Assembly: GCA_013076295.1 (NCBI GenBank)
Contig: RQOL01000718.1
Location: 620,001-684,000, forward strand
DNA: 64,000 nt
Origin: Sanderia malayensis
Taxonomy: Eukaryota; Cnidaria; Scyphozoa; Semaeostomeae; Pelagiidae
Direction: 5' to 3'
The translations under genes were made by a program, and so were the position numbers. Below are positions 1 to 64,000 of the stretch, one piece after another; position 1 is the first letter of the stretch; every line of letters starts with the position of its first letter. The notes below the pieces were generated by a model that saw only the letters and a list, made by a program, of their open reading frames with translations, was not told the origin of the DNA and ran no database searches.

Positions 1-420
1 CTGCAGAATGGGGCATACAGACAAGGATGTCCAAAACTGTTATCAAGGCGACCTAATCGTACTACTTCCAATAGGAATGGTGAAGAAATTGATCTGAGTT
101 TGCTTTTCAACAATTGATTTGAGCTTGTCAATTTAAAAGTAGGCTACAACCACATATCAAACAGTTACCAAGTCGAGATTTGAACAAAGTATGACATGAA
201 ATTCGATAAAATTGCCCTGTCTGTTACTCAAAAACTGTACATTGACGAGAAATAGCACCTGGTAGGTCAATTGAATAAACCTAATTCCAACAAGAAAAAA
301 CCACACCTTACCCTATGTTAGTAGAAGGGCGTGGTCATAACAAGTTTCGAAAGACAACGCCCATATGATCAAAATTTGCAAAATATGTGCAATGATAAAA
401 AATCCTTAAAATAAACCTTG
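1..420. repeat. Intronic block duplicated at 24909-25314
   Basis: This stretch is nearly collinear with 24909-25314. Both begin CTGCAGAATGGGGC, and similarity runs to the shared CTTAAAATAAACC near 418 and 25311, after which the two diverge. It lies upstream of the second coding exon of the first NIDO-EGF gene, so it is probably part of that gene's first intron. The other copy stands alone between genes. I see no coding sequence in it. Confidence 0.75.
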
Positions 421-701
421 CTCTGTGGACTTGCGAGTGTTCAAACACTGATGTCATTTGAAATTGCTGGCAATATTCTAAGCAAAAGCTAAATTGCAAT
501 CCTACAAAGAGGACATGTTAACTTGTTGAACGCGTTCAAATTTCAGCACTTTTTCACTCAATTTTACACCTCTTGCTGCCGTCGTCAAATAGAGCAGTCG
601 CCCAAATAAGCATCAAAGCTTAACTGTTTTAAAAATTTTCAATGTATCTTTTAAACGAAATCAAAAATGTGATTGAAGTTTCAATATAAATTGCTTTTCA
701 G

Positions 702-3700
702 GTCAACTTCGCATATTCCCATACAATACAACTAACTTCGTTCAAAATCAAGATGATTCTGAAACAATGATGTTTGTTATTCCTCCAATTCGGCTCAAAG
801 ATGCACAATACAGTGCAATCTTTGTAAGTAATAATGTCTATGAATTATGTTCCTTGCCTATTGTTTAAATTCGTTTTGATTTGTCATTTCTAAGAGCATT
901 TAAAGACAATGGCATGAAAATAAATTCTAATTTTCAATGCAAAATTCTTTGCAGATCTATACGAATGGTTACGTATCATTCCCAGCTATGCATAATAGCG
1001 CAACGCCTAGCTACCCCAGGAGTGTCGAGATATTGGCTCCTTTTTGGACGGATATTGACTTCAGAAATTCAAGCGGTGGTGTTGCTTACTCACTACACCA
1101 ACATACAGACACAGATTCATTCTCCCAGATGATAATAAACAAAACCAGCTTGTACATATCAGCCAGAACCAACGTCAACTTTTCTCCAACTTCGGTAATA
1201 CTCGTGACCTGGATAAAGGCCTTGCCCAAAAATTATTCTTCAAGCGCAGACAGAAACGAGGTATGTGAGTGTGCTTGGGTAATCGTTAATAATGGAAAAT
1301 CCTTGGTAGACTTTAAGACTATGTGATCTCTAAACACTTGATTATACTTTCTTTTCAGACAGTCACATTTCAATTGCATCTGGCTATGAATAATATTAAT
1401 ACATATGCATCATTTATATATGAAGATGGTGGCATGTTATGGAAGGATGTCAACCAAGTCCCTCAAATGCAAATTTCCTCATATAATAGCGTGGCTTTTA
1501 TAAAACTTGGTCCCACTGGGACTTATCCGTTTTATAGATTTGATACTGTGGTTGGAAACACAGGTAGAAAGGGAGAGTGGTTGTTTGATTTGTACAAACG
1601 TCGACCAATAATTCTGTCTCCAAGGCATCTGATCTTGTCCTATGGAAAAGAAAGCGATTTTCAAATTGAAGCAATCCCCCAATTTGTTGTAGAGTTAACC
1701 TATTCGATAAATGTAACTGGAATGTCTGCAACAGTGAATTCCACCAATGGATTAGTGACTCTGCGTGTGAACAGCCTTAACGTCACAATGACATTTATTG
1801 TGAAAGATGCAAACAATCAAACGAGCACGTTTCAACCAAAAATTACGTTGTGCAACTGCACGAGTGGCGCATATTGCAAAGCACCCATTGAAAACACTGA
1901 CATAACCTTTTCGAATCACTTCCTTACTTACGGAAAATGCTACTGTAACCTCGGTTACACTGGTAATGGTTTAAATTGCACTGACATTGACGAATGTACA
2001 ACTGGTCAACATTCATGCCTTGTTAATGCCACTTGCAACAATAACCCTGGCTCATACAAATGCGCATGTAGCTCTGGTTACACTGGCGATGGTTTTAATT
2101 GCGCTGACATTGACGAATGTGCAACTGGTGAACATTCATGCAGCAATAATTCCAACTGCACCAATAACCAGGCCTCATACACATGTGCTTGCAACTCTGG
2201 CTACACTGGTAATGGTTTTAATTGCACTGATATTGACGAATGTGCAACTGGTCAACATTCATGCCTTGTTAATGCCACTTGCAACAATAACCCTGGCTCA
2301 TACAAATGCGCATGTGGCTCTGGTTACACTGGCGATGGTTTTAATTGCGCTGACATTGACGAATGTGCAACTGGTGAACATTCATGCAGCAATAATTCCA
2401 ACTGCACCAATAACGAGGGCTCATACACATGTGCTTGCAGCTCCGGCTACACTGGTAATGGTTTTAATTGCACAGACATTGACGAATGTGCAACTGGTCA
2501 GCATTCATGCAGTAATAATGCCAATTGCAGCAATAACCAGGGCTCGTACACATGTACTTGCAACTCCGGTTACACTGGTAATGGTTTTAATTGCACCGAC
2601 ATTGACGAATGTACAATTGGTCAACATTCATGCAGTACTAATGCTACTTGTATCAATAACCCTGGCTCATACACATGTGCTTGTAACTCTGGTTACACTG
2701 GTAATGGTTTTAATTGCACAGACATTGACGAATGTGCAACTGGTCAGCATTCATGCAGTGTTAATGCCAACTGCACGAATAACCAGGGCTCATACATATG
2801 TGCTTGTAACTTTGGTTACAGTGGTAATGGTTTTAATTGCACTGACATTGACGAATGTGCAACTGGTCAGCATTCATGCAGTGTTAATGCTAATTGCACA
2901 AATAACCAGGGCTCATACACATGTGCTTGCAACTCCGGTTACACCGGTAATGGGTTTAATTGCACTGACATTGACGAATGTGCAACTGGTCAGCATTCAT
3001 GCAGTGTTAATGCCAATTGCACCAATAACCAGGGCTCATACACATGTGCTTGCAACTCCGGCTACACTGGTAATGGTTTTAATTGCACTGACATTGACGA
3101 ATGTGCAACTGGTCAACATTCATGCAGTAGTAATGCCACTTGTAGCAACAACCCTGGCTTATACACATGTGCTTGCAATTCTGGTTATACTGGAAATGGT
3201 TTTAATTGCACTGACATTGACGAATGTGCAACTGGTCAACATTCATGCAGTACTAATGCCACTTGTAGCAATAACCCTGGCTCATACACGTGTGCATGCA
3301 ATTCTGGTTACACTGGTAATGGTTTTAATTGCACAGACATTGACGAATGTGCAATTGGTCAACATTCATGCAGTGCTAATGCCACTTGTAGCAATAACCC
3401 TGGCTCATACACGTGTGCATGCAATTCTGGTTACACTGGTAATGGTTTTAATTGCACAGACATTGACGAATGTGCAATTGGTCAACATTCATGCAGTGCT
3501 AATGCCACTTGTAGCAATAACCCTGGCTCATACACGTGTGCATGCAATTCTGGTTACACTGGTAATGGTTTTAATTGCACAGACATTGACGAATGTGCAA
3601 TTGGTCAACATTCATGCAGTGCTAATGCCACTTGTAGCAATAACCCTGGCTCATACACCTGTGCATGCAATTCTGGTTACACTGGTAATGGTTTTAATTG

Positions 3701-4567
3701 CACAGACATTAACGAATGTGCAATTGGTCAACATTCATGCAGTACTAATGCTACTTGTATCAATAACCCTGGCTCATACACATGTGCTTGTAACTCTGGT
3801 TACAGTGGCAATGGTTTTAATTGCACTGACATTGACGAATGTGCAACTGGTCAACATGCATGCAGTGTTACTGCCAACTGCATAAATAACCAGGCCTCAT
3901 ACATATGTGCTTGTAACTCTGGTTACAGTGGTAATGGTTTTAATTGCACTGACATTGACGAATGTGCAATTGGTCAACATTCATGCAGTACTAATGCTAC
4001 TTGTATCAATAACCCTGGCTCATACACCTGTGTATGCAATTCTGGCTACACTGGCAATGGTTTTAATTGCACTGACATTGACGAATGTGCAACTGGTCAG
4101 CATTCATGCAGTGCTAATGCAGTTTGTACGAATGTCATTGGATCTCACGTTTGCAGTTGCATGAAAGGGTTCTTTGGTATTGGAACCCGTTGTGAAGGTA
4201 AGGTTTGTTGTGTATATCCATGTTTAATCTTCTTAGTTTTTGCAGTGTGTGATCGAATTGCAACTGTTCTGCACGGGTGTTTGGAAGTCATTACATTTAT
4301 CTTAGAATTATGTGTATTATAGACGTATATGGCGCAGATTGTTGTCAAAAACTGAACGATAGTGTGAATAATGCATCTCCATTTATTGCAGGCAATGCAA
4401 ATAAATTCACAATTGGTTATGGTATTGGTGTTGGTTTGGGATGGGCCGTTTTGATTGTTGTCAGTGTTGCAGTAGCAGTCTTTTATAAGCGCAGGAAGCA
4501 AGGCCAAGGTGACATAACTAAAAATATTGAGCCAGTCTCAAATGAAAAGTTTGAAATGGAAGCCTGA
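702..4567 (+). CDS. NEG1: NIDO-domain, 18x calcium-binding EGF, single-pass membrane protein (5' partial)
   Basis: The exons are 702-823, 955-1260, 1359-4197 and 4392-4567, all with GT-AG junctions and compatible phases (1, 0, 0, 1). The signal-peptide exon lies left of the window. Exon 955-1260 and the start of the next form a NIDO (nidogen-like) domain: the APFWTDID motif, then VTWIKALP, then TFQLHLA. A beta-sandwich-like linker with many N-glycosylation sites follows to about 1840. Next come one atypical EGF and 18 cbEGF repeats of 41 residues (123 nt) with DIDEC, the C-x-N-x4-Y-x-C-x-C hydroxylation consensus and GYTGNGFNC. The last exon gives a ~23-residue hydrophobic helix, a YKRRKQ stop-transfer and a tail of about 24 residues. 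The product is expected to be a type I surface protein with a calcium-stiffened rod. The ligand is unknown. An alternative last-exon start at 4323 would add a stalk of about 23 residues. Confidence 0.88.
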
Positions 4568-5223
4568 TTTTGAGCAATGGACATGTTTTTTTTACTTTCA
4601 TATTGATATTGAAACATTCTATTTTTTTTATTTTGCCTATACCATTTAACTTTTACTGTCATGCTTTTTTTCCGTTTCCAGCATTTGAACTGGGAATAGG
4701 CTGCTTCAAGTATTTACAAAATAACATTGGTAATTCATTATTCTATACCATTGTTTAAGAATCATGTTCTCTGAAGTTTTTGTTCATTTGCACACCGGAG
4801 TAGCTGTTTTGCCAAAGTAAATTTAAGTTAATGTTACATTATACACAGGGAATTTTTTCCAACAAACTGGCGGAGAGGGTAACCGGGGATTTTTCACTTG
4901 TTTGAACTTCTTCAGCCCAAGCTTTGTTCTGAGCTGGAACATCACTGTAGGAAATAGCGTGATTCATTTTATGAAGCATTTATGTCATCTCTTTGCTTCC
5001 AGTTATACGATGCATCGTCATTGCAGAAATTATTTGTTTCGGTGTTCTTTCTCGACCTAAAATCAGTGATTGCCAATCAGATGCGAGACTCCAGATTTTA
5101 GTGGCTAATTGCTGAGACTCTGTCACTTGAATGCTCTGTCACGAATGCACACTGCAAATCTATATCAAATCAAATCTATAGTATATGAATTATATGAAAA
5201 CCGCCTATCGTAAATGATCCTAA
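4568..5223. other. 3' flank of NEG1, no gene seen
   Basis: The first ~270 bases match the 3' flank of NEG3 (45439-45720), supporting a shared 3' UTR and flank. Beyond about 4860 the two diverge, and I recognise nothing in the remainder. Confidence 0.6.
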
Positions 5224-5468
5224 CAAAACGTAATTCAACGTAATTCGTCGGAAGAAATCAAAAAAACTTGTTTCTTCCGACAAAATACGACAAATTAAGA
5301 CGAATTACGGTCGATAAATTGTCAAATGCGATAAATGCGTTGAAATGCTAAGATTAGGCTAAGCTAAGATTACGCGCCATATCCAAAAGGAACATGTGAT
5401 CATAGACACGTGATCGTATCAGCCTTTTCCAGATAAATTACGATGAATTAAGACGAAATACGTTTTGC
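5224..5468. mobile_element. Possible short inverted-repeat element (MITE-like)
   Basis: The two ends are imperfect inverted repeats (CAAAACGTAATTC at the left, ATACGTTTTG at the right). GTAATTCGTC/GACGAATTAC-type inverted motifs are repeated inside. It directly abuts the gag fragment at about 5470, whose NEG3-side counterpart has unrelated sequence at the same place, so it is probably a private insertion. The target duplication is not clear. Confidence 0.4.
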
Positions 5469-5469
5469 G

Positions 5470-6210
5470 AGCAAATAGATCCAGAGAAAAAGACATTGAA
5501 GATGATGAGCTTGGGACCCTTACCCACACGTTTAAAACAGTTGAAGTTCAACCAACAACTGTTATTGGCCCTTCAAAATTGTTCGGTGAGCCAGGGGATG
5601 ATATAGAGAAATGGTTGGATTGGAAAGTTTCGAAAGGATAGCTTGTGCGAATGGTTGGTCTGAACGAAGGCAGTTCGAAATTTTGCAAGCTTTTCTGAAG
5701 TTGCGTGCTGCAGGACTCTTCGATGAATTGCCAAAGGAACAACAAAACGATCTAAGAGAGTGGAAGACAGCCCTTGTCGAAAACATCATCCCGAAAGAGG
5801 CTCGTAGGTTCTTCTATGCAGAACTATATCCAAGATGGCAAGGAGAATTGAACCAGTAGAAGATTTCGGAAAATAAATTCAGTTACTGGTTCAAAGGGCG
5901 TACCGAATGCCCATGGAACATCAAAAGACGCTGATGCGTGAACACTTTGTGAATAGCCTACGCCCAAGTTTGAAGAGGATCGTGCTGATTTCTGATCCGA
6001 AATCGTATGAAAAGGCTCTAGCAGTAGCAAAAAAGAAGAGATAAACGATCAAGTCTCTAATGGTTCTGCACCTTAGGTCAGACCACATGCTGGACATCAA
6101 GATCCACCGCCCGTGCCAACGGCTGTTGCCGCCATTTCAGCTGACCAGAAATACAATGATCGTTTGGATCGCCTTGAAAACATGATCGCCCATACTTGCT
6201 CGGGAGGGAT
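5470..6210 (+). pseudogene. Ty3/gypsy-type gag fragment (copy 1)
   Basis: The coding remnant matches the gag-like ORF at 46451-46918 and its continuation at 47166-47320. It covers the phrase GDDIE, the FERIA.ANGWSERRQFEIL region, EARRFFYAELYPR, the segment ending in KALAVAKK, and a later piece with DRLDRLENMIAH before a missing zinc knuckle. Frameshifts and stops near 5630, 5860 and 6043 mean it cannot encode a capsid. Sitting between NEG1 and a broken NEG promoter block exactly as in the NEG3 unit, it was evidently present before that unit was duplicated. Confidence 0.75.
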
Positions 6211-6389
6211 TTTGCACAGCACACAGGAACAATTATTGTCCGTCCAATTTTTTATCATAGATTTGAAAAGAGACAGTATTGGGCAGCTTTTGAGCCCTAT
6301 GAGTGAGAGGTTCTGCCGAAGAGTTGCCCCCCTAAAGCATTGGTTCTCGGGGCTAAATTTAACAGTATAAATTAATATAATTATATATA

Positions 6390-6655
6390 ATTTTATATAT
6401 AGTTAAGTAGATGTCGTTCGTCAATTGATTGTAATGGCGTTCACAATATTCAAATTTCCAACGGGTTGCAATGGTGAATCTTTTTGGCAGAAACATAATC
6501 AGCATTTCATAAATTTTCAAGCCAAAGCATACTTTAGATTACACGTTATTGTCATACAATCGCATTTAATGAAAACTATCAAACAAGACCGAGGCTCCTC
6601 GTAGGGCCTCAAGAATGTTTTTACAAAAATATATCGCAATGGAGTAAGTAAAACG
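6390..6655 (+). repeat. Truncated copy of the NEG upstream (promoter) block
   Basis: The sequence from the TATATATAGTTAAGTA motif to AAGTAAAACGTCATAA matches the regions upstream of the NEG2 (15005-15240), NEG3 (about 33060-33160) and NEG4 (54770-55015) signal exons. Here it ends at about 6655 without a signal exon, so it is the relic 5' end of a deleted gene copy whose EGF piece follows at 6985. Confidence 0.7.
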
Positions 6656-6984
6656 TCATAATATAAAACCACTTACAAGGGGGTTTCACAAGTGGGCTCA
6701 ACGATTACAGTTCAACACATACAATTACTAATACTACAGTAAACTCGCAATTCCTTTCTCGACAGAACAGTCTTTGGTGCTTCAGTTCTTTTTCTTCAAT
6801 CTTTCTTTCAAATATAATCATAACAATCGGCTTAGATATTCGTGACGCCGTCCCTCAACGACAGATTTATATTACTTTAATCGGAGAAACTTTCGCAGGA
6901 AGAAACTTTCGCGATTATCGCGTTTTTGGCCAGATTTCGCGAAGGTTCATTGCGCAAAATTTTCTAAATTATGAAATTTGCGAA
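6656..6984. other. Unassigned spacer
   Basis: This sequence separates the relic promoter block from the relic EGF exon. It contains a short region rich in CGCGA and TCGCG at 6895-6945. I see no coding sequence and no match to the other NEG copies. Confidence 0.4.
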
Positions 6985-7588
6985 AAACTAATTGCAACCA
7001 AAAATTACATTGTGCAGCTGCGTGAGTAGCGCATATTGCAAAGCACCTATTGAAAACACTGACTCTTCGAATCATTTCCTTACTTACGGAAAATGCTACT
7101 GTAAACTTGGCTACACTGGTAATGGTTTTAATTGCACTGACATTGACGAATGTGCAACAAGTCAACATTCGTGCAGTATTAGTGCTAACTGCACAAATAA
7201 CCCTGGCTCATATACATGTGCTTGCAACTCTGGATACACTGGAAGCGTGATTTTGAGCAATCAACATGTTTATCTTAATTTGATATTGATATTTAACCAT
7301 TTTATCTTAATTCCATATTATGTCGAACATTTAGGTTTATTTGCTTCAGTTATTTGTTTTTGAGGCTTATCCTCAGGATTTAAATTTGAAACAATTTAAT
7401 TTAACTTTTTACGTATTTTGTTGCATAAAGTTGATAAGCAGCGTGATGATAATGTTGTGTCAAGTTGCGTTGCTGTCATGCAGCACAGATCAACTGGGGT
7501 TAGATTTATAGATGCTTTTTATATGAAGCTTATATTTTATCATGAAGAACGAAGATGCTTAATCTTCAAACTTTGGATTGATGATTTG
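6985..7588 (+). pseudogene. Collapsed NEG copy: EGF stub fused to 3' flank
   Basis: Bases 6995-7240 encode the start of a NEG large exon: the PKITLC linker end, the first atypical EGF, and one cbEGF up to GYTG. At about 7240 the reading jumps directly into sequence equal to NEG2's end and 3' flank (AAGCGTGATTTTGAGCAAT, compare 20666). The deletion therefore removed the remaining EGFs, the last intron and the membrane exon; both partners carry TGG at the junction. The 3' flank continues to 7588, is interrupted by a retroelement, and resumes at 11643. NIDO and signal exons are absent. Confidence 0.85.
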
Positions 7589-7639
7589 TAGAGCGGATGG
7601 ACATTATACAGAAGCCAGTGAAACAAGTGCTCCAGCAAC

Positions 7640-7870
7640 ATAAACACGCCACAAATCATGTTGGAATGGAAGTGTGGGAGACACTTTCCGCACAAAGGCC
7701 AGTGCCCAGCCAAAGGAAAAACATGTAATACCTGTGGGCAAGAAAATCACTTTTCCAAAGCATGCAAAGGAAAACGTACAAAAACATTGACCAACACTGC
7801 ACAACCAAATTGGCGCAAGGGTAAGAAAACAGTTCACCCTCTGCTGAATCTCACTCACGGAACGATCTGA
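7640..7870 (+). pseudogene. gag zinc-knuckle segment
   Basis: The translation carries KCGRHFPHKGQC followed by CNTCGQENHFSKAC, two CCHC-type knuckles as in Ty3/gypsy gag proteins that bind RNA. It is short and stops at 7868, with the protease piece starting in another frame about 30 bases on. This is the part of gag missing from the fragments at 5470-6210 and 46451-47320, but I cannot say whether it belongs to the same family. Confidence 0.75.
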
Positions 7871-7898
7871 TTCAGACAGCTCGGATTCAGATGAATAT

Positions 7899-8530
7899 TT
7901 GTATGCTATGAGGCCAAAGTGGAAGTCAAAGACCCCCAAGGCGTTTATAACTGTTCGCGGTCATAAATTTGAAATCACCGTGGACACTGGTGCCTCTATC
8001 AATGTTCTTGATCAATCGACATTCCACAAAATGAAAGGGGTAACATTAGAGCGCACCAAAACAAAAGCGTTTGCATACAATACACCTTTTGCATCGTGCG
8101 TATTTAGAGGTCTGGTACTAGTTTTTGGGTGAAAAAGATGCTGAGGGTGAAATAATTTTTCACCCAAAACTAGTGCCAGACCTCTAAAATACGCATGATG
8201 CAAAAGGTGTATACGGATACGCCTGTTGACTTTATTGGTAAATTTGACGCACTTGTTGAAACAAAGAAACGGTTCACCGTAGCAACGTTCTATGTAACCA
8301 AAGACCATGACAGTGGTTGTTTACTGAGTGCAGAATCTGCCCAAGATCTGAAATTAATTAGCATTCATGTGAACAAAGTTACTTCACCGGACAAAAGGGA
8401 AATGCCCACCACCAATATCAACACAAAGGATGAAAAGCTTCGTGACATTGTCAACAGATATGGGATAATTTTCACTGGGATAGGAAAGTTCAAAGACCAT
8501 CGTATAACCTTGAACATAGACAAGGTGTAA
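7899..8530 (+). pseudogene. Retropepsin segment broken by a foldback insertion
   Basis: The reading contains the aspartic-protease motif VDTGAS at about 7978-7998 and, after an interruption, a typical downstream gypsy segment (DTPVDFIGKF, then TVATFYV, to ITLNIDKV). Between them, bases 8083-8205 hold an inverted repeat of ~53-bp arms that introduces a stop. The piece then ends at 8530, where the reverse transcriptase should begin. Confidence 0.7.
8083..8205. repeat. Foldback with ~53-bp arms inside the protease
   Basis: The left arm (about 8086-8143) reads ATACACCTTTTGCATC through GTTTTTGGGTGAAAAA. The right arm (about 8152-8205) is its near-perfect reverse complement, with a loop of about 15-20 bases between them. 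It would form a stable hairpin and interrupts the protease reading frame. Confidence 0.75.
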
Positions 8531-9025
8531 AGGTATTAAAAAACAATCAAAATAAAATTATAACTTATTCAAGTTTACTAATTCATTTCATTTCTAATTA
8601 ATTTATCACTTAATCACTTAATATTTAATCTTTGATCACTTTTGGCTCTGCCATTATGGCTACACCATGTTGTTCAGTTGGCATGACAACTTGGTTTGTG
8701 TACAGCCACTGATCTGAAACAAAAGACTGGATCGAGCTTCTGTTGTTGAAAAAGTGAGGCACGCTTTGTTTTCTGGCGGCCATATTGGTCGTACCCACAA
8801 CACGGAAATAAACTGTGGCTTTGTATGGAAAGCTTTGTGCACCAGCGAAATTTTATTTGTATTTGTCATGCATTTGAGAATCTAAAAAGGTATGTATTTA
8901 ATATTTGAGTTTTTTGGCACGATATTTAATTTTTATCGCCGCTATGTTGCTCGTACCCACTAAGATTCAAAAGCTACGGGCTTCAAAACTCTACGTCTCA
9001 GAGCAATGAGGTGCTCAATCCAGTC

Positions 9026-10095
9026 TATGGAGTCATATCGATGTCAAAATTCAAAATCCAAATTCGGAATGCAACATTGCAGTATGCAATGTGAGATCTG
9101 TGTTCGGAATGCAAAATGGGAGTTTGCGATGTAAGAATGCAATTCACAATGTCACAATAAACGCAAAGCAGGCAATTTATTAATTCACAACATTGACTTG
9201 ATTTATGCTAATGTTCATTGTAATTTGATAAGTCATCAAAGTGACTGCCCAATGCATCAAGTCAAACGTGCAAGGCAAGATGGCAATTCATAATGTTAAT
9301 GCTTTGCGCTCCTTAATATTTTGGGGGGAAAACCCATCGACTGTGCTCTTCTTTCACAAATCATGGCGTCTTCTAGTAATTGGGAATCTAATGGCGAACT
9401 GTTACAACGGTTTTGTGAGTATACGAAGAATGCCCTCACAGAGTGTCTGAGAAACTTTGAGGATGGGAAGAGTTTAGACTATATTTCATATCGTTTAGAA
9501 CATGCCTTGTTGGCTGTGATGCAACAGGATTTGATGAACCTCCAAGAGTAACTGTCGTAAAGTTGAAATAAATTCGTTGGGCCTAACGAACTCCATTTGC
9601 ATCACAGCCAACAAGGTATGTTCTAAACGATATGAAATATAGTCTAAACTCTTCCCATCCTCAAAGTTTCTCAGACACTCTGTGAGGGCATTCTTCGTAT
9701 ACTCACAAAACCGTTGTAACAGTTCGCCATTAGATTCCCAATTACTAGAAGACGCCATGATTTGTGAAAGAAGAGCACAGTCGATGGGTTTTCCCCCCAA
9801 AATATTAAGGAGCGCAAAGCATTAACATTATGAATTGCCATCTTGCCTTGCACGTTTGACTTGATGCATTGGGCAGTCACTTTGATGACTTATCAAATTA
9901 CAATGAACATTAGCATAAATCAAGTCAATGTTGTGAATTAATAAATTGCCTGCTTTGCGTTTATTGTGACATTGTGAATTGCATTCTTACATCGCAAACT
10001 CCCATTTTGCATTCCGAACACAGATCTCACATTGCATACTGCAATGTTGCATTCCGAATTTGGATTTTGAATTTTGACATCGATATGACTCCATA
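9026..10095. repeat. Long inverted repeat, 499-bp arms and 72-bp loop
   Basis: Arm 9026-9524 and arm 9597-10095 are almost exact reverse complements (paired positions sum to 19121 throughout). Both arms encode the same ~70-residue reading in opposite directions, with MASSSNWESNGELLQRF near its start. A further 23-bp inverted match lies outside, at 8708-8730 and 10096-10118. On the right it touches the arm directly; on the left it is separated by 295 bases (8731-9025). I do not recognise the encoded peptide; the N-terminus of a transposon protein is a guess. Confidence 0.85.
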
Positions 10096-10139
10096 CCAGT
10101 CTTTTGTTTCAGATCAGTGTGTACAGCATAAACAGGTGT

Positions 10140-10545
10140 GTCATTTTTGACTCGTGACGCGCATGCGTAAGCGAGTAGATGTTGGTGAGTGGGAAAAAAT
10201 GTTGTGTTCTGTGTCAGTGTCTGTGTGTGTCAGTGTCCGTGTCAGTGTTCGTGTTTCTGTTTACTTTGCCCATATAAGGTATGTGCCTCAGATTCAAACG
10301 CTCCCTTTTAATTTGAAGTGAGGCTACCAAGTATGATATCACTTTGCAAGTTTTTCATTGGATAAAATGTAAACTTGTTGAAACAACAAGCAACATGACG
10401 TACCATACTAGATGCTGGGCACGCTGTGGCAGGGCGGGACCACGAGCACGATCACGCACGGAGACAGGGAGCATTTTTGACTCGTTGTTGGAGCATCAAG
10501 TGAAAAGAAGAAAGTTGTCTAGCTCTATGCTTTTGCAACTACCGT
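10140..10545. other. GT-rich spacer, no gene
   Basis: The stretch includes an irregular GTGTCAGTGTC/GTGTTCGTG tract at about 10200-10265. I see no supported reading frame. Confidence 0.4.
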
Positions 10546-10623
10546 AAATCCTCGAATTAGCCCCCTGGGGGCTTATTTATTTTTCACATTTCCAGAGGGG
10601 GGTTTATTTGAGGGGGGGCTTAA
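10546..10623. repeat. Short G/C-run repeat of the TCGAATTAGCCCCC type
   Basis: The segment begins TAAATCCTCGAATTAGCCCCC and ends with TTATTTGAGGGGGGGCTTAA, an imperfect inverted pair around a CCCCCTGGGGG core. Related end motifs occur at 12240-12560, 52110-52410, 56995-57350 and 62880-63330, suggesting a dispersed MITE-like family. Gypsy RNase H sequence starts immediately after it. Confidence 0.5.
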
Positions 10624-11307
10624 TCCTGTTGGAATTTCGGCATTTCTAGCACAACGATCATCAGAAACAGGGACACAAAGTATTATAGCTTATGCAAGTC
10701 GTGGATTGCCAGATGTTGAAAAACGCTATTCCCAAACGGAAAAAGAAGGACTCAGTATTGTATGGGTGGTTGAACACTTCCACCTTTTTCTGTTTGGATC
10801 TCATTTCACGTTAGTCACAGAACACAAACCGTTAGAGATTATATACGGAAGTCCTCGGTCAAAACCATCCGCACCGTACGAATCGAGAGATGGATTCTAA
10901 GATTACAGCCATACAACTTTTCAGTCCAATACAAGCCGGGTGCAGAGAATCCAGCTGATTATCTATCTAGATAATCTGAGAGTCAGCCAATCATGACTCA
11001 AGAAAAGCTTACAGAAGAGTATGTCAATTTCGTATCTCGATATGCAGTCCCGAAAGCCATGACAATCAAGGAAATAAAAGATGAGACGAACACAGACAGA
11101 GTATTGCAAGCTGTAAGAGCAGCAATCAAAACGAATCATTGGGATCTCGATCTTGTTCGTCCATTCAAGAGTGTAAAGGATGAATTGACAATCAATTCAG
11201 ATAACATCACTTTACGAGGAACCCGAATTGTCGTACCTAGTGCGTTACAACAAAGAACCGTAGACTTAGCACATGATGCACATCAAGGACTATTCAAGAC
11301 TAAATAA
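10624..11307 (+). pseudogene. Ty3/gypsy RNase H and pre-integrase segment
   Basis: The reading matches 50018-50630 almost base for base: the IIAYASRGLPDVEKRYSQTE motif, FGSHFTLVTEHKPLE, and YKPGAENPADYLSR. The catalytic TD of TDHKPL reads TE here. A small insertion near 10876 and a stop near 10975 break the frame, so it is non-functional. The first acidic position present in the other copy (DASPVG) is lost because unrelated sequence abuts at 10624. Confidence 0.85.
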
Positions 11308-11520
11308 TTACTTCGCGAGAAGGTATGCCAGAGAGACCCTGGGATTTGGTTCACATTGATTTCTTTGGACCAGTTCCCACGGGAGAATATCTATTAGTAG
11401 TTATAGATCGCTGTATCTCGAGGTAGATATCGTGAGTTCGACTAAGACATCAGCAGTAGTTTCACGTTTAGACAGGATATTCTCAGTCCACCGAATTCCT
11501 TGTGAAATTGAAACAGACAA
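11308..11520 (+). pseudogene. Integrase remnant with internal deletion
   Basis: Compared with 50700-50985, about 108 bases are missing between AAGGTATG and CCAGAGAG, with GTATG shared by both sides of the junction. This removes the HHCC zinc-binding module. The HIDFFGP motif with the first catalytic aspartate remains. Similarity to the other copy stops at about 11520, just before the second catalytic aspartate motif. Confidence 0.75.
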
Positions 11521-11642
11521 TCACATTTACTTGCTGTTGCTGTTGTTACTTCCAGCTTGTTCCGTCGATTAGATTTAGTCAACTTCCTTATTTCTGTAAA
11601 CCTTAATTATCATTCGCTATGAAATGGATACAATCTTATTTA

Positions 11643-12010
11643 ATTTGGAAAAGCAAAAATTGTTTGATTTCATTTATTTTAATGTTGAAGTGGCTGACGA
11701 AATAATATCCAAATGTCATGTTGTCCTCTCATCATTTTGTATTTTTTGTCCCTTGAACGGCACCATTTGGCTTTATCCTACAACCAGGGGTGTCGCTACA
11801 TGGAAGAGGGAGTACTCTACCCTCCCACCCCTGCCTACATGGCACGAGGTCATCACACCATTGGGATTTTTAAGACTGAGACTTAATGTCATTATTTGTT
11901 TAGCAAAGCATGACAAAATACTTTTCAAATCTCATTACCCCTTGCAAGTAGGAAAGCCCCAAACTTATGGTTTTTCCCTTGTCTCCCTGCTCTGTTTCTG
12001 TTTGAGGTGA
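11643..12010 (+). repeat. Distal half of the relic NEG 3' flank
   Basis: The segment matches 21004-21375 and 61748-62110, from GGAAAAGCA through the CATGTTGTCCTCT and CTACATGGAAGAGGG landmarks. It resumes exactly where the relic flank at 7250-7588 stopped, showing both were one sequence before the retroelement arrived. Confidence 0.8.
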
Positions 12011-12049
12011 TGCACAAAATATTATGGGCAAGTTATGCGTTGAATTGGA

Positions 12050-12200
12050 TTTAGGGGATAGCCTTTAGATGTGGATTGCTGCATCGTTCGTAATTTTAGG
12101 TATTTATTCTTGTTAGGGACCGATTTTCTTGCTAAGACTAATGCCAGTATTGATCTAGGACACATGCAATCTAAAATAGGACTATAAAGCATTCCTATAC
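12050..12200 (+). pseudogene. Protease tail of a second Ty3/gypsy element
   Basis: A short reading (GTDFLAKTNASIDLG) matches the end of the gypsy retropepsin domain. It precedes the RT remnant of the same apparent element at 12620 and is separated from it by a MITE-like block. Confidence 0.5.
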
Positions 12201-12214
12201 CGTAATGCTTCAAT

Positions 12215-12590
12215 TAAAGGCCCGAGACATTCAGTAAATATTTTGTATTTTAGGGGGTCTATTCGAGGGGGACGTTTAAAAGAGGGGATTTAAAAATGAA
12301 CATGTAATGTTATCGCACTTAGCGAGAAACTCTGAGTAAGAACTAAAAAAGTGTGGTTCTAGAAGCATAATTTTAAAAATATCTAAATATCTAGTTGGAG
12401 GTTATCATCAACACCGTCTTCCTCGATGATGTTAAAAGAAGGAGCAGCTTCTGTTCTGTGTGTTTCCAATACATGCCCCTCTACAAGGGAGCATCTATTC
12501 GAGGAGGCATTTAATGGACGGGGCATTTATTGAAGAAGGGGGCCTTTATTCAAGGGGGCGCGCAGCGAAGCCGTTGTTACAGGTCGGTTA
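12215..12590. mobile_element. MITE-like G-run element (copy 1)
   Basis: The block contains GGGGGTCTATTCGAGGGGGAC near the left and TTTATTCAAGGGGGCGCGC near the right, with GAGGAGGCATTTAATGGACGGGGC between. The same block is at 52075-52420, also between the gypsy protease/linker and RT, so it was inserted before the large duplication. Confidence 0.5.
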
Positions 12591-12619
12591 TCCGGAATAA
12601 GGGGGAATGTTGTCATGGA

Positions 12620-13388
12620 GATCAAGTATGAAATAACAGTGATGGGAAAGTTCCCATTAAAATTGCTAACCCTTACTTGTTCCCAGCAAAGATCTTTTCA
12701 GGCACTTGTGTTGGGATGGCTGAAGCATTGGAGAGAAAGAACATAAACATCTACAAAGGGTGAGTCGAATTTGCAACCTTCTAATTCCTCTTGGATTCAT
12801 GATGTTGATTTGATTAACTGTCAAGTTAACGAATTCAAGGATGTTTTTATAACTTCAGACACTGATTTTGGGAGAGCACATCGATTTACACATCGCATAG
12901 ATACAGGGAATAATGAGCCTGTTAGACAGAGACCATACCGTATTCCTCAGAGCCAACTTGAGATGGTTGATAAGCATATAAAAAACATGCTTGAAATGGG
13001 TATTATTCAAGAGTCTTATAGCCCATGGCTTCAACCCTTAGTGATCGTTACTAAGAAAGATGGCTCGCCCAGATTTTGTGTTGATTTTAGAAAACTTAAT
13101 TTCATCACCTAAAAGCAGATATTTCCTATGCCAAAGATAGACGAAGTACTTGATTCCCTAGGAAATGCTTCCCACTTTACTATACTTGATTTTGCATCAG
13201 GGTATTGGCAAATTCCTATGAACCCAAAAAACAGCTTTTTGTACCAGACAAGGTAACTTCGAATTTCATGTGATGCCTGTGGGTTTAGTTAACGCAAGCT
13301 ACAACACGTTTCAAAAGATGATGCAGTTAGTTTTAAATGGCCTACAATGGCAAATTTGTATGGTATATTTAGATGATGTTATTGTATA
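12620..13388 (+). pseudogene. Second Ty3/gypsy element: linker and reverse transcriptase, copy 1 (5' part)
   Basis: The reading runs from a PIKIANP-type linker into RT: the FTHRIDTG motif, RPYRIPQSQLEMVDKHIKNM, SPWLQPLVIVTKKDGSPRFC, VDFRKLN, then after a stop at about 13110 FPMPKIDEVLDSLG and LDFASGYWQIPM, ending with MVYLDDVIVY, the YLDD polymerase box. A small frameshift follows the GYWQIPM region. It is interrupted at 13389 by a TA-flanked transposon and continues at 14563. It is distinct in sequence from the gypsy element at 49130-51486. Confidence 0.88.
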
Positions 13389-14562
13389 CATTAAAACCGA
13401 AAACTTTCGGACTTAAAAATTTCGGACAAAATACTTCGGACAAGAAACTTTCGGACGCTTTTTCAAGAATTTCGGACAAAAGACTTTCGGACCAGAGAAA
13501 TTTTCGGACAAAGTTAAAATCGATCAAGTTTGATATCGTATTTAGTCTGGATCTTGAAAAGGGTTCTCTGGCTCCAACTCAATGTTCAATGTAGGTATCA
13601 TGGTCGTAAAATTTCTGTGACTGTGCAACCTGGTTTCGTGGGTGCATATGCGTAACGAGGAGACAGTACGGCGAAATGTTTTTGGCCCCTATGCCGCGCC
13701 ATACCTTTTCTCATCATTTCAGGGTTGTTTCGCAAATAGTCGTACAGCCAAGTCAATCACTGTGCATGTAGAGGTTTCATAGTAAAAAGCTTTCGTGAAA
13801 CTTCAATGGAATAGACTTCAATTCCACAATTGATATGGGCCCGACACTCTTGGCATACGACTCTTTAAACTTTGATTTTAGAAAATTTGTTGGCGGACTA
13901 TTGACAGTAGGCTCCAGTGACTGAAGATGATGTTTTAAATTAGCTGGCACAAACATACTGACTCAGTAATTGTCTTCAATTAATTGAAATACTGCATCTG
14001 TTGTTTGCTACCTGAACACATCAAAGATAACCATGGCTCTTTGTTCCCTCGGGAGCTTCAATTCATCTCGTTTTTTTGACACGAAGAGAAAAATCACTGA
14101 ATTCAACAACTGAATCATTTTTATTCGTTGCTCCAATTGTTTGATGTGTATCAAATTGTATTTCATCGAAGCCTTCTGGAAATCTGTTCTCTTGTGGAAG
14201 TCAAACGAATTGTGTTCCCCTCGTAGACCAGTTGCGTTGCCAAAAACTCTCAGCTCAACGCTTAAAACCTTACGTTGCTCAAACAATGTGCCCCTTGGGC
14301 TTGATTGGCCTCTGATTGAAAATGATGAACATAAAGGACGGAAAAAACAAAAATCCTGAAGATAAATGCTAAAGGCGCGAAATTATGAGTAGATGATTAA
14401 TTTTGATGAAAATTGACCATCTTTGTTTGTATTTCTGTGTCTTCCGAAAAAACAAACTTTCGGTCAATAAAACTTTCGGACAGCAAGTAATTTCGGACAA
14501 TTAAATTTTCGGACACAATTTTGTCCGAATGTTTGATCGTCCGAAAGTTTTCGGTTTTAATG
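13389..14562. mobile_element. TA-flanked inverted-repeat transposon (mariner/Tc1-like insertion, non-autonomous)
   Basis: The ends are perfect inverted repeats of at least 24 bp, starting CATTAAAACCGAAAACTTTC. The dinucleotide TA is duplicated at 13387-13388 and 14563-14564. The empty site is visible at 53235-53250 in the duplicated RT copy, which makes the insertion unambiguous. The terminal ~120 bases carry many TTTCGGAC/TTCGGACAA subterminal repeats. I find no transposase reading frame, so it needed an enzyme in trans. A TA duplication fits Tc1/mariner-like enzymes, but the superfamily is inferred only from that. Confidence 0.9.
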
Positions 14563-14985
14563 TATTCTAAATCGTTTCATCAGCATCTTAAAAAATCTAC
14601 AATCTGTTTTCGAAAGGCTTCGAACAGAAGGCTCAAAGTTAAAACAAAAAATGCCATTTTTGTAAACCCGATGTGTTATATTTAGGGCATATCGTGGACA
14701 AGGAAAGTATAAAACCTAATCCTGGCAAAGTTAAGGTGAGGTGATTCAAAATAACCCTATTCCATCCAACTGCAGTGAAGTTCGTAGTTTTGTGGCATTA
14801 GTTGCATTATAGGCATTTTACCCAAGGGTTTGCTACGATAGTCAGTCCGCTTTATACACACTGCTAAAGAAAGGCGTCAAAGTAAGAGTTGTTTTGCTTT
14901 GGGAGAAAACTGATATTAAGGAAAAATTTTAGTCTTGATTGTTTCGTAAGTCTCTGAAAGGAGACATCGAGATGCCAGTCTTTGG
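14563..14985 (+). pseudogene. Second Ty3/gypsy element: RT thumb/connection, copy 1 (3' part)
   Basis: The sequence continues the RT interrupted at 13389, with CHFCKPDVLYLGHIV-like and YTLLKKGVK readings typical of the gypsy RT-RNase H junction, in broken frames. It corresponds to 53242-53477 plus 54221-54400. It ends where the NEG upstream block begins. Confidence 0.75.
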
Positions 14986-15004
14986 GTGTATGTTGCTTCC
15001 GCAT

Positions 15005-15660
15005 TAATTTTATATATAGTTAAGTAAATGTCGTTCGCCAATTGATTGTTTTGTCGTTCACAATATGCAATTATCAAACTGGTTTCAAAGATGAATCTTT
15101 TTGGCATAAAGCATACTTTAGATTACACCGTATTGTCATGCAATGAAAACTATATGAAACAAGACCGAGGCTCCTCCCAGGGCCTCAAGAATGTTTTTAC
15201 AAAAAGGTATTCCAATGGAGTAAGTAAAACGTCATAACACGTTATTTATCGTCATTAACAATTAATGCCATACCCAACGTACCATACCAAGATGAACTAA
15301 AGGTCTTTTGTTTTAATTACGTTTTTTAAACTGCCATATTCTAAACAATTAAATATCGTGCTAAAAATATCCCGCTATGAGCTTTATTTGGTCAAGATAA
15401 TAAAGTAGAAAGGGTGTCGTACATCTGGGAATGAACTCAATATCATTTGGTGTGTCATAACATCGACTTGTCATTTTTTGTGAGTGGCGCTCAGTTTTCA
15501 GGTATTATTTTCTTTTCATTTTGGCTTTGAATCCACAGCTGAGCTTGCTGTCATACTTCATTGGATCTTGAATCCGATGAAGATATGTTTTATTTAGATC
15601 ATGACTGATGTAATCAAAAAGAATTTACTTTGTTAGGGTAACCTCAAATTTCTGACAATA
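15005..15660 (+). promoter_or_regulatory. Conserved upstream block of NEG2
   Basis: About 650 bases directly before the NEG2 start codon are shared with NEG3 (about 33030-33578) and NEG4 (54770-55446). Landmarks in order are TATATATAGTTAAGTA, AAGTAAAACGTCATAA, TAACAATTAATGCCATA, GAGCTTTATTTGGTCAAGATAA and TTTGTTAGGGTAAC. Conservation and position suggest promoter and 5' UTR. The transcription start cannot be fixed from sequence. In NEG3 the GATGAAG|GTATGT site looks like a splice donor, but NEG2 and NEG4 have lost the GT, so a 5' UTR intron is uncertain. Confidence 0.55.
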
Positions 15661-18600
15661 ATGGCGTCTGGATTCTTTTTTCTGGTCTTTACCGTCATCA
15701 TCGCAATCTCTTTGGGGATCAACTCAGTATCAGGTAAGTTTTTCAACATTTTAAATTGAAACTTTTAAATAACCGTTGGTTTCTCTTTATTGCTGATTTT
15801 TTAACGTTGAAAGCAAATACACACGAATTCTGCTTATTTGCATTTACATGCTTGTTAAATTCAATTTAAGAAGGGTTAATATTCAAAATAAATTGCTTTG
15901 CCGCGTCAGGCACAGTTGTTACCATGTTTATATTGATATGGCATAATAAATATGAGTCTTTAAACATTTCTAATCAACATATCTATAATATCTGGGGTGG
16001 GAAGTAAGTATACAGGCCGTTGTCTGTTAAACTCGCGCAGAACGCTTGTTGGGTGAAACTGGGCAATCTAGCTGCACAGATGTAGTATCTTTTACGATTC
16101 TTCGCTAGAACTCAGAGAGTAAGCACAGTTTTTTCATGCTTTCTCGTTCTCTTGAATCCGATGAAGGATTCATGGGAAGTTCCTCGTCTATTGCCGTGCA
16201 GCTCACAATGCGATATAGCCAGTGTCCTCCATGGTCACTACTCAAGAAGGCCACATATACAAATTATCCCAGTGAGATCGTTTCTTAAGTAGTAGCAGAG
16301 TAATAATCATTTATTTTATATGCCGTATGAAGCTCGGCTTACCTTACTTAGTGCTTCTTTAGTCTACGTTAGCGTGGCCTACTTGCGACTTGGGTATAAA
16401 TTGCCTCATATAGACATTTATTGATTGGCTTGTCAATTATTGTGAGGGATCTAGACTTCTTGGGACGTCATTAACGTGGCCTATTTTACTGATCGTCTAA
16501 CTATTCATGGACCACCAGTGTTGTTTTATGTTGTCCCTGTTGATATTCTGCAACAGTACGCTTGTTTCATTTTCACATAACGCTGTTCCCCATTAGAATT
16601 TTGCTCATTGGCCAGTGTAAGTTTTAGCTTTAGGTTAATCTGTTTTGATTTCAATCTCTTCCGTTGGACATCGCCCTGCACTTATTGGAAAGATGAACTA
16701 TGGAGGGCATTGTTCTAAACAATAAGTTATCGAGTAAAATTGAACCAATCAGAGGTGATAAAGAAATGCATCATTAGATCATGCGCAGAATATGGTATAT
16801 TTACAACAAGGTAAGTCCTTAATGTATGGAAATTTTAATGTCCCCAATCAATATTCCCCTGCTGTATATATACAATTGCAGTCGTGTATAAGCATGTACA
16901 TGGTGTAAGTAGACCGTGTGTTAGGTGTTGTGGCTATATACTAGTGGTTCACGAGAGATTCTTGTGAAAATATGTAATCATAGTGGATAAAGGTAGTTTG
17001 TAGTGTGTATATATGCAGATAGATGTAGATAGGTATATAACAGTGCTGTACGAAAGACTCTTGCAAAAATATGTCGAGAATTTCACGGTCTGAACCCTTA
17101 TACTTTAAACAAGAATTACGCGGATATTACGATTTCTTAACCTCAAATAGAACCCCGGATTTTACCAGTAAAAATGCATAATTTATCTTATCCTGGTCAC
17201 GTGTCAGATCTTATATCCTATCTCTATTGTTCAAACACTGATTTCGTTTGAAATTTTTGGCAACATGAAAAGCGAAAGCTAAATCAGAATCCTCCGAAGA
17301 GGAAAAACTGACTTGTTGAACGTGTTTTAAAAGAATGTTTAGCTGTTCCCAATAAATATATACATTGCAACACTTTCACTCAATTTCACACCTTTTTGTT
17401 GCCGTCATCAAACAAAACAGTCGCCCAAGAAAACATCAAAGCTTCTTTTTCAAAATTTGTCAACGTAGTCATTTGTTGAAAAAATTCAAAGATATGATGA
17501 TTGCTGAAGCTTTAACATAAATTTCTTTTCCAGGTCAACAGCGTATGTTCCCATACAATACAACTCATTTTATTCAAAATCAAGATGATGCTTTTGGAGT
17601 AATGGAGCTTAATCCTGGAATTTCGTTCGAAGGAATACAACACACAAAAATCTATGTAAGCAATATTGACCATGAATTACAATGTTTCTTGCTTATTGCT
17701 TTGAATTTGTTTTGAGTTGTCATTTCTAAGAGCATTTAAAGACGATGGCATTAAAATATATTCTAAATTTAAATGCACAACTTAATTGCAGGTCTATACA
17801 AATGGCTACATAACATTGGGAGTAGAGTATTCTAGCGCAATACCTGTCCTGCTGGGCGACCGTAACATATTGGCTCCCTATTGGACGGATCTTGACTTCA
17901 GAAATTCAAGCGGTGGTGTTGCTTACTCACAACACAAACATACAGACACAGATTCATTCTCCCAGATGATAATAAACAAAACCAGCTTGTACATATCAGC
18001 CAGAACCAACGTCAACTTTTCTCCAACTTTGGTAATACTCGTGACATGGATAAAGGCTTTGCCAAAAAATTATTTTTCTAGCGCAGACACAAACGAGGTA
18101 TGTGAGCGCAATTATAGTGCTTGGGTAATCGTTAATCATGGAAAATCCTTGGTAGATTTTAACACTATGTGATCTCTAAACACTTGATTATACTTTCTTT
18201 TCAGACAGTCACATTTCAATTGCATCTGGCTATAAATAATATTAATAAATATGCATCATTTATATATGAAGTTGGTGGCATGTTGTGGAATGGTGTCAAC
18301 CAAGTCCCTCAAGCTGGAATTTCCTTCCAACCTATTTTTTTCCTTTCTTTTCCACTTGGTCCCACTGGGATTTATCCCTTTTACAGATTTGATACTCTGG
18401 TTGGGAACACAGGTAGAATTGGAGAGTGGCTGTTCGATCTAGTCAATTTTCCACCACTCATTCTCACTCCAAGGCATCTGATCTTGACCTATGGAGAAGT
18501 GAACAATTTTCAAATTAAAGCAACTTCACCCACTGCATCAGCTTTAATCTATTCGATAAATGGAACTGGAACTTCTGCAATGGTAATTTCGAGCAATGGA

Positions 18601-20672
18601 AATGTATCACTGAATGTGAGCAGCCTTAACGTCACAATGACATTTATTGTGAAAGATGGACAAGGTCAAACAAACCAATTGCAACCAAAAATTACATTGT
18701 GCAACTGCGTGAGTAGCGCATATTGCAAAGCACCCATTGAAAACACTGACTCTTCGAATCATTTCCTTACTTACGGAAAATGCTACTGTAAACTTGGCTA
18801 CACTGGTAATGGTTTTCATTGCACTGACATTGACGAATGTGTAACTGGCCAACATTCATGCAGCTCTACTGCAACTTGCACCAATAACCCTGGCTCATAT
18901 ACATGTGTTTGCAACTCTGGTTACACTGGTAGTGGTTTCAATTGCACTGACATTGACGAATGTGTAACTGGCCAACATTCGTGCAGTGTTAATGCCAACT
19001 GCAAGAATAACCCTGGCTCATACACATGTGCTTGTAACTCTGGATACACTGGTAATGGTTTTAATTGCACTGATATTGACGAATGTGTAACTGGCCAACA
19101 TTCATGCAGCTCTAATGCAACTTGTAGCAATAGCCCTGGCTCATACACATGTGCTTGCAACTCTGGTTACACTGGTAATGGTATTAATTGCACTGACATT
19201 GACGAATGTGTAACTGGCCAACATTCATGCAGCTCTAATGCCACTTGTAGCAATATCATTGGCTTATATTCATGTGCTTGCAACTCCGGCTACACTGGTA
19301 ATGGTTTTAATTGCACTGACTTTGACGAATGTGCAACTGGTCAACATTACTGCAGTGTCAATGCCAACTGCACCAATAGCCTTGGCTCATATACATGTGC
19401 TTGCAACTCCGGCTACACTGGTAATGGTTTTAATTGCACTGACATTGACGAATGTGCAATTGGTCAACATTCATGTGGTGCTAATGCCACTTGTAGCAAT
19501 AAACCTGGCTCATACACATGTGCTTGTAACTCTGGCTACACTGGTAATGGCTTTAATTGCATTGATATTGACGAATGTGCAATTGGCCAACATTCATGCA
19601 GCTCTAATGCCATTTGCACCAATATCCTTGGCTTATATTCATGTGTTTGCTACTCCGGCTACACTGGTAATGGTATTAATTGCACTGACATTGACGAATG
19701 TGCAACTGGTCAACATTTGTGTAGTACTAATGCCACTTGTAGTAATAACCCTGGCTCATACACATGTGCTTGCAACTCTGGTTTCACTGGTAATGGTTTT
19801 AATTGCACTGACATTGACGAATGTGCAACTGGTCAACATCCATGCAGTGCTAATGCCACTTGTACCAATTACCCTGGCTCATACAGATGTGCTTGCAAAT
19901 CTGGTTACACCGGTAGTGGTTTTAATTGCACTGATATTGAGGAATGTGCAACTGGTCAGCATTCATGCAGTGTTAATGCCAACTGCACCAATAAGCAGAG
20001 GTCATACACATGTGCTTGCAACTCTGGCTACACTGGTAGTGGATATAATTGCACAGACATTGACGAATGTGCAACTGGTAAACATTCATGCAGTAATAAT
20101 GCCACTTGTAGCAATATCCCTGGCTCATATACATGTGTCTGCAACTCTGGCTACACTGGTAATGGTTTTAATTGCACTGACATTGACGAATGTGCAACTG
20201 GTCAACATTCTTGTAGTGCTAATGCAGTTTGTACGAATGTTATTGGATCACACGTTTGCAGTTGCATGCAAGGGTTCTTTGGTACTGGAACCCATTGTAA
20301 AGGTGAGGTCTTTTGTGTATATCCATGTTTAATCTTCTTAGTTTTTGCAGTGTGTGATCGAATTTCAACTGTCCTGCACGGGTGTTTGGAAGTCATTACA
20401 TTTATCTTAGAATTATGTGTATTATAGACGCATATGGCGCAGATAGTTGTCAAAAACTGAACGATAGTGTGAATAATGCATCTCCATTTATTGCAGGCAA
20501 TGCCAATAAATTTTCTGCTGCTCATGGTATTGGCGTTGGCTTGGGAGTGGCCGGATTGATCGTCATCAGTGTTGCAGTGGCAGTCATTTATAAGCGCAGG
20601 AAGCAAAACCAAGGTGACATAACTAAACATGTCAAGCCAGTGTCAAATGAAAACTTTGAAATGGAAGCGTGA
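15661..20672 (+). CDS. NEG2: NIDO-domain, 12x cbEGF, single-pass membrane protein
   Basis: The exons are 15661-15733 (signal peptide [20 protein letters not shown]...), 17534-17655, 17792-18097, 18205-20302 and 20497-20672, giving about 924 residues. All junctions are GT-AG and in phase, and the ATG has a purine at -3. Exon 3 plus the start of exon 4 is the NIDO domain ([25 protein letters not shown]). A beta-sandwich-like segment, one atypical EGF and 12 cbEGFs follow. One repeat reads DIEEC and another DFDEC, mild departures from the calcium-binding consensus. The membrane exon has [21 protein letters not shown] and a tail ending FEMEA. An alternative acceptor (exon from 20428) would add a Cys-containing stalk. 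Intron 1 (1.8 kb) includes a block inverted in NEG3. It is the most complete small member and looks intact. Confidence 0.92.
16070..16535. repeat. Intron 1 block shared with NEG4 and inverted in NEG3
   Basis: The segment from AGCTGCACAGATGTAG to the TTGTTTTATG region matches 55852-56316 in direct orientation. It matches 34106-34574 as reverse complement. It contains a [12 protein letters not shown] reading on one strand, but no conserved splice context, so I do not call it an exon. Confidence 0.8.
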
Positions 20673-21440
20673 TTTTGAGCAATGAACATGTTTATTCTAA
20701 TTTGATTTTGATATTTAACCATTTTATCTTTATTCCATATTATGTCGAACATTTAGGTTCATTTGCTTCAGTTAGTTGTTTTTGAGGCTCAGGTATTTAA
20801 ATTTGAAACAATTTAATTTAACTTTTCACGTATTTTGTTGCATAAAGTTGATAAGCAGCGTGATGATAATGTTGTGTCAAGTTGCGTTGCTGTCATGCAG
20901 CACAGATCAACTGGCGTTGGATTTATTGACGCTTTTTATATGAAGCTTATCTTATATCCAGAACAATGAAGATGCTTAATCTTCAAACTTTGGATTGATG
21001 ATTTGGAAAAGCAGAATTGTTTGATTTCATTTATTTTAATGTTGAAGTGGCTGACGAAGTGTAATATCCAAATGTCATGTTGTCCTCTGATCATTTTGTG
21101 TTTCTTGTCCCTTGAACTGCACCGTTTGTCTTTTACAACCACGGTGTGTCGCTACATGGAAGAGGGGAGTGCTCTACCCTCCCGCCCCTGCCTTGCCTAC
21201 AGCGCACAAGGTCATCAAACCATACCATTGGGTCATTTAGGATTGAGACTCAATGTTATTATTTGTTTTGCAAAGCAAAGCATGATAAAATACTTTTCAA
21301 ATCTCATTACCCCTTGCAAGCAGCAAAGCCCCAAACTTATGGCTCTTTTCCTTTTCTCCCTGCTCCGTTTCTGTGAACAGAGCCTCTCTGTTCGCTTTTT
21401 GCGAACGAAGTTGAGCTTATGCTGGTAGTCTGTGATTGAC
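20673..21440 (+). other. 3' UTR / flank of NEG2
   Basis: The block is highly similar to 61403-62140 (after NEG4), and in two pieces to 7250-7588 and 11643-12010. Similarity ends after the CCTCTGTTCGCTTTT landmark at about 21395. No open frame here is supported; the strong conservation reflects recent duplication. Confidence 0.75.
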
Positions 21441-23403
21441 AACTGCATCCAAATATTTTAAATTCCTCAGCTTTTATATCTCCCCCCATGATGCATTGGG
21501 GCTGTTGATTTGTGATTTGACAATTTGTGATACAAAAAGTTAGTATTCATTGGATGAGAAAACAAAGAGCTTCAGAACAAGCATTCATTGAATAAAAAAA
21601 ACAAAAGAATGAACGATTTGTGTGACCCAGTATTGTTTTATTTTATATCAACTGACCAATCAGTGCACTTTAAGAACAATAGAAATGCAACAAAACGCAA
21701 CAAAAGTAACCTGCTATGGCGGCTAAAATCCCGCTGAGCTGTGAGAAAGTGATGTTTTTATTTAGGGCTGCTGCCACATATAGTTTCAAAAAACAACTTC
21801 AAACATACATTTTTCAAAAGAACAATAGTTTTTCTAAATTTCCATCGGCCTGAATTTTAAAAATCAATCCTAATAACAAAGATATGAGAACAAAAACATG
21901 CCATATCTTCATTTTTTTCCTTATTTCTTGCCTCAATTCATTAGCAAGAGTAAATAAAGCTTGTTGTTTATTTAAAATATGGCGAAATTTCATGAAATTT
22001 CATGAAGATATGGCATGTTTTTGTTCTCATATCTTTGTTATTAGGATTGATTTTAAAATTCAGGCTGATGGAAATTTAGAAATACTATTGCTCTTTTGAA
22101 AAATATTTGTGTGAAATTGTTTTTTGAAACTACATTGTATTTTTCACAAGTATATTCTGTGCTCTATTTCATCCCCAATGAACGTCTCATTTTACATTTT
22201 AGACTGCGAGCGTATTGCTGGAAATGCGGCATTTTTCTATTTTCACTTCGTGAGCTACCAATAGGCAACATGGCAGCCTGATCACATCACAAATATGAAC
22301 ATAATGACCATATGCACTCTGCAATCAGATATGAACGTTGTGTTCATATCTGGTATACGTGTTATAGAGTGCTCTTTTTACATGGAGTACATACTATGAT
22401 GCGGGTACGTGGTTGCATAGATTCTTCTTTTGTTGTTTTTGTAATGGCGGTGACTGGCCTAGTTGAGAAATGTACATTGTATTGTAGGCAGTATTAAATG
22501 ATTTTTATGTAGAGTTGTAAATTATAAGATTCGCATTTAAATAATAGAACATCCATGAAGAAGCTCAAGCAATCTGGTTTTTTCCAAGGCCTGGATTAAT
22601 GGGCAAATAATGCTTTACCTCCTGCACAAAAAACGAAACGAAGAACTGGAAAAGAAGAAATCCCATTAATTCATTGTGGTTAATAGAGAAACTGGGCATT
22701 ACAATGGGAAAATCCTGCAAGAGCAAAGGTTTACAAACGTGGAAAGGTTACTGGGATAAAAGAATCTAATGGTATAATTACACCTAATTTAATTTCTAAT
22801 AAGCTTAGATACATAAACATAACCTAATAATAGGAAACAAAATCTCTTCAATTTTAATTGAGTGATAAATGTGTTTTGACATTTTTAAGCAGGCTCTAAT
22901 GCAAATTATAGTGATAGTTTTGATAAAGTGCCCAGAAGCACATTGGATATCCCTTCTACAGGCAAATACATGCTTTATAATACATTTTTTATATTGGTTT
23001 AATTTGTTAAATTTTGCATTGATGAGTGCATTGAACATGAAACTATGAGTAACACAAAGTTGGGTTTTTCTATTCTCATACTGCAAATAAGTACAACCAT
23101 TAATAGACTACCCAGCTATTCTTTCTGATATCAAGTGAATTTCTCGTAGCAACATCAAGCTCAATGCACAATTACATGTCACGGTATTCATGGCAAATCA
23201 TTGATGTGGCATTTTATTGTGTCTTGATGTCTAGTGTTTGGGCTTGATGTCTAGTGTTATAATATTCCTGTCTCACACTGTTCATGGAAGCATGGACAGC
23301 TCATCATAGAACTGTAAAAGTTGGGAACAGAGTTTCCTTCTTTAAAAAAAACACAGTGGCAAATGAAAAAGAAAGCATTGAATGCAAATTGGCCTCATAT
23401 CAG
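21441..23403. other. Gene-poor region with one inverted repeat
   Basis: Apart from the inverted repeat at 21783-22130, I find no gene. A short palindrome (GATATGAACGTTGTGTTCATATC) lies near 22327. Small reading frames here have no recognisable domain. Confidence 0.4.
21783..22130. repeat. Inverted repeat with ~130-bp arms
   Basis: Arm 21783-21912 pairs with arm 22002-22130 around an ~89-bp loop. Arm landmarks are GTTTCAAAAAACAA, CAAAAGAACAATAG, TTTCTAAATTTCCATC and ATGCCATATCTTCAT. It resembles the palindromic core of a non-autonomous transposon, but I could not define a target duplication. Confidence 0.8.
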
Positions 23404-23639
23404 AGAAAGCTTATTCCAACACAATATGTTTCACTAGTGATTGCATCCCAGATAATGCTGCTAATTGCAGGAACTGCAATATTCTTGATGCAAGTATTCT
23501 GTGCATGTGGTGCCTCAAGCTTCTTTGCACTGAATGTGACAGTAAACTTCATTCAAAATTAGCTTTTCTGAAGAGACAGTGTTCACTTAATGGCTATTTC
23601 CAACAAATAGGAAATAGGTTTACAGTAGTTGAGAAGTTG
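23404..23639 (+). CDS. Exon encoding a KDZ-transposase-type CxC zinc-binding segment
   Basis: The reading between a possible acceptor (TATCAG|AG at 23403) and a clear donor (TTG|GTAAGT at 23640) has C-x2-C-x8-C-x2-C-x4-C-x2-C-x4-H spacing: CRNC, then CMWC, then CTEC followed by DSKLH. It ends LNGYFQQI. This order (a CxxC cluster, then an LxCxxCDxxLH signature, then NGYF) resembles the cysteine clusters of Kyakuja-Dileera-Zisupton (KDZ) transposase-related proteins. No other exon of such a gene is recognisable nearby, so it may be a transposon relic or part of a gene with distant exons. The KDZ assignment is from memory of the family pattern. Confidence 0.5.
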
Positions 23640-24908
23640 GTAAGTAACTTTGCTTTATTAATTCTGCTTCTAATAGTTTTGAGCATTGCCTGCAGTCAAT
23701 GCCATGATTAAAATATTTGTATACCTGTGTTCTATACGGTTTTGAATTTTTGCAGATCCGACCATTATCTGCAAGAATACAAAACCGTATAAGAACACTT
23801 GTTTGTATTTTTGATAAAATTTACAAATACGATTAGCTTTGCAGAAAATGAATGATAATGCTCGCTTGCATCATTAGTATCTTTCCTACAAAGAATGCTC
23901 ACTGAAAAATGAGCTGAAGCCAATATATGAATATATCTTGAATTGCACAGAACAATGATTCTTCACTTGTAATTAATCAATCGAACAGCGAAATTGCCCG
24001 CTAAACTCGGTAAGCCGGTCAGTAAATCTCATCACGCACCTAGGTGATGCTTTCAGTTCTTTAGATAGTTAGACATTCTGGAAGCTATTGTATTTTTCAG
24101 ATACGTCAAGAAGGAGAGTAAAACTGAGGAAATCAATGTTTTCAAGCAAGATTGCTTTGAAACGTGATTGAAAAATATAAAACTAGAACGAAGCTGGCAA
24201 GCAAAGCAATGCAATACCGCCTTTGAAGTTATTTATAGAGACGTCATTTGTGGCAAACTTCCCTGGAATAATGAGGATGGTTCATTTCTTCAATGATTGA
24301 TTTAAGCTACCTTTGTGTATTTACTTTTCTTTTGGTAATTTCCATTGTAATGTTCTCTTACTGTGACATTTTAGATCTTCTAGAATGTCCCCGCATTCCC
24401 AAAAAAGACCATTGTTGATAAGCACAGGGTTTATTTTAAGGTGCAGTGATAACCAATTTGTACAGTGATAAATCATGATTGTGCAGTGATAAAATCAAAT
24501 TTGTGTAGTGATAACTTTTTAACAAAACCATTTTAGACAAATTTCAAGAAAATATTCTCGCATTAAATATAGCCCTCGTAATCATCGATGCAAATAACAA
24601 ACTAATAGTAAACAGTCAATGCTAAACAATTTAAAAGCTTCGCTGAACCAGCTTATTTTCATTTTCTTTCAATATCTTGGTTCTCAAAAACTTTTCGGGA
24701 CCAAGACTGCCGGTCAGCCTTTGGGGTATCTCGGGTTCAGCGTTTTCTATCTGTCATTAAGTAGTGAACAGCTGGTCGTGGGTCATATTGCCCCAATATA
24801 CTGGCGTATTCAAATTTATGTAGAAATTGTTAATGATTGTTCGTCGATGAAGTCGGTTTCTTGAACTTGTTTTCACGAGACTGTATGCAGATACTAGCAT
24901 CTCATAAT
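23640..24908. other. No gene recognised
   Basis: The stretch is AT-rich, with one local inverted repeat (ACAGGTGTTCTATACGGTTTTG near 23724 against AAAACCGTATAAGAACA near 23780). GTGCAGTGATAA is repeated a few times at 24440-24510. No supported coding sequence. Confidence 0.4.
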
Positions 24909-25314
24909 CTGCAGAATGGGGCTCACAGACAAGGATTCTGTCCAAAACTCTTATAAAGGAGACTTAATCGTACTACTTCCAATAGGAATGATGAAGAAAT
25001 TGATCTGAGCTTGTTTCTTCGACAAATTTAAAAGTAGGCTACAACCACATATTAAACATTTACCAAGTCGAGATTTGAACAAAGTATGACATGAAATTCG
25101 ATAAAACTGCCCTGTCTGTTACTCAAAAATTGTACAATGACGAGAAATAGCACCTGGTAGGTCAGTTGAATAAACCTGATTCCAACAAGAAAAACTACAC
25201 CTTACCCTATGTTAGTAGGAGGGCGTGGTCATGAAAAGTTTAGAATGACAACGCCCATATCATCAAAATTTGCAAAATATGTGCAATGATAAAAAATCCT
25301 TAAAATAAACCCTG
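24909..25314. repeat. Copy of the 1-420 intronic block
   Basis: Near-identical to window bases 1-418, starting CTGCAGAATGGGGC. Sequence after about 25314 is unrelated to NEG1, so only the intron block is duplicated here. Confidence 0.8.
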
Positions 25315-26288
25315 ATTTCAAAGGTCTACAGATTTCAATGCACTCATTAATATGGCGCATATAAAATTTGAAAATTATGTATGCTTCGCTGTTAACCTTC
25401 GGGCAATTTTGACATTTTCATGCAAATATTAGAAAATACAAAACATCACTGTGATGTCATCAAAAGTCGTGTCGGCAGGGTGCAAGCCTTCTTTCTATTT
25501 TAATTCGACATGGTGAGCATGAGCACACACACATGGTAGGTATCTCGAAAGCAAATCAATCATAGAACCATTCATCTATCGTAAGACACATAACGGAGAC
25601 AACTATACGATTATTCAGTATTGTGAAAAATTATCGTTTCATGATGTTGCAGACACTATTTTAAAACCAATCAAACAGCATATTTTTTGTAAGAATTTCA
25701 GAAAACAGCATTCGCACCCATCAAGCAGGATGGCTGGATTTTTTGCTTTGCAGTATCTATTTTTGCTTTGAAATCAGGAGAGATATTGCCAAAATCAACA
25801 TAAGGAAGAGATTAAAGCTAAAATCAAACGCTACCCCTACAATAGAGTGCACATCACTGTAACATTCGGCTTGTTCGAGCCTGTTAACAAAACTATTCGG
25901 GTTTAGAATGAAAGTAAAGTGGGTTTTTATGAGTTAAAGAAATATATTGTTAGTGATTATGTCACCTATGTTAGTTATCTTAATTACGCTAGGACATTGC
26001 AGCATCAACGTACTTAGCACATAAAGTACCATTTTAGTGTATCACCGACAAACAACTGAAATTTTAGTCGGAGCATTCGCAAACCAAAAGCAATAACTAA
26101 AACTTTGTAAATTACGGATAAAGATTCGGCGGTTAAACTTTGACTTTAGACAGTGGTTAAACTTTATAAAACCTTTGTTATGCTTTAAAATTGTTCTCTT
26201 TTACTTCAGATATGTGCACGTACTTATCCGTATCTTACATGTAACTATAAATCGTAAATTAAGAGATTTTAGTGGAATTTTAAGAGAG
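25315..26288. other. No gene recognised
   Basis: Intergenic AT-rich sequence without a supported coding frame, repeat or domain. Confidence 0.4.
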
Positions 26289-26376
26289 ATGTTATGTTAT
26301 GTTATGTTATGTTATGTTATGTTATGTTATGTTATGTTATGTTATGTTATGTTATGTTATGTTATGTTATGTTATG
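26289..26376. repeat. (TTATG)n microsatellite, about 17 units
   Basis: A perfect pentanucleotide array. It is followed by about 150 bases (TTGCGCAACGCC through GCAATATGAAAAGCCTCTGCGATTT) that recur after a decayed array of the same unit at 32240-32420. Microsatellite plus unique flank thus forms a dispersed repeat pair, as expected if the array is the end of a retroposed element. Confidence 0.9.
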
Positions 26377-27497
26377 ATTGCGCAACGCCTCTGAAAAGGA
26401 TGGAATTCTAATTAGGATGCAATATCAATGTCGTGTTCCACAGGAATTCGATTACCATCACCGCATTTGGCTGTTTTGCAATATGAAAAGCCTCTGCGAT
26501 TTATCGCGGCCTTGTGTTTTCTTTTCGAAAAAATGACTACTCGAATTGATTATTGATTGATTACTATTTTCCCACATTTTGTGGTCTTGGAAATCCAAAA
26601 TGTGGTCTTGGAAATTAAAAAGTGTAGATGGGGTTTTGGGGGTTTGCCAGGATTGTGGCAGCAATGCCACATTCCGCATACGTTGAACGCTTGATCAGTA
26701 CTTGCAACAAATTTTTATCTAACAACATTCCCATGACTACTTTATATTACTGAGCAGATAGAGAATTTTCAGGATCCTAAGCCATTTTAAGACCTTAGGA
26801 ATGGCAATATCTCATGAGCTGCCTGGGGCTCCGCCCCCTCTGGACCCCTCCCAAGGCGTTGCCGTAGATCGGCATATCTGTCGTAATGGGCATAACCGAT
26901 GGCCATGTCCCAGGTTGCTTTTAGGGTACCATTCTGTTTCTCTTCATGGATGGCCATATCTTCATTGGTTTTAACACCATTTGCCCATGACGGTATAATA
27001 TTCAGTGAGTAAACTCATTACTTCACTTTTTACAAATTTTGTTTACCCAGCCTCGCTATGGTGGCATTTCTCATCACCAACGGAAATTTATCTCTTTATA
27101 ACGTAATATTCTTTATAACATAATCTCTTTAATTATACAATCTCGTTAGAGCCCTTTGCGACACTTATTTTAAAGTGCAATAATATGTCTTCGCATATTT
27201 TTATAAGGAGTCTCATGACAAATAATACAATTATATAAAAAGTAAAACAAAGTCTCTTGCGGTCCAAGGCTCCCAGCAATCAGAATCCGCGATTTCTCAA
27301 CAATTATTATCTTTCTCTTAATTCTTAACTTCTATCGAAAAACAGAGAAAATACTTGCGTAGGTTTATCATCACAATAACAACAAAATCTTTGATCCAGG
27401 TATTCCAATGCTATCAAATAATAAAACAAAATTATCTTCATTTACTAAAATTACTGTCCAGGAAATTTCATCAATATATTGATTACCATTTGTAGCT
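26377..27497. other. Repeat flank and intergenic sequence
   Basis: The first ~150 bases pair with 32290-32430. A GC-rich patch at about 26820-26880 (GGGGCTCCGCCCCC) stands out from the AT-rich surroundings. No gene is recognised. Confidence 0.4.
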
Positions 27498-27953
27498 TTA
27501 ATATATAACAGAAGATGAAACGACTACTTGTTTTTGGGTAGAATTGGGACGCGTGTCCCAATTCATGGGGGCGAAATGCTGGAAAGATATAGGGATAAAC
27601 GGCTGAAATTTAGAGCATAAATGAAATTCAGAAATTTGTAGGTCAATGTAACTTTTAAAGCAATCGGGAGACCATCGACCCAGGTTGCGTCTGGGTTTTG
27701 ACCGATTTTGTCTTATTAAATAGAAATTGAGGGCGCGTACCACACAGACAACTGAGATGGTAGATCCAATGTGTAGATAAAATCCCTTTTTGAAAGGGTT
27801 GGTTTTTGACATTTTGATGTAGATTGAAATGCTCGTCGCTTTATCGAAGGTGGGATAAAAGAATCTGACATCCGTCACAGATAGGTAAATATCACGGTCA
27901 AACGAGGCGTCACATGTAAACTCACTAATACGTAAAACCCCAAGAAAAGCCAT
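27498..27953 (-). pseudogene. DIRS/Crypton-like tyrosine recombinase fragment
   Basis: The minus-strand reading of 151 residues begins AFLGVLRISEFTC and continues with YLSVTDVRF and KMSKTNPFKKG. It later has RRNLGRWSPDCFKSYIDL. These are the core motifs of tyrosine recombinases found in DIRS-type retroelements and Cryptons (a FLR.SEFT segment, a K-containing strand, then GRWSSD.Y..YI near the catalytic Tyr). The segment between RYL-like and GRW motifs that normally carries HxFR is missing, so it is internally deleted. The 5' side is cut off by the Mutator-like element starting at 27955. Confidence 0.65.
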
Positions 27954-27954
27954 T

Positions 27955-29096
27955 TAGACTCATTATATTATGTCCCTGTGTTTTTGCTCATGCCTTCGCT
28001 CCACCAACAGAGACGTATCACATTTGAGCATCAAATATCGGAACTCGGGAACAAATTTTTGTTCCTCCATTCACAGAGCAGGATTTCAAAATGCGCCGTC
28101 CTGATTCGTCCATTCAAACATTTTGATCGATATCGAGGCCAACAACGGCGTTTGTGTCAGTAATGCTTACCCCCTCGTTTTCAAGATTAGCTTGGCTTTG
28201 GCATGGCTTGAAACTATTCTTCGTTTGCAATTTACGTCATAGGTCACATCATGATTATCTGACTCCCTTGCTTTTGGGAGTCAGCTGATCATGCCTTCCA
28301 TCATGGCGCCGCGACACTAGTACCCATTCCACCTTGCGTTTTGTGACGTCAATGAAAACGAAAAATAACATTTTCAGCAAAGTTACAAATGAATTTCTTC
28401 AGAATGAAAGCAAATGTATGACTTTTTGAAGCAGTGGCGGATAAGGACGGAGTTGTTTAGAAAGTTTTTCAGCGACCTGTATATGAGAAAATTTGTCAAA
28501 ACAGTAATGTATTTCAACTGCTTCAGAAAAGATATTTTGCTTAGCGTTTTGCATGAAAATGTTAGTCTTTTAGAGGGACTTGCGAATAGGTCGGTATTTT
28601 GTGCGGCTCAAAACATTCCTCCAAGCTTTAGATAGAATTTGCTTTGCACTCATTGAGGGTTTGGCTGTTATTTACGAAATTTTCTTTTGCATTTAACACA
28701 GCAATTTATTTGTTTACAGCAGGACTTGCAAAAGTAATGTTCCGAAAAGCCTTACCTTTTCAACCATTTGATTTCACGAGTTCTGCGTCTTCAACCCAAG
28801 AAATCTGAAAAGTCCTCCTTGCCGTGTACACAATTCAACAATTTACGCAACAGGTTTGCTGCTTAAATCTCGATACGCTTATTTTCATAGTATATCACAA
28901 AAATGTTGTTCCACTCAAAATCAGTTTATCGCCTCAAATTCTTCTTTATATTTGGTTTGTTTTCAATGTTCAGTGCCACAGGTGTCTCTCAGATTGACCC
29001 TGACGCAAGTGGGTTTTTAGCTCATGTCAAATATCCCGCCAACAAATCTGCAAAACAGACTCGAATAAAACACAGGGACGCAATGTAATGAGTCTA
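27955..29096. mobile_element. Mutator-like non-autonomous element, copy 1 (1142 bp)
   Basis: The ends are inverted repeats beginning TAGACTCATTA, with CACAGGGACGCAATGTAATG just inside the right end. The interior is the reverse complement of the outer element at 37189-39337 (landmarks CTTGCCGTGTACA, CAGGACTTGCAAAAGTAATG, CTGCTTCAGAAAAG). Immediate flanks (AAAGCCATT and ATGATTCAT) do not form a clear target duplication, unlike the two elements in the NEG3 intron. It carries no convincing transposase. Confidence 0.8.
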
Positions 29097-32037
29097 ATGA
29101 TTCATGTCGCATGCTTCATAAAGCAACAAAGGCAACTGACAGCGAAGGGAAAGCCTCAGATTAAAACAAAACAGTTTAGTTTGTCTGCAGAGATTGTCAA
29201 ACAGCTATTGGATTATGCCAATGCTTACAAAGGCATTATGAAACATAAAAGTTGCGACTTCAATGTATCTACATTGAAGCCTGCTTGATACAAATAGCTT
29301 GTCTAATTTGATGTATTTTTCAAAGTAAAACTAAGCCATGTAACTGTAACATCAGAGCTACAGAAGTTGTAGTTACTAAACTTGTAATTTGGTGTGAGCC
29401 TACCATATATCAGTTTCTTGCCAACTTCTAATCACCCGAATGGGCTGGCCCGCCTCAACATGAACACGCAAAGTATCATTTCGCTTAACCGGGCAGGCCC
29501 TGATAGGCGAAATAATTTGAGACAGGCATATGACCAAGCCCTAAGAGATGCGGAAGGGGAGACAAGTTCCCCAACACAATTGAAGCAACGAAATCGGCAT
29601 GCGAACACGTGGTCATCTCATAACACAAACGTCGAAACGTCATCGATGAGCGAAAATATAAACCTTTGCAAAGATGTTAAATTTTACAATCCAAACAAAA
29701 ACAAAGCAATCGGTATGTAATAACAATACAGAGAACGAAAAAGTGCATCTCGAAACAAAGGGCAAAGGAATTGCATGAACAACTTGAGTGCACGCTGAAA
29801 AAATGGAAATCCCGAAGATATGTAAATGTAAAAACGCACGCAGGAATGCCTGATGGGACCTTCAAACCAAGCATGAAAAAACCCAGGTAGAAGTAAAAGT
29901 ATAAACAAAGTGAGTGGGCCTAGCTAGTAAAGTTCCGAAGCACGGGAAAATTACGTAAATAAAATTACTCAGAGAAAATGCAACACTGGAACGACAGATA
30001 ACAGATAACGATACGAAACAAAGGTCGTATGATTAAATGGAAAAGAATTACCGATACTCAGCCGTGGATATCGGTAATGTTTCTGCATTTAATAAGAAAA
30101 TAAGGAACAAACTCACTGGTGTAGTAACCCTAGCGGGCTGAAGATACTGGATCGCCAAAATCATCAGTAATCACAGTAGTTGGATGAATTGCAGCCGAGT
30201 AACGGCAGGTCCAATCCAAATTACAGGGACTGTCACAGAAGAACCTGAAACAACGGCGGCCGTTCTTGGGGATGCCTCAGGCAAACGGCTGACAGCTCCA
30301 ACACAAACGACGGGTGTAGTCGGAACAATATGCGCAAGTTGAGAGCGAGAAGAAGCAAAATGGGATCCACGTTTTTTGAGAAGACGTATCACTCTTGAGG
30401 AATAATGAAGAATAAGCAGCGAAGACATTGTGGCAACGACAAAAGCACGAGGCATTGATCGAAGAACTTAAACAGTTAAATCACTCCATCTGGGCACGCA
30501 ATTGAGAGAGATGTGTTGACAAACACGTGGAGCTAATGTGAGTGTGCCTTCTTTTGTGAAATTTGTCTCTTCCAAATTCGCAAAAAGGTAGAGTTCGTAG
30601 ACTTCCGATCCATGACTCCAAAAAAAGCAATGAAAGAGTTTCGAGAAATTCATTTTTATTCATTTTGAAAACATTGCTTGTTGCCGTGGAAATTATAAGC
30701 TAGGTTGCCTTGATTTGAACGCCGTGTCACGTGAAAACGAGAATCTCTGTGAAGTCTCCGATTTTTCGGAGAATCGACCAAAAAACGCGTTTTCCATCTC
30801 TCCGAAGTTTCCCGAAAAAGAAAGAGGCAAAAAATGTTCCCAAAAAACGCACCTTAAATATACTTGGGAGATTAAGATATGCATTCCTCGTTGTACCATT
30901 GCGAGATGGAAAATGTCCCGGATAATACCATTAAAGAGACATAAATCTTATCCTCGTAGTGCAGCAGAAAATATTAGCTACATTGAAGATAGTTAATGGG
31001 TTTAGCCTGCAGATATGCGACGTGTGTTTCTCACAGGAAGTCAACAGAATCTTGAACTTGATGCTTGGTCAAGCATGATTGAAAATTAATAGCAACAAAT
31101 GTCTCAGATGTGAAGAAGACAACAACAACAAGGCTTCAGTCTTTCCTGCAAAGAAAGCCACCTCACATGCAGCCTCTGTGGATGTGAAATACAAAGCCAA
31201 ATCAATAAAGTTCACATGAACTTCATGAAATCATGAACGATCCAGAGTACAAACGGGAATATGTCAACCTCTTAGATTTAGATGATAATTGATGAAGTTC
31301 CGCTCTAAAAGAACGGACGGAGCGGCTCTAAAAGTGGCTGGTTTTGAGTTTCTTGCTGCTTCAGATTTTAATCTCTGCTTTCTGGTAGCAGTAATGATTC
31401 CAATGTTGATATTCACTGGGTCAGAATCTTCATCAATACTAGATACTAGACAAAACAGCTTTTCAAAGGACGTGTCCAGGACTTCAGATATTTTAACATT
31501 ACGTAGCAATTCGATTGAGCCCAAATCTCGAATAAGCCCCCTCTTCAATAAGCCACTGCATAATGTACAGCACACTGTACTGCACAATTTCTAGTGGAGT
31601 ACATAGAAATGTTTTTTAATGCCGTTGGTAGTGTATTTTCCTGGCACTGCAAATCCATCTTCCAGCAAACGTGGTCCAGTTGGAGAGTAGTCCACAGTTC
31701 TTCTAGCTCTCTAAATGTTCACAAAAAGACTATTTAATGCGTTGATCAGCCCAGCGAGTATCAACGCTGAAAGTAATTCCCAGCAAGGGATAGTCGTTTG
31801 TGAAAACGGTGCCACCAATCCATATCACCATCACCAATCCAGTTTGTGAATCTCTGTGAACAGTTGCGCTTGCATGTTGCTATGTAGGTTTGTTTGGAGC
31901 TGTCACAGACTTTTTTCGATTGGGGACAGAATCATTCTCAAATCCCTTCCTTTCACACCAAGCAATTTTGGTAACTTTGCCTTTATGCCACTATTTTTTC
32001 TATCTTTTTAGGCATGCAGTGGATGACTGACAAAATG
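29097..32037. other. Gene-poor region
   Basis: Several short frames exist (for example 29394-29720 plus strand, 30171-30455 minus strand), but none shows a domain or splice pattern I can support. A TCGAATAAGCCCCC motif of the G/C-run repeat type lies at about 31530. Confidence 0.4.
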
Positions 32038-32110
32038 ATGTCGTTTAAGTTTATCCTTTTTGTTTGCACTATTATCATGGTAATATCTTTGGAGATTCGC
32101 TCATTATCAG
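32038..32110 (+). pseudogene. Orphan NEG-type signal-peptide exon
   Basis: It has exactly the same length (73 nt) and phase (ends ...TCATTATCAG|GTACAT) as the signal exons of NEG2, NEG3 and NEG4. The peptide begins MSFKFILFVCTIIMVISL and aligns with [19 protein letters not shown]. The intron start also resembles theirs (TTCAACATTATAAATTATAG against TTCAACATTTTAAATTGAAA). No NIDO exon follows before NEG3's own signal exon at 33579. It is either a relic of a lost copy or an alternative first coding exon of NEG3. Confidence 0.7.
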
Positions 32111-32159
32111 GTACATTATCATGCTTTTGTTCAACATTATAAATTATAGTTGTAAATAT

Positions 32160-32440
32160 TTTCAGCAAAGGTGGGAAGGGTTACAGCAGGTCCACATCGG
32201 CAGTCATGCCGCCCGTAACATGACCTGCTTTAACAAAAAATGTATGTGTTATGTTATGTCATGTAATGTTATGTTTTGTTGTGTTATGAATGCGCGACGC
32301 TTTTGAATAGGATTGATTTCTGATTAGTGTGCAAAGTTCAATGTCGTAACTCCACAGGAATTCGATTACCGCCACCCCATTTGCCTTGTTTGCAATATGA
32401 AAAACCTCTGCGATTTGTAGCGACCATGTTTTTACGAAAA
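32160..32440. repeat. Retroposon-like repeat with TGTTA tract, paired with 26289-26530
   Basis: The segment begins with a GCAGGTCCACATC...GACCTGC stem-loop motif, followed by AAAAAATGTATGTG and a decayed TGTTA array. It then has the same ~150-base flank as 26380-26530. The stem-loop-plus-microsatellite pattern also occurs at 47084-47160 and is typical of the 3' ends of some LINEs and their SINEs. Confidence 0.55.
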
Positions 32441-33029
32441 ACATTTTTACTAGAAAAGCATTATTTCTCTTCATATTCTAACAAAACTGCGTTTCATGCT
32501 TCACAACAGTGCTGTTGATTTCGATACAATAGTTACAGTGAAAAATAATGCAAATTGGGCAGGTTTTATAGCAGGAGTCGTATATTGGGTCGTGGGGTCC
32601 AGCAATTAGAACTACCCGAACAAAGAATTGACACGTTTTTCATTGATAGGTTGCAATCACTGTAAAAACAAATTTACATGAAACATTTAGCTTTCGCAAT
32701 GTTCGTTGAAGCTTCTCAGATTTTTTACCCCAATATTGCAAAAACAAGATCTTTTCTGTCCATCACTTTCAATATTCTACTTCTCTGTGCGATCAAATGT
32801 TTTCTTGTATAATATAATTGCATCCAACTTTGTTTATTGTTTAATAACCGAGAAAACATTAAACAATGTAAGTTTTGTGTGATTCTGAATCCACTAATTA
32901 GCTATGAAAGCGATTACAGACATCAATGTATTGCTTAGTCTTGCTTGTCCAACCATCCCGGCTTGACACACATAAGCAAGGGGTAGTTGCATTACAATGT
33001 CTATCGCTCATTAAAGCCTAGTTTTCATA

Positions 33030-33578
33030 TAGTCGTTAATTGCATTTAACAACTATTTAAAAAAAATATCAACAGGGCCAGGAGGTACCTCGTCGGTCCT
33101 AAAGAATGAATTTACAAAAGCTTATCGAAATGGAATAAGTAAAAGGTCACACGCCATTTAATGTCATTAACAATTAATGCCATAGCCAACGTACCATACC
33201 AAGATGAACTAAAGATCTTTTGTTTTGCACAATCTTTAAACTGCCATTTTCTAAACAATTCAATTTCGTGCTTAAATTATCCTGTTGTGAGCTTTATTTG
33301 GTCAAGATAATTAGGTAGAAAAGGACTGGTATTTTTGGGATGAGCTCAATATCAAATGGTATGTCGCAAAATCGAATGGTCATTTTTGGTGAGTAGCGTT
33401 CAGTTTTCAGGTCTTATTTTTCATTTTGCTTTTGAATCTACAGCTGAGCTTGTTGTCATACTTATACTCAACTGCATTGGATCTTGAATCCGATGAAGGT
33501 ATGTTTTATTTAGATTATGACTGATGTAATGAAAGAGATTTTGCTTTGTTAGGGTAACTTCAAATTTCTGACAATACG
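33030..33578 (+). promoter_or_regulatory. Conserved upstream block of NEG3
   Basis: It shares the NEG upstream landmarks (CCTAAAGAATGAATTTACAAAAG-like, TAACAATTAATGCCATAGCC, GAGCTTTATTTGGTCAAGATAA, TTTGTTAGGGTAAC) with NEG2 and NEG4. No gypsy sequence lies immediately upstream here, unlike the other two. The GATGAAG|GTATGT at 33496-33503 together with TTTGTTAG at 33545-33552 could be a 5' UTR intron in this copy. Confidence 0.5.
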
Positions 33579-36500
33579 ATGGCGTCTGGATTCTTTTTTC
33601 TTGTCTTTACCATCATCATTGCAATCTCTTTGGGGATCAACTCGGTATCAGGTAAATTTTTCAACATTTTAAATTGAAACTTTCAAGTAACCGTTGGTTT
33701 CTCTTTATTGCTGATTTTTTAACGTTGAACACAAATACACACTAATTCTGTCTATTTGCATTTACATGCTTTTTAAATGCAATTTAAGAAGGGTTAATAT
33801 TCAAAATAAATTGCTTTGCCGCGTCATGCACAGTTGTTATCATGTTTATATTGATATGGCATAATAAATATGATTCTTTAAACATTTCTAATCAACATAT
33901 TTATAATACCTGGGGTGGGGAGTAAGTATACAGGCCGTTGTCTGTTAATCTCGTGCAGAGCTTTTGTTGGGTGAAACTGGGTAATCTTCAGCTGGGTCCA
34001 AGGGTCAAAATGTACAGAAGATGGCGGCCATTGGAAAGGCTCCACGAACACTTGTGGTTCGTTTTTTTTATCTAGTTCTCAACTTGTTTTCAACTAGGAG
34101 ACAATAAAACAAGCCTTGTGGTACCTGAATAGCGGGACGATCAGTAAAATAGGCCAAGCTAATGACGACCCAAGAAGTCGAGATCCCTCACAATAATTGA
34201 CAGGCTAATCAATAAATGTCTAACGAGGCACTTTATACCCAAATCGCAAGTATAGATACGCTAACGTAGACTAAAGAAGCACTAAATACGTTAGGACTAG
34301 CTTGATACGGCATATAAAATAAACGATTATTACTCTGCTACTAATTAGTAAGAAACGATCTCACTGGGATAATTTGTATATGTGGCCCTAGTTGAGTAGT
34401 GGCCGTGGAGAACACTGGCTAGTCATGTATCGCATTGTGAGCGGTACGGCAATAGACGAGGAACTTCCCAAGAATCCTTCATCCGACTCAAAAGAACGAG
34501 AAAGCATGAAAAAAGTGTGCTTACTCTCTGAGTTCCGGGGAAGAATCGTAAAAAATAATATATCTGTGCAGCTAGATTCCCCTTGCAAAAGTTTGTGAAC
34601 AGCTCGAATTTTAGGCCCGGACCTAATTATTATTATTTAAACTTTGAAATTGGACACTTTTGCAGCAATATCGCGGACATTTTTGTCAATACTACAAAAA
34701 TCATTGCAGAAAACGTTGTTATTTTTTTGCATCTCTGTGTTTAATATTGACAAAGTTATAGGAACATTTCCGGGGCATGGCAAGGGGGAAGGAAAGTTGA
34801 TTTCAAGACCGAAATGAACGTTACTATCATGGAAAAATTGCGAAAGTTGCCAGATGCACAAAGACAAGTGCTTATAATATTATAAAAAAAGTTTCAGAAA
34901 ACAAGTTCTGTGACCGTGAACGATGGGACAGGCCGGCCTAAAAAGATCACAGAAAAGGAAGAACGAATTATGAAACGTAGCGCACGCGAAGATTGTGTAG
35001 GAACTTAGAAGTCGAGAAGAAAATTTACATAACAATATAAAAAGACCAAACGGGTTTCAATAGCGAATATATTCAGCATAAATATACTCAAAATTTCATA
35101 AAATTTCAAATGAAAACATAATTTAAACTATATCATATTGTTTTACAATAATATTAAAAGAAAACTGCAAAGAAGTCCCTTAAAAAATGTTCACGAAAAT
35201 TTATCGAAGTGGAGAAATTAAAACGCCAATAATTATATAATTTATTTCACTCAAAGCCACGCAAATTCTCTCTCATTTAAAAGAGGCTATCTCTAAAAGC
35301 AGGAACGAGGAACGAAACTGGGAACAAGTAGGAACGAGCGGGAACGAGTAGGAACGTGTAGGAACAAGTAGGAACGTGTAGGAACGAGTAGGAACAAGTG
35401 GGAATGAGTAGGAACAAGTGGGAATGAGTAGGAACAAGGCGGGAATTACCAATAACACATGCACACGGGATTAATTGTTGGCGGGAAAGTATTCGTTTGC
35501 CATTTTTCTCAGACAAAACTACGTTTTTGGATTTGAATAATGTTTCGCTTGCCAACTATTCCAGCAAGAGTAAATAAAGGGGTGGAGAAGGTTTCAGAGC
35601 TGCACAGATTTGATGCCAGAAAAATCCATGATGCAATTCCAATAGGTATTATTCCAAAATATTCTCAGTTTCTTTTTGTAGGTTCTTGGCTACGGCCTAG
35701 TTACTTAAGTTGTATTAATTACAGTGTCAAATTTTATTATTATTCACTGGAATAGGAGTTAAGATGCCAACTGCTCGTTTTCCAGGCCACGGTTCTTTTG
35801 CTTCAGTGGAGAAATGTCAATACAAATGTCAAATCACCGTAACTAACCCGGGGTGACAAACCCAGGTTATTTGTGTCCACACTACAAAATCTAACCTGGA
35901 TTAGCAAAAAACTGGGGCAAGCCTGTGTTAGTTTGCGTAGTGTGGACTGGGCTTATGTTCTTCTTATTATTATAATCATATCATTTTCTGTCGTTTTGTT
36001 GAAAAGCAGCATGTGCTTGGGATCTTCTGAAAATTTTATGTTTGGAAAACAATAATTTTCTACAAAAAGAATTTGTTCACTCTTTTCAGAAAATTTTCGA
36101 GGTTTGCTGTTGTTTTTTCTATGTTCTGTTTTGTCAGTATTAGATATGTATCCGTGAGCAATATTGTTTTTTTCTCTGTTCTCGGTAATTTCCGCCTTGT
36201 TTCTATTTGTTCCCGTAGATTCCCGTGCCAACAGAATGTTCTGAAGAATTTTCTTAGGCCACTAATAAGCTATCAATATTAACAAATAAAAGAGCAAAAT
36301 TTGAGGTATTTATTGTAGATTATCCTTGAAACCTGATTTCTAAGAAGTCAGCAATATTTTTCCTTGCTAGAATTTTCAAAACCTTAGAAATGTTTTTGGG
36401 TCGCCCGGCATTTGAAACAAACATTTTTGAAGAAACGTCTTCTTATCTGAGCAAATGGCAAACGAATGTTTTCCTGCCGATATTTAAGCCCTGTCCATGT

Positions 36501-39500
36501 GTTCTTGGTCATTTCTGGATGTTCCCGCCTTGTTCCCGCTTCGTTCCTACTTGTTCCTACTCGTTCCCGCTTCGTTCCTACTCGTTCCTACTTGTTCCTA
36601 CCCGTTCCCGCTTCGTTCCTACTCGTTCCTACTTGTTCCTACTCGTTCCCGCTCGTTCCTACTTGTTCCCGGTTTTGTTCCTCGTTTCTGCTTTTAGAGA
36701 TAGCCTTTAAAAGAGAATGTTTTATAAATATAAGAATTATTTAGGTAACTGTCTTGACCTTTTAAAATTCACGGTTTAAGTCTTTGTTTTAAAAGGCCAA
36801 GAGAGTTACCTAAATAATTCTTATATTTTTCAAAATTTTAAAACATTCTCTTTTAAATGAGAGAGAATTTGCGTGGCTTTGAGTGAAAGAAATTATAATT
36901 ATTGGCGTTTTAATTTCTCCACTTCGATAAATTTTCGCAAACATTTTTTAAGGGACCTTCTTCGCAGTTTTCTTTAAATATTATTGTAAAACAATATGAT
37001 ATAGTTTAAATTATGTTTTCATTTGAAAATTTATGAAATTTTGAGTATATTCATGCCAAATATATTCGTTATTGAAACCCGTTTGGTAGTCTTACATTGT
37101 TATGTAAACACTCTTGCTCAGGCCTAGGGCCACTTCTAGACGCCATTTTTCATCAAGCGTTCACAAACTTTTGCGAGGGGAGTGTATCTAGACTCATTAC
37201 ATGGCGTCCCTGTGTTTAGCTCGACTCGCTACCCAACAGAGACTTATCACATTGCTATTGCGAAAACCGGACAAAAATGATTGGCCTCGATTTCATTAAT
37301 TCTTAAATTTTTCATGACACGACCCCCTTACAAGCAAAGTCCAGGACTATGATCTGTAGGGATGCCTGTCTGTTTTGCAGGTTTGGTTGGCGGGATTTTT
37401 GATATGAACTAAAAACCCACTTGCGTCAGTGTCAATTTGAGGGACACCTGTGCACTGAATATTGAAAACAAACCAAATACAGAGGAGAATTTGAGGCGAT
37501 AAAATGATTTTTATTGGAAAAACATGTTAGTGAAGCAATGAGAATAAACGTATCGAAATTAAAGCAACCAGCTTATTGCGTAAATTGTAGAGTTGTACAC
37601 GGCAAGGAGGACTTTTCAGATTTCTCGGGTTGAATATGCAGATCTCGTAAATTCAAATGGTTGAAAAAAAGTAAAGGTTTTCGAAACATTACTTTTGCAA
37701 GTCCTGCTATCAACAAATAAATTGCTATGTCAATGCAAAAGAAAAGGTTCCACAAATAAACAAACCCTTAATGAGTGTAAAGCAATTTCTATCAAAAATT
37801 TAGAGGAATGTTTTGAGCTGCAAAATACCGGCCTATTCACAAGTCCCTTTAAAAGCCAAAACAATTTCATGGAAAACGCCAAACAACACGTCTTTCCTGA
37901 ACCAGTTGAAATTTATTACTGCCTTCACAACTTTTCTCATATACAAGTCGCTGAAAATCTTTCTAAACAACTCCGTCCTTATCTATCACTGCTTCAAAAA
38001 TTCGTACATTTGCCTTCGTTCTGGATAAATTAATTCGTAACTTCATTTGAAAATGTTATAGCTTCATGCCATGCCAAGCTACTCTTGAAAACCAGGGGGT
38101 AAGCATTTCTGACACAAACGCCGTTATTGGCCTCGATACCGATGAAAATATTTGAATAGACCAATCAGAACGGCGGATTCTGAAATTCTGCTCTGTGGAT
38201 GGAGGAACAAAAATTTGTTCCCGAGTTCCGATTTTTGATACTCAAATGTGATAAGTCCCTAGACTCATTACATTGCGTCCCTGTGCCTCGCTCGCAACTC
38301 GCTCAACACAAGGGACTTATGGACTTACTGTTCAAAAACTGTCCAAAAAATTAAAGCCTCGCTCTCATGTAATGCTACAAGATTAAAACTTGGAAAATGC
38401 CGGGAGGACTCAAAAATTTCAATATTTTGTGTTGCCGCCTCTGAGCTGAACAAGTTTTCATTTTATTTGAAACGAAAGATGCAAATGGTTGCATATCCAA
38501 GGTTTTTTATTTGGAAGTATAAAAACAGGTAAGTTCATTTTTAGTTTCCAAATTAGTTCTTGTTGGATTTTGCAAATTACCAGCGGTTGTTTAACTTGAT
38601 TTCATGTTTGGTTTGATAAACAACATGTCTAGGCCTTTGACGAAACGACAAATTGATTTTTTTAGTTATCTTATGAACAATGAAAAGTAATTATTTTCAT
38701 TGTTACATTCACAGATTAAATCCCAGATGCATGGTCAGCTGAAGGACGAAGGGCTAGTATTTATCAGTAAATTAACACGCTTCAATGAACCATAATTTCT
38801 GACTTTACTTTTGGTTTGGTTATGCTGAATTGAAAGAAGAAACTTTGATACACTCAATATTTACTTTGAATTATTTAGAGAAAACAATTATTAATTTTGA
38901 CTACAGAACAATTTTTCTTGATAATGAGATTATTAGTATGTAAGTTTTATTGAGTTTATATCCATTTTAAATTTTCTCACAGCTTCAGCATTTTCCCGCC
39001 ATTAAAAATTGACGCCACGCCACTTCTTATAGTCCAAATTGGTCCGTAAAATATCGAGTTAAACCTTATCTTACATGGCCTAAATTGTGGTTGAACGTGA
39101 TTGGTCAAAAAGAACAATAGCCATTGTTTAAAAGCCAAATGCTGCAATCTGATTGAGCCGACAAAAATTTGTCGGGAGAGGAGATTTTTGGACAGTTTTT
39201 GACCTGAAAGTCCATAAGTCCCTCAAACGAGCGAGTAAAAATGAGCGAGGCACAGGGACGCAATGTAGTGAGTCTAATAAGTCCCTGTTGGGTAGCGAGA
39301 GTCGAGCTGAACACAGGGACGCCATGTAATGAGTCTAGGAGTGTATCCTATCTCTATGACAGCCAGGCACTACGATTCTGCGCCCGCGAAACTGTCAGCG
39401 GTGCAACACAAGAGACACGCATTGTTAATTTTCTTTCTTGGGTTCGTTTTATGTTAAACGTGATATGGAGCATGAACCTCGTTTTATCTTAAGCAAAAAA

Positions 39501-42500
39501 ATTTTATCAGAATCGACTTCCGAAAATGTGCATTTAATTGTTAGCTTCCACGATTTTTGAAAATTCTATGACGTCATGGCAAATATGACGTCATAGCTAA
39601 CTTTTATAGAAGCACTATAACGAAAATAATTTTGTTGGAAAACACTAAATTGATGACCCTGATCACGAATTTGCAGTTTTTAGAAAGCTGCCATGCTTGA
39701 TAATTAGCATACTCATAGTTTTCCCATCGAGGACTGGGTTCAAATGCTTCAGTCCAAAAATAGAGTTTAGAGGCAAATTTCGATTGGGGTCTCGACCCTA
39801 TATTTTTCAGCGTGACGAACTCTCCATGTATGCCAAGTTTCATGTTGATATCATAAAATGCACAATTGTGACGCTAAGCTCCCCCACTATTTGAAATTCC
39901 TCTGTCAGACGTTTTCATAGCCCTTACGGTGGCTTCATTTCCGTCCGTTCGTGGAGGCTGTATATTTATGTTCTTGTTACTGGATAAAATACAGCAAGCT
40001 CGGAGGTTATCTTAAATCAACTAATCAAAGTATGCATAAAACATTCACTTGTAAAGTTCAATATGAGGCTAGCTCAACATGAGGCTATTTACACTAATTC
40101 GCGCATTTACGCACTTTGTTGGATCACCATGAATGGAAAATGGCTCTGTTGACTGGTGAGTGTTCAAACACTGATGTCATTTGAAATTGCTGGCAATATT
40201 CGAACCAAAAGCTAAATTGCAATCCTACAAAGAGGACATGTTAACTTGTTGAACGCGTCTTACAAGAATGTTTAGCTGTTCCTAATAAATATATACATTG
40301 CAGCACTTTTTCACTCAATTTTACACCTCTTGCTGCCGTCGTCAAATAGAATAGTCGCCCAAGAAAACATCAAGGCTTAACTATTTTAAAAATTTTCAAC
40401 GTATCTTTTGAACGAAATCAAAAATATGATTGAAGTTTCAATATAAATTGATTTTCAGGTCAACTTCGCATATTCCCATACAATACAACTAACTTCGTTC
40501 AAAATCAAGATGATGCTGAAACAATGATGTTTGTTAATCCTCCACTTCGGCTCAAAGATGCACAATACAGTGCAATCTTTGTAAGTAATAATGTCTTTGA
40601 ATTATGTTCCTCGCCTATTGTTTGAATTCGTTTTGATTTGTCATTTCTAAGAGTATTTAAAGAGGATGGCATGAAAATAAATTCTAATTTTCAATGCAAA
40701 ATTTATTGCAGATCTATACGAATGGTTACGTATCATTCCCAGCTATGCATAATAGCGCAACGCCTAACTATCCCAGGAGTATCGAGATATTGGCTCCTTT
40801 TTGGACGGATCTTGACTTCCGAAATTCAAGCGGTGGTGTTGCTTACTCACTACACCAACATACAGACACAGATTCATTCTCCCAGATGATAATAAACAAA
40901 ACCAGCTCGTACATATCAGCCAGAACCAACGTCAACTTTTCTCCAACTTCGGTAATACTCGTGACCTGGATAAAGGCCTTGCCAAAAAATTATTCTTCTA
41001 GCGCTGACAGAAACGAGGTATGTGAGCGCAATTATAGTGCTTGGGTAATCGTTAATAATGGAAAATCCTTGGTAGACTTTAAGACTATGTGATCTCTAAA
41101 CACTTGATTATACTTTCTTTTCAGACAGTTACATTTCAATTGCATCTGGCTATGAATAATATTAATACATATGCATCATTTATATATGAAGATGGTGGCA
41201 TGTTGTGGAAGGATGTCAACCAAGTCCCTCAAATGCAAATTTCCTCATATAATAGTGTGGCTTTTATAAAACTTGGTCCCACTGGGACTTATCCGTTTTA
41301 TAGATTTGATACTGTGGTTGGAAACACAGGTAGAAAGGGAGAGTGGTTGTTTGATTTATACAAACGTCGACCAATAATTCTGTCTCCAAGGCATCTGATC
41401 TTGTCCTATGGAAAAGAAAGCGATTTTCAAATTGAAGCAATCCCCCAATTTGTTGTAGAGTTAACCTATTCGATAAATGTAACTGGAATGTCTGCAACAG
41501 TGAATTCCACCAATGGATTAGTGACTCTGCGTGTGAACAGCCTTAACGTCACAATGACATTTATTGTGAAAGATGCAAACAATCAAACGAGCACGTTTCA
41601 ACCAAAAATTACGTTGTGCAACTGCACGAGTGGCGCATATTGCAAGGCACCCATTGAAAACACTGACATAACCTTTTCGAATCACTTCCTTACTTACGGA
41701 AAATGCTACTGTAACCTCGGTTACACTGGTAATGGTTTAAATTGCACTGACATTGACGAATGTGCAACTGGTCAACATTCATGCCTTGTTAATGCCACTT
41801 GCAACAATAACCCTGGCTCATACAAATGCGCATGTAGCTCTGGTTACACTGGCGATGGTTTTAATTGCGCTGACATTGACGAATGTGCAACTGGTGAACA
41901 TTCATGCAGCAATAATTCGAACTGCACCAATAACCAGGCCTCATACACATGTGCTTGCAACTCTGGCTACACTGGTAATGGTTTTAATTGCACTGATATT
42001 GACGAATGTGCAACTGGTCAACATTCATGCCTTGTTAATGCCACTTGCAACAATAACCCTGGCTCATACAAATGCGCATGTAGCTCTGGTTACACTGGCG
42101 ATGGTTTTAACTGCGCTGACATTGACGAATGTGCAACTGGTGAACATTCATGCAGCAATAATTCCAACTGCACCAATAACCAGGCCTCATACACATGTGC
42201 TTGCAACTCTGGCTACACTGGTAATGGTTTTAATTGTACTGATATTGACGAATGTGCAACTGGTCAATACTCATGCAGTGCTAATGCTACTTGTTCCAAT
42301 AACCCTGGCTCATACGCATGTTTTTGCAATTCTGGTTACACTGCTAATGGTTCAAATTGCACTGATATTAACGAATGTGCAACTGGTCAACATTCATGCA
42401 GTGCTAATGCCACTTGTAGCAATAACCCCGGCTCATACACGTGTGCTTGTAACTCCGGCTACACTGGTAACGGTTTTAATTGCACTGACATTGACGAATG

Positions 42501-45438
42501 TGCAACTGGTCAACATTCATGCAGTACTAATGCCACTTGTAGCAATAACCCTGGCTCATACACATGTGCTTGTAACTCTGGTTACAGTGGTAACGGTTTT
42601 AATTGCATTGACATTGACGAATGTGCAACTGGTCAACATTCATGCAGTACTAATGCCACTTGTAGCAATTACCCTGGCTCATACACATGTGCTTGCAACT
42701 CCGGCTACACCGGTAATGGTTTTAATTGCACTGACATTGACGAATGTACAACTGGTCAACATTCATGCAGTACTAATGCCACTTGTAGCAATAACCCTGG
42801 CTCATACACATGTGCTTGCAACTCCGGCTACACCGGTAATGGTTTTAATTGCACTGACATTGACGAATGTACAACTGGTCAACATTCATGCAGTACTAAT
42901 GCCACTTGTAGCAATAACCCTGGCTCATTCACATGTGCTTGCAACTCCGGCTACACCGGTAATGGTTTTAATTGCACTGACATTGACGAATGTACAACTG
43001 GTCAACATTCATGCAGTACTAATGCCACTTGTAGCAATAACCCTGGCTCATACACATGTGCTTGCAACTCCGGCTACACCGGTAATGGTTTTAATTGCAC
43101 TGACATTGACGAATGTACAACTGGTCAACATTCATGCAGTACTAATGCCACTTGTAGCAATAACCCTGGCTCATACACATGTGCTTGCAACTCTGGTTAC
43201 AGTGGTAATGGTTTTAATTGCACTGACATTGACGAATGTGCAACTGGTCAACATTCATGCAGTACTAATGCCACTTGTAGCAATAACCCTGGCTCATACA
43301 CATGTGCTTGCAACTCCGGCTACACCGGTAATGGTTTTAATTGCACTGACACTCATGAATGTGCAACTGGTCAGCATTCATGCAGTGCTAATGCAAATTG
43401 CAGCAATAACCCTGGCTCGTACACATGTACTTGCAACTCTGGCTACACTGGTAATGGTTTTAATTGCACTGACATTGACGAATGTGCAACTGGTCAACAT
43501 TCATGTACGGCTAATGCTACTTGTACCAACATCCCTGGCTCATACAAATGTACTTGTAACTCTGGCTACACTGGTAATGGTTTCAATTGCACCGACATTG
43601 ACGAATGTGCAACTGGTCGGCATTCATGCAGTGTTAATGCCACCTGCACGAACAACCACGGCTCATATACATGTGCTTGCAACTCTGGCTACACTGGTAA
43701 TGGTATCAATTGCACTGACATTGACGAATGTGCAACTGGCCAAAATTCATGTACTGCTAATGCTACTTGTACCAACATCCCTGGCTCATACAAATGTACT
43801 TGTAACTCTGGCTATACTGGTAATGGTTTTAATTGCACCGACATTGACGAATGTGCAATTGGTCAGCATTCATGCAGTGTCAATGCCAATTGCACCAACA
43901 ACCAGGGCTCATACACATGTGCTTGCAACTCCGGATACACTGGCAATGGTTTTAATTGCACTGACATTGACGAATGTGCAACTGGTCAGCATTCATGCAG
44001 TGTTAATGCCAATTGCACCAATATCCAGGGCTCATACACATGTGCTTGCAACTCCGGCTACACCGGTAATGGTTTTAATTGCACTGACATTGACGAATGT
44101 GCCACTGGTCAGCATTCATGCAGTGTTAATGCCAATTGCACCAATATCCAGGGCTCATACACATGTGCTTGCAACTCCGGCTACACCGGTAATGGTTTTA
44201 ATTGCACTGACATTGACGAATGTGCAACTGGTCACCATTCATGCAGTACTAATGCCACTTGTAGCAACAACCCTGGCTCTTACACATGTGCTTGCAATTC
44301 TGGTTATACTGGAAATGGTTTTAATTGCACTGACATTGACGAATGTGCAACTGGTCAGCATTCATGCAGTACTAATGCCACTTGTAGCAATAACCCTGGT
44401 TCGTACATATGTGCTTGTAACTTTGGCTACACTGGTAATGGTTTTAATTGCACTGACATTGACGAATGTGCAACTGGTCAACATTCATGCAGTACTAATG
44501 CCACTTGTAGCAATAACCCTGGCTCATACACGTGTGCATGCAATTCTGGTTACACTGGTAATGGTTTTAATTGCACAGACATTGACGAATGTGCAACTGT
44601 TCAACATTCATGCAGTACTAATGCTACTTGTACCAATATCCCTGGCTCATACACATGTGCTTGCAACTCTGGCTATACTGGTAATGGCTTTAATTGCACT
44701 GACATTGACGAATGTGCAACTGGTCAACAATCTTGCAGTACTAATGGCACTTGCAGCAATAACCATGGCTCATACACGTGTGCATGCAATTCTGGTTACA
44801 CTGGTAATGGTTTTAATTGCACTGATATTAACGAATGTGCAACTGTTCAACATTCATGCAGTACTAATGCTACTTGTACCAATAACCCTGGCTCATACAC
44901 ATGTGCTTGCAACTCTGGCTACACTGGTAATGGTTTTAATTGCACTGACATTGACGAATGTGCAACTGGTCAACATTCATGCAGTGCTAATGCAGTTTGT
45001 ACGAATGTCATTGGATCTCATGTTTGCAGTTGCATGAAAGGGTTCTTTGGTACTGGAACCCATTGTAAAAGTAAGGTTTTTTGTGTATATCAGTGTTTAA
45101 TCTTCTTAGTTTTTGCAGTGTGTGATCGAATTGCAACTGTCCTGCACGGGTGTTTGGAAGTCATTACATTTATCTTAGAATTAATTGTATTATAGGTGCA
45201 TGGCGCATATAGTTGTCAAAAACTGAACGATAGTGTTAATAATGCATCTCCATTTATTGCAGGCAATGCCAATAAATTCACTACTGGTTATGGTATTGGT
45301 GTTGGCTTGGGATGGGCCGTTTTGATTGTTGTCAGTGTTGCTGTAGCAGTCATTTATAAGCGCCGGAAGCAAAACCAAGGTGACATAACTAAAGATGTCA
45401 AGCCAGTCTCAAATGAAAAATTTGAAATGGAAGCCTGA
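33579..45438 (+). CDS. NEG3: NIDO-domain, 27x cbEGF, single-pass membrane protein
   Basis: The exons are 33579-33651 (signal peptide), 40459-40580, 40712-41017, 41125-45070 and 45263-45438, giving about 1540 residues. The NIDO and linker exons are nearly identical to NEG1. The large exon holds one atypical EGF and 27 cbEGFs; one repeat has DTHEC instead of DIDEC, and at 42241-42363 a divergent repeat reads GYTANGSNC. Several adjacent repeats at 42745-43236 are virtually identical at the DNA level. The membrane exon ([21 protein letters not shown]) matches NEG1. Intron 1 is 6.8 kb and loaded with insertions. Linking the signal exon at 33579 to this body is inferred from phase and order. The stalk-type acceptor usable in NEG1, 2 and 4 is out of frame here because 2 bases are missing near 45196. 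Confidence 0.88.
34106..34574. repeat. Intron 1 block inverted relative to NEG2 and NEG4
   Basis: Landmarks run in reverse complement: AAAACAAGCCTTGTGG at the left and CTGTGCAGCTAGA at the right, against 55852-56316 and 16070-16535. The flanking intron 1 sequence up to GGGTGAAACTGGG is collinear, so an inversion or opposite-orientation insertion occurred at this site. Confidence 0.85.
35024..37108. mobile_element. Foldback-type element with minisatellite inside its inverted arms
   Basis: The outer arms (35024-35290 and about 36855-37108) are inverted copies (TTTACATAACAAT... to CCAAACGGG; GGAGAAATTAAAACGCCAAT). Just inside, both arms carry a ~10-bp minisatellite, GGAACRAGTA on the left (35300-35440) and its complement on the right (36525-36680). 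The arms continue to ATTCGTTTGCCATTT at about 35500, with its partner near 36450. The core of about 840 bases has no recognised gene. The right arm is further interrupted by a small palindrome at 36708-36860. Long inverted arms built of tandem repeats are characteristic of foldback elements; the class assignment is by structure only. Confidence 0.75.
37189..39337. mobile_element. Outer Mutator-like element with 10-bp target duplication
   Basis: The ends are inverted repeats of ~60 bp starting TAGACTCATTACATGGCGTC. The sequence GGAGTGTATC flanks both sides (37179-37188 and 39338-39347). Without the nested insert it is about 1.12 kb, the size of the related copy at 27955-29096, to which its interior is reverse complementary. 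Long TIRs plus 9-11 bp duplications fit Mutator-like elements. I see no transposase, so it is likely non-autonomous. It lies in NEG3's first intron. Confidence 0.85.
38260..39276. mobile_element. Inner Mutator-like element with 9-bp target duplication
   Basis: A 1017-bp element with the same terminal motif (TAGACTCATTACATTGCGTC) is inserted in the outer element near its right end. ATAAGTCCC flanks it at 38251-38259 and 39277-39285. The inverted ends extend to about 90 bp (CCTCGCTCGC; GTCCATAAGTCC; GACAGTTTTTGA). The interior differs from the outer element, so it is a second subfamily using the same ends. Confidence 0.88.
39348..40458. other. Remainder of NEG3 intron 1
   Basis: From about 40141 onward it is collinear with bases 421-701 of the window (NEG1 intron 1). 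Between 39348 and 40140 I recognise nothing specific. Confidence 0.5.
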
Positions 45439-45779
45439 TTTTGAGCAATGAACATGTTTTTTTTTACTTTCATATTGATATTTAAACATTTTATAGGTTT
45501 TTTTTGCCTGAAACATTTAACTTTTACTTTCTATGTTTTCTTCAGTTTCCAGCATTTAAACTGGGAGCAGGCTGTCTCAAGTATTTACAAAATAACATTA
45601 GTAATTCATTATTCTAAACCATTGTTTAAGAATTATGTTGTCTGCAGTTTTTTTTCATTTGCATGGGAGAGTAGCTTTTTACCAAATGAAATTTAATTTA
45701 ATGTTACATTAGCACTAGTAACCAGCAGAGGTACCGGTTACCGTTAGAAATGAGAGAACCTGACTAGAGTATCCAGCTT
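45439..45779 (+). other. 3' flank of NEG3
   Basis: Similar to 4568-4860 after NEG1. Similarity ends near 45715, after which gypsy-derived sequence begins. Confidence 0.6.
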
Positions 45780-46007
45780 TTGCCGAAGTACCAAGATGCC
45801 ACCAAGAACTTTCCCTCTCCAACCTCCATTACTCACATCAAAAGCTGGTTTGGTATCTTTAACCAGGTAGCCCAATATGCTCAGCTACGTGATATAATGC
45901 CACCCCTTAAGCCGTTTCGTAGTTCAGTGCCAGTTTTTTTGTCTTCGAGGCTTGAAAGTGCATTCCACCAGGTCCATAAAGCGGACATTTTTGAAGTCAC
46001 GTGCTGA
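45780..46007 (+). pseudogene. Ty3/gypsy pol fragment (RT-RNase H junction)
   Basis: The reading has PSPTSITHIKSWFGIFNQVA and AQLRDIMPPLKPF, the connection motif that follows the polymerase thumb in many gypsy elements. It is an isolated fragment of a family distinct from the other pol remnants here. The following ~440 bases (46008-46450) might be LTR or leader sequence but show no diagnostic ends. Confidence 0.65.
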
Positions 46008-46450
46008 GGTGTGAAAATAGGTGCCTTGATATTGATCAACGACTACGCAATACCAACTACGTCTGGTAATACTACGTATTCCACGCGCCTGCGCTGTCAT
46101 GCTTGCTGCTTAAGTTACGTTATTACTTGCGTTTTCCAGCTTGTTTATCTCTCTTGTATTGTTTTTGATCCTATTTGCAGCATTTCATTACGCAGGTATA
46201 TTTCCTTAGAATTTTGGGGTCCCACATTTATGTATGAATATATAATCTTCTTTCCATGTGTCATCGTCTTTCCTTTACTTATATGACTAAGGTTGTTTTT
46301 CCATAACGTTGGCACACGTTTATATTCACACATGTTCGGTTTATTTGTTAGTCATTTGTACAACCTAGATTGTAAGTGATCACTGTAAATAACGCATTTA
46401 TACTCATTGACCTTTTCTGATATTTTGTACATGCGGATATTAATTGAAAA

Positions 46451-47320
46451 TTGTTAAACCTTTTCAAAATGGGAAAAGGGTCTAGAGCAAATAGATCCAG
46501 AGAAAGAGACATTGAAGATGATGAGCTTAGGACTCTTACCCACACGTTTAAAACAGTTGAAGTTCAACTAACAACTGTTATTGGCCCTTCAAAATTGTTC
46601 GGTGATCCAGGGGATGATATAGAAAATTGGTTGGAAAGTTTCGAAAGGATAGCTCGTGCGAATGGTTGGTCTGAACGAAGGCAGTTCGAAATTTTGCCAG
46701 CTTTTCTGAGGGGGCGTGCTGCAGGACTTTTCGATGAATTGCCAGAGGAACAACAAAACGATCTAAGAGAGTTGAAGACAGCCCTTGTCGAAACATTCAT
46801 CCCGAAAGAGGCTCGTAGGTTCTTCTATGCAGATCTATATTCAAGACGGCAAGGAGAGTCTGAGCCAGCAGAAGATTTCGGAAGAGAAATTCAGTTACTG
46901 GTTCGAAAACAAGATTAAAAGGCGTGCAACAAACAATAAACAACTTCAGTTTCCAAAAGGGATTAACTGGATTTTTAAACAAAGAAAAAGATTTTAAATA
47001 TTATTAGACGACTATTAAGTAACTTTTTAATTTTTATCCTCTACGTGATGTAATCGTTTTATCTCTTTTAGCCTTTAATTTATAGCAGGTCCACATCAGC
47101 TCCTTTGAGTTGCCAGACTTTTAACCTGCTTAATCAAATAAAAAATGTATGCATGTATGTATTTATGCAAGGGCGTACCCTGGAATGCCCATGGAACATC
47201 AAGACACGCTGATGCATGAATACATTGTGAATGGCCTACGCCCAAGTTTGAAGAGGATCGTGTTGATTTTTTATCCGAAATCGTATGAAAAGGCTCTAGC
47301 AGTAGCAAAAAAGGAGAGAT
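46451..47320 (+). pseudogene. Ty3/gypsy-type gag fragment (copy 2)
   Basis: The first 468 bases form a clean reading frame with gag-like features (ERDIEDDELRTLTHTF; FERIARANGWSERRQFEIL; EARRFFYADLYSR). The frame is then broken by a ~245-bp insertion and resumes at 47166 (MPMEHQDTLMH to KALAVAKKER). It corresponds to 5470-6050 in the NEG1 unit and is better preserved. Like that copy, it is directly followed by a broken NEG promoter block. Confidence 0.78.
46919..47165. mobile_element. Retroposon-like insertion in gag
   Basis: This sequence is absent from the NEG1-side gag copy (compare 5895-5905). It ends with a GCAGGTCCACATC...CCTGC stem-loop motif, AATAAAAAATG and a short ATGT/TGTA repeat, the same tail type as at 32175-32250. 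Related GGCGT bases occur at both edges, but the duplication is imperfect. Confidence 0.55.
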
Positions 47321-47439
47321 AAACGACCAAGTCTTTTGAGCCCGATGAGAGGTTCTGCCAAAGAGTTTTTCCCTAAAGCATAGGCTCTCGAGGTCAAATT
47401 TAACAGTATAAATATTTGACTGAATAAAAAATTAAAATG

Positions 47440-47665
47440 CAAAATCTAATTTTATATAATTTTATATAAATTATATATAAAATAATTATATATAATTTTA
47501 TATATAGTTAAGTAGATGTCGTTTGCCAATTGATTGTAATGGCGTTCACAATATTCATACCCAACGGGTTTCAATGATGAATCTTTTTGGCAGAAACATA
47601 ATCAGCATTTCATAAATTTTCAAGCCAAAGCATACTTTAGATTACACCTTATTGTCCATCCAATC
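47440..47665 (+). repeat. Truncated NEG upstream block
   Basis: It matches 6390-6560 and the start of the upstream blocks of NEG2 and NEG4 (TATATATAGTTAAGTAGATG; CATACTTTAGATTACACC). It ends without a signal exon. Confidence 0.7.
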
Positions 47666-49129
47666 TTGTTACTACACACTAGTAGAGATGACTTTAAAAG
47701 ATTACTCCTGTCATTGCCAATAACATATTCGCTTTTGTGCAAGAAAAAAGGCAGGTTTTGCTTTCATTTTATTGTTGAGATCACGCATGCAATTAAAAAT
47801 GCCCGAAGAAAAGAAAATGTTTCCTTCTTATTTATTGTTTATTTTCTGGAAGAACAACAGAAAATGTTTAACAAAAGGACTATGCTTACTGCTTTTGCAT
47901 TGTCTATATCAATGCAAGCAGAAATGAGATTGGCCTCAAGGGTACTGCTTCTCAAACATGTAGGACTGAAATGATGGAGGAGGCATTCTTAAACGTGGAG
48001 CCATTTGTTGCCCAAAATATAACGGTCAATGGTACTTGCCAATGGAGGGGCATAATTCACAATTTATTCAGAACATTTCTCCTCCTGTGCGTCTTCATAA
48101 TAATATTGATCTTTATGTTCTGAGCTTCGAAAAAACCAGCCATGCTGTTTTCGTTTATTACTGTCATCAGGCAGTTACGTGAATAATGCATGATTACAAC
48201 TTTCTTCGTTTCAGCGTTGAGCAATTTTCTCGATTCCTCGCATTCCAATTAATTACCATCACTGCGCTAAGTCCGCACAAAGTTGACTGTACATGGGTCC
48301 TACGTCTGTTACTGTTGATGTCTGGTTCTCTCTCTGTGCTTTTGATTTCTATTTTAACTTTTGAGTCTCGGTTGCACAGCGTGTCTTCGCGAATCATTTG
48401 TAGGTTTACCTATTTTTGTTTTGGAAAATGAAAGTTTTTTAACCTTGATGAAACAAGATCGAAAACTGAAGTCAAAATGTTTGCTTGAATGGTCTCAAAA
48501 CAAATGTTTTTTGAATTTGCTGCGTTCAATCCTGAAAATTAAATCCAGGGTATTCAGTTTTGCTCAAGCTGAACTTTTAAGCTCGCAAGTTTGACTTTAA
48601 TTTGATATTACTTTCTGGATAATACAGTGAAATACATAAAAGCCATCTGTAGCGAGTCACCTCAAGGTTCCTTTGATCATTTTTGCCCTCTTGCCATCGA
48701 TCAAACTCAATTTATAGCTGCATCAACATCTAACAAATACAATATGGCTGTTCACTTTGAAGCAAACTCAATTTATGGTTTTATAAACTAGAACTGACAT
48801 TCATCAATTACCTTACTAGCTTTCACTTACAGCATTTTATATTGGCCAGCTGGTAAGCTTCTTTCTGTGGTTTTTTTTTGCTTTACATTTTGGGCACACC
48901 TTAGGCTTAGGCTTAGGCTAGGTTTAGGACTTAAGTTTGTTCTCACGAAACATTTTCTCATTTATGTACTTAATTTTCAAGTTTAGACTCAGACTCATCT
49001 TGTTAGACTTTATACTTAGAGCATTTTCATTATTTAGTTTGACGTTATTCAATATCAATCAAATCGTACAAATACTTGTCAGTCCAAATGCTATGCTTGT
49101 GAGGTAACCCCACACAAGGAGGTCATTCA
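47666..49129. other. No gene recognised
   Basis: Unique AT-rich sequence. Small reading frames (for example 47666-47974) show no domain. Three to four TTAGGC-like units at 48902-48930 are too few to mean anything. Confidence 0.4.
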
Positions 49130-51486
49130 CGTTGCCCAACCACAACGGAGAATACCCTACCACATCCGAGGGAAAGTAGCGACAGCAGTAGAAAACTCCC
49201 AGCAGATCAACCAACTGACTGGATTAGCCCTATAGTCGCCGTTCCAAAACCAAATGACACTGTGAGACGATGTGTAGATATGAGGGTAGCAAATACAGCG
49301 ATTAAAAGAGTTAGACATGTCATTCCAACTGTGGAAGATATCAGCCTCGATTTGAACGGAGCGAAATATTTTTCAAAATTGGATTTGAATGAGGCTTACC
49401 ACCAGTTAGAGCTTGACCCTGGAAGCAGAGGAATCACCACGTTCAGCACACATGTTGGACTGTATAGATATACACGACTAATTATGGCACCAACGCAGCG
49501 GCTGAAATTTTTCAGCATACACTACAAAAGAGTTTACAGGGAATCAAAGGAGTTAAAAATTTAGCCGATGATATCATCGTGTTTGGAAGTACAAGGGAGG
49601 AGCATGATCACGCCCTGACAGAGTGTCTTGCCAGACTTACAGAAAAAGAACTTACTTTGAATCCAGCCAAATGCAGATTTCTGCAGAAATCCTTGAATAT
49701 CTTTGGTCAAATGTTTTCAGAAAGAGGTACAACTTCCGATCCAAAGCGCATTTCAACCCTTGAAAACACAAAGAAGCCGACACCAGCCCAAGAGATTAGA
49801 AGTTTTCTTGGCATGGTGAATTATAGTTCCAAATATATCAAGGATTATGCAACTATCACAGCCCAACTTCGTGAGTTAACGAAGAAAAATGTTGTTTTCA
49901 AATGGGAGCAAAAGCATCAGCACAAAAGATTCCTTTGCCACATTGGAAAAAACATTGCCGTCAGCGCCTGTGATGGCTTATTTTGATAAAAGTAAAGAGA
50001 GTATCGTTACAGTAGACGCAAGTCCTGTTGGAATTTCGGCATTTCTAGCACAACAATCATCAAACGCCGGAACACAAAGTATTATAGCTTATGCAAGTCG
50101 TGGATTGCCAGATGTTGAAAAACGCTATTCCCAAACGGAAAAAGAAGGACTCAGTATTGTATGGGTGGTTGAACACTTCCACCTTTTTCTGTTTGGATCT
50201 CATTTCACGTTAGTCACAGATCACAAACCGTTAGAGATTATATACGGAAGTCCTCGATCAAAACCATCCGCACGAATCGAGAGATGGGTTCTAAGATTAC
50301 AGCCATACAACTTTTCAGTCCAATACAAGCCGGGTGCAGAGAATCCCGCTGATTATCTATCTAGATATTCTGAGAGTCAGCCAATCACGACTCAAGAAAA
50401 GCTTACAGAAGAGTATGTCAATTTTGTATCTCGATATGCAGTCCCGAAGGCCATGACAATCAAGGAAATAAAAGATGAGACGAACACAGACAGAGTACTG
50501 CAAACTGTAAGAGCAGCAATCAAAACGAATCATTGGGATCTCGATCTTGTTCGTCCATTCAAGAGTGTAAAGGATGAATTGACAATCAATTCAGATAGCA
50601 TCATTTTACGAGGAACCCGAATTGTCGTACCTAGTAGACTTAGCACATGATGCACATCAAGGACTAGTGAAGACTAAATCATTACTTCGCGAGAAGGTAT
50701 GGTTTCCCGGGATTGATAAAATCACAAAAGCCACAGTAGACAAATGTATACCTTGTCAAGCAACAGGGAAAGCTAATCCTCCAGAACCTTTGAACATGAC
50801 GAGTATGCCAGAGAGACCCTGGGATTTGGTTCACATTGATTTCTTTGGACCAGTTCCCACGGGAGAATATCTATTGGTAGTTATAGATCGCTATATCCCG
50901 AGGTAGATATCGTAAGTTCGACTAAGACATCAGCAGTAGTTCCACGTTTAGACAGGATATTCTCAGTCCACGGAATTCCTTGTGAAATGAAAACAGACAA
51001 TGGACCACCGTTTAACGGAGAAAAATTTAAGAATTACGTCTAAGTTTTAGGTATTAAGTATGATCTAGGCACACCGTTATGGCCACAAAGTAACGCGGAA
51101 GTAGAGAGGTTCATGCAACCCCTCAAAAAGGCCTTACAAGTAGCTCAATTAGAAGGAAGAGTGTGGAAGCAAGACCTAAACAGATTCCTATTACAATATC
51201 GTACCACACCACACTCCACAACAAAAGTACCACCGTGTGAACTTTTGTTCAATCGTACCGTAAGAGGCAAACTTCCAACCTTACTGGAAGAAAAAGTTAA
51301 AGATAGACACAAAGAAGCATGTAACAATGAACTAGCAAATCAGAAGTATCAGAAGTCTTATGCTGATAAGCAACGTAACGCAAAACCATCGGATTTACGC
51401 GTTGGGGATTTCGTGCTTGTAAAACAAGAGAGACGAAACAAGTATACGAGCATATTCAACAATACACCTTATAAGATTATAGATTG
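49130..51486 (+). pseudogene. Ty3/gypsy pol: RT, RNase H and integrase (degraded)
   Basis: In order: an RT entry region (YHIRGK; PTDWISPIVAVPKPND), RRCVDMRVAN, FSKLDLNEAYHQLEL, a polymerase box reading ADDIIVFG, a connection segment (IRSFLGMVNYSSKYI), RNase H (VDASPVG; AYASRGLPDVEKRYSQTE; TDHKPLE) and integrase (FPGIDKITK...CIPCQ zinc module; HIDFFGP; KTDNGPPF; QSNAEVERF). The integrase D, D and E positions are all recognisable. Frameshifts lie near 49505, 49910, 50632 (22 bases missing relative to 11241) and 50895, and there is a stop near 51041, so it is dead. The RNase H to integrase part is the duplicate of 10624-11520. Confidence 0.92.
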
Positions 51487-51850
51487 CAAAGGTTCCAGAA
51501 AACGAGCGATTGATTCTTTTTCTCGAATATTGTGAGGGATATCATTCCAGTTTTTTACTCCAGAAAAATAGAAACTTCGTTTTGCATGTTCTAACTTAAC
51601 TTTAGGAATCTGCAGATCTCCACGATTTCTGGTTCTATACTCAGAAATCATGGACCTTTTAGTGAATTTACCTCGAAGGTTTCCCGGACAGAGGTTATGC
51701 AAGACTTTGTATGTCATTACTCCTTTGTCAAAGGAGATCAATGACCTTACATTTAGCCATTTACATATCCATCCATCCTTATATTTTGCATCCTCAATCA
51801 GCTTCCTTGCTCTTGTTTGTAAGCGTTGAAGCTGGGATACCACCCCCGCA
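51487..51850 (-). mobile_element. LINE (CR1/L2-like) reverse-transcriptase C-terminal fragment
   Basis: The minus-strand reading has LQRLQTRARKLIEDAKYKD, DKGVMTYKVLHNLCP, EYRTRNRGDLQIPK and AKRSFYFSGVKNWNDIPHNI, the standard C-terminal tail of CR1/L2/Rex-type LINE polymerases. It is 5' truncated and sits antisense inside the gypsy pol, between the integrase end and a proline-rich tail. The LINE 3' UTR is not visible. Confidence 0.8.
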
Positions 51851-52024
51851 ACTGCCCACAATGCCATACCACCAGGCCGCCCCCCCCCCGTGCCGGCTCC
51901 ACAGTTGCCACCTGATGACCCTGCTCCATCAACTCCATCAACACCTCCTCGGGACTCCTCAGTTGCCCCCATTCCTCCTGCACCACAAGAGAAGCCCCAC
52001 TGCCCGCCGTTAGCCCTTCGATGA
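51836..52024 (+). pseudogene. Proline-rich tail, probably the gypsy pol C-terminus
   Basis: The plus-strand reading (PPGRPPPVPAPQLPPDDPAP and on to PHCPPLALR, stop at 52022) is GC-rich and proline-rich, unlike its surroundings. Gypsy polyproteins can end in such tails. Its position right after the LINE insertion fits a split pol C-terminus. Alternatively it is simple low-complexity sequence. Confidence 0.4.
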
Positions 52025-52074
52025 TTGCGTGATCACAACAGCAAAGGACTGTTGGAAAACGTAATGCTTAAGTT

Positions 52075-52420
52075 AAAGGCCCGGGGCATTCAGTAAATTT
52101 TTTATATTTTAGGGGGTCTATTCGAGGGGGACTCGAGGGAATTTAATAATGAACATGTAATGTTATCTTAGCGAGAAACTCTGAGTAAGAACTAAAAAAG
52201 TGTTGTTCTAGAAGTATAATTTTTAAAAATATCTAAATATCTAGTTGGAAGTTATCATCAACATCGTCTTCCTCGATGATGTTAAAAGAAGGAGCAGCTT
52301 CTGTTCTGTGTGCTTCCAATACATGCCTCTCTACAAGGGAGCATCTACTCGAGGAGGCGTTTAATAGACGGGGCATTTATTGAAGAAAGGGGCCTTTATT
52401 CGAGGGGGCGCGCAGCGAAG
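52075..52420. mobile_element. MITE-like G-run element (copy 2)
   Basis: Near-identical to 12215-12590 and in the same position relative to the RT remnant, with small deletions in the left half. Confidence 0.5.
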
Positions 52421-52429
52421 CCGTTGTTA

Positions 52430-53477
52430 CAGGTCGGTTATCTGGAATAAGGGGGAATGTTGTCATGGAGCCCAAGTACGAAATAACAGTGATGGGAAAA
52501 TTCCCATTAAAATTGCTAACCCTTACTCGTTCCCAGCAAAGGTCTTTTCAGGCACTTGTGTTGGGATGGCTGAAGCATTGGAGAGAAAGGACATAAACAT
52601 CTACAAAGGGTGAGTCGAATTTGCAACCTTCTAATTCTTCTTGGATTGATGATGTTGATTTGACTAACTGTCAAATTAACGAATTCAAGGATGTTTTTAT
52701 AACTTCAGACACTGATTTTGGGAGAGCACATCGATTTACACATCGCATAGATACAGGGAATAATGAGCCTGTTAGACAGAGACCATACCGTATTCCTCAG
52801 AGCCAACTTGAGATGGTTGATAAGCATATAAAAAACATGCTTGAAATGGGTATTATTCAAGAGTCTTATAGCCCATGGCTTCAACCCTTGGTGATCGTTA
52901 CTAAGAAAGATGGGTCGCCCAGATTTTGTGTTGATTTTAGAAAACTTAATTTCATCACCTAAAAGCAGATATTTCCTATGCCAAAGATAGACGAAGTACT
53001 TGATTCCCTAGAAAATGCTTCCCACTTTACTATACTTGATTTTGCATCAGGGTAGTGGCAAATTCCTATGAACCCAAAAAACAGCTTTTTGTACCAGACA
53101 AGGTAACTTCGAATTTCATGTGATGGATGCCTGTGGGTTTAGTTAACGCAAGCTACAACACGTTTCAAAAGATGATGCAGTTAGTTTTAAATGGCCTATA
53201 ATGGCAAATTTGTATGGTATATTTAGATGATGTTATTGTATATTCTAAATCGTTTCATCAGCATCTTAAAAAATCTACAATCTGTTTTCGAAAAGCTTCG
53301 AACAGAAGGCTTAAAGCTAAAACAAAAAATGCCATTTTTGTAAACCCGATGTGTTATATTTAGGCCATATCGTGGGCAAGGAAGGTATAAAACCTAATCC
53401 TGGCAAAGTTAAGGTGAGGTGATTCAAAATAGCCCTGTTCCATCCAACTGCAGTGAAGTTCGTAGCTTTTGGCATTA
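52430..53477 (+). pseudogene. Second Ty3/gypsy element: linker and reverse transcriptase, copy 2 (5' part)
   Basis: Duplicate of 12620-13388 plus 14563-14800: IKIANPYSFPAKVFSGTCVG linker, FTHRIDTG, VIVTKKDGSPRFC, FPMPKIDEVLDS and MVYLDDVIVY. The stop after NFIT is shared with copy 1, so it predates the duplication; another stop in the GYWQIPM region (TAG at about 53054) is private. The YLDD region is uninterrupted here and shows the empty site of the TA-flanked transposon in copy 1. It is broken at 53478 by a Harbinger-like element. Confidence 0.88.
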
Positions 53478-54220
53478 GAGGGGCTTTACATGAGACCCGA
53501 AACGAAAGTTTACCCGAAATGAAATCATTTCGGTTGACAAATTTTGGAAATATGTGTTCAGTTTACATGAGACCGAAATGACTTTTCATTTCGGTCACGT
53601 GATATATGTTTTGCATTGCACATGATATTTTGGCGGGTAATCTTGTACGCCTCAAAATTTTAGAAATAGCTGCACACAATCAAAACAATTTGCTCGTTGT
53701 TGCAATCTTGAAAACATTGCTAAAAACTGTTGCTGTAGTACTACAGTTGAATATGATTGTACTGCTTCAATTACTCTGGCAATATAATGATATTATCAGC
53801 AAGCTTAAAGAAGCAATTGAAGACTAAAATCGAAGTTTGTACAGATATAGAGCAATAAGAAATCGATTTTTGAAGAAAAAAGGAGAATGTTGGCTGTTTT
53901 TGCGCGATTTCTGAACTCCTGCCTCCGTAAAGGCTGCCCTTGCGATGCAACTTCATTTCATTTCCCCCGAAATGAAAGTTCATTTCGCCCGGAATGAAAT
54001 TCATTCCCCCCGAAATGAAAGTTGAAGTTCATTTCGCCCCGAAATGAAATTTCAATTCGGTCTGAAAAACCGAAATGAAATCATGTCGGCTTGAGTCTCA
54101 TTTTGCCTTGCTTCATGTAAACACGACAGTGCTTTTTACCAGCAACCGAAATGAAACTCATGCCGGCATAAGATTTCATTTCGGGTAAATTTTCATTTCA
54201 GGTCTCATGTAAAGCCCCTC
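53478..54220. mobile_element. PIF/Harbinger-like MITE with TTA target duplication (743 bp)
   Basis: The termini are perfect 20-bp inverted repeats (GAGGGGCTTTACATGAGACC). TTA flanks both sides (53475-53477 and 54221-54223), and the empty site is visible in the duplicate at about 14795 (GCATTAGTTGCAT). Subterminal regions carry many CCGAAATGAAAT repeats. A TTA duplication fits PIF/Harbinger. The internal 73-residue frame at 53606-53827 has no recognised transposase motif, so it is non-autonomous. Confidence 0.9.
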
Positions 54221-54400
54221 TTAGTTGCATTATAGGCATTTTACCCAAGGGTTTGCTACGATAGTCAGTCCGCTTTATACACACTGCTAAAGAAAGGCGT
54301 CAAAGTAACAGTTGTTTTGAACTGATATTAAGGACAAATTTTAGTCTTGATTGTTTCAGAAGTCTCTGAAAGGAGACATCGAGATACCAGTCTTTGGGCG
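54221..54400 (+). pseudogene. Second Ty3/gypsy element: RT connection, copy 2 (3' part)
   Basis: It continues the RT after the MITE and matches 14795-14985 (TTTACCCAAGGGTTTGC; CTGCTAAAGAAAGGCGTC). Confidence 0.7.
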
Positions 54401-54751
54401 TTTAGTAACTTGCGAATGATAAAGTTACTAAACCGAGTTGATTACTACGAATGCCAACTTTAACTTGTTCGACTAGAAGTACAATATATAAAACAAACAA
54501 ATTTCCTGACTTTACTCTTGATTCGAATATTCTCAGCACGATGAAAATGAACTAACTAATGATCATTCTATTTACAGGGTATTTATAATAAATTTTTCGG
54601 TCATGATGACTAAGCAAATAAGTTTAGATATTTCGGGAAGAAACGATTACAACATGATTACAACAAAGTTAAAAATAAAATGATGCAATTGATTACGTAA
54701 TGGACTAAAATTAGATATGACGTATTGATAAAAATAGGCACGCTACAGGCG
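54401..54751. mobile_element. Unclassified ~350-bp insertion
   Basis: It is absent from copy 1, where CTTTGGGTGTATGTTGC is continuous at about 14980. It starts with a hairpin (TTTAGTAACTT...AAGTTACTAAA), and GCG occurs at both edges. No internal features allow classification. Confidence 0.5.
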
Positions 54752-54769
54752 TATGTTGCTTACGCATTA

Positions 54770-55446
54770 CTTTTATATATAGTTAAGTAAATGTCGTTTG
54801 CCAATTGTTTGTTATGTCGTTCACAATATGCAAATATCAAACTGGTTTCAAAGATGAATCTTTTGGCATAAAGCATACCTTAGATTACACCGTATTGTCA
54901 TAAAATCGTAATTGAATGGAAACTATATGAAACAAGACCGAGGTTCCTCGCAGGGGCTCAAGAATGTTTTTACAAAAACGTATCGCAATGAAGTAAGTAA
55001 AACGTCATAAAACGTTATTTATCGCCATTAACAATTAATGCCATACCCAACGTACCATACCAAGATGAACTAAAGGTCTTTTGTTTTAATTACGTTTTTC
55101 AAACTGCCATTTTCTAAACAATTAAATATCGTGCTGAAAATATCCCGTTATGAGCTTTATTTGGTCAAGATAATAAGGTAGAAAAGGTGTCGTACATTTT
55201 GGAATGAACTCAATATCATTTGGTGTGTCATAACATCGACTTGTCATTTTTGGTGAGTAGCGTTCAGTTTTCAGGTCTTATTTTCTTTTTATTTTGCTTT
55301 TGAATCCACAGCTGAGCTTGTTGTCATACTTATACTCAACTGCATTGGATATTGAATCCGATGAAGACATGTTTTATTTAGATCATGACTGATGTAATGA
55401 AAAATAATTTACTTTGTTAGGGTAACTTCAAATTTCTGACAATACG
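54770..55446 (+). promoter_or_regulatory. Conserved upstream block of NEG4
   Basis: Collinear with 15005-15660 and 33030-33578, including TATATATAGTTAAGTAAATG, AAGTAAAACGTCATAA and TTTGTTAGGGTAACTTC directly before the start codon context CAATACGATGG. Confidence 0.55.
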
Positions 55447-55851
55447 ATGGCGTCTGGATTATTTTTTCTGGTCTTTACCGTCACCATCGCAATCTCTTTG
55501 GGGATCAACTCAGTATCAGGTAAATTTTTCAACATTTTAAATTGAAACTTTCAAGTAACCGTTGGTTTCTCTTTGTTGGTGATTTTTTAACGTTGAAAGC
55601 AAATTTACATTAATTCTGCCTATTTGCATTTTCATGCTTGTTAAATGCAATTTAAGAAGGGTTAATATTCAAAATTGCTTTGCTGCGTCACAGATGTTAT
55701 CATGTTTATATTGATATGGCATAATAAATATGAGTTTTAAACACTTTTCATCAACATACCTTACCTTTAATACCTGGGGTGGGGAGTAAGTATACAGGCC
55801 GTTGTCTGTTAGTCTCGTGCAGAACGCTTATTGGGTGAAACTGGGCAATCA

Positions 55852-56316
55852 AGCTGCACAGATGTAGTATCTTTTACGATTCTTCGCTAGAACTCACAGA
55901 GTAAGCACAGTTTTTTCATGCTTTCTCGTTCTCTTGAATCCGATGAAGGATTCATGGGAAGTTCCTCGTCTATTGCCGTACCGCTCACAATGCGATACAT
56001 GACTAGCCAGTGTCCTCCATGGCCACTACTCAAGAAGGCCACATATACAAATTATCCCAGTGAGATCGTTTCTTAAGTAGTAGCAGAGTAATAATCATTT
56101 ATTTTATATGCCGTATGAAGCTCGGCTTACCTTACTTGGTGCTTCTTTAGTCTACGTTAGCGTATCTATACTTGCGATTTGGGTATAAAGTGCCTCGTTA
56201 GACATTTATTGATTGGCCTGTCAATTATTGTGAGGGATTTCGACTTCTTGGGACGTCATTAACATGGCCTATTTTACTGATCGTCCTGCTATTCATGGAC
56301 CACAAGGCTTGTTTTA
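55852..56316. repeat. NEG4 intron 1 block (direct orientation)
   Basis: Collinear with 16070-16535 in NEG2 and reverse complementary to 34106-34574 in NEG3. Confidence 0.8.
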
Positions 56317-56989
56317 CGGTCTCTTTGTTTTTGCTCGTTGGCAGTGTTAGTTTCAGCTTTAGATTAATCCGTTTTGATTTCAATCACTTTGGAGACGGCC
56401 CTGAAATTTTTCTAAAAATTGTTCATTGCATTGTTCTAAACATTAGATAATCGAGCAAATCTGAACCAATCAGAGCTAATAACAACCTGCATAAAAGAGC
56501 ATGCGCAGAATATGGTATATTTAGCAAGGTATAAATTTTAATTAGAATGTTCATCATCTGATGTACAAGATTGTGATCAAGGTTTAGGTGTTTTGAAATA
56601 AAGTGTAGTGCATCCAAGTAGTGGTAGCTTAGTGGTATGTATGTGCGTGACACGACAACACTACGTTGCATATTGCACTTCTCATTTTCCAACGGTTTTT
56701 ATTAGAATCCAGCGATTTGATTGGATCTTGAATGTCTCATGTTTCAAAGCAGGACACACAAATTTCCAGATTTTACACGGGGTATTTTCAAAAAATAAAT
56801 GTATATGTACAAATGTCTTTTAATAAGAATATTTTTGAAAATGTTCTTAGCAGATTCTAGACCATTTTCAGACTCATCATACATTTGTCGGAAAGTTTTA
56901 TTTCATGATTTATTTCAAATTTTTTTATCTTTTAACCTACCTCGCGTACGTCGTTACCAAAAAGCGGAATACCTATCCAAAACAAGTGT

Positions 56990-57350
56990 GAAATAAGCGC
57001 CCCCTCTATTAACCGCCGGGGGCGGTTAATAAAATCCTTCCATCTTCATTTTTTGGTTCAAATATTAACGTAGAAACTCTTTAAGGCTGGAAAAACAGTT
57101 TTATCAGGTCGTGAGCGTTTGGAAAATGCAATACAGTCAAGATCAGCAGTTGAAGTTGATCTTGACTGTGATATTGAAAAACATTCGGAACTATATAAGA
57201 TTATTATTTTGTTTTTGAGGTTGTTTCATTTTAAAATTTCAGGATTGTGAAATAAGCGCCCCCTCTTTTAAGCGTTCCCCTTTAATATGGGCCCACCCAA
57301 TTTTGCAAAATATTTAACAAGCACCCGGGCGCTTATTAGAGGAAATACGG
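56990..57350. mobile_element. MITE-like element with GGCGCTTATT ends
   Basis: The left end has AATAAGCGCCCCCTC with AACCGCCGGGGGCGGTTAA. The right end has CACCCGGGCGCTTATTAGAGG, and a second AATAAGCGCCCCCTC lies at about 57251. It lies in NEG4 intron 1 and belongs to the G/C-run repeat type seen elsewhere in the window. Confidence 0.5.
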
Positions 57351-57509
57351 TGTGTTATTCAGACACATATACGCATTTCACGGAATTGTAGTATTTCAAA
57401 GGGTAACTGCTTCCTTAAAATGATTTTTCAATGACATACTACACTGTTCAAAATACCCTTTGAAATACTACAATTCCGTGAAATGGGGTGCTTAGTCTGA
57501 ATAGCACAT
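57351..57509. mobile_element. Small hairpin MITE with ~55-bp arms
   Basis: Arm 57351-57406 (TGTGTTATTCAGAC ... TTTCACGGAATTGTAGTATT) pairs with 57454-57509. It lies next to the preceding MITE-like block in NEG4 intron 1. Confidence 0.75.
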
Positions 57510-60500
57510 ATCGTGAAATACCATATGTATGCAATAAACTACAAAGCATGAAATTCCTTACCGGGTGAAACCATTCCTCGTGTGACATGAAATAAAACTT
57601 AGTTTCAATAAAAACACATATTATTATATATGTGTTATTATGTTACTAAACTAAATATGTAATAACATAATATAATTATGGTTACTAACATAACATATGT
57701 GCTATTATTAAACACACACTTTTAGTAACGTCGACTTTTACATTCAATTCCACACCTTCTGCCAATAGAACATCGCCCAAGAAAACATCCAAGCTTAACC
57801 TGTTTTAAATATTTTCAAAGTATATCTTGAAAAAATTCAAAAATATGATAAAAGTTTTAATATAAACTGCTTTTTCAGGTAAACTGCGCATGTTCCCATA
57901 CAATACAACTAATTTCATTCAAAATAAAGATGATGGCCATGGAATTATGGAAATTAATCCTGGAATTCTGATCGGAAATATAAGATACACAAAAATCACG
58001 GTAAGCTACCTTAATTAACGTTTACAACATCTATTGTCTAACTTTTAAATATGCTTTGTCTTTTCATTTCAAAGAGCTTTTAAAGCGATGCCAGCTATAG
58101 AACTATAGGCTGAATTTAATAGGAAGAATTTGCTCCCTTCTCCCTGTAGGCTTCTGTAAATGGCTTGATATATTTGGGAATGCGGTATATGGCTCCTGAC
58201 TATACACCTGACATGCTATCTGGCTACGAAATAATGGCTCCCTATTGGTCGGATATTGACATGAGAGGTTCAAGCGGTGGTATTGCTTACTCACAACACA
58301 GAAATAGTGACACAGACTCATTCTCCCAGACGATAATGAACGAGACCAGCTCGTACATATCAGCCAGAACCAACGTCAACTTTTCTCCAACTTTGGTAAT
58401 ACTCGTGACCTGGATAAAGGGATTTCCATATCCTAGTAGTTCTTACGTAAATACAAACGAGGTTTGTGACAGCAACTATAGCACTTGTATGAACTTTGAT
58501 AATGCAATACCCTAGTTAGACTTTAAGAGCGTGATCCCGATATTTGATTATACTTTCCTTTCAGACTGCCACCTTTCAATTAAATCTGGCTACGAATAAT
58601 CACAGTACATACGCATCATTCATATATGAAGATGGTGCCATGTTGTGGAAATATACCAGCAAAACTCCTCACGTTGGATTTTCCTTAAATAAGAACATAC
58701 TTGATTTGGTGCTTGGTGAGACTGGGATTCCCTCTTATAGATTTGATACTGTTGTTGGAAACACAGGTAGAAAGGGAGAGTGGCTGTTCGATGTAATCAA
58801 TTTTCCACCTGTCATTCTGTCTCCAAGGCATCTGATCTTGTCCTATGGAGAAGTGAACAATTTTCAAATTAAAGCAACTTCACCCACTGCATTAGCTTTA
58901 ACCTATTCGATAAATGGAACTGGAATCTCTGCAACAATGAATTCGACAAATGGAATTGTATCACTGCATGTGAACAGCCCTAACGTCACAATGACATTTA
59001 TTGTGAAAGATGCAAACAATCAAACAAGCAAGTTTCAACCCAAAATTACGGTGTGTGCCTCTGGTTACTCTTGGGATGGTTTTAATTGCACTGACACTGA
59101 CGAATGTGCAACTGGTCAACATTCATGCAGTACTAATGCCACTTGTGGCAATAACCTTGGCTCATACACATGTGCTTGTAACTCTGGTTTCACTGGTAAT
59201 GGTTTTAATTGCACTGACATTGACGAATGTGCAACTGGTCAACATTCATGCCTTGTTAATGCCACTTGCAACAATGACCCTGGCTCATACAAATGCGCAT
59301 GTAGCTCTGGTTACACTGGCGATGGTTTTAATTGCGCTGACATTGACGAATGTGCAACTGGTGAACATTCATGCAGCAATAATTCCAACTGCACCAATAA
59401 CCAGGCCTCATACACATGTGCTTGCAACTCTGGCTACACTGGTAATGGTTTTAATTGCACTGACATTGACGAATGTGCAACTGGTCAACATTCATGCAGT
59501 ACTAATGCCATTTGTCGCAATAACCCTAGCTCATACACATGTGCTTGTAACTCTGGCTACACTGGTAACGGTTTTAATTGCACTGACATTGACGAATGTG
59601 CAACTGGTCAACATTCATGCAGTACTAATGCCACTTGTGGCAATAACCCTGGCTCATACACATGTGCTTGTAACTCTGGTTACAGTGGTAATGGTTTTAA
59701 TTGCACTGACATTGACGAATGTGCAACTGGTCAACATGCATGCAGTGTTACTGCCCACTGCACCAATAACCAGGGCTCATATATATGTGCTTGCAGCTCT
59801 GGCTACACTGGTAATGGTTTTAATTGCACTGACATTGACGAATGTGGAACTGGTCAACATTCATGCAGTACTAATGCCATTTGTCGCAATAACCCTAGCT
59901 CATACACATGTGCTTGTAACTCTGGTTACAGTGGTAATGGTTTTAATTGCACTGACATTGATGAATGTGCAACTGGTCAACATTCATGCAGTACTAATGC
60001 CACTTGTGGCAATAACCCTAGCTCATACACATGTGCTTGCAACTCTGGTTACAGTGGTAATGGTTTTAATTGCACTGACATTGACGAATGTGCAACTGGT
60101 CAACATTCATGCAGTACTAATGCCACTTGTGGCAATAACCCTGGCTCATACACATGTGCTTGCAACTCTGGTTACAGTGGTAATGGTTTTAATTGCACTG
60201 ACATTGACGAATGTGCAACTGGTCAACATGCATGCAGTGTTACTGCCAGCTGCACCAATAACCAGGGCTCATACACATGTGCTTGTAACTCTGGTTACAG
60301 TGGTAATGGTTTTAATTGCACTGACATTGACGAATGTGCAACTGGTCAACATTCATGCAGTGCTAATGCCACTTGTGATAATAACCCTAGCTCATACACA
60401 TTGTGCTTGCAACTCTGGTTACAGTGGTAATGGTTTTAATTGCACTGACATTGACGAATGTGCAACTGGTCAACATTCATGCAGTACTAATGCCACTTGT

Positions 60501-61402
60501 GGCAATAACCCTAGCTCATACACATGTGCTTGCAACTCTGGCTACACTGGCAATGGTTTTAATTGCACTGACATTGACGAATGTGCAACTGGTCAACATG
60601 CATGCAGTGTTACTGCCAACTGCACCAATAACCAGGGCTCATACACATGTGCTTGTAACTCTGGTTACAGTGGTAATGGTTTTAATTGCACTGACTTTGA
60701 CGAATGTGCAACTGGTAAACATTCATGTAGTACTAATGCCACTTGTGGCAATAACCCTGGCTCATACACATGTGCTTGCAACTCTGGCTACACTGGTAAT
60801 GGTTTTAATTGCACTGACATTGACGAATGTGCAACTGGTCAGCATTCATGCAGTGCTAATGCAGTTTGTACGAATGTCATTGGATCTCACGTTTGCAGTT
60901 GCATGAAAGGGTTCTTTGGTATTGGAACCCGTTGTGAAGGTAAGGTTTGTTGTGTATATCCACGTTTAATCTTCTTAGTTTTTGCAGTGTGTGATCGAAC
61001 TGCAACTGTCCTGCACGGGTGTTTGGAAGTCCAACTGCGCAGTTACATAATCAGTCCATATATAGATAAAATAGTAGCAATAATAATGATAACAAAGATA
61101 AAGATGCGAGTCATTTCAACAGTCATTACATTTATCTTAGAATTATGTGTATTATAGATGCATGTGGCGCAGATAGTTGTCAAAAACTGAACGATAGTGT
61201 GAATAATGCATCTCAATTCATTGCAGGCAATGCCAGTAAATTTTCTGCTGCTCATGGTATTGGTGTTGGCTTAGGAGTTGCCGGATTGATCGTCATCAGT
61301 GTTGCAGTGGCAGTCATTTATAAGCGCAGGGAGCAAAACCAAGGTGACATAACTAAACATGTCAAGCCAGTCTCAAATGAAAAATTTGAAATGGAAGCGT
61401 GA

Positions 61403-62140
61403 TTTTGAGTAATCAACATGTTTATCTTAATTTAATATTGATATTTAACCATTTTATCTTTATTCCATATTATGTCGAACATTTAGGTTTATTTGCTTCA
61501 GTTAGTTGTTTTTGAGGCTTACGCTCAGGTATTTAAATTTGTAATAATTTAATTTAACTTTTCATGTATTTTGTTGCATAAAGTTGATAAGCAGCGTGAT
61601 GATAATGTTGTGTCAAGTTGCGTTGCTGTCATGCAGCACAGATCAACTGTCGTTAGATTTATTGACGCTTTTTATATGAAGCTTGTTTTCCTATATCATA
61701 TCAAAAACAATGAAGATGTTTAATCTTCAAACTTTGGATTGATGATTTGAAAAAGCAGAATTGTTTGATTTCATTTATTTTAATGTTGAAGTGGCTGACG
61801 AAGTGTAATATCCAAATGTCATGTTGTCCTCTGTTCATTTTGTGTTTCTTGTCCCTTGAACTGCACCCTTTGTCTTTTACAACCACGGTGTGTCGCTACA
61901 TGGAAGAGGGGAGTGCTCTACCCCCCCCCCGCCCCTGCCTTGCCTACAGCGCACAAGGTCATCAAACCATAAACCATTGGGTCATTTAGAATTGAGACTC
62001 AATGTCATTATTTGTTTTGCAAAGCAAAGCATGATAAAATACTTTTCAAATCTCATTACCCCTTGCAAGCAGCAAAGCCCCAAACTTATGGCTCTTTTCC
62101 TTTTCTCCCTGCTCCGTTTCTGTGAACAAAGCCTCTGTTC
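61403..62140 (+). other. 3' UTR / flank of NEG4
   Basis: Highly similar to 20673-21440. Similarity ends after the GAACAAAGCCTCTGTTCGC landmark near 62140, marking the right end of the large duplication. Confidence 0.75.
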
Positions 62141-63399
62141 GCTTTTGTGAAATTGTGCCCTTGTGTGATGTGCTGTGCAAATTGCAATGCAATGCAATAT
62201 AGACTCTCCTCAACGGCGTGCAGTGCAGTTGGCTTGTCGTGTGCTGAAAATTATTGCGTTTTGGTCTTTGCTTTATTCCAATGTATGCTTGGGAGTTTTT
62301 TTAAATGTCGTCGGTCCTTTTTTCCGTTATTCCTGCTAAGTTAACTCTTGAACAGGTTTACGATAGGTAAGTGTTGGGTTTGTAATTTAAGGATTGGCCA
62401 TGAGATGCTAGCGCGTGGCCTAGCCGACTCTATATTGCCCTCGTGCTTATTGCTTGGCAAGATTGGAAAGTGTTATTTTGAAAATACGCTTTCCCCACTA
62501 TTGTTTATTTTGTCTTGTCAATACTTCTTGCTATTTTTATATCTATTATCGCATAAAATGTTTGGATTTTAATGGCGAAAAATCTTCAGTTTGAAAATAA
62601 AGAACCCTTCAGCTTACTAAAACAAAGACTTCTTCAGCCATATTTCAAACACGAGGTTATATACTTTACGGCCAGACTATTTCCGAGCTATTGTATCCAG
62701 TTTATTTCAGTTTGTTTTAGCTGGCTTTTAAAGTTTCAAAAGTGTCTAATCTATTACGTTATGGGTTGCCACACTACACACATTCACATTAAATGTTGTA
62801 TATTTTGTTTAGAATTAGGGAACTTGGAAACCAGAAGTGCAAGCAGACAAATAGGTAAAAACATAGTTATAAAAATACCTACTGTAAATCTTTGAATTAC
62901 CCCACCCAAAAGAGCCCCCTAAATAAGCCCCTGCCATTTACATGTTGTTAATTTTCCCCATTTGAACCCCTGTTGGTAGTTTTTTGAGTTCACACAGAAA
63001 GCACACATGTTTAGTCATCAACAATGTAAATATTTGAAGTGTAATTCTATGAAATTTCCAAGTTTTTTTGAAAATTGCATAAAGGAAAAGAAGAAAGTCA
63101 ATTTGTTCCAAACGAAATGGGTATACAAGAAATTTGGTCAAGCTTCATGATCTTTGACAAGGACATGGGCAAAGATGAAAAGGACAAAGATATATACTAG
63201 ACTAATCATGTTTAGACTGCTTTTTATGGAAGCAAGTTTTGAAAATAAGTTACATGTATGGTTTGTTTCAGACAAATTCTCCTCGAATAAGCTTCCTCCA
63301 AAAAATAAAAATAAATACCCCCAAGGGCCAATTCAGGGTCATACAGTGATTGAGAATTGAATGTCAAGCAATAATGTATGATAAATTATTTTATTTCAG
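62141..63399. other. No gene recognised; G/C-run repeat motifs
   Basis: From 62885, CTTTGAATTACCCCACCC and AATAAGCCCCTGCC, and at 63281 TCCTCGAATAAGCTTCC with CCCCCAAGGGCC, are inverted-type motifs that may bound a ~440-bp MITE-like element. Small frames (for example 62572-62895) have no recognisable domain. Confidence 0.4.
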
Positions 63400-63842
63400 T
63401 GAGTTTCTTTCATCACAACTGGGAGATGGTAACATAAAGCAATGTGTTATTGGACCAAAATACATTGCATTTTTATTGGAGGTAAGATATTTTCACATTT
63501 TGAATTGTTACATTCTTAGGACCTTATTGAGATTAGCACTGCAATTAGTTTCAAGATATATAATTAATTTAACAGTCAACTTTTGGACAAGAGTTGATGT
63601 TTATCAGATAGTTCAATTACACTTCTTTCCTTGTTGGTCATGATAATTAAGCTTGATTGCTCTTTTTCTTCATCTGATGTTGTATCACAAGATGATCAAC
63701 AGCCAATTAACGATCAGCAATCACAACAACAACATGCTATTGTGATTTTTGATAATTATTTTGTTTATCAGGATGGCAGAGTGTGTAGAGTCCCATTCAT
63801 TGTCAATACTGATAAATTTGATTTCACTTCAAAAGACCCAGG
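63400..63842 (+). CDS. Exons of an unrecognised gene running off the right edge
   Basis: A likely exon at 63400-63481 lies between TTTATTTCAG and GAG|GTAAGA and reads EFLSSQLGDGNIKQCVIGPK, then YIAFLLE, starting in phase 2 and ending in phase 0. A second likely exon ends at 63842 before GTAAGT; its start is between about 63660 and 63720. It contains a glutamine-rich stretch (INDQQSQQQHA), then VIFDNYFVYQDGRV and FTSKDPG. I do not recognise the protein. Codon context and good splice sites argue that it is real, but it is not a NEG gene. Confidence 0.45.
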
Positions 63843-64000
63843 GTAAGTTGGAATTTAAGCTCATTTATCAACATTCTCAGGGTATTTAATCTATCTATCT
63901 ATCTCACGGATCAACTGATCAATCTTCATCAGTGTTATGCCGATAGTGGGTATCACAGTAATAAAGCTAAAAAGGTTTTAGCTGTAATGGGTAAGATAAC

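What the first reader, a model, noticed from the sequence alone, without database searches (positions are those of the whole stretch)
702..61402. Tandem family of NIDO-cbEGF-TM receptors with different rod lengths (18, 12, 27, 15 repeats)
Four paralogs in one orientation share a signal exon, NIDO exon and membrane exon, but differ strongly in the number of 41-residue cbEGF repeats. Seen directly: the repeat counts, the phases and the shared exons. Known: tandem cbEGFs form calcium-stiffened rods, and NIDO domains occur in extracellular matrix and surface proteins. Inference: the cluster generates surface proteins differing in reach and sequence, as expected for an adhesion or self/non-self recognition locus.
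Basis: partly seen in the sequence, partly recalled or inferred. Interest (0 to 1): 0.78.

Follow-up and report, generated by a model that had tools for sequence, protein, structure and literature searches.

The report
Jellyfish surface proteins, length-variable calcium-EGF stalks
A jellyfish chromosome carries a row of genes for cell-surface proteins that share one design, a divergent nidogen-like head on a stiff calcium-EGF stalk, and the stalks grow, shrink and swap units much like repetitive DNA; this looks like an adhesion or recognition family, but no such function has been shown.

Summary
Four same-strand genes encode a NIDO/Ig-like head, 18, 12, 27 and 15 cbEGF repeats in one intronless exon, and a TM exon. 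Corrections: the signal exon of gene 1 lies upstream of the window; gene 4 is frameshifted in repeat 11; a fifth member (9 repeats) lies inverted 19-25 kb to the left. The assembly fits the jellyfish Sanderia malayensis. The family is related to a MUC4-like protein whose EGFs lie in separate exons and share 47% identity; here they share 82% and are mixed between genes. Genes 1 and 3 have nearly identical heads but 18 versus 27 repeats, so stalk length turns over faster than the head. Stalk repeats are under purifying selection (dN/dS 0.26); heads show 0.82-0.96, with divergent patches beyond intron divergence. A test for positive selection (2dlnL 23.0) falls to 1.3 once rates vary among sites, so self/non-self recognition is unproven. 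A sister gene joins the same kind of head to a ZP domain, so egg-coat adhesion is an open rival. Three annotated models skip the arrays. New variant of a known kind.

The parts
702..823 (+). Gene 1 exon a (start of NIDO region); signal exon lies upstream of the window (C675:615814-615887)
   Evidence: splice borders and homology
955..1260 (+). Gene 1 exon b, NIDO
   Evidence: PF06119
1359..4197 (+). Gene 1 exon c: end of NIDO, Ig-like segment, EGF-like linker, 18 cbEGF repeats (from 1977)
4392..4567 (+). Gene 1 TM and tail exon
6985..7588 (+). Deleted remnant of a gene-2-like copy: linker and one EGF fused to the 3' end of a TM exon
   Evidence: 97.5% to 18672-18790 and 92.9% to 20662-21005; junction read
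15661..15734 (+). Gene 2 signal-peptide exon
   Evidence: identical to the start of EukProt model P0001
17534..17655 (+). Gene 2 exon a
17792..18097 (+). Gene 2 exon b, NIDO
18205..20302 (+). Gene 2 exon c, 12 cbEGF repeats (from 18820)
20497..20672 (+). Gene 2 TM and tail exon
32038..32111 (+). Second signal-like exon of the type used by the inverted gene 5; orphan or alternative first exon of gene 3
33579..33652 (+). Gene 3 signal-peptide exon
   Evidence: 96% to that of gene 2
40459..40580 (+). Gene 3 exon a
40712..41017 (+). Gene 3 exon b, NIDO
41125..45070 (+). Gene 3 exon c, 27 cbEGF repeats (from 41743), 3946 bp without an intron
45263..45438 (+). Gene 3 TM and tail exon
55447..55520 (+). 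Gene 4 signal-peptide exon
   Evidence: 92% to that of gene 2
57879..58000 (+). Gene 4 exon a
58150..58461 (+). Gene 4 exon b, NIDO (92% at protein level to inverted gene 5)
58565..60939 (+). Gene 4 exon c, 15 repeats (from 59087), linker deleted, one-base insertion near 60,400, stop at 60428
61227..61402 (+). Gene 4 TM and tail exon, downstream of the frameshift

Best explanation
A tandem family of membrane-anchored adhesion/recognition proteins: signal peptide, NIDO and Ig-like head, EGF-like linker (deleted in gene 4), a calcium-stiffened rod of 9-27 cbEGFs of which the last, membrane-proximal one is distinct and conserved, one TM helix and a short tail. Shown: the anatomy in DNA; kinship with an intron-rich MUC4-like gene; rod repeats behaving as a coding minisatellite whose 123-bp in-frame unit is gained, lost and exchanged within and between genes while under purifying selection; heads that differ in divergent patches. 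Inferred: the line lost the AMOP/VWD/C8_3 part and the EGF introns, after which intronless near-identical units could misalign, so that each unequal exchange changes reach by whole repeats without breaking the frame. Inferred: the head binds a partner on another cell, gamete or matrix, and the rod sets the distance at which it does so.
For: Counts and exons; signal and TM exons. 75 internal units (of 81): pN 0.085, pS 0.275, dN/dS 0.26; 72 of 75 with full consensus. Unit divergence within genes 0.118, between genes 0.126. Identical units shared by genes 1, 3 and 4, although the head exons of 1/3 and 4 differ by dN 0.2-0.45. Genes 1 and 3: head dN 0 to 0.032 per exon, but 18 versus 27 repeats, with only 10 units alignable in order. 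The last repeat is distinct (mean 0.32 from internal units) and differs by 0-6.5% between the five genes. In the MUC4-like relative the 8 cbEGFs share 47% and, in the C435 copy, lie in separate open segments. Stalk model resembles EMR2/Notch calcium rods. Among the 83 matches returned for the 123-bp unit, runs of more than three units lie only at this cluster (a lower bound).
Against: No transcript, protein, ligand or expression data. The EukProt models of genes 2, 3 and 5 splice around the array, so use of the full exon c is not proven. Head model unusable (pLDDT 42), so the divergent patches could not be placed on a surface. Only one of five stalk models was confident, and the two best structural matches (NELL1, NELL2) have rmsd above 11, that is other bends between domains. 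Gene 4 is frame-broken. Within-gene units are slightly more alike than between genes (11 of 2000 label shuffles reach the difference). Blocks 1-2 and 3-4 could be unmerged haplotypes.
Confidence: 0.6

Rival explanations
1. Self/non-self (allorecognition) locus: heads diversified by selection and paired with variable stalks mark individuals.
For: Patches of the head exons of genes 1/3 versus 2 differ by 35-53% of sites while intron 2 differs by 3-5%; M2a beats M1a by 2dlnL 22.97 without rate variation; tandem cluster with a deletion remnant and fast stalk turnover.
Against: With two rate classes 2dlnL is 1.28 (p 0.53), and 9 of 35 null simulations reach it; dN/dS intervals include 1; no polymorphism data; Sanderia polyps are not known to me to be colonial (recalled).
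Confidence: 0.15
2. Gamete or egg-coat proteins: in design like abalone VERL, ascidian CiVC57/HrVC120 and tectorin-like ZP proteins, with no ZP domain in this cluster.
For: The sister gene model P0010 has three NIDO modules, ZP-C (E 1.4e-28) and a TM exon 53% identical to that of gene 2/4; EGF-ZP egg-coat proteins, and VERL with homogenised repeats beside positively selected ones, are described (PMC9265791, passages); ZP protein at the jellyfish oocyte contact plate (PMC3504029, passages).
Against: No room for a ZP domain between EGF exon and TM exon in the window genes (intron 3 is 192-287 bp by the coordinates); no expression data.
Confidence: 0.25
3. Ordinary epithelial glycocalyx or mucin-like adhesion proteins whose heads drift under weak constraint and whose stalk length is near-neutral minisatellite noise.
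For: dN/dS near 1 in heads, broken gene 4 and a deletion remnant, stop codons in sister modules M4 and M8; MUC4-like kinship.
Against: All five heads are open although distinct ones share only 60-68% of residues, and they align with whole-codon gaps only; stalk and TM/tail are clearly constrained.
Confidence: 0.35
4. Partly an assembly artefact: genes 3-4 are the second haplotype of genes 1-2 placed in series.
For: Two colinear blocks of about 35 kb, most aligned pieces 91-97% identical; haplotig-like contigs of another NIDO gene exist (C435/C370, main pieces 97.5-98.7%).
Against: No N in 134 kb; the 5.6 kb between the blocks matches neither outer flank; one segment is displaced; identity is lower than in the haplotig-like pair; the published assembly used FALCON_unzip, Pilon and a step that labels redundant sequence (PMC7305137, passages).
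Confidence: 0.15

Closest known systems
MUC4 / mucin4-like transmembrane proteins (NIDO-AMOP-VWD-EGF-TM)
   Same: NIDO head, a related post-VWD Ig-like segment, EGFs, single TM; a relative (P0007) from the same protein set carries NIDO, VWD and C8-3_MUC4
   Different: The window sequences scanned lack AMOP, VWD and C8_3 and have a long intronless homogenised EGF array
[quoted passage not shown]
   Same: Tandem repeats homogenised by concerted evolution beside a faster-evolving N-terminal part; rod-like (PMC9265791, passages)
   Different: VERL repeats are ZP-N-like, not EGF; no NIDO; positive selection reported there, not robust here
Ascidian CiVC57 and HrVC120 (EGF repeats and ZP; PMC9265791, passages)
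   Same: Long EGF arrays on egg-coat proteins; CiVC57 has 24 EGFs and a C-terminal TM
   Different: ZP domain there, none in the window genes; no NIDO head described in the passages seen
EMR2/CD97, Notch and NELL cbEGF rods
   Same: Calcium-binding EGF tandems; closest solved structures by sequence and by model
   Different: Different heads, anchors and signalling; EGF number in EMR2/CD97 differs by splicing (recalled), here by gene
Nidogen, SNED1
   Same: NIDO plus EGF domains (recalled)
   Different: No other nidogen or SNED1 domain in the four window sequences scanned; these genes have a TM exon
Hydractinia Alr and Botryllus fuhc allorecognition genes
   Same: Clustered surface proteins of invertebrates (recalled)
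   Different: Different domains (recalled); polymorphism and function untested here

Membership tests
Calcium-binding EGF rod proteins | Tandem EGFs with D-x-D/N-E-C and C-x-N-x4-Y/F-x-C-x-C and short linkers | tested here: met
   72 of 75 internal repeats full consensus, 75 of 75 six Cys (5 terminal repeats and 1 frameshifted repeat of the 81 left out); PF07645 in 18 and 12 stretches of genes 1 and 2
Calcium-binding EGF rod proteins | Extended calcium-stiffened rod | tested here: inconclusive
MUC4-like (NIDO-AMOP-VWD) | NIDO domain | tested here: met
   E 3.7e-22 and 8.5e-19 in genes 3 and 2; NIDO exons of all four genes in the genome search
MUC4-like (NIDO-AMOP-VWD) | AMOP and VWD domains after NIDO | tested here: not met
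   None in the four window sequences scanned, from genes 1-3; in all five genes exon c runs from NIDO straight into the Ig-like segment. Relative P0007 has VWD and C8-3_MUC4; AMOP was not detected there
ZP egg-coat / tectorin-like proteins | ZP module before the TM helix | tested here: not met
   No room between exon c and TM exon in genes 1-4 (coordinates); present in sister model P0010
Nidogen/SNED1 | NIDO plus G2F, YWTD or FN3 domains (recalled) | tested here: not met
   Not found in the four window sequences scanned, from genes 1-3
VERL-like concerted evolution | Repeat arrays homogenised while the N-terminal part diverges under positive selection | tested here: inconclusive
   Homogenisation between genes seen; divergence of heads seen; positive selection not robust
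Allorecognition locus | High polymorphism among individuals that goes with acceptance or rejection | not testable with these tools
   One assembly only
Allorecognition locus | Diversifying selection on the binding domain | tested here: inconclusive
   2dlnL 22.97 without, 1.28 with rate variation among sites

The most novel reading that the evidence does not exclude
A recognition locus in which specificity (patches of the NIDO head) and reach (rod length) evolve separately by two DNA mechanisms: heads kept apart in mosaic patches, and an intronless in-frame EGF minisatellite shared between genes that resets stalk length and the pattern of glycan sites (T- and N-type repeats) within short times, possibly with spliced rodless forms as a third setting.
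Probability: 0.18. Interest if true: 0.82.

Novelty: new variant of a known kind. Interest (0 to 1): 0.5.

Why it matters
It is a clear case of a protein stalk whose length is set by a coding minisatellite with intact frame and calcium sites, next to heads evolving in another way, in an animal outside Bilateria. It makes a question testable: does the reach of a surface receptor vary among individuals, and does it matter? It also shows how repeat-rich exons can vanish from a gene set: the three models of these genes that I could see omit the array.

Tried and rejected
Positive selection on heads: suggested by M1a/M2a in my own implementation, withdrawn after adding two rate classes and a small parametric bootstrap (35 of at most 60 replicates finished in time). 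Split into three segments, the test without rate classes gave 2dlnL 6.54, 2.03 and 5.39, with rate classes 2.11, 0.00 and 0.65. Structure of the head: pLDDT 42, not used. N-glycosylation as a special feature of the rod: my first count (73 sequons in 75 units) missed those across unit borders; on joined arrays there are 136 against 104 in shuffles, but without N-C-[ST] only 54 against 89, so the excess is the one N-C-T at each border and I draw no conclusion. Relatives in other animals: three protein searches returned, apart from P0006 and P0009, only EukProt models of one gene-numbering style; the search needs shared 5-letter words and similar lengths, so this is not evidence of absence. Papers: searches for NIDO with sponge (1 paper), with Cnidaria and allorecognition (2 papers) and with jellyfish or EGF (10 of 800 listed) showed no paper on such a family, as far as titles, listed abstracts and the passages I opened tell; only open-licence PMC was searched. 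Rfam: no match in the window. The bacterial promoter scan has no bearing on an animal gene. A first identity count for P0007 repeats was out of register and was redone. The DSL family search was my mistake for a cnidarian marker and was not used.

Dropped from counts: 5 terminal repeats and the frameshifted repeat in the 75-unit counts; the frameshifted repeat was kept on its first 86 bases (76 internal units). The selection tests used heads of 5 C675 genes and, in the larger set, 4 of 8 C817 modules (M1, M2, M5, M6); M3 lacks the Ig-like part, M7 has no exon c assigned, and M4 and M8 are partial and carry stops.
Full report
What is there. The window is G000:C675:620001-684000 of a 184,004,477-bp assembly in 918 contigs. 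Four genes on the + strand share four exons in the window: exon a (start of the NIDO region), exon b (NIDO), exon c (end of NIDO, an Ig-like segment, an EGF-like linker that gene 4 lacks, and all cbEGF repeats) and a TM/tail exon. All borders are GT-AG with the same phases. Repeat counts are 18, 12, 27 and 15, spaced 123 bp with one 124-bp step in gene 4. Exon c of gene 3 is 3946 bp without an intron. Signal-peptide exons were found with the start of a EukProt model: three lie in the window, that of gene 1 at C675:615814-615887. Gene 4 is shifted by one base in repeat 11 and stops at 60428. A fifth gene with 9 repeats lies inverted at C675:595024-601122. A remnant with one EGF lies at 6985-7588.

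Which animal. EukProt model P0001 is 99% identical to gene 2; the tool does not name its species. Assembly size fits Sanderia malayensis: 184,371,355 bp in 970 scaffolds, scaffold N50 4.68 Mb (PMC7305137, passages); the window's contig is 5.64 Mb. I take the species as very likely, not proven.

Kinship. PF06119 gives 19 exon matches in the genome, on C675 (7), C817 (6), C859 (3), C435 (2) and C370 (1). C435 and C370 are near-identical copies of one gene (main pieces 97.5-98.7%). EukProt model P0007, which I take to be one of the two, carries NIDO, VWD, C8-3_MUC4 and 8 cbEGFs and ends in what reads as a TM helix and tail; in C435 the EGFs lie in separate open segments. Its segment after VWD is 42-45% identical to the window's Ig-like segment and linker. 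So the window family is related to MUC4-like proteins but lacks VWD. Exon c joins NIDO directly to that segment and has no EGF introns; loss through a spliced copy is one possible route (inference). The C817 cluster has signal-[NIDO-Ig-EGF3] modules, the third without Ig; model P0010 shows three NIDO modules, ZP-C and a related TM exon, and leaves out the EGF exons.

Stalk evolution. The 75 internal repeats analysed (of 81; 5 terminal and 1 frameshifted left out) have pN 0.085 and pS 0.275, dN/dS 0.26; 72 keep the full calcium and hydroxylation consensus. Mean divergence is 0.118 within and 0.126 between genes; 11 of 2000 label shuffles reach this difference, so there is a slight but real gene signal in what is otherwise nearly one pool. 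Units are identical across genes: g1_02 = g3_04 = g4_03, g1_11 = g3_23, g1_18 = g4_15. Internal units of genes 2 and 5 have no match within 3.3% in any gene, so recent turnover is seen in genes 1, 3 and 4 only. Repeats fall into linked classes, T19/P24 (44 of 75) and N19/Q24 (16 of 75); 50 of 75 fit the Notch-type O-fucose consensus C2-x4-[ST]-C3 (this form of the consensus is recalled). P0007 repeats share 47%, these repeats 82%. Genes 1 and 3 have head dN of 0.032, 0.017 and 0 in exons a, b and c, but 18 and 27 repeats, of which 10 align in order. Whether they are duplicates or, less likely, alleles, length differs by 9 repeats while the head barely changed.

Head evolution. Three pairs of distinct heads tested (2-3, 2-5, 3-5) have dN 0.225-0.290 and dN/dS 0.82-0.96, bootstrap intervals including 1. 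Divergence is patchy: genes 1/3 versus 2 differ by 35-53% in some 40-column windows of exons a, b and c, by 3-5% in intron 2 and by 8-25% in intron 1. Synonymous sites are also divergent (dS about 0.25), so the pattern is a mosaic, best read as local gene conversion around older divergent segments. M2a beats M1a by 22.97 (5 heads) and 16.46 (9 heads), but with two rate classes the gain is 1.28 and 1.79, and 9 of 35 null simulations reach 1.28. I therefore do not claim positive selection. TM exon ratios are 0.21-0.51.

Structure. A four-repeat model (pLDDT 78.6, one good model of five) matches CD97, EMR2 and Notch EGF tandems, and NELL with other bends; sequence search gives NELL2, Notch1, CD97, uromodulin and fibrillin among 22 matches. 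The head could not be modelled.

Duplication. Blocks C675:607.6-641.4 kb and 647.0-682.1 kb are colinear, most pieces at 91-97%, the heads of genes 2 and 4 at 76%. The spacer matches neither outer flank and there is no N in 134 kb. A real two-gene tandem duplication is likelier than serial haplotypes, but reads are needed.

Annotation. Models P0001 (gene 2), P0005 (gene 3) and P0002 (gene 5) splice from three different positions inside exon c to the TM exon and omit the array. The donor motif of P0001 is absent from genes 1, 3 and 4, that of P0005 is present in all four window genes. Masking before gene prediction is described for this species (PMC7305137, passages), so I read the skips as an annotation artefact, but real rodless isoforms are not excluded.

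Verdict. The recognition reading is one of three open ones, together with egg-coat/gamete adhesion and a general glycocalyx role.

Noticed in passing
window 18655-18675, 41320-41338; gene 5 at C675:595-598 kb: EukProt models of genes 2, 3 and 5 skip the EGF array from three different donor positions; likely a masking artefact, possibly rodless isoforms.
   Followed up: partly
window 32038-32112; C675:612960-613034: A second, diverged signal-peptide exon stands upstream of the usual one in genes 3 and 1; the inverted gene 5 has this type. Alternative first exons or duplication scars.
   Followed up: partly
G000:C817:795324-803764: A gene with three tandem NIDO modules with EGFs, a ZP domain and a related TM exon: here the head itself is repeated, another way of lengthening the protein.
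   Followed up: partly
window 46448-46915 and 49103-50650: Broken pieces of an LTR-type retroelement (gag-like below its cut-off, reverse transcriptase, RNase H) between genes 3 and 4; part of it recurs near gene 1 (5469-5895).
   Followed up: partly
G000:C675:3993629-3996508: A distant EGF unit and a related TM exon 3.3 Mb away, perhaps another family member; no NIDO match was returned there.
   Followed up: no
G000:C859:5648001-5658000 and 5750001-5760000: Two copies about 100 kb apart of a more distant NIDO-EGF gene, 95% identical over 7 kb.
   Followed up: no
window 1261-1326 and 4198-4322: Exon b and exon c of gene 1 each read on in frame past their splice donors for about 20-40 codons, which would give soluble forms if unspliced.
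   Followed up: no
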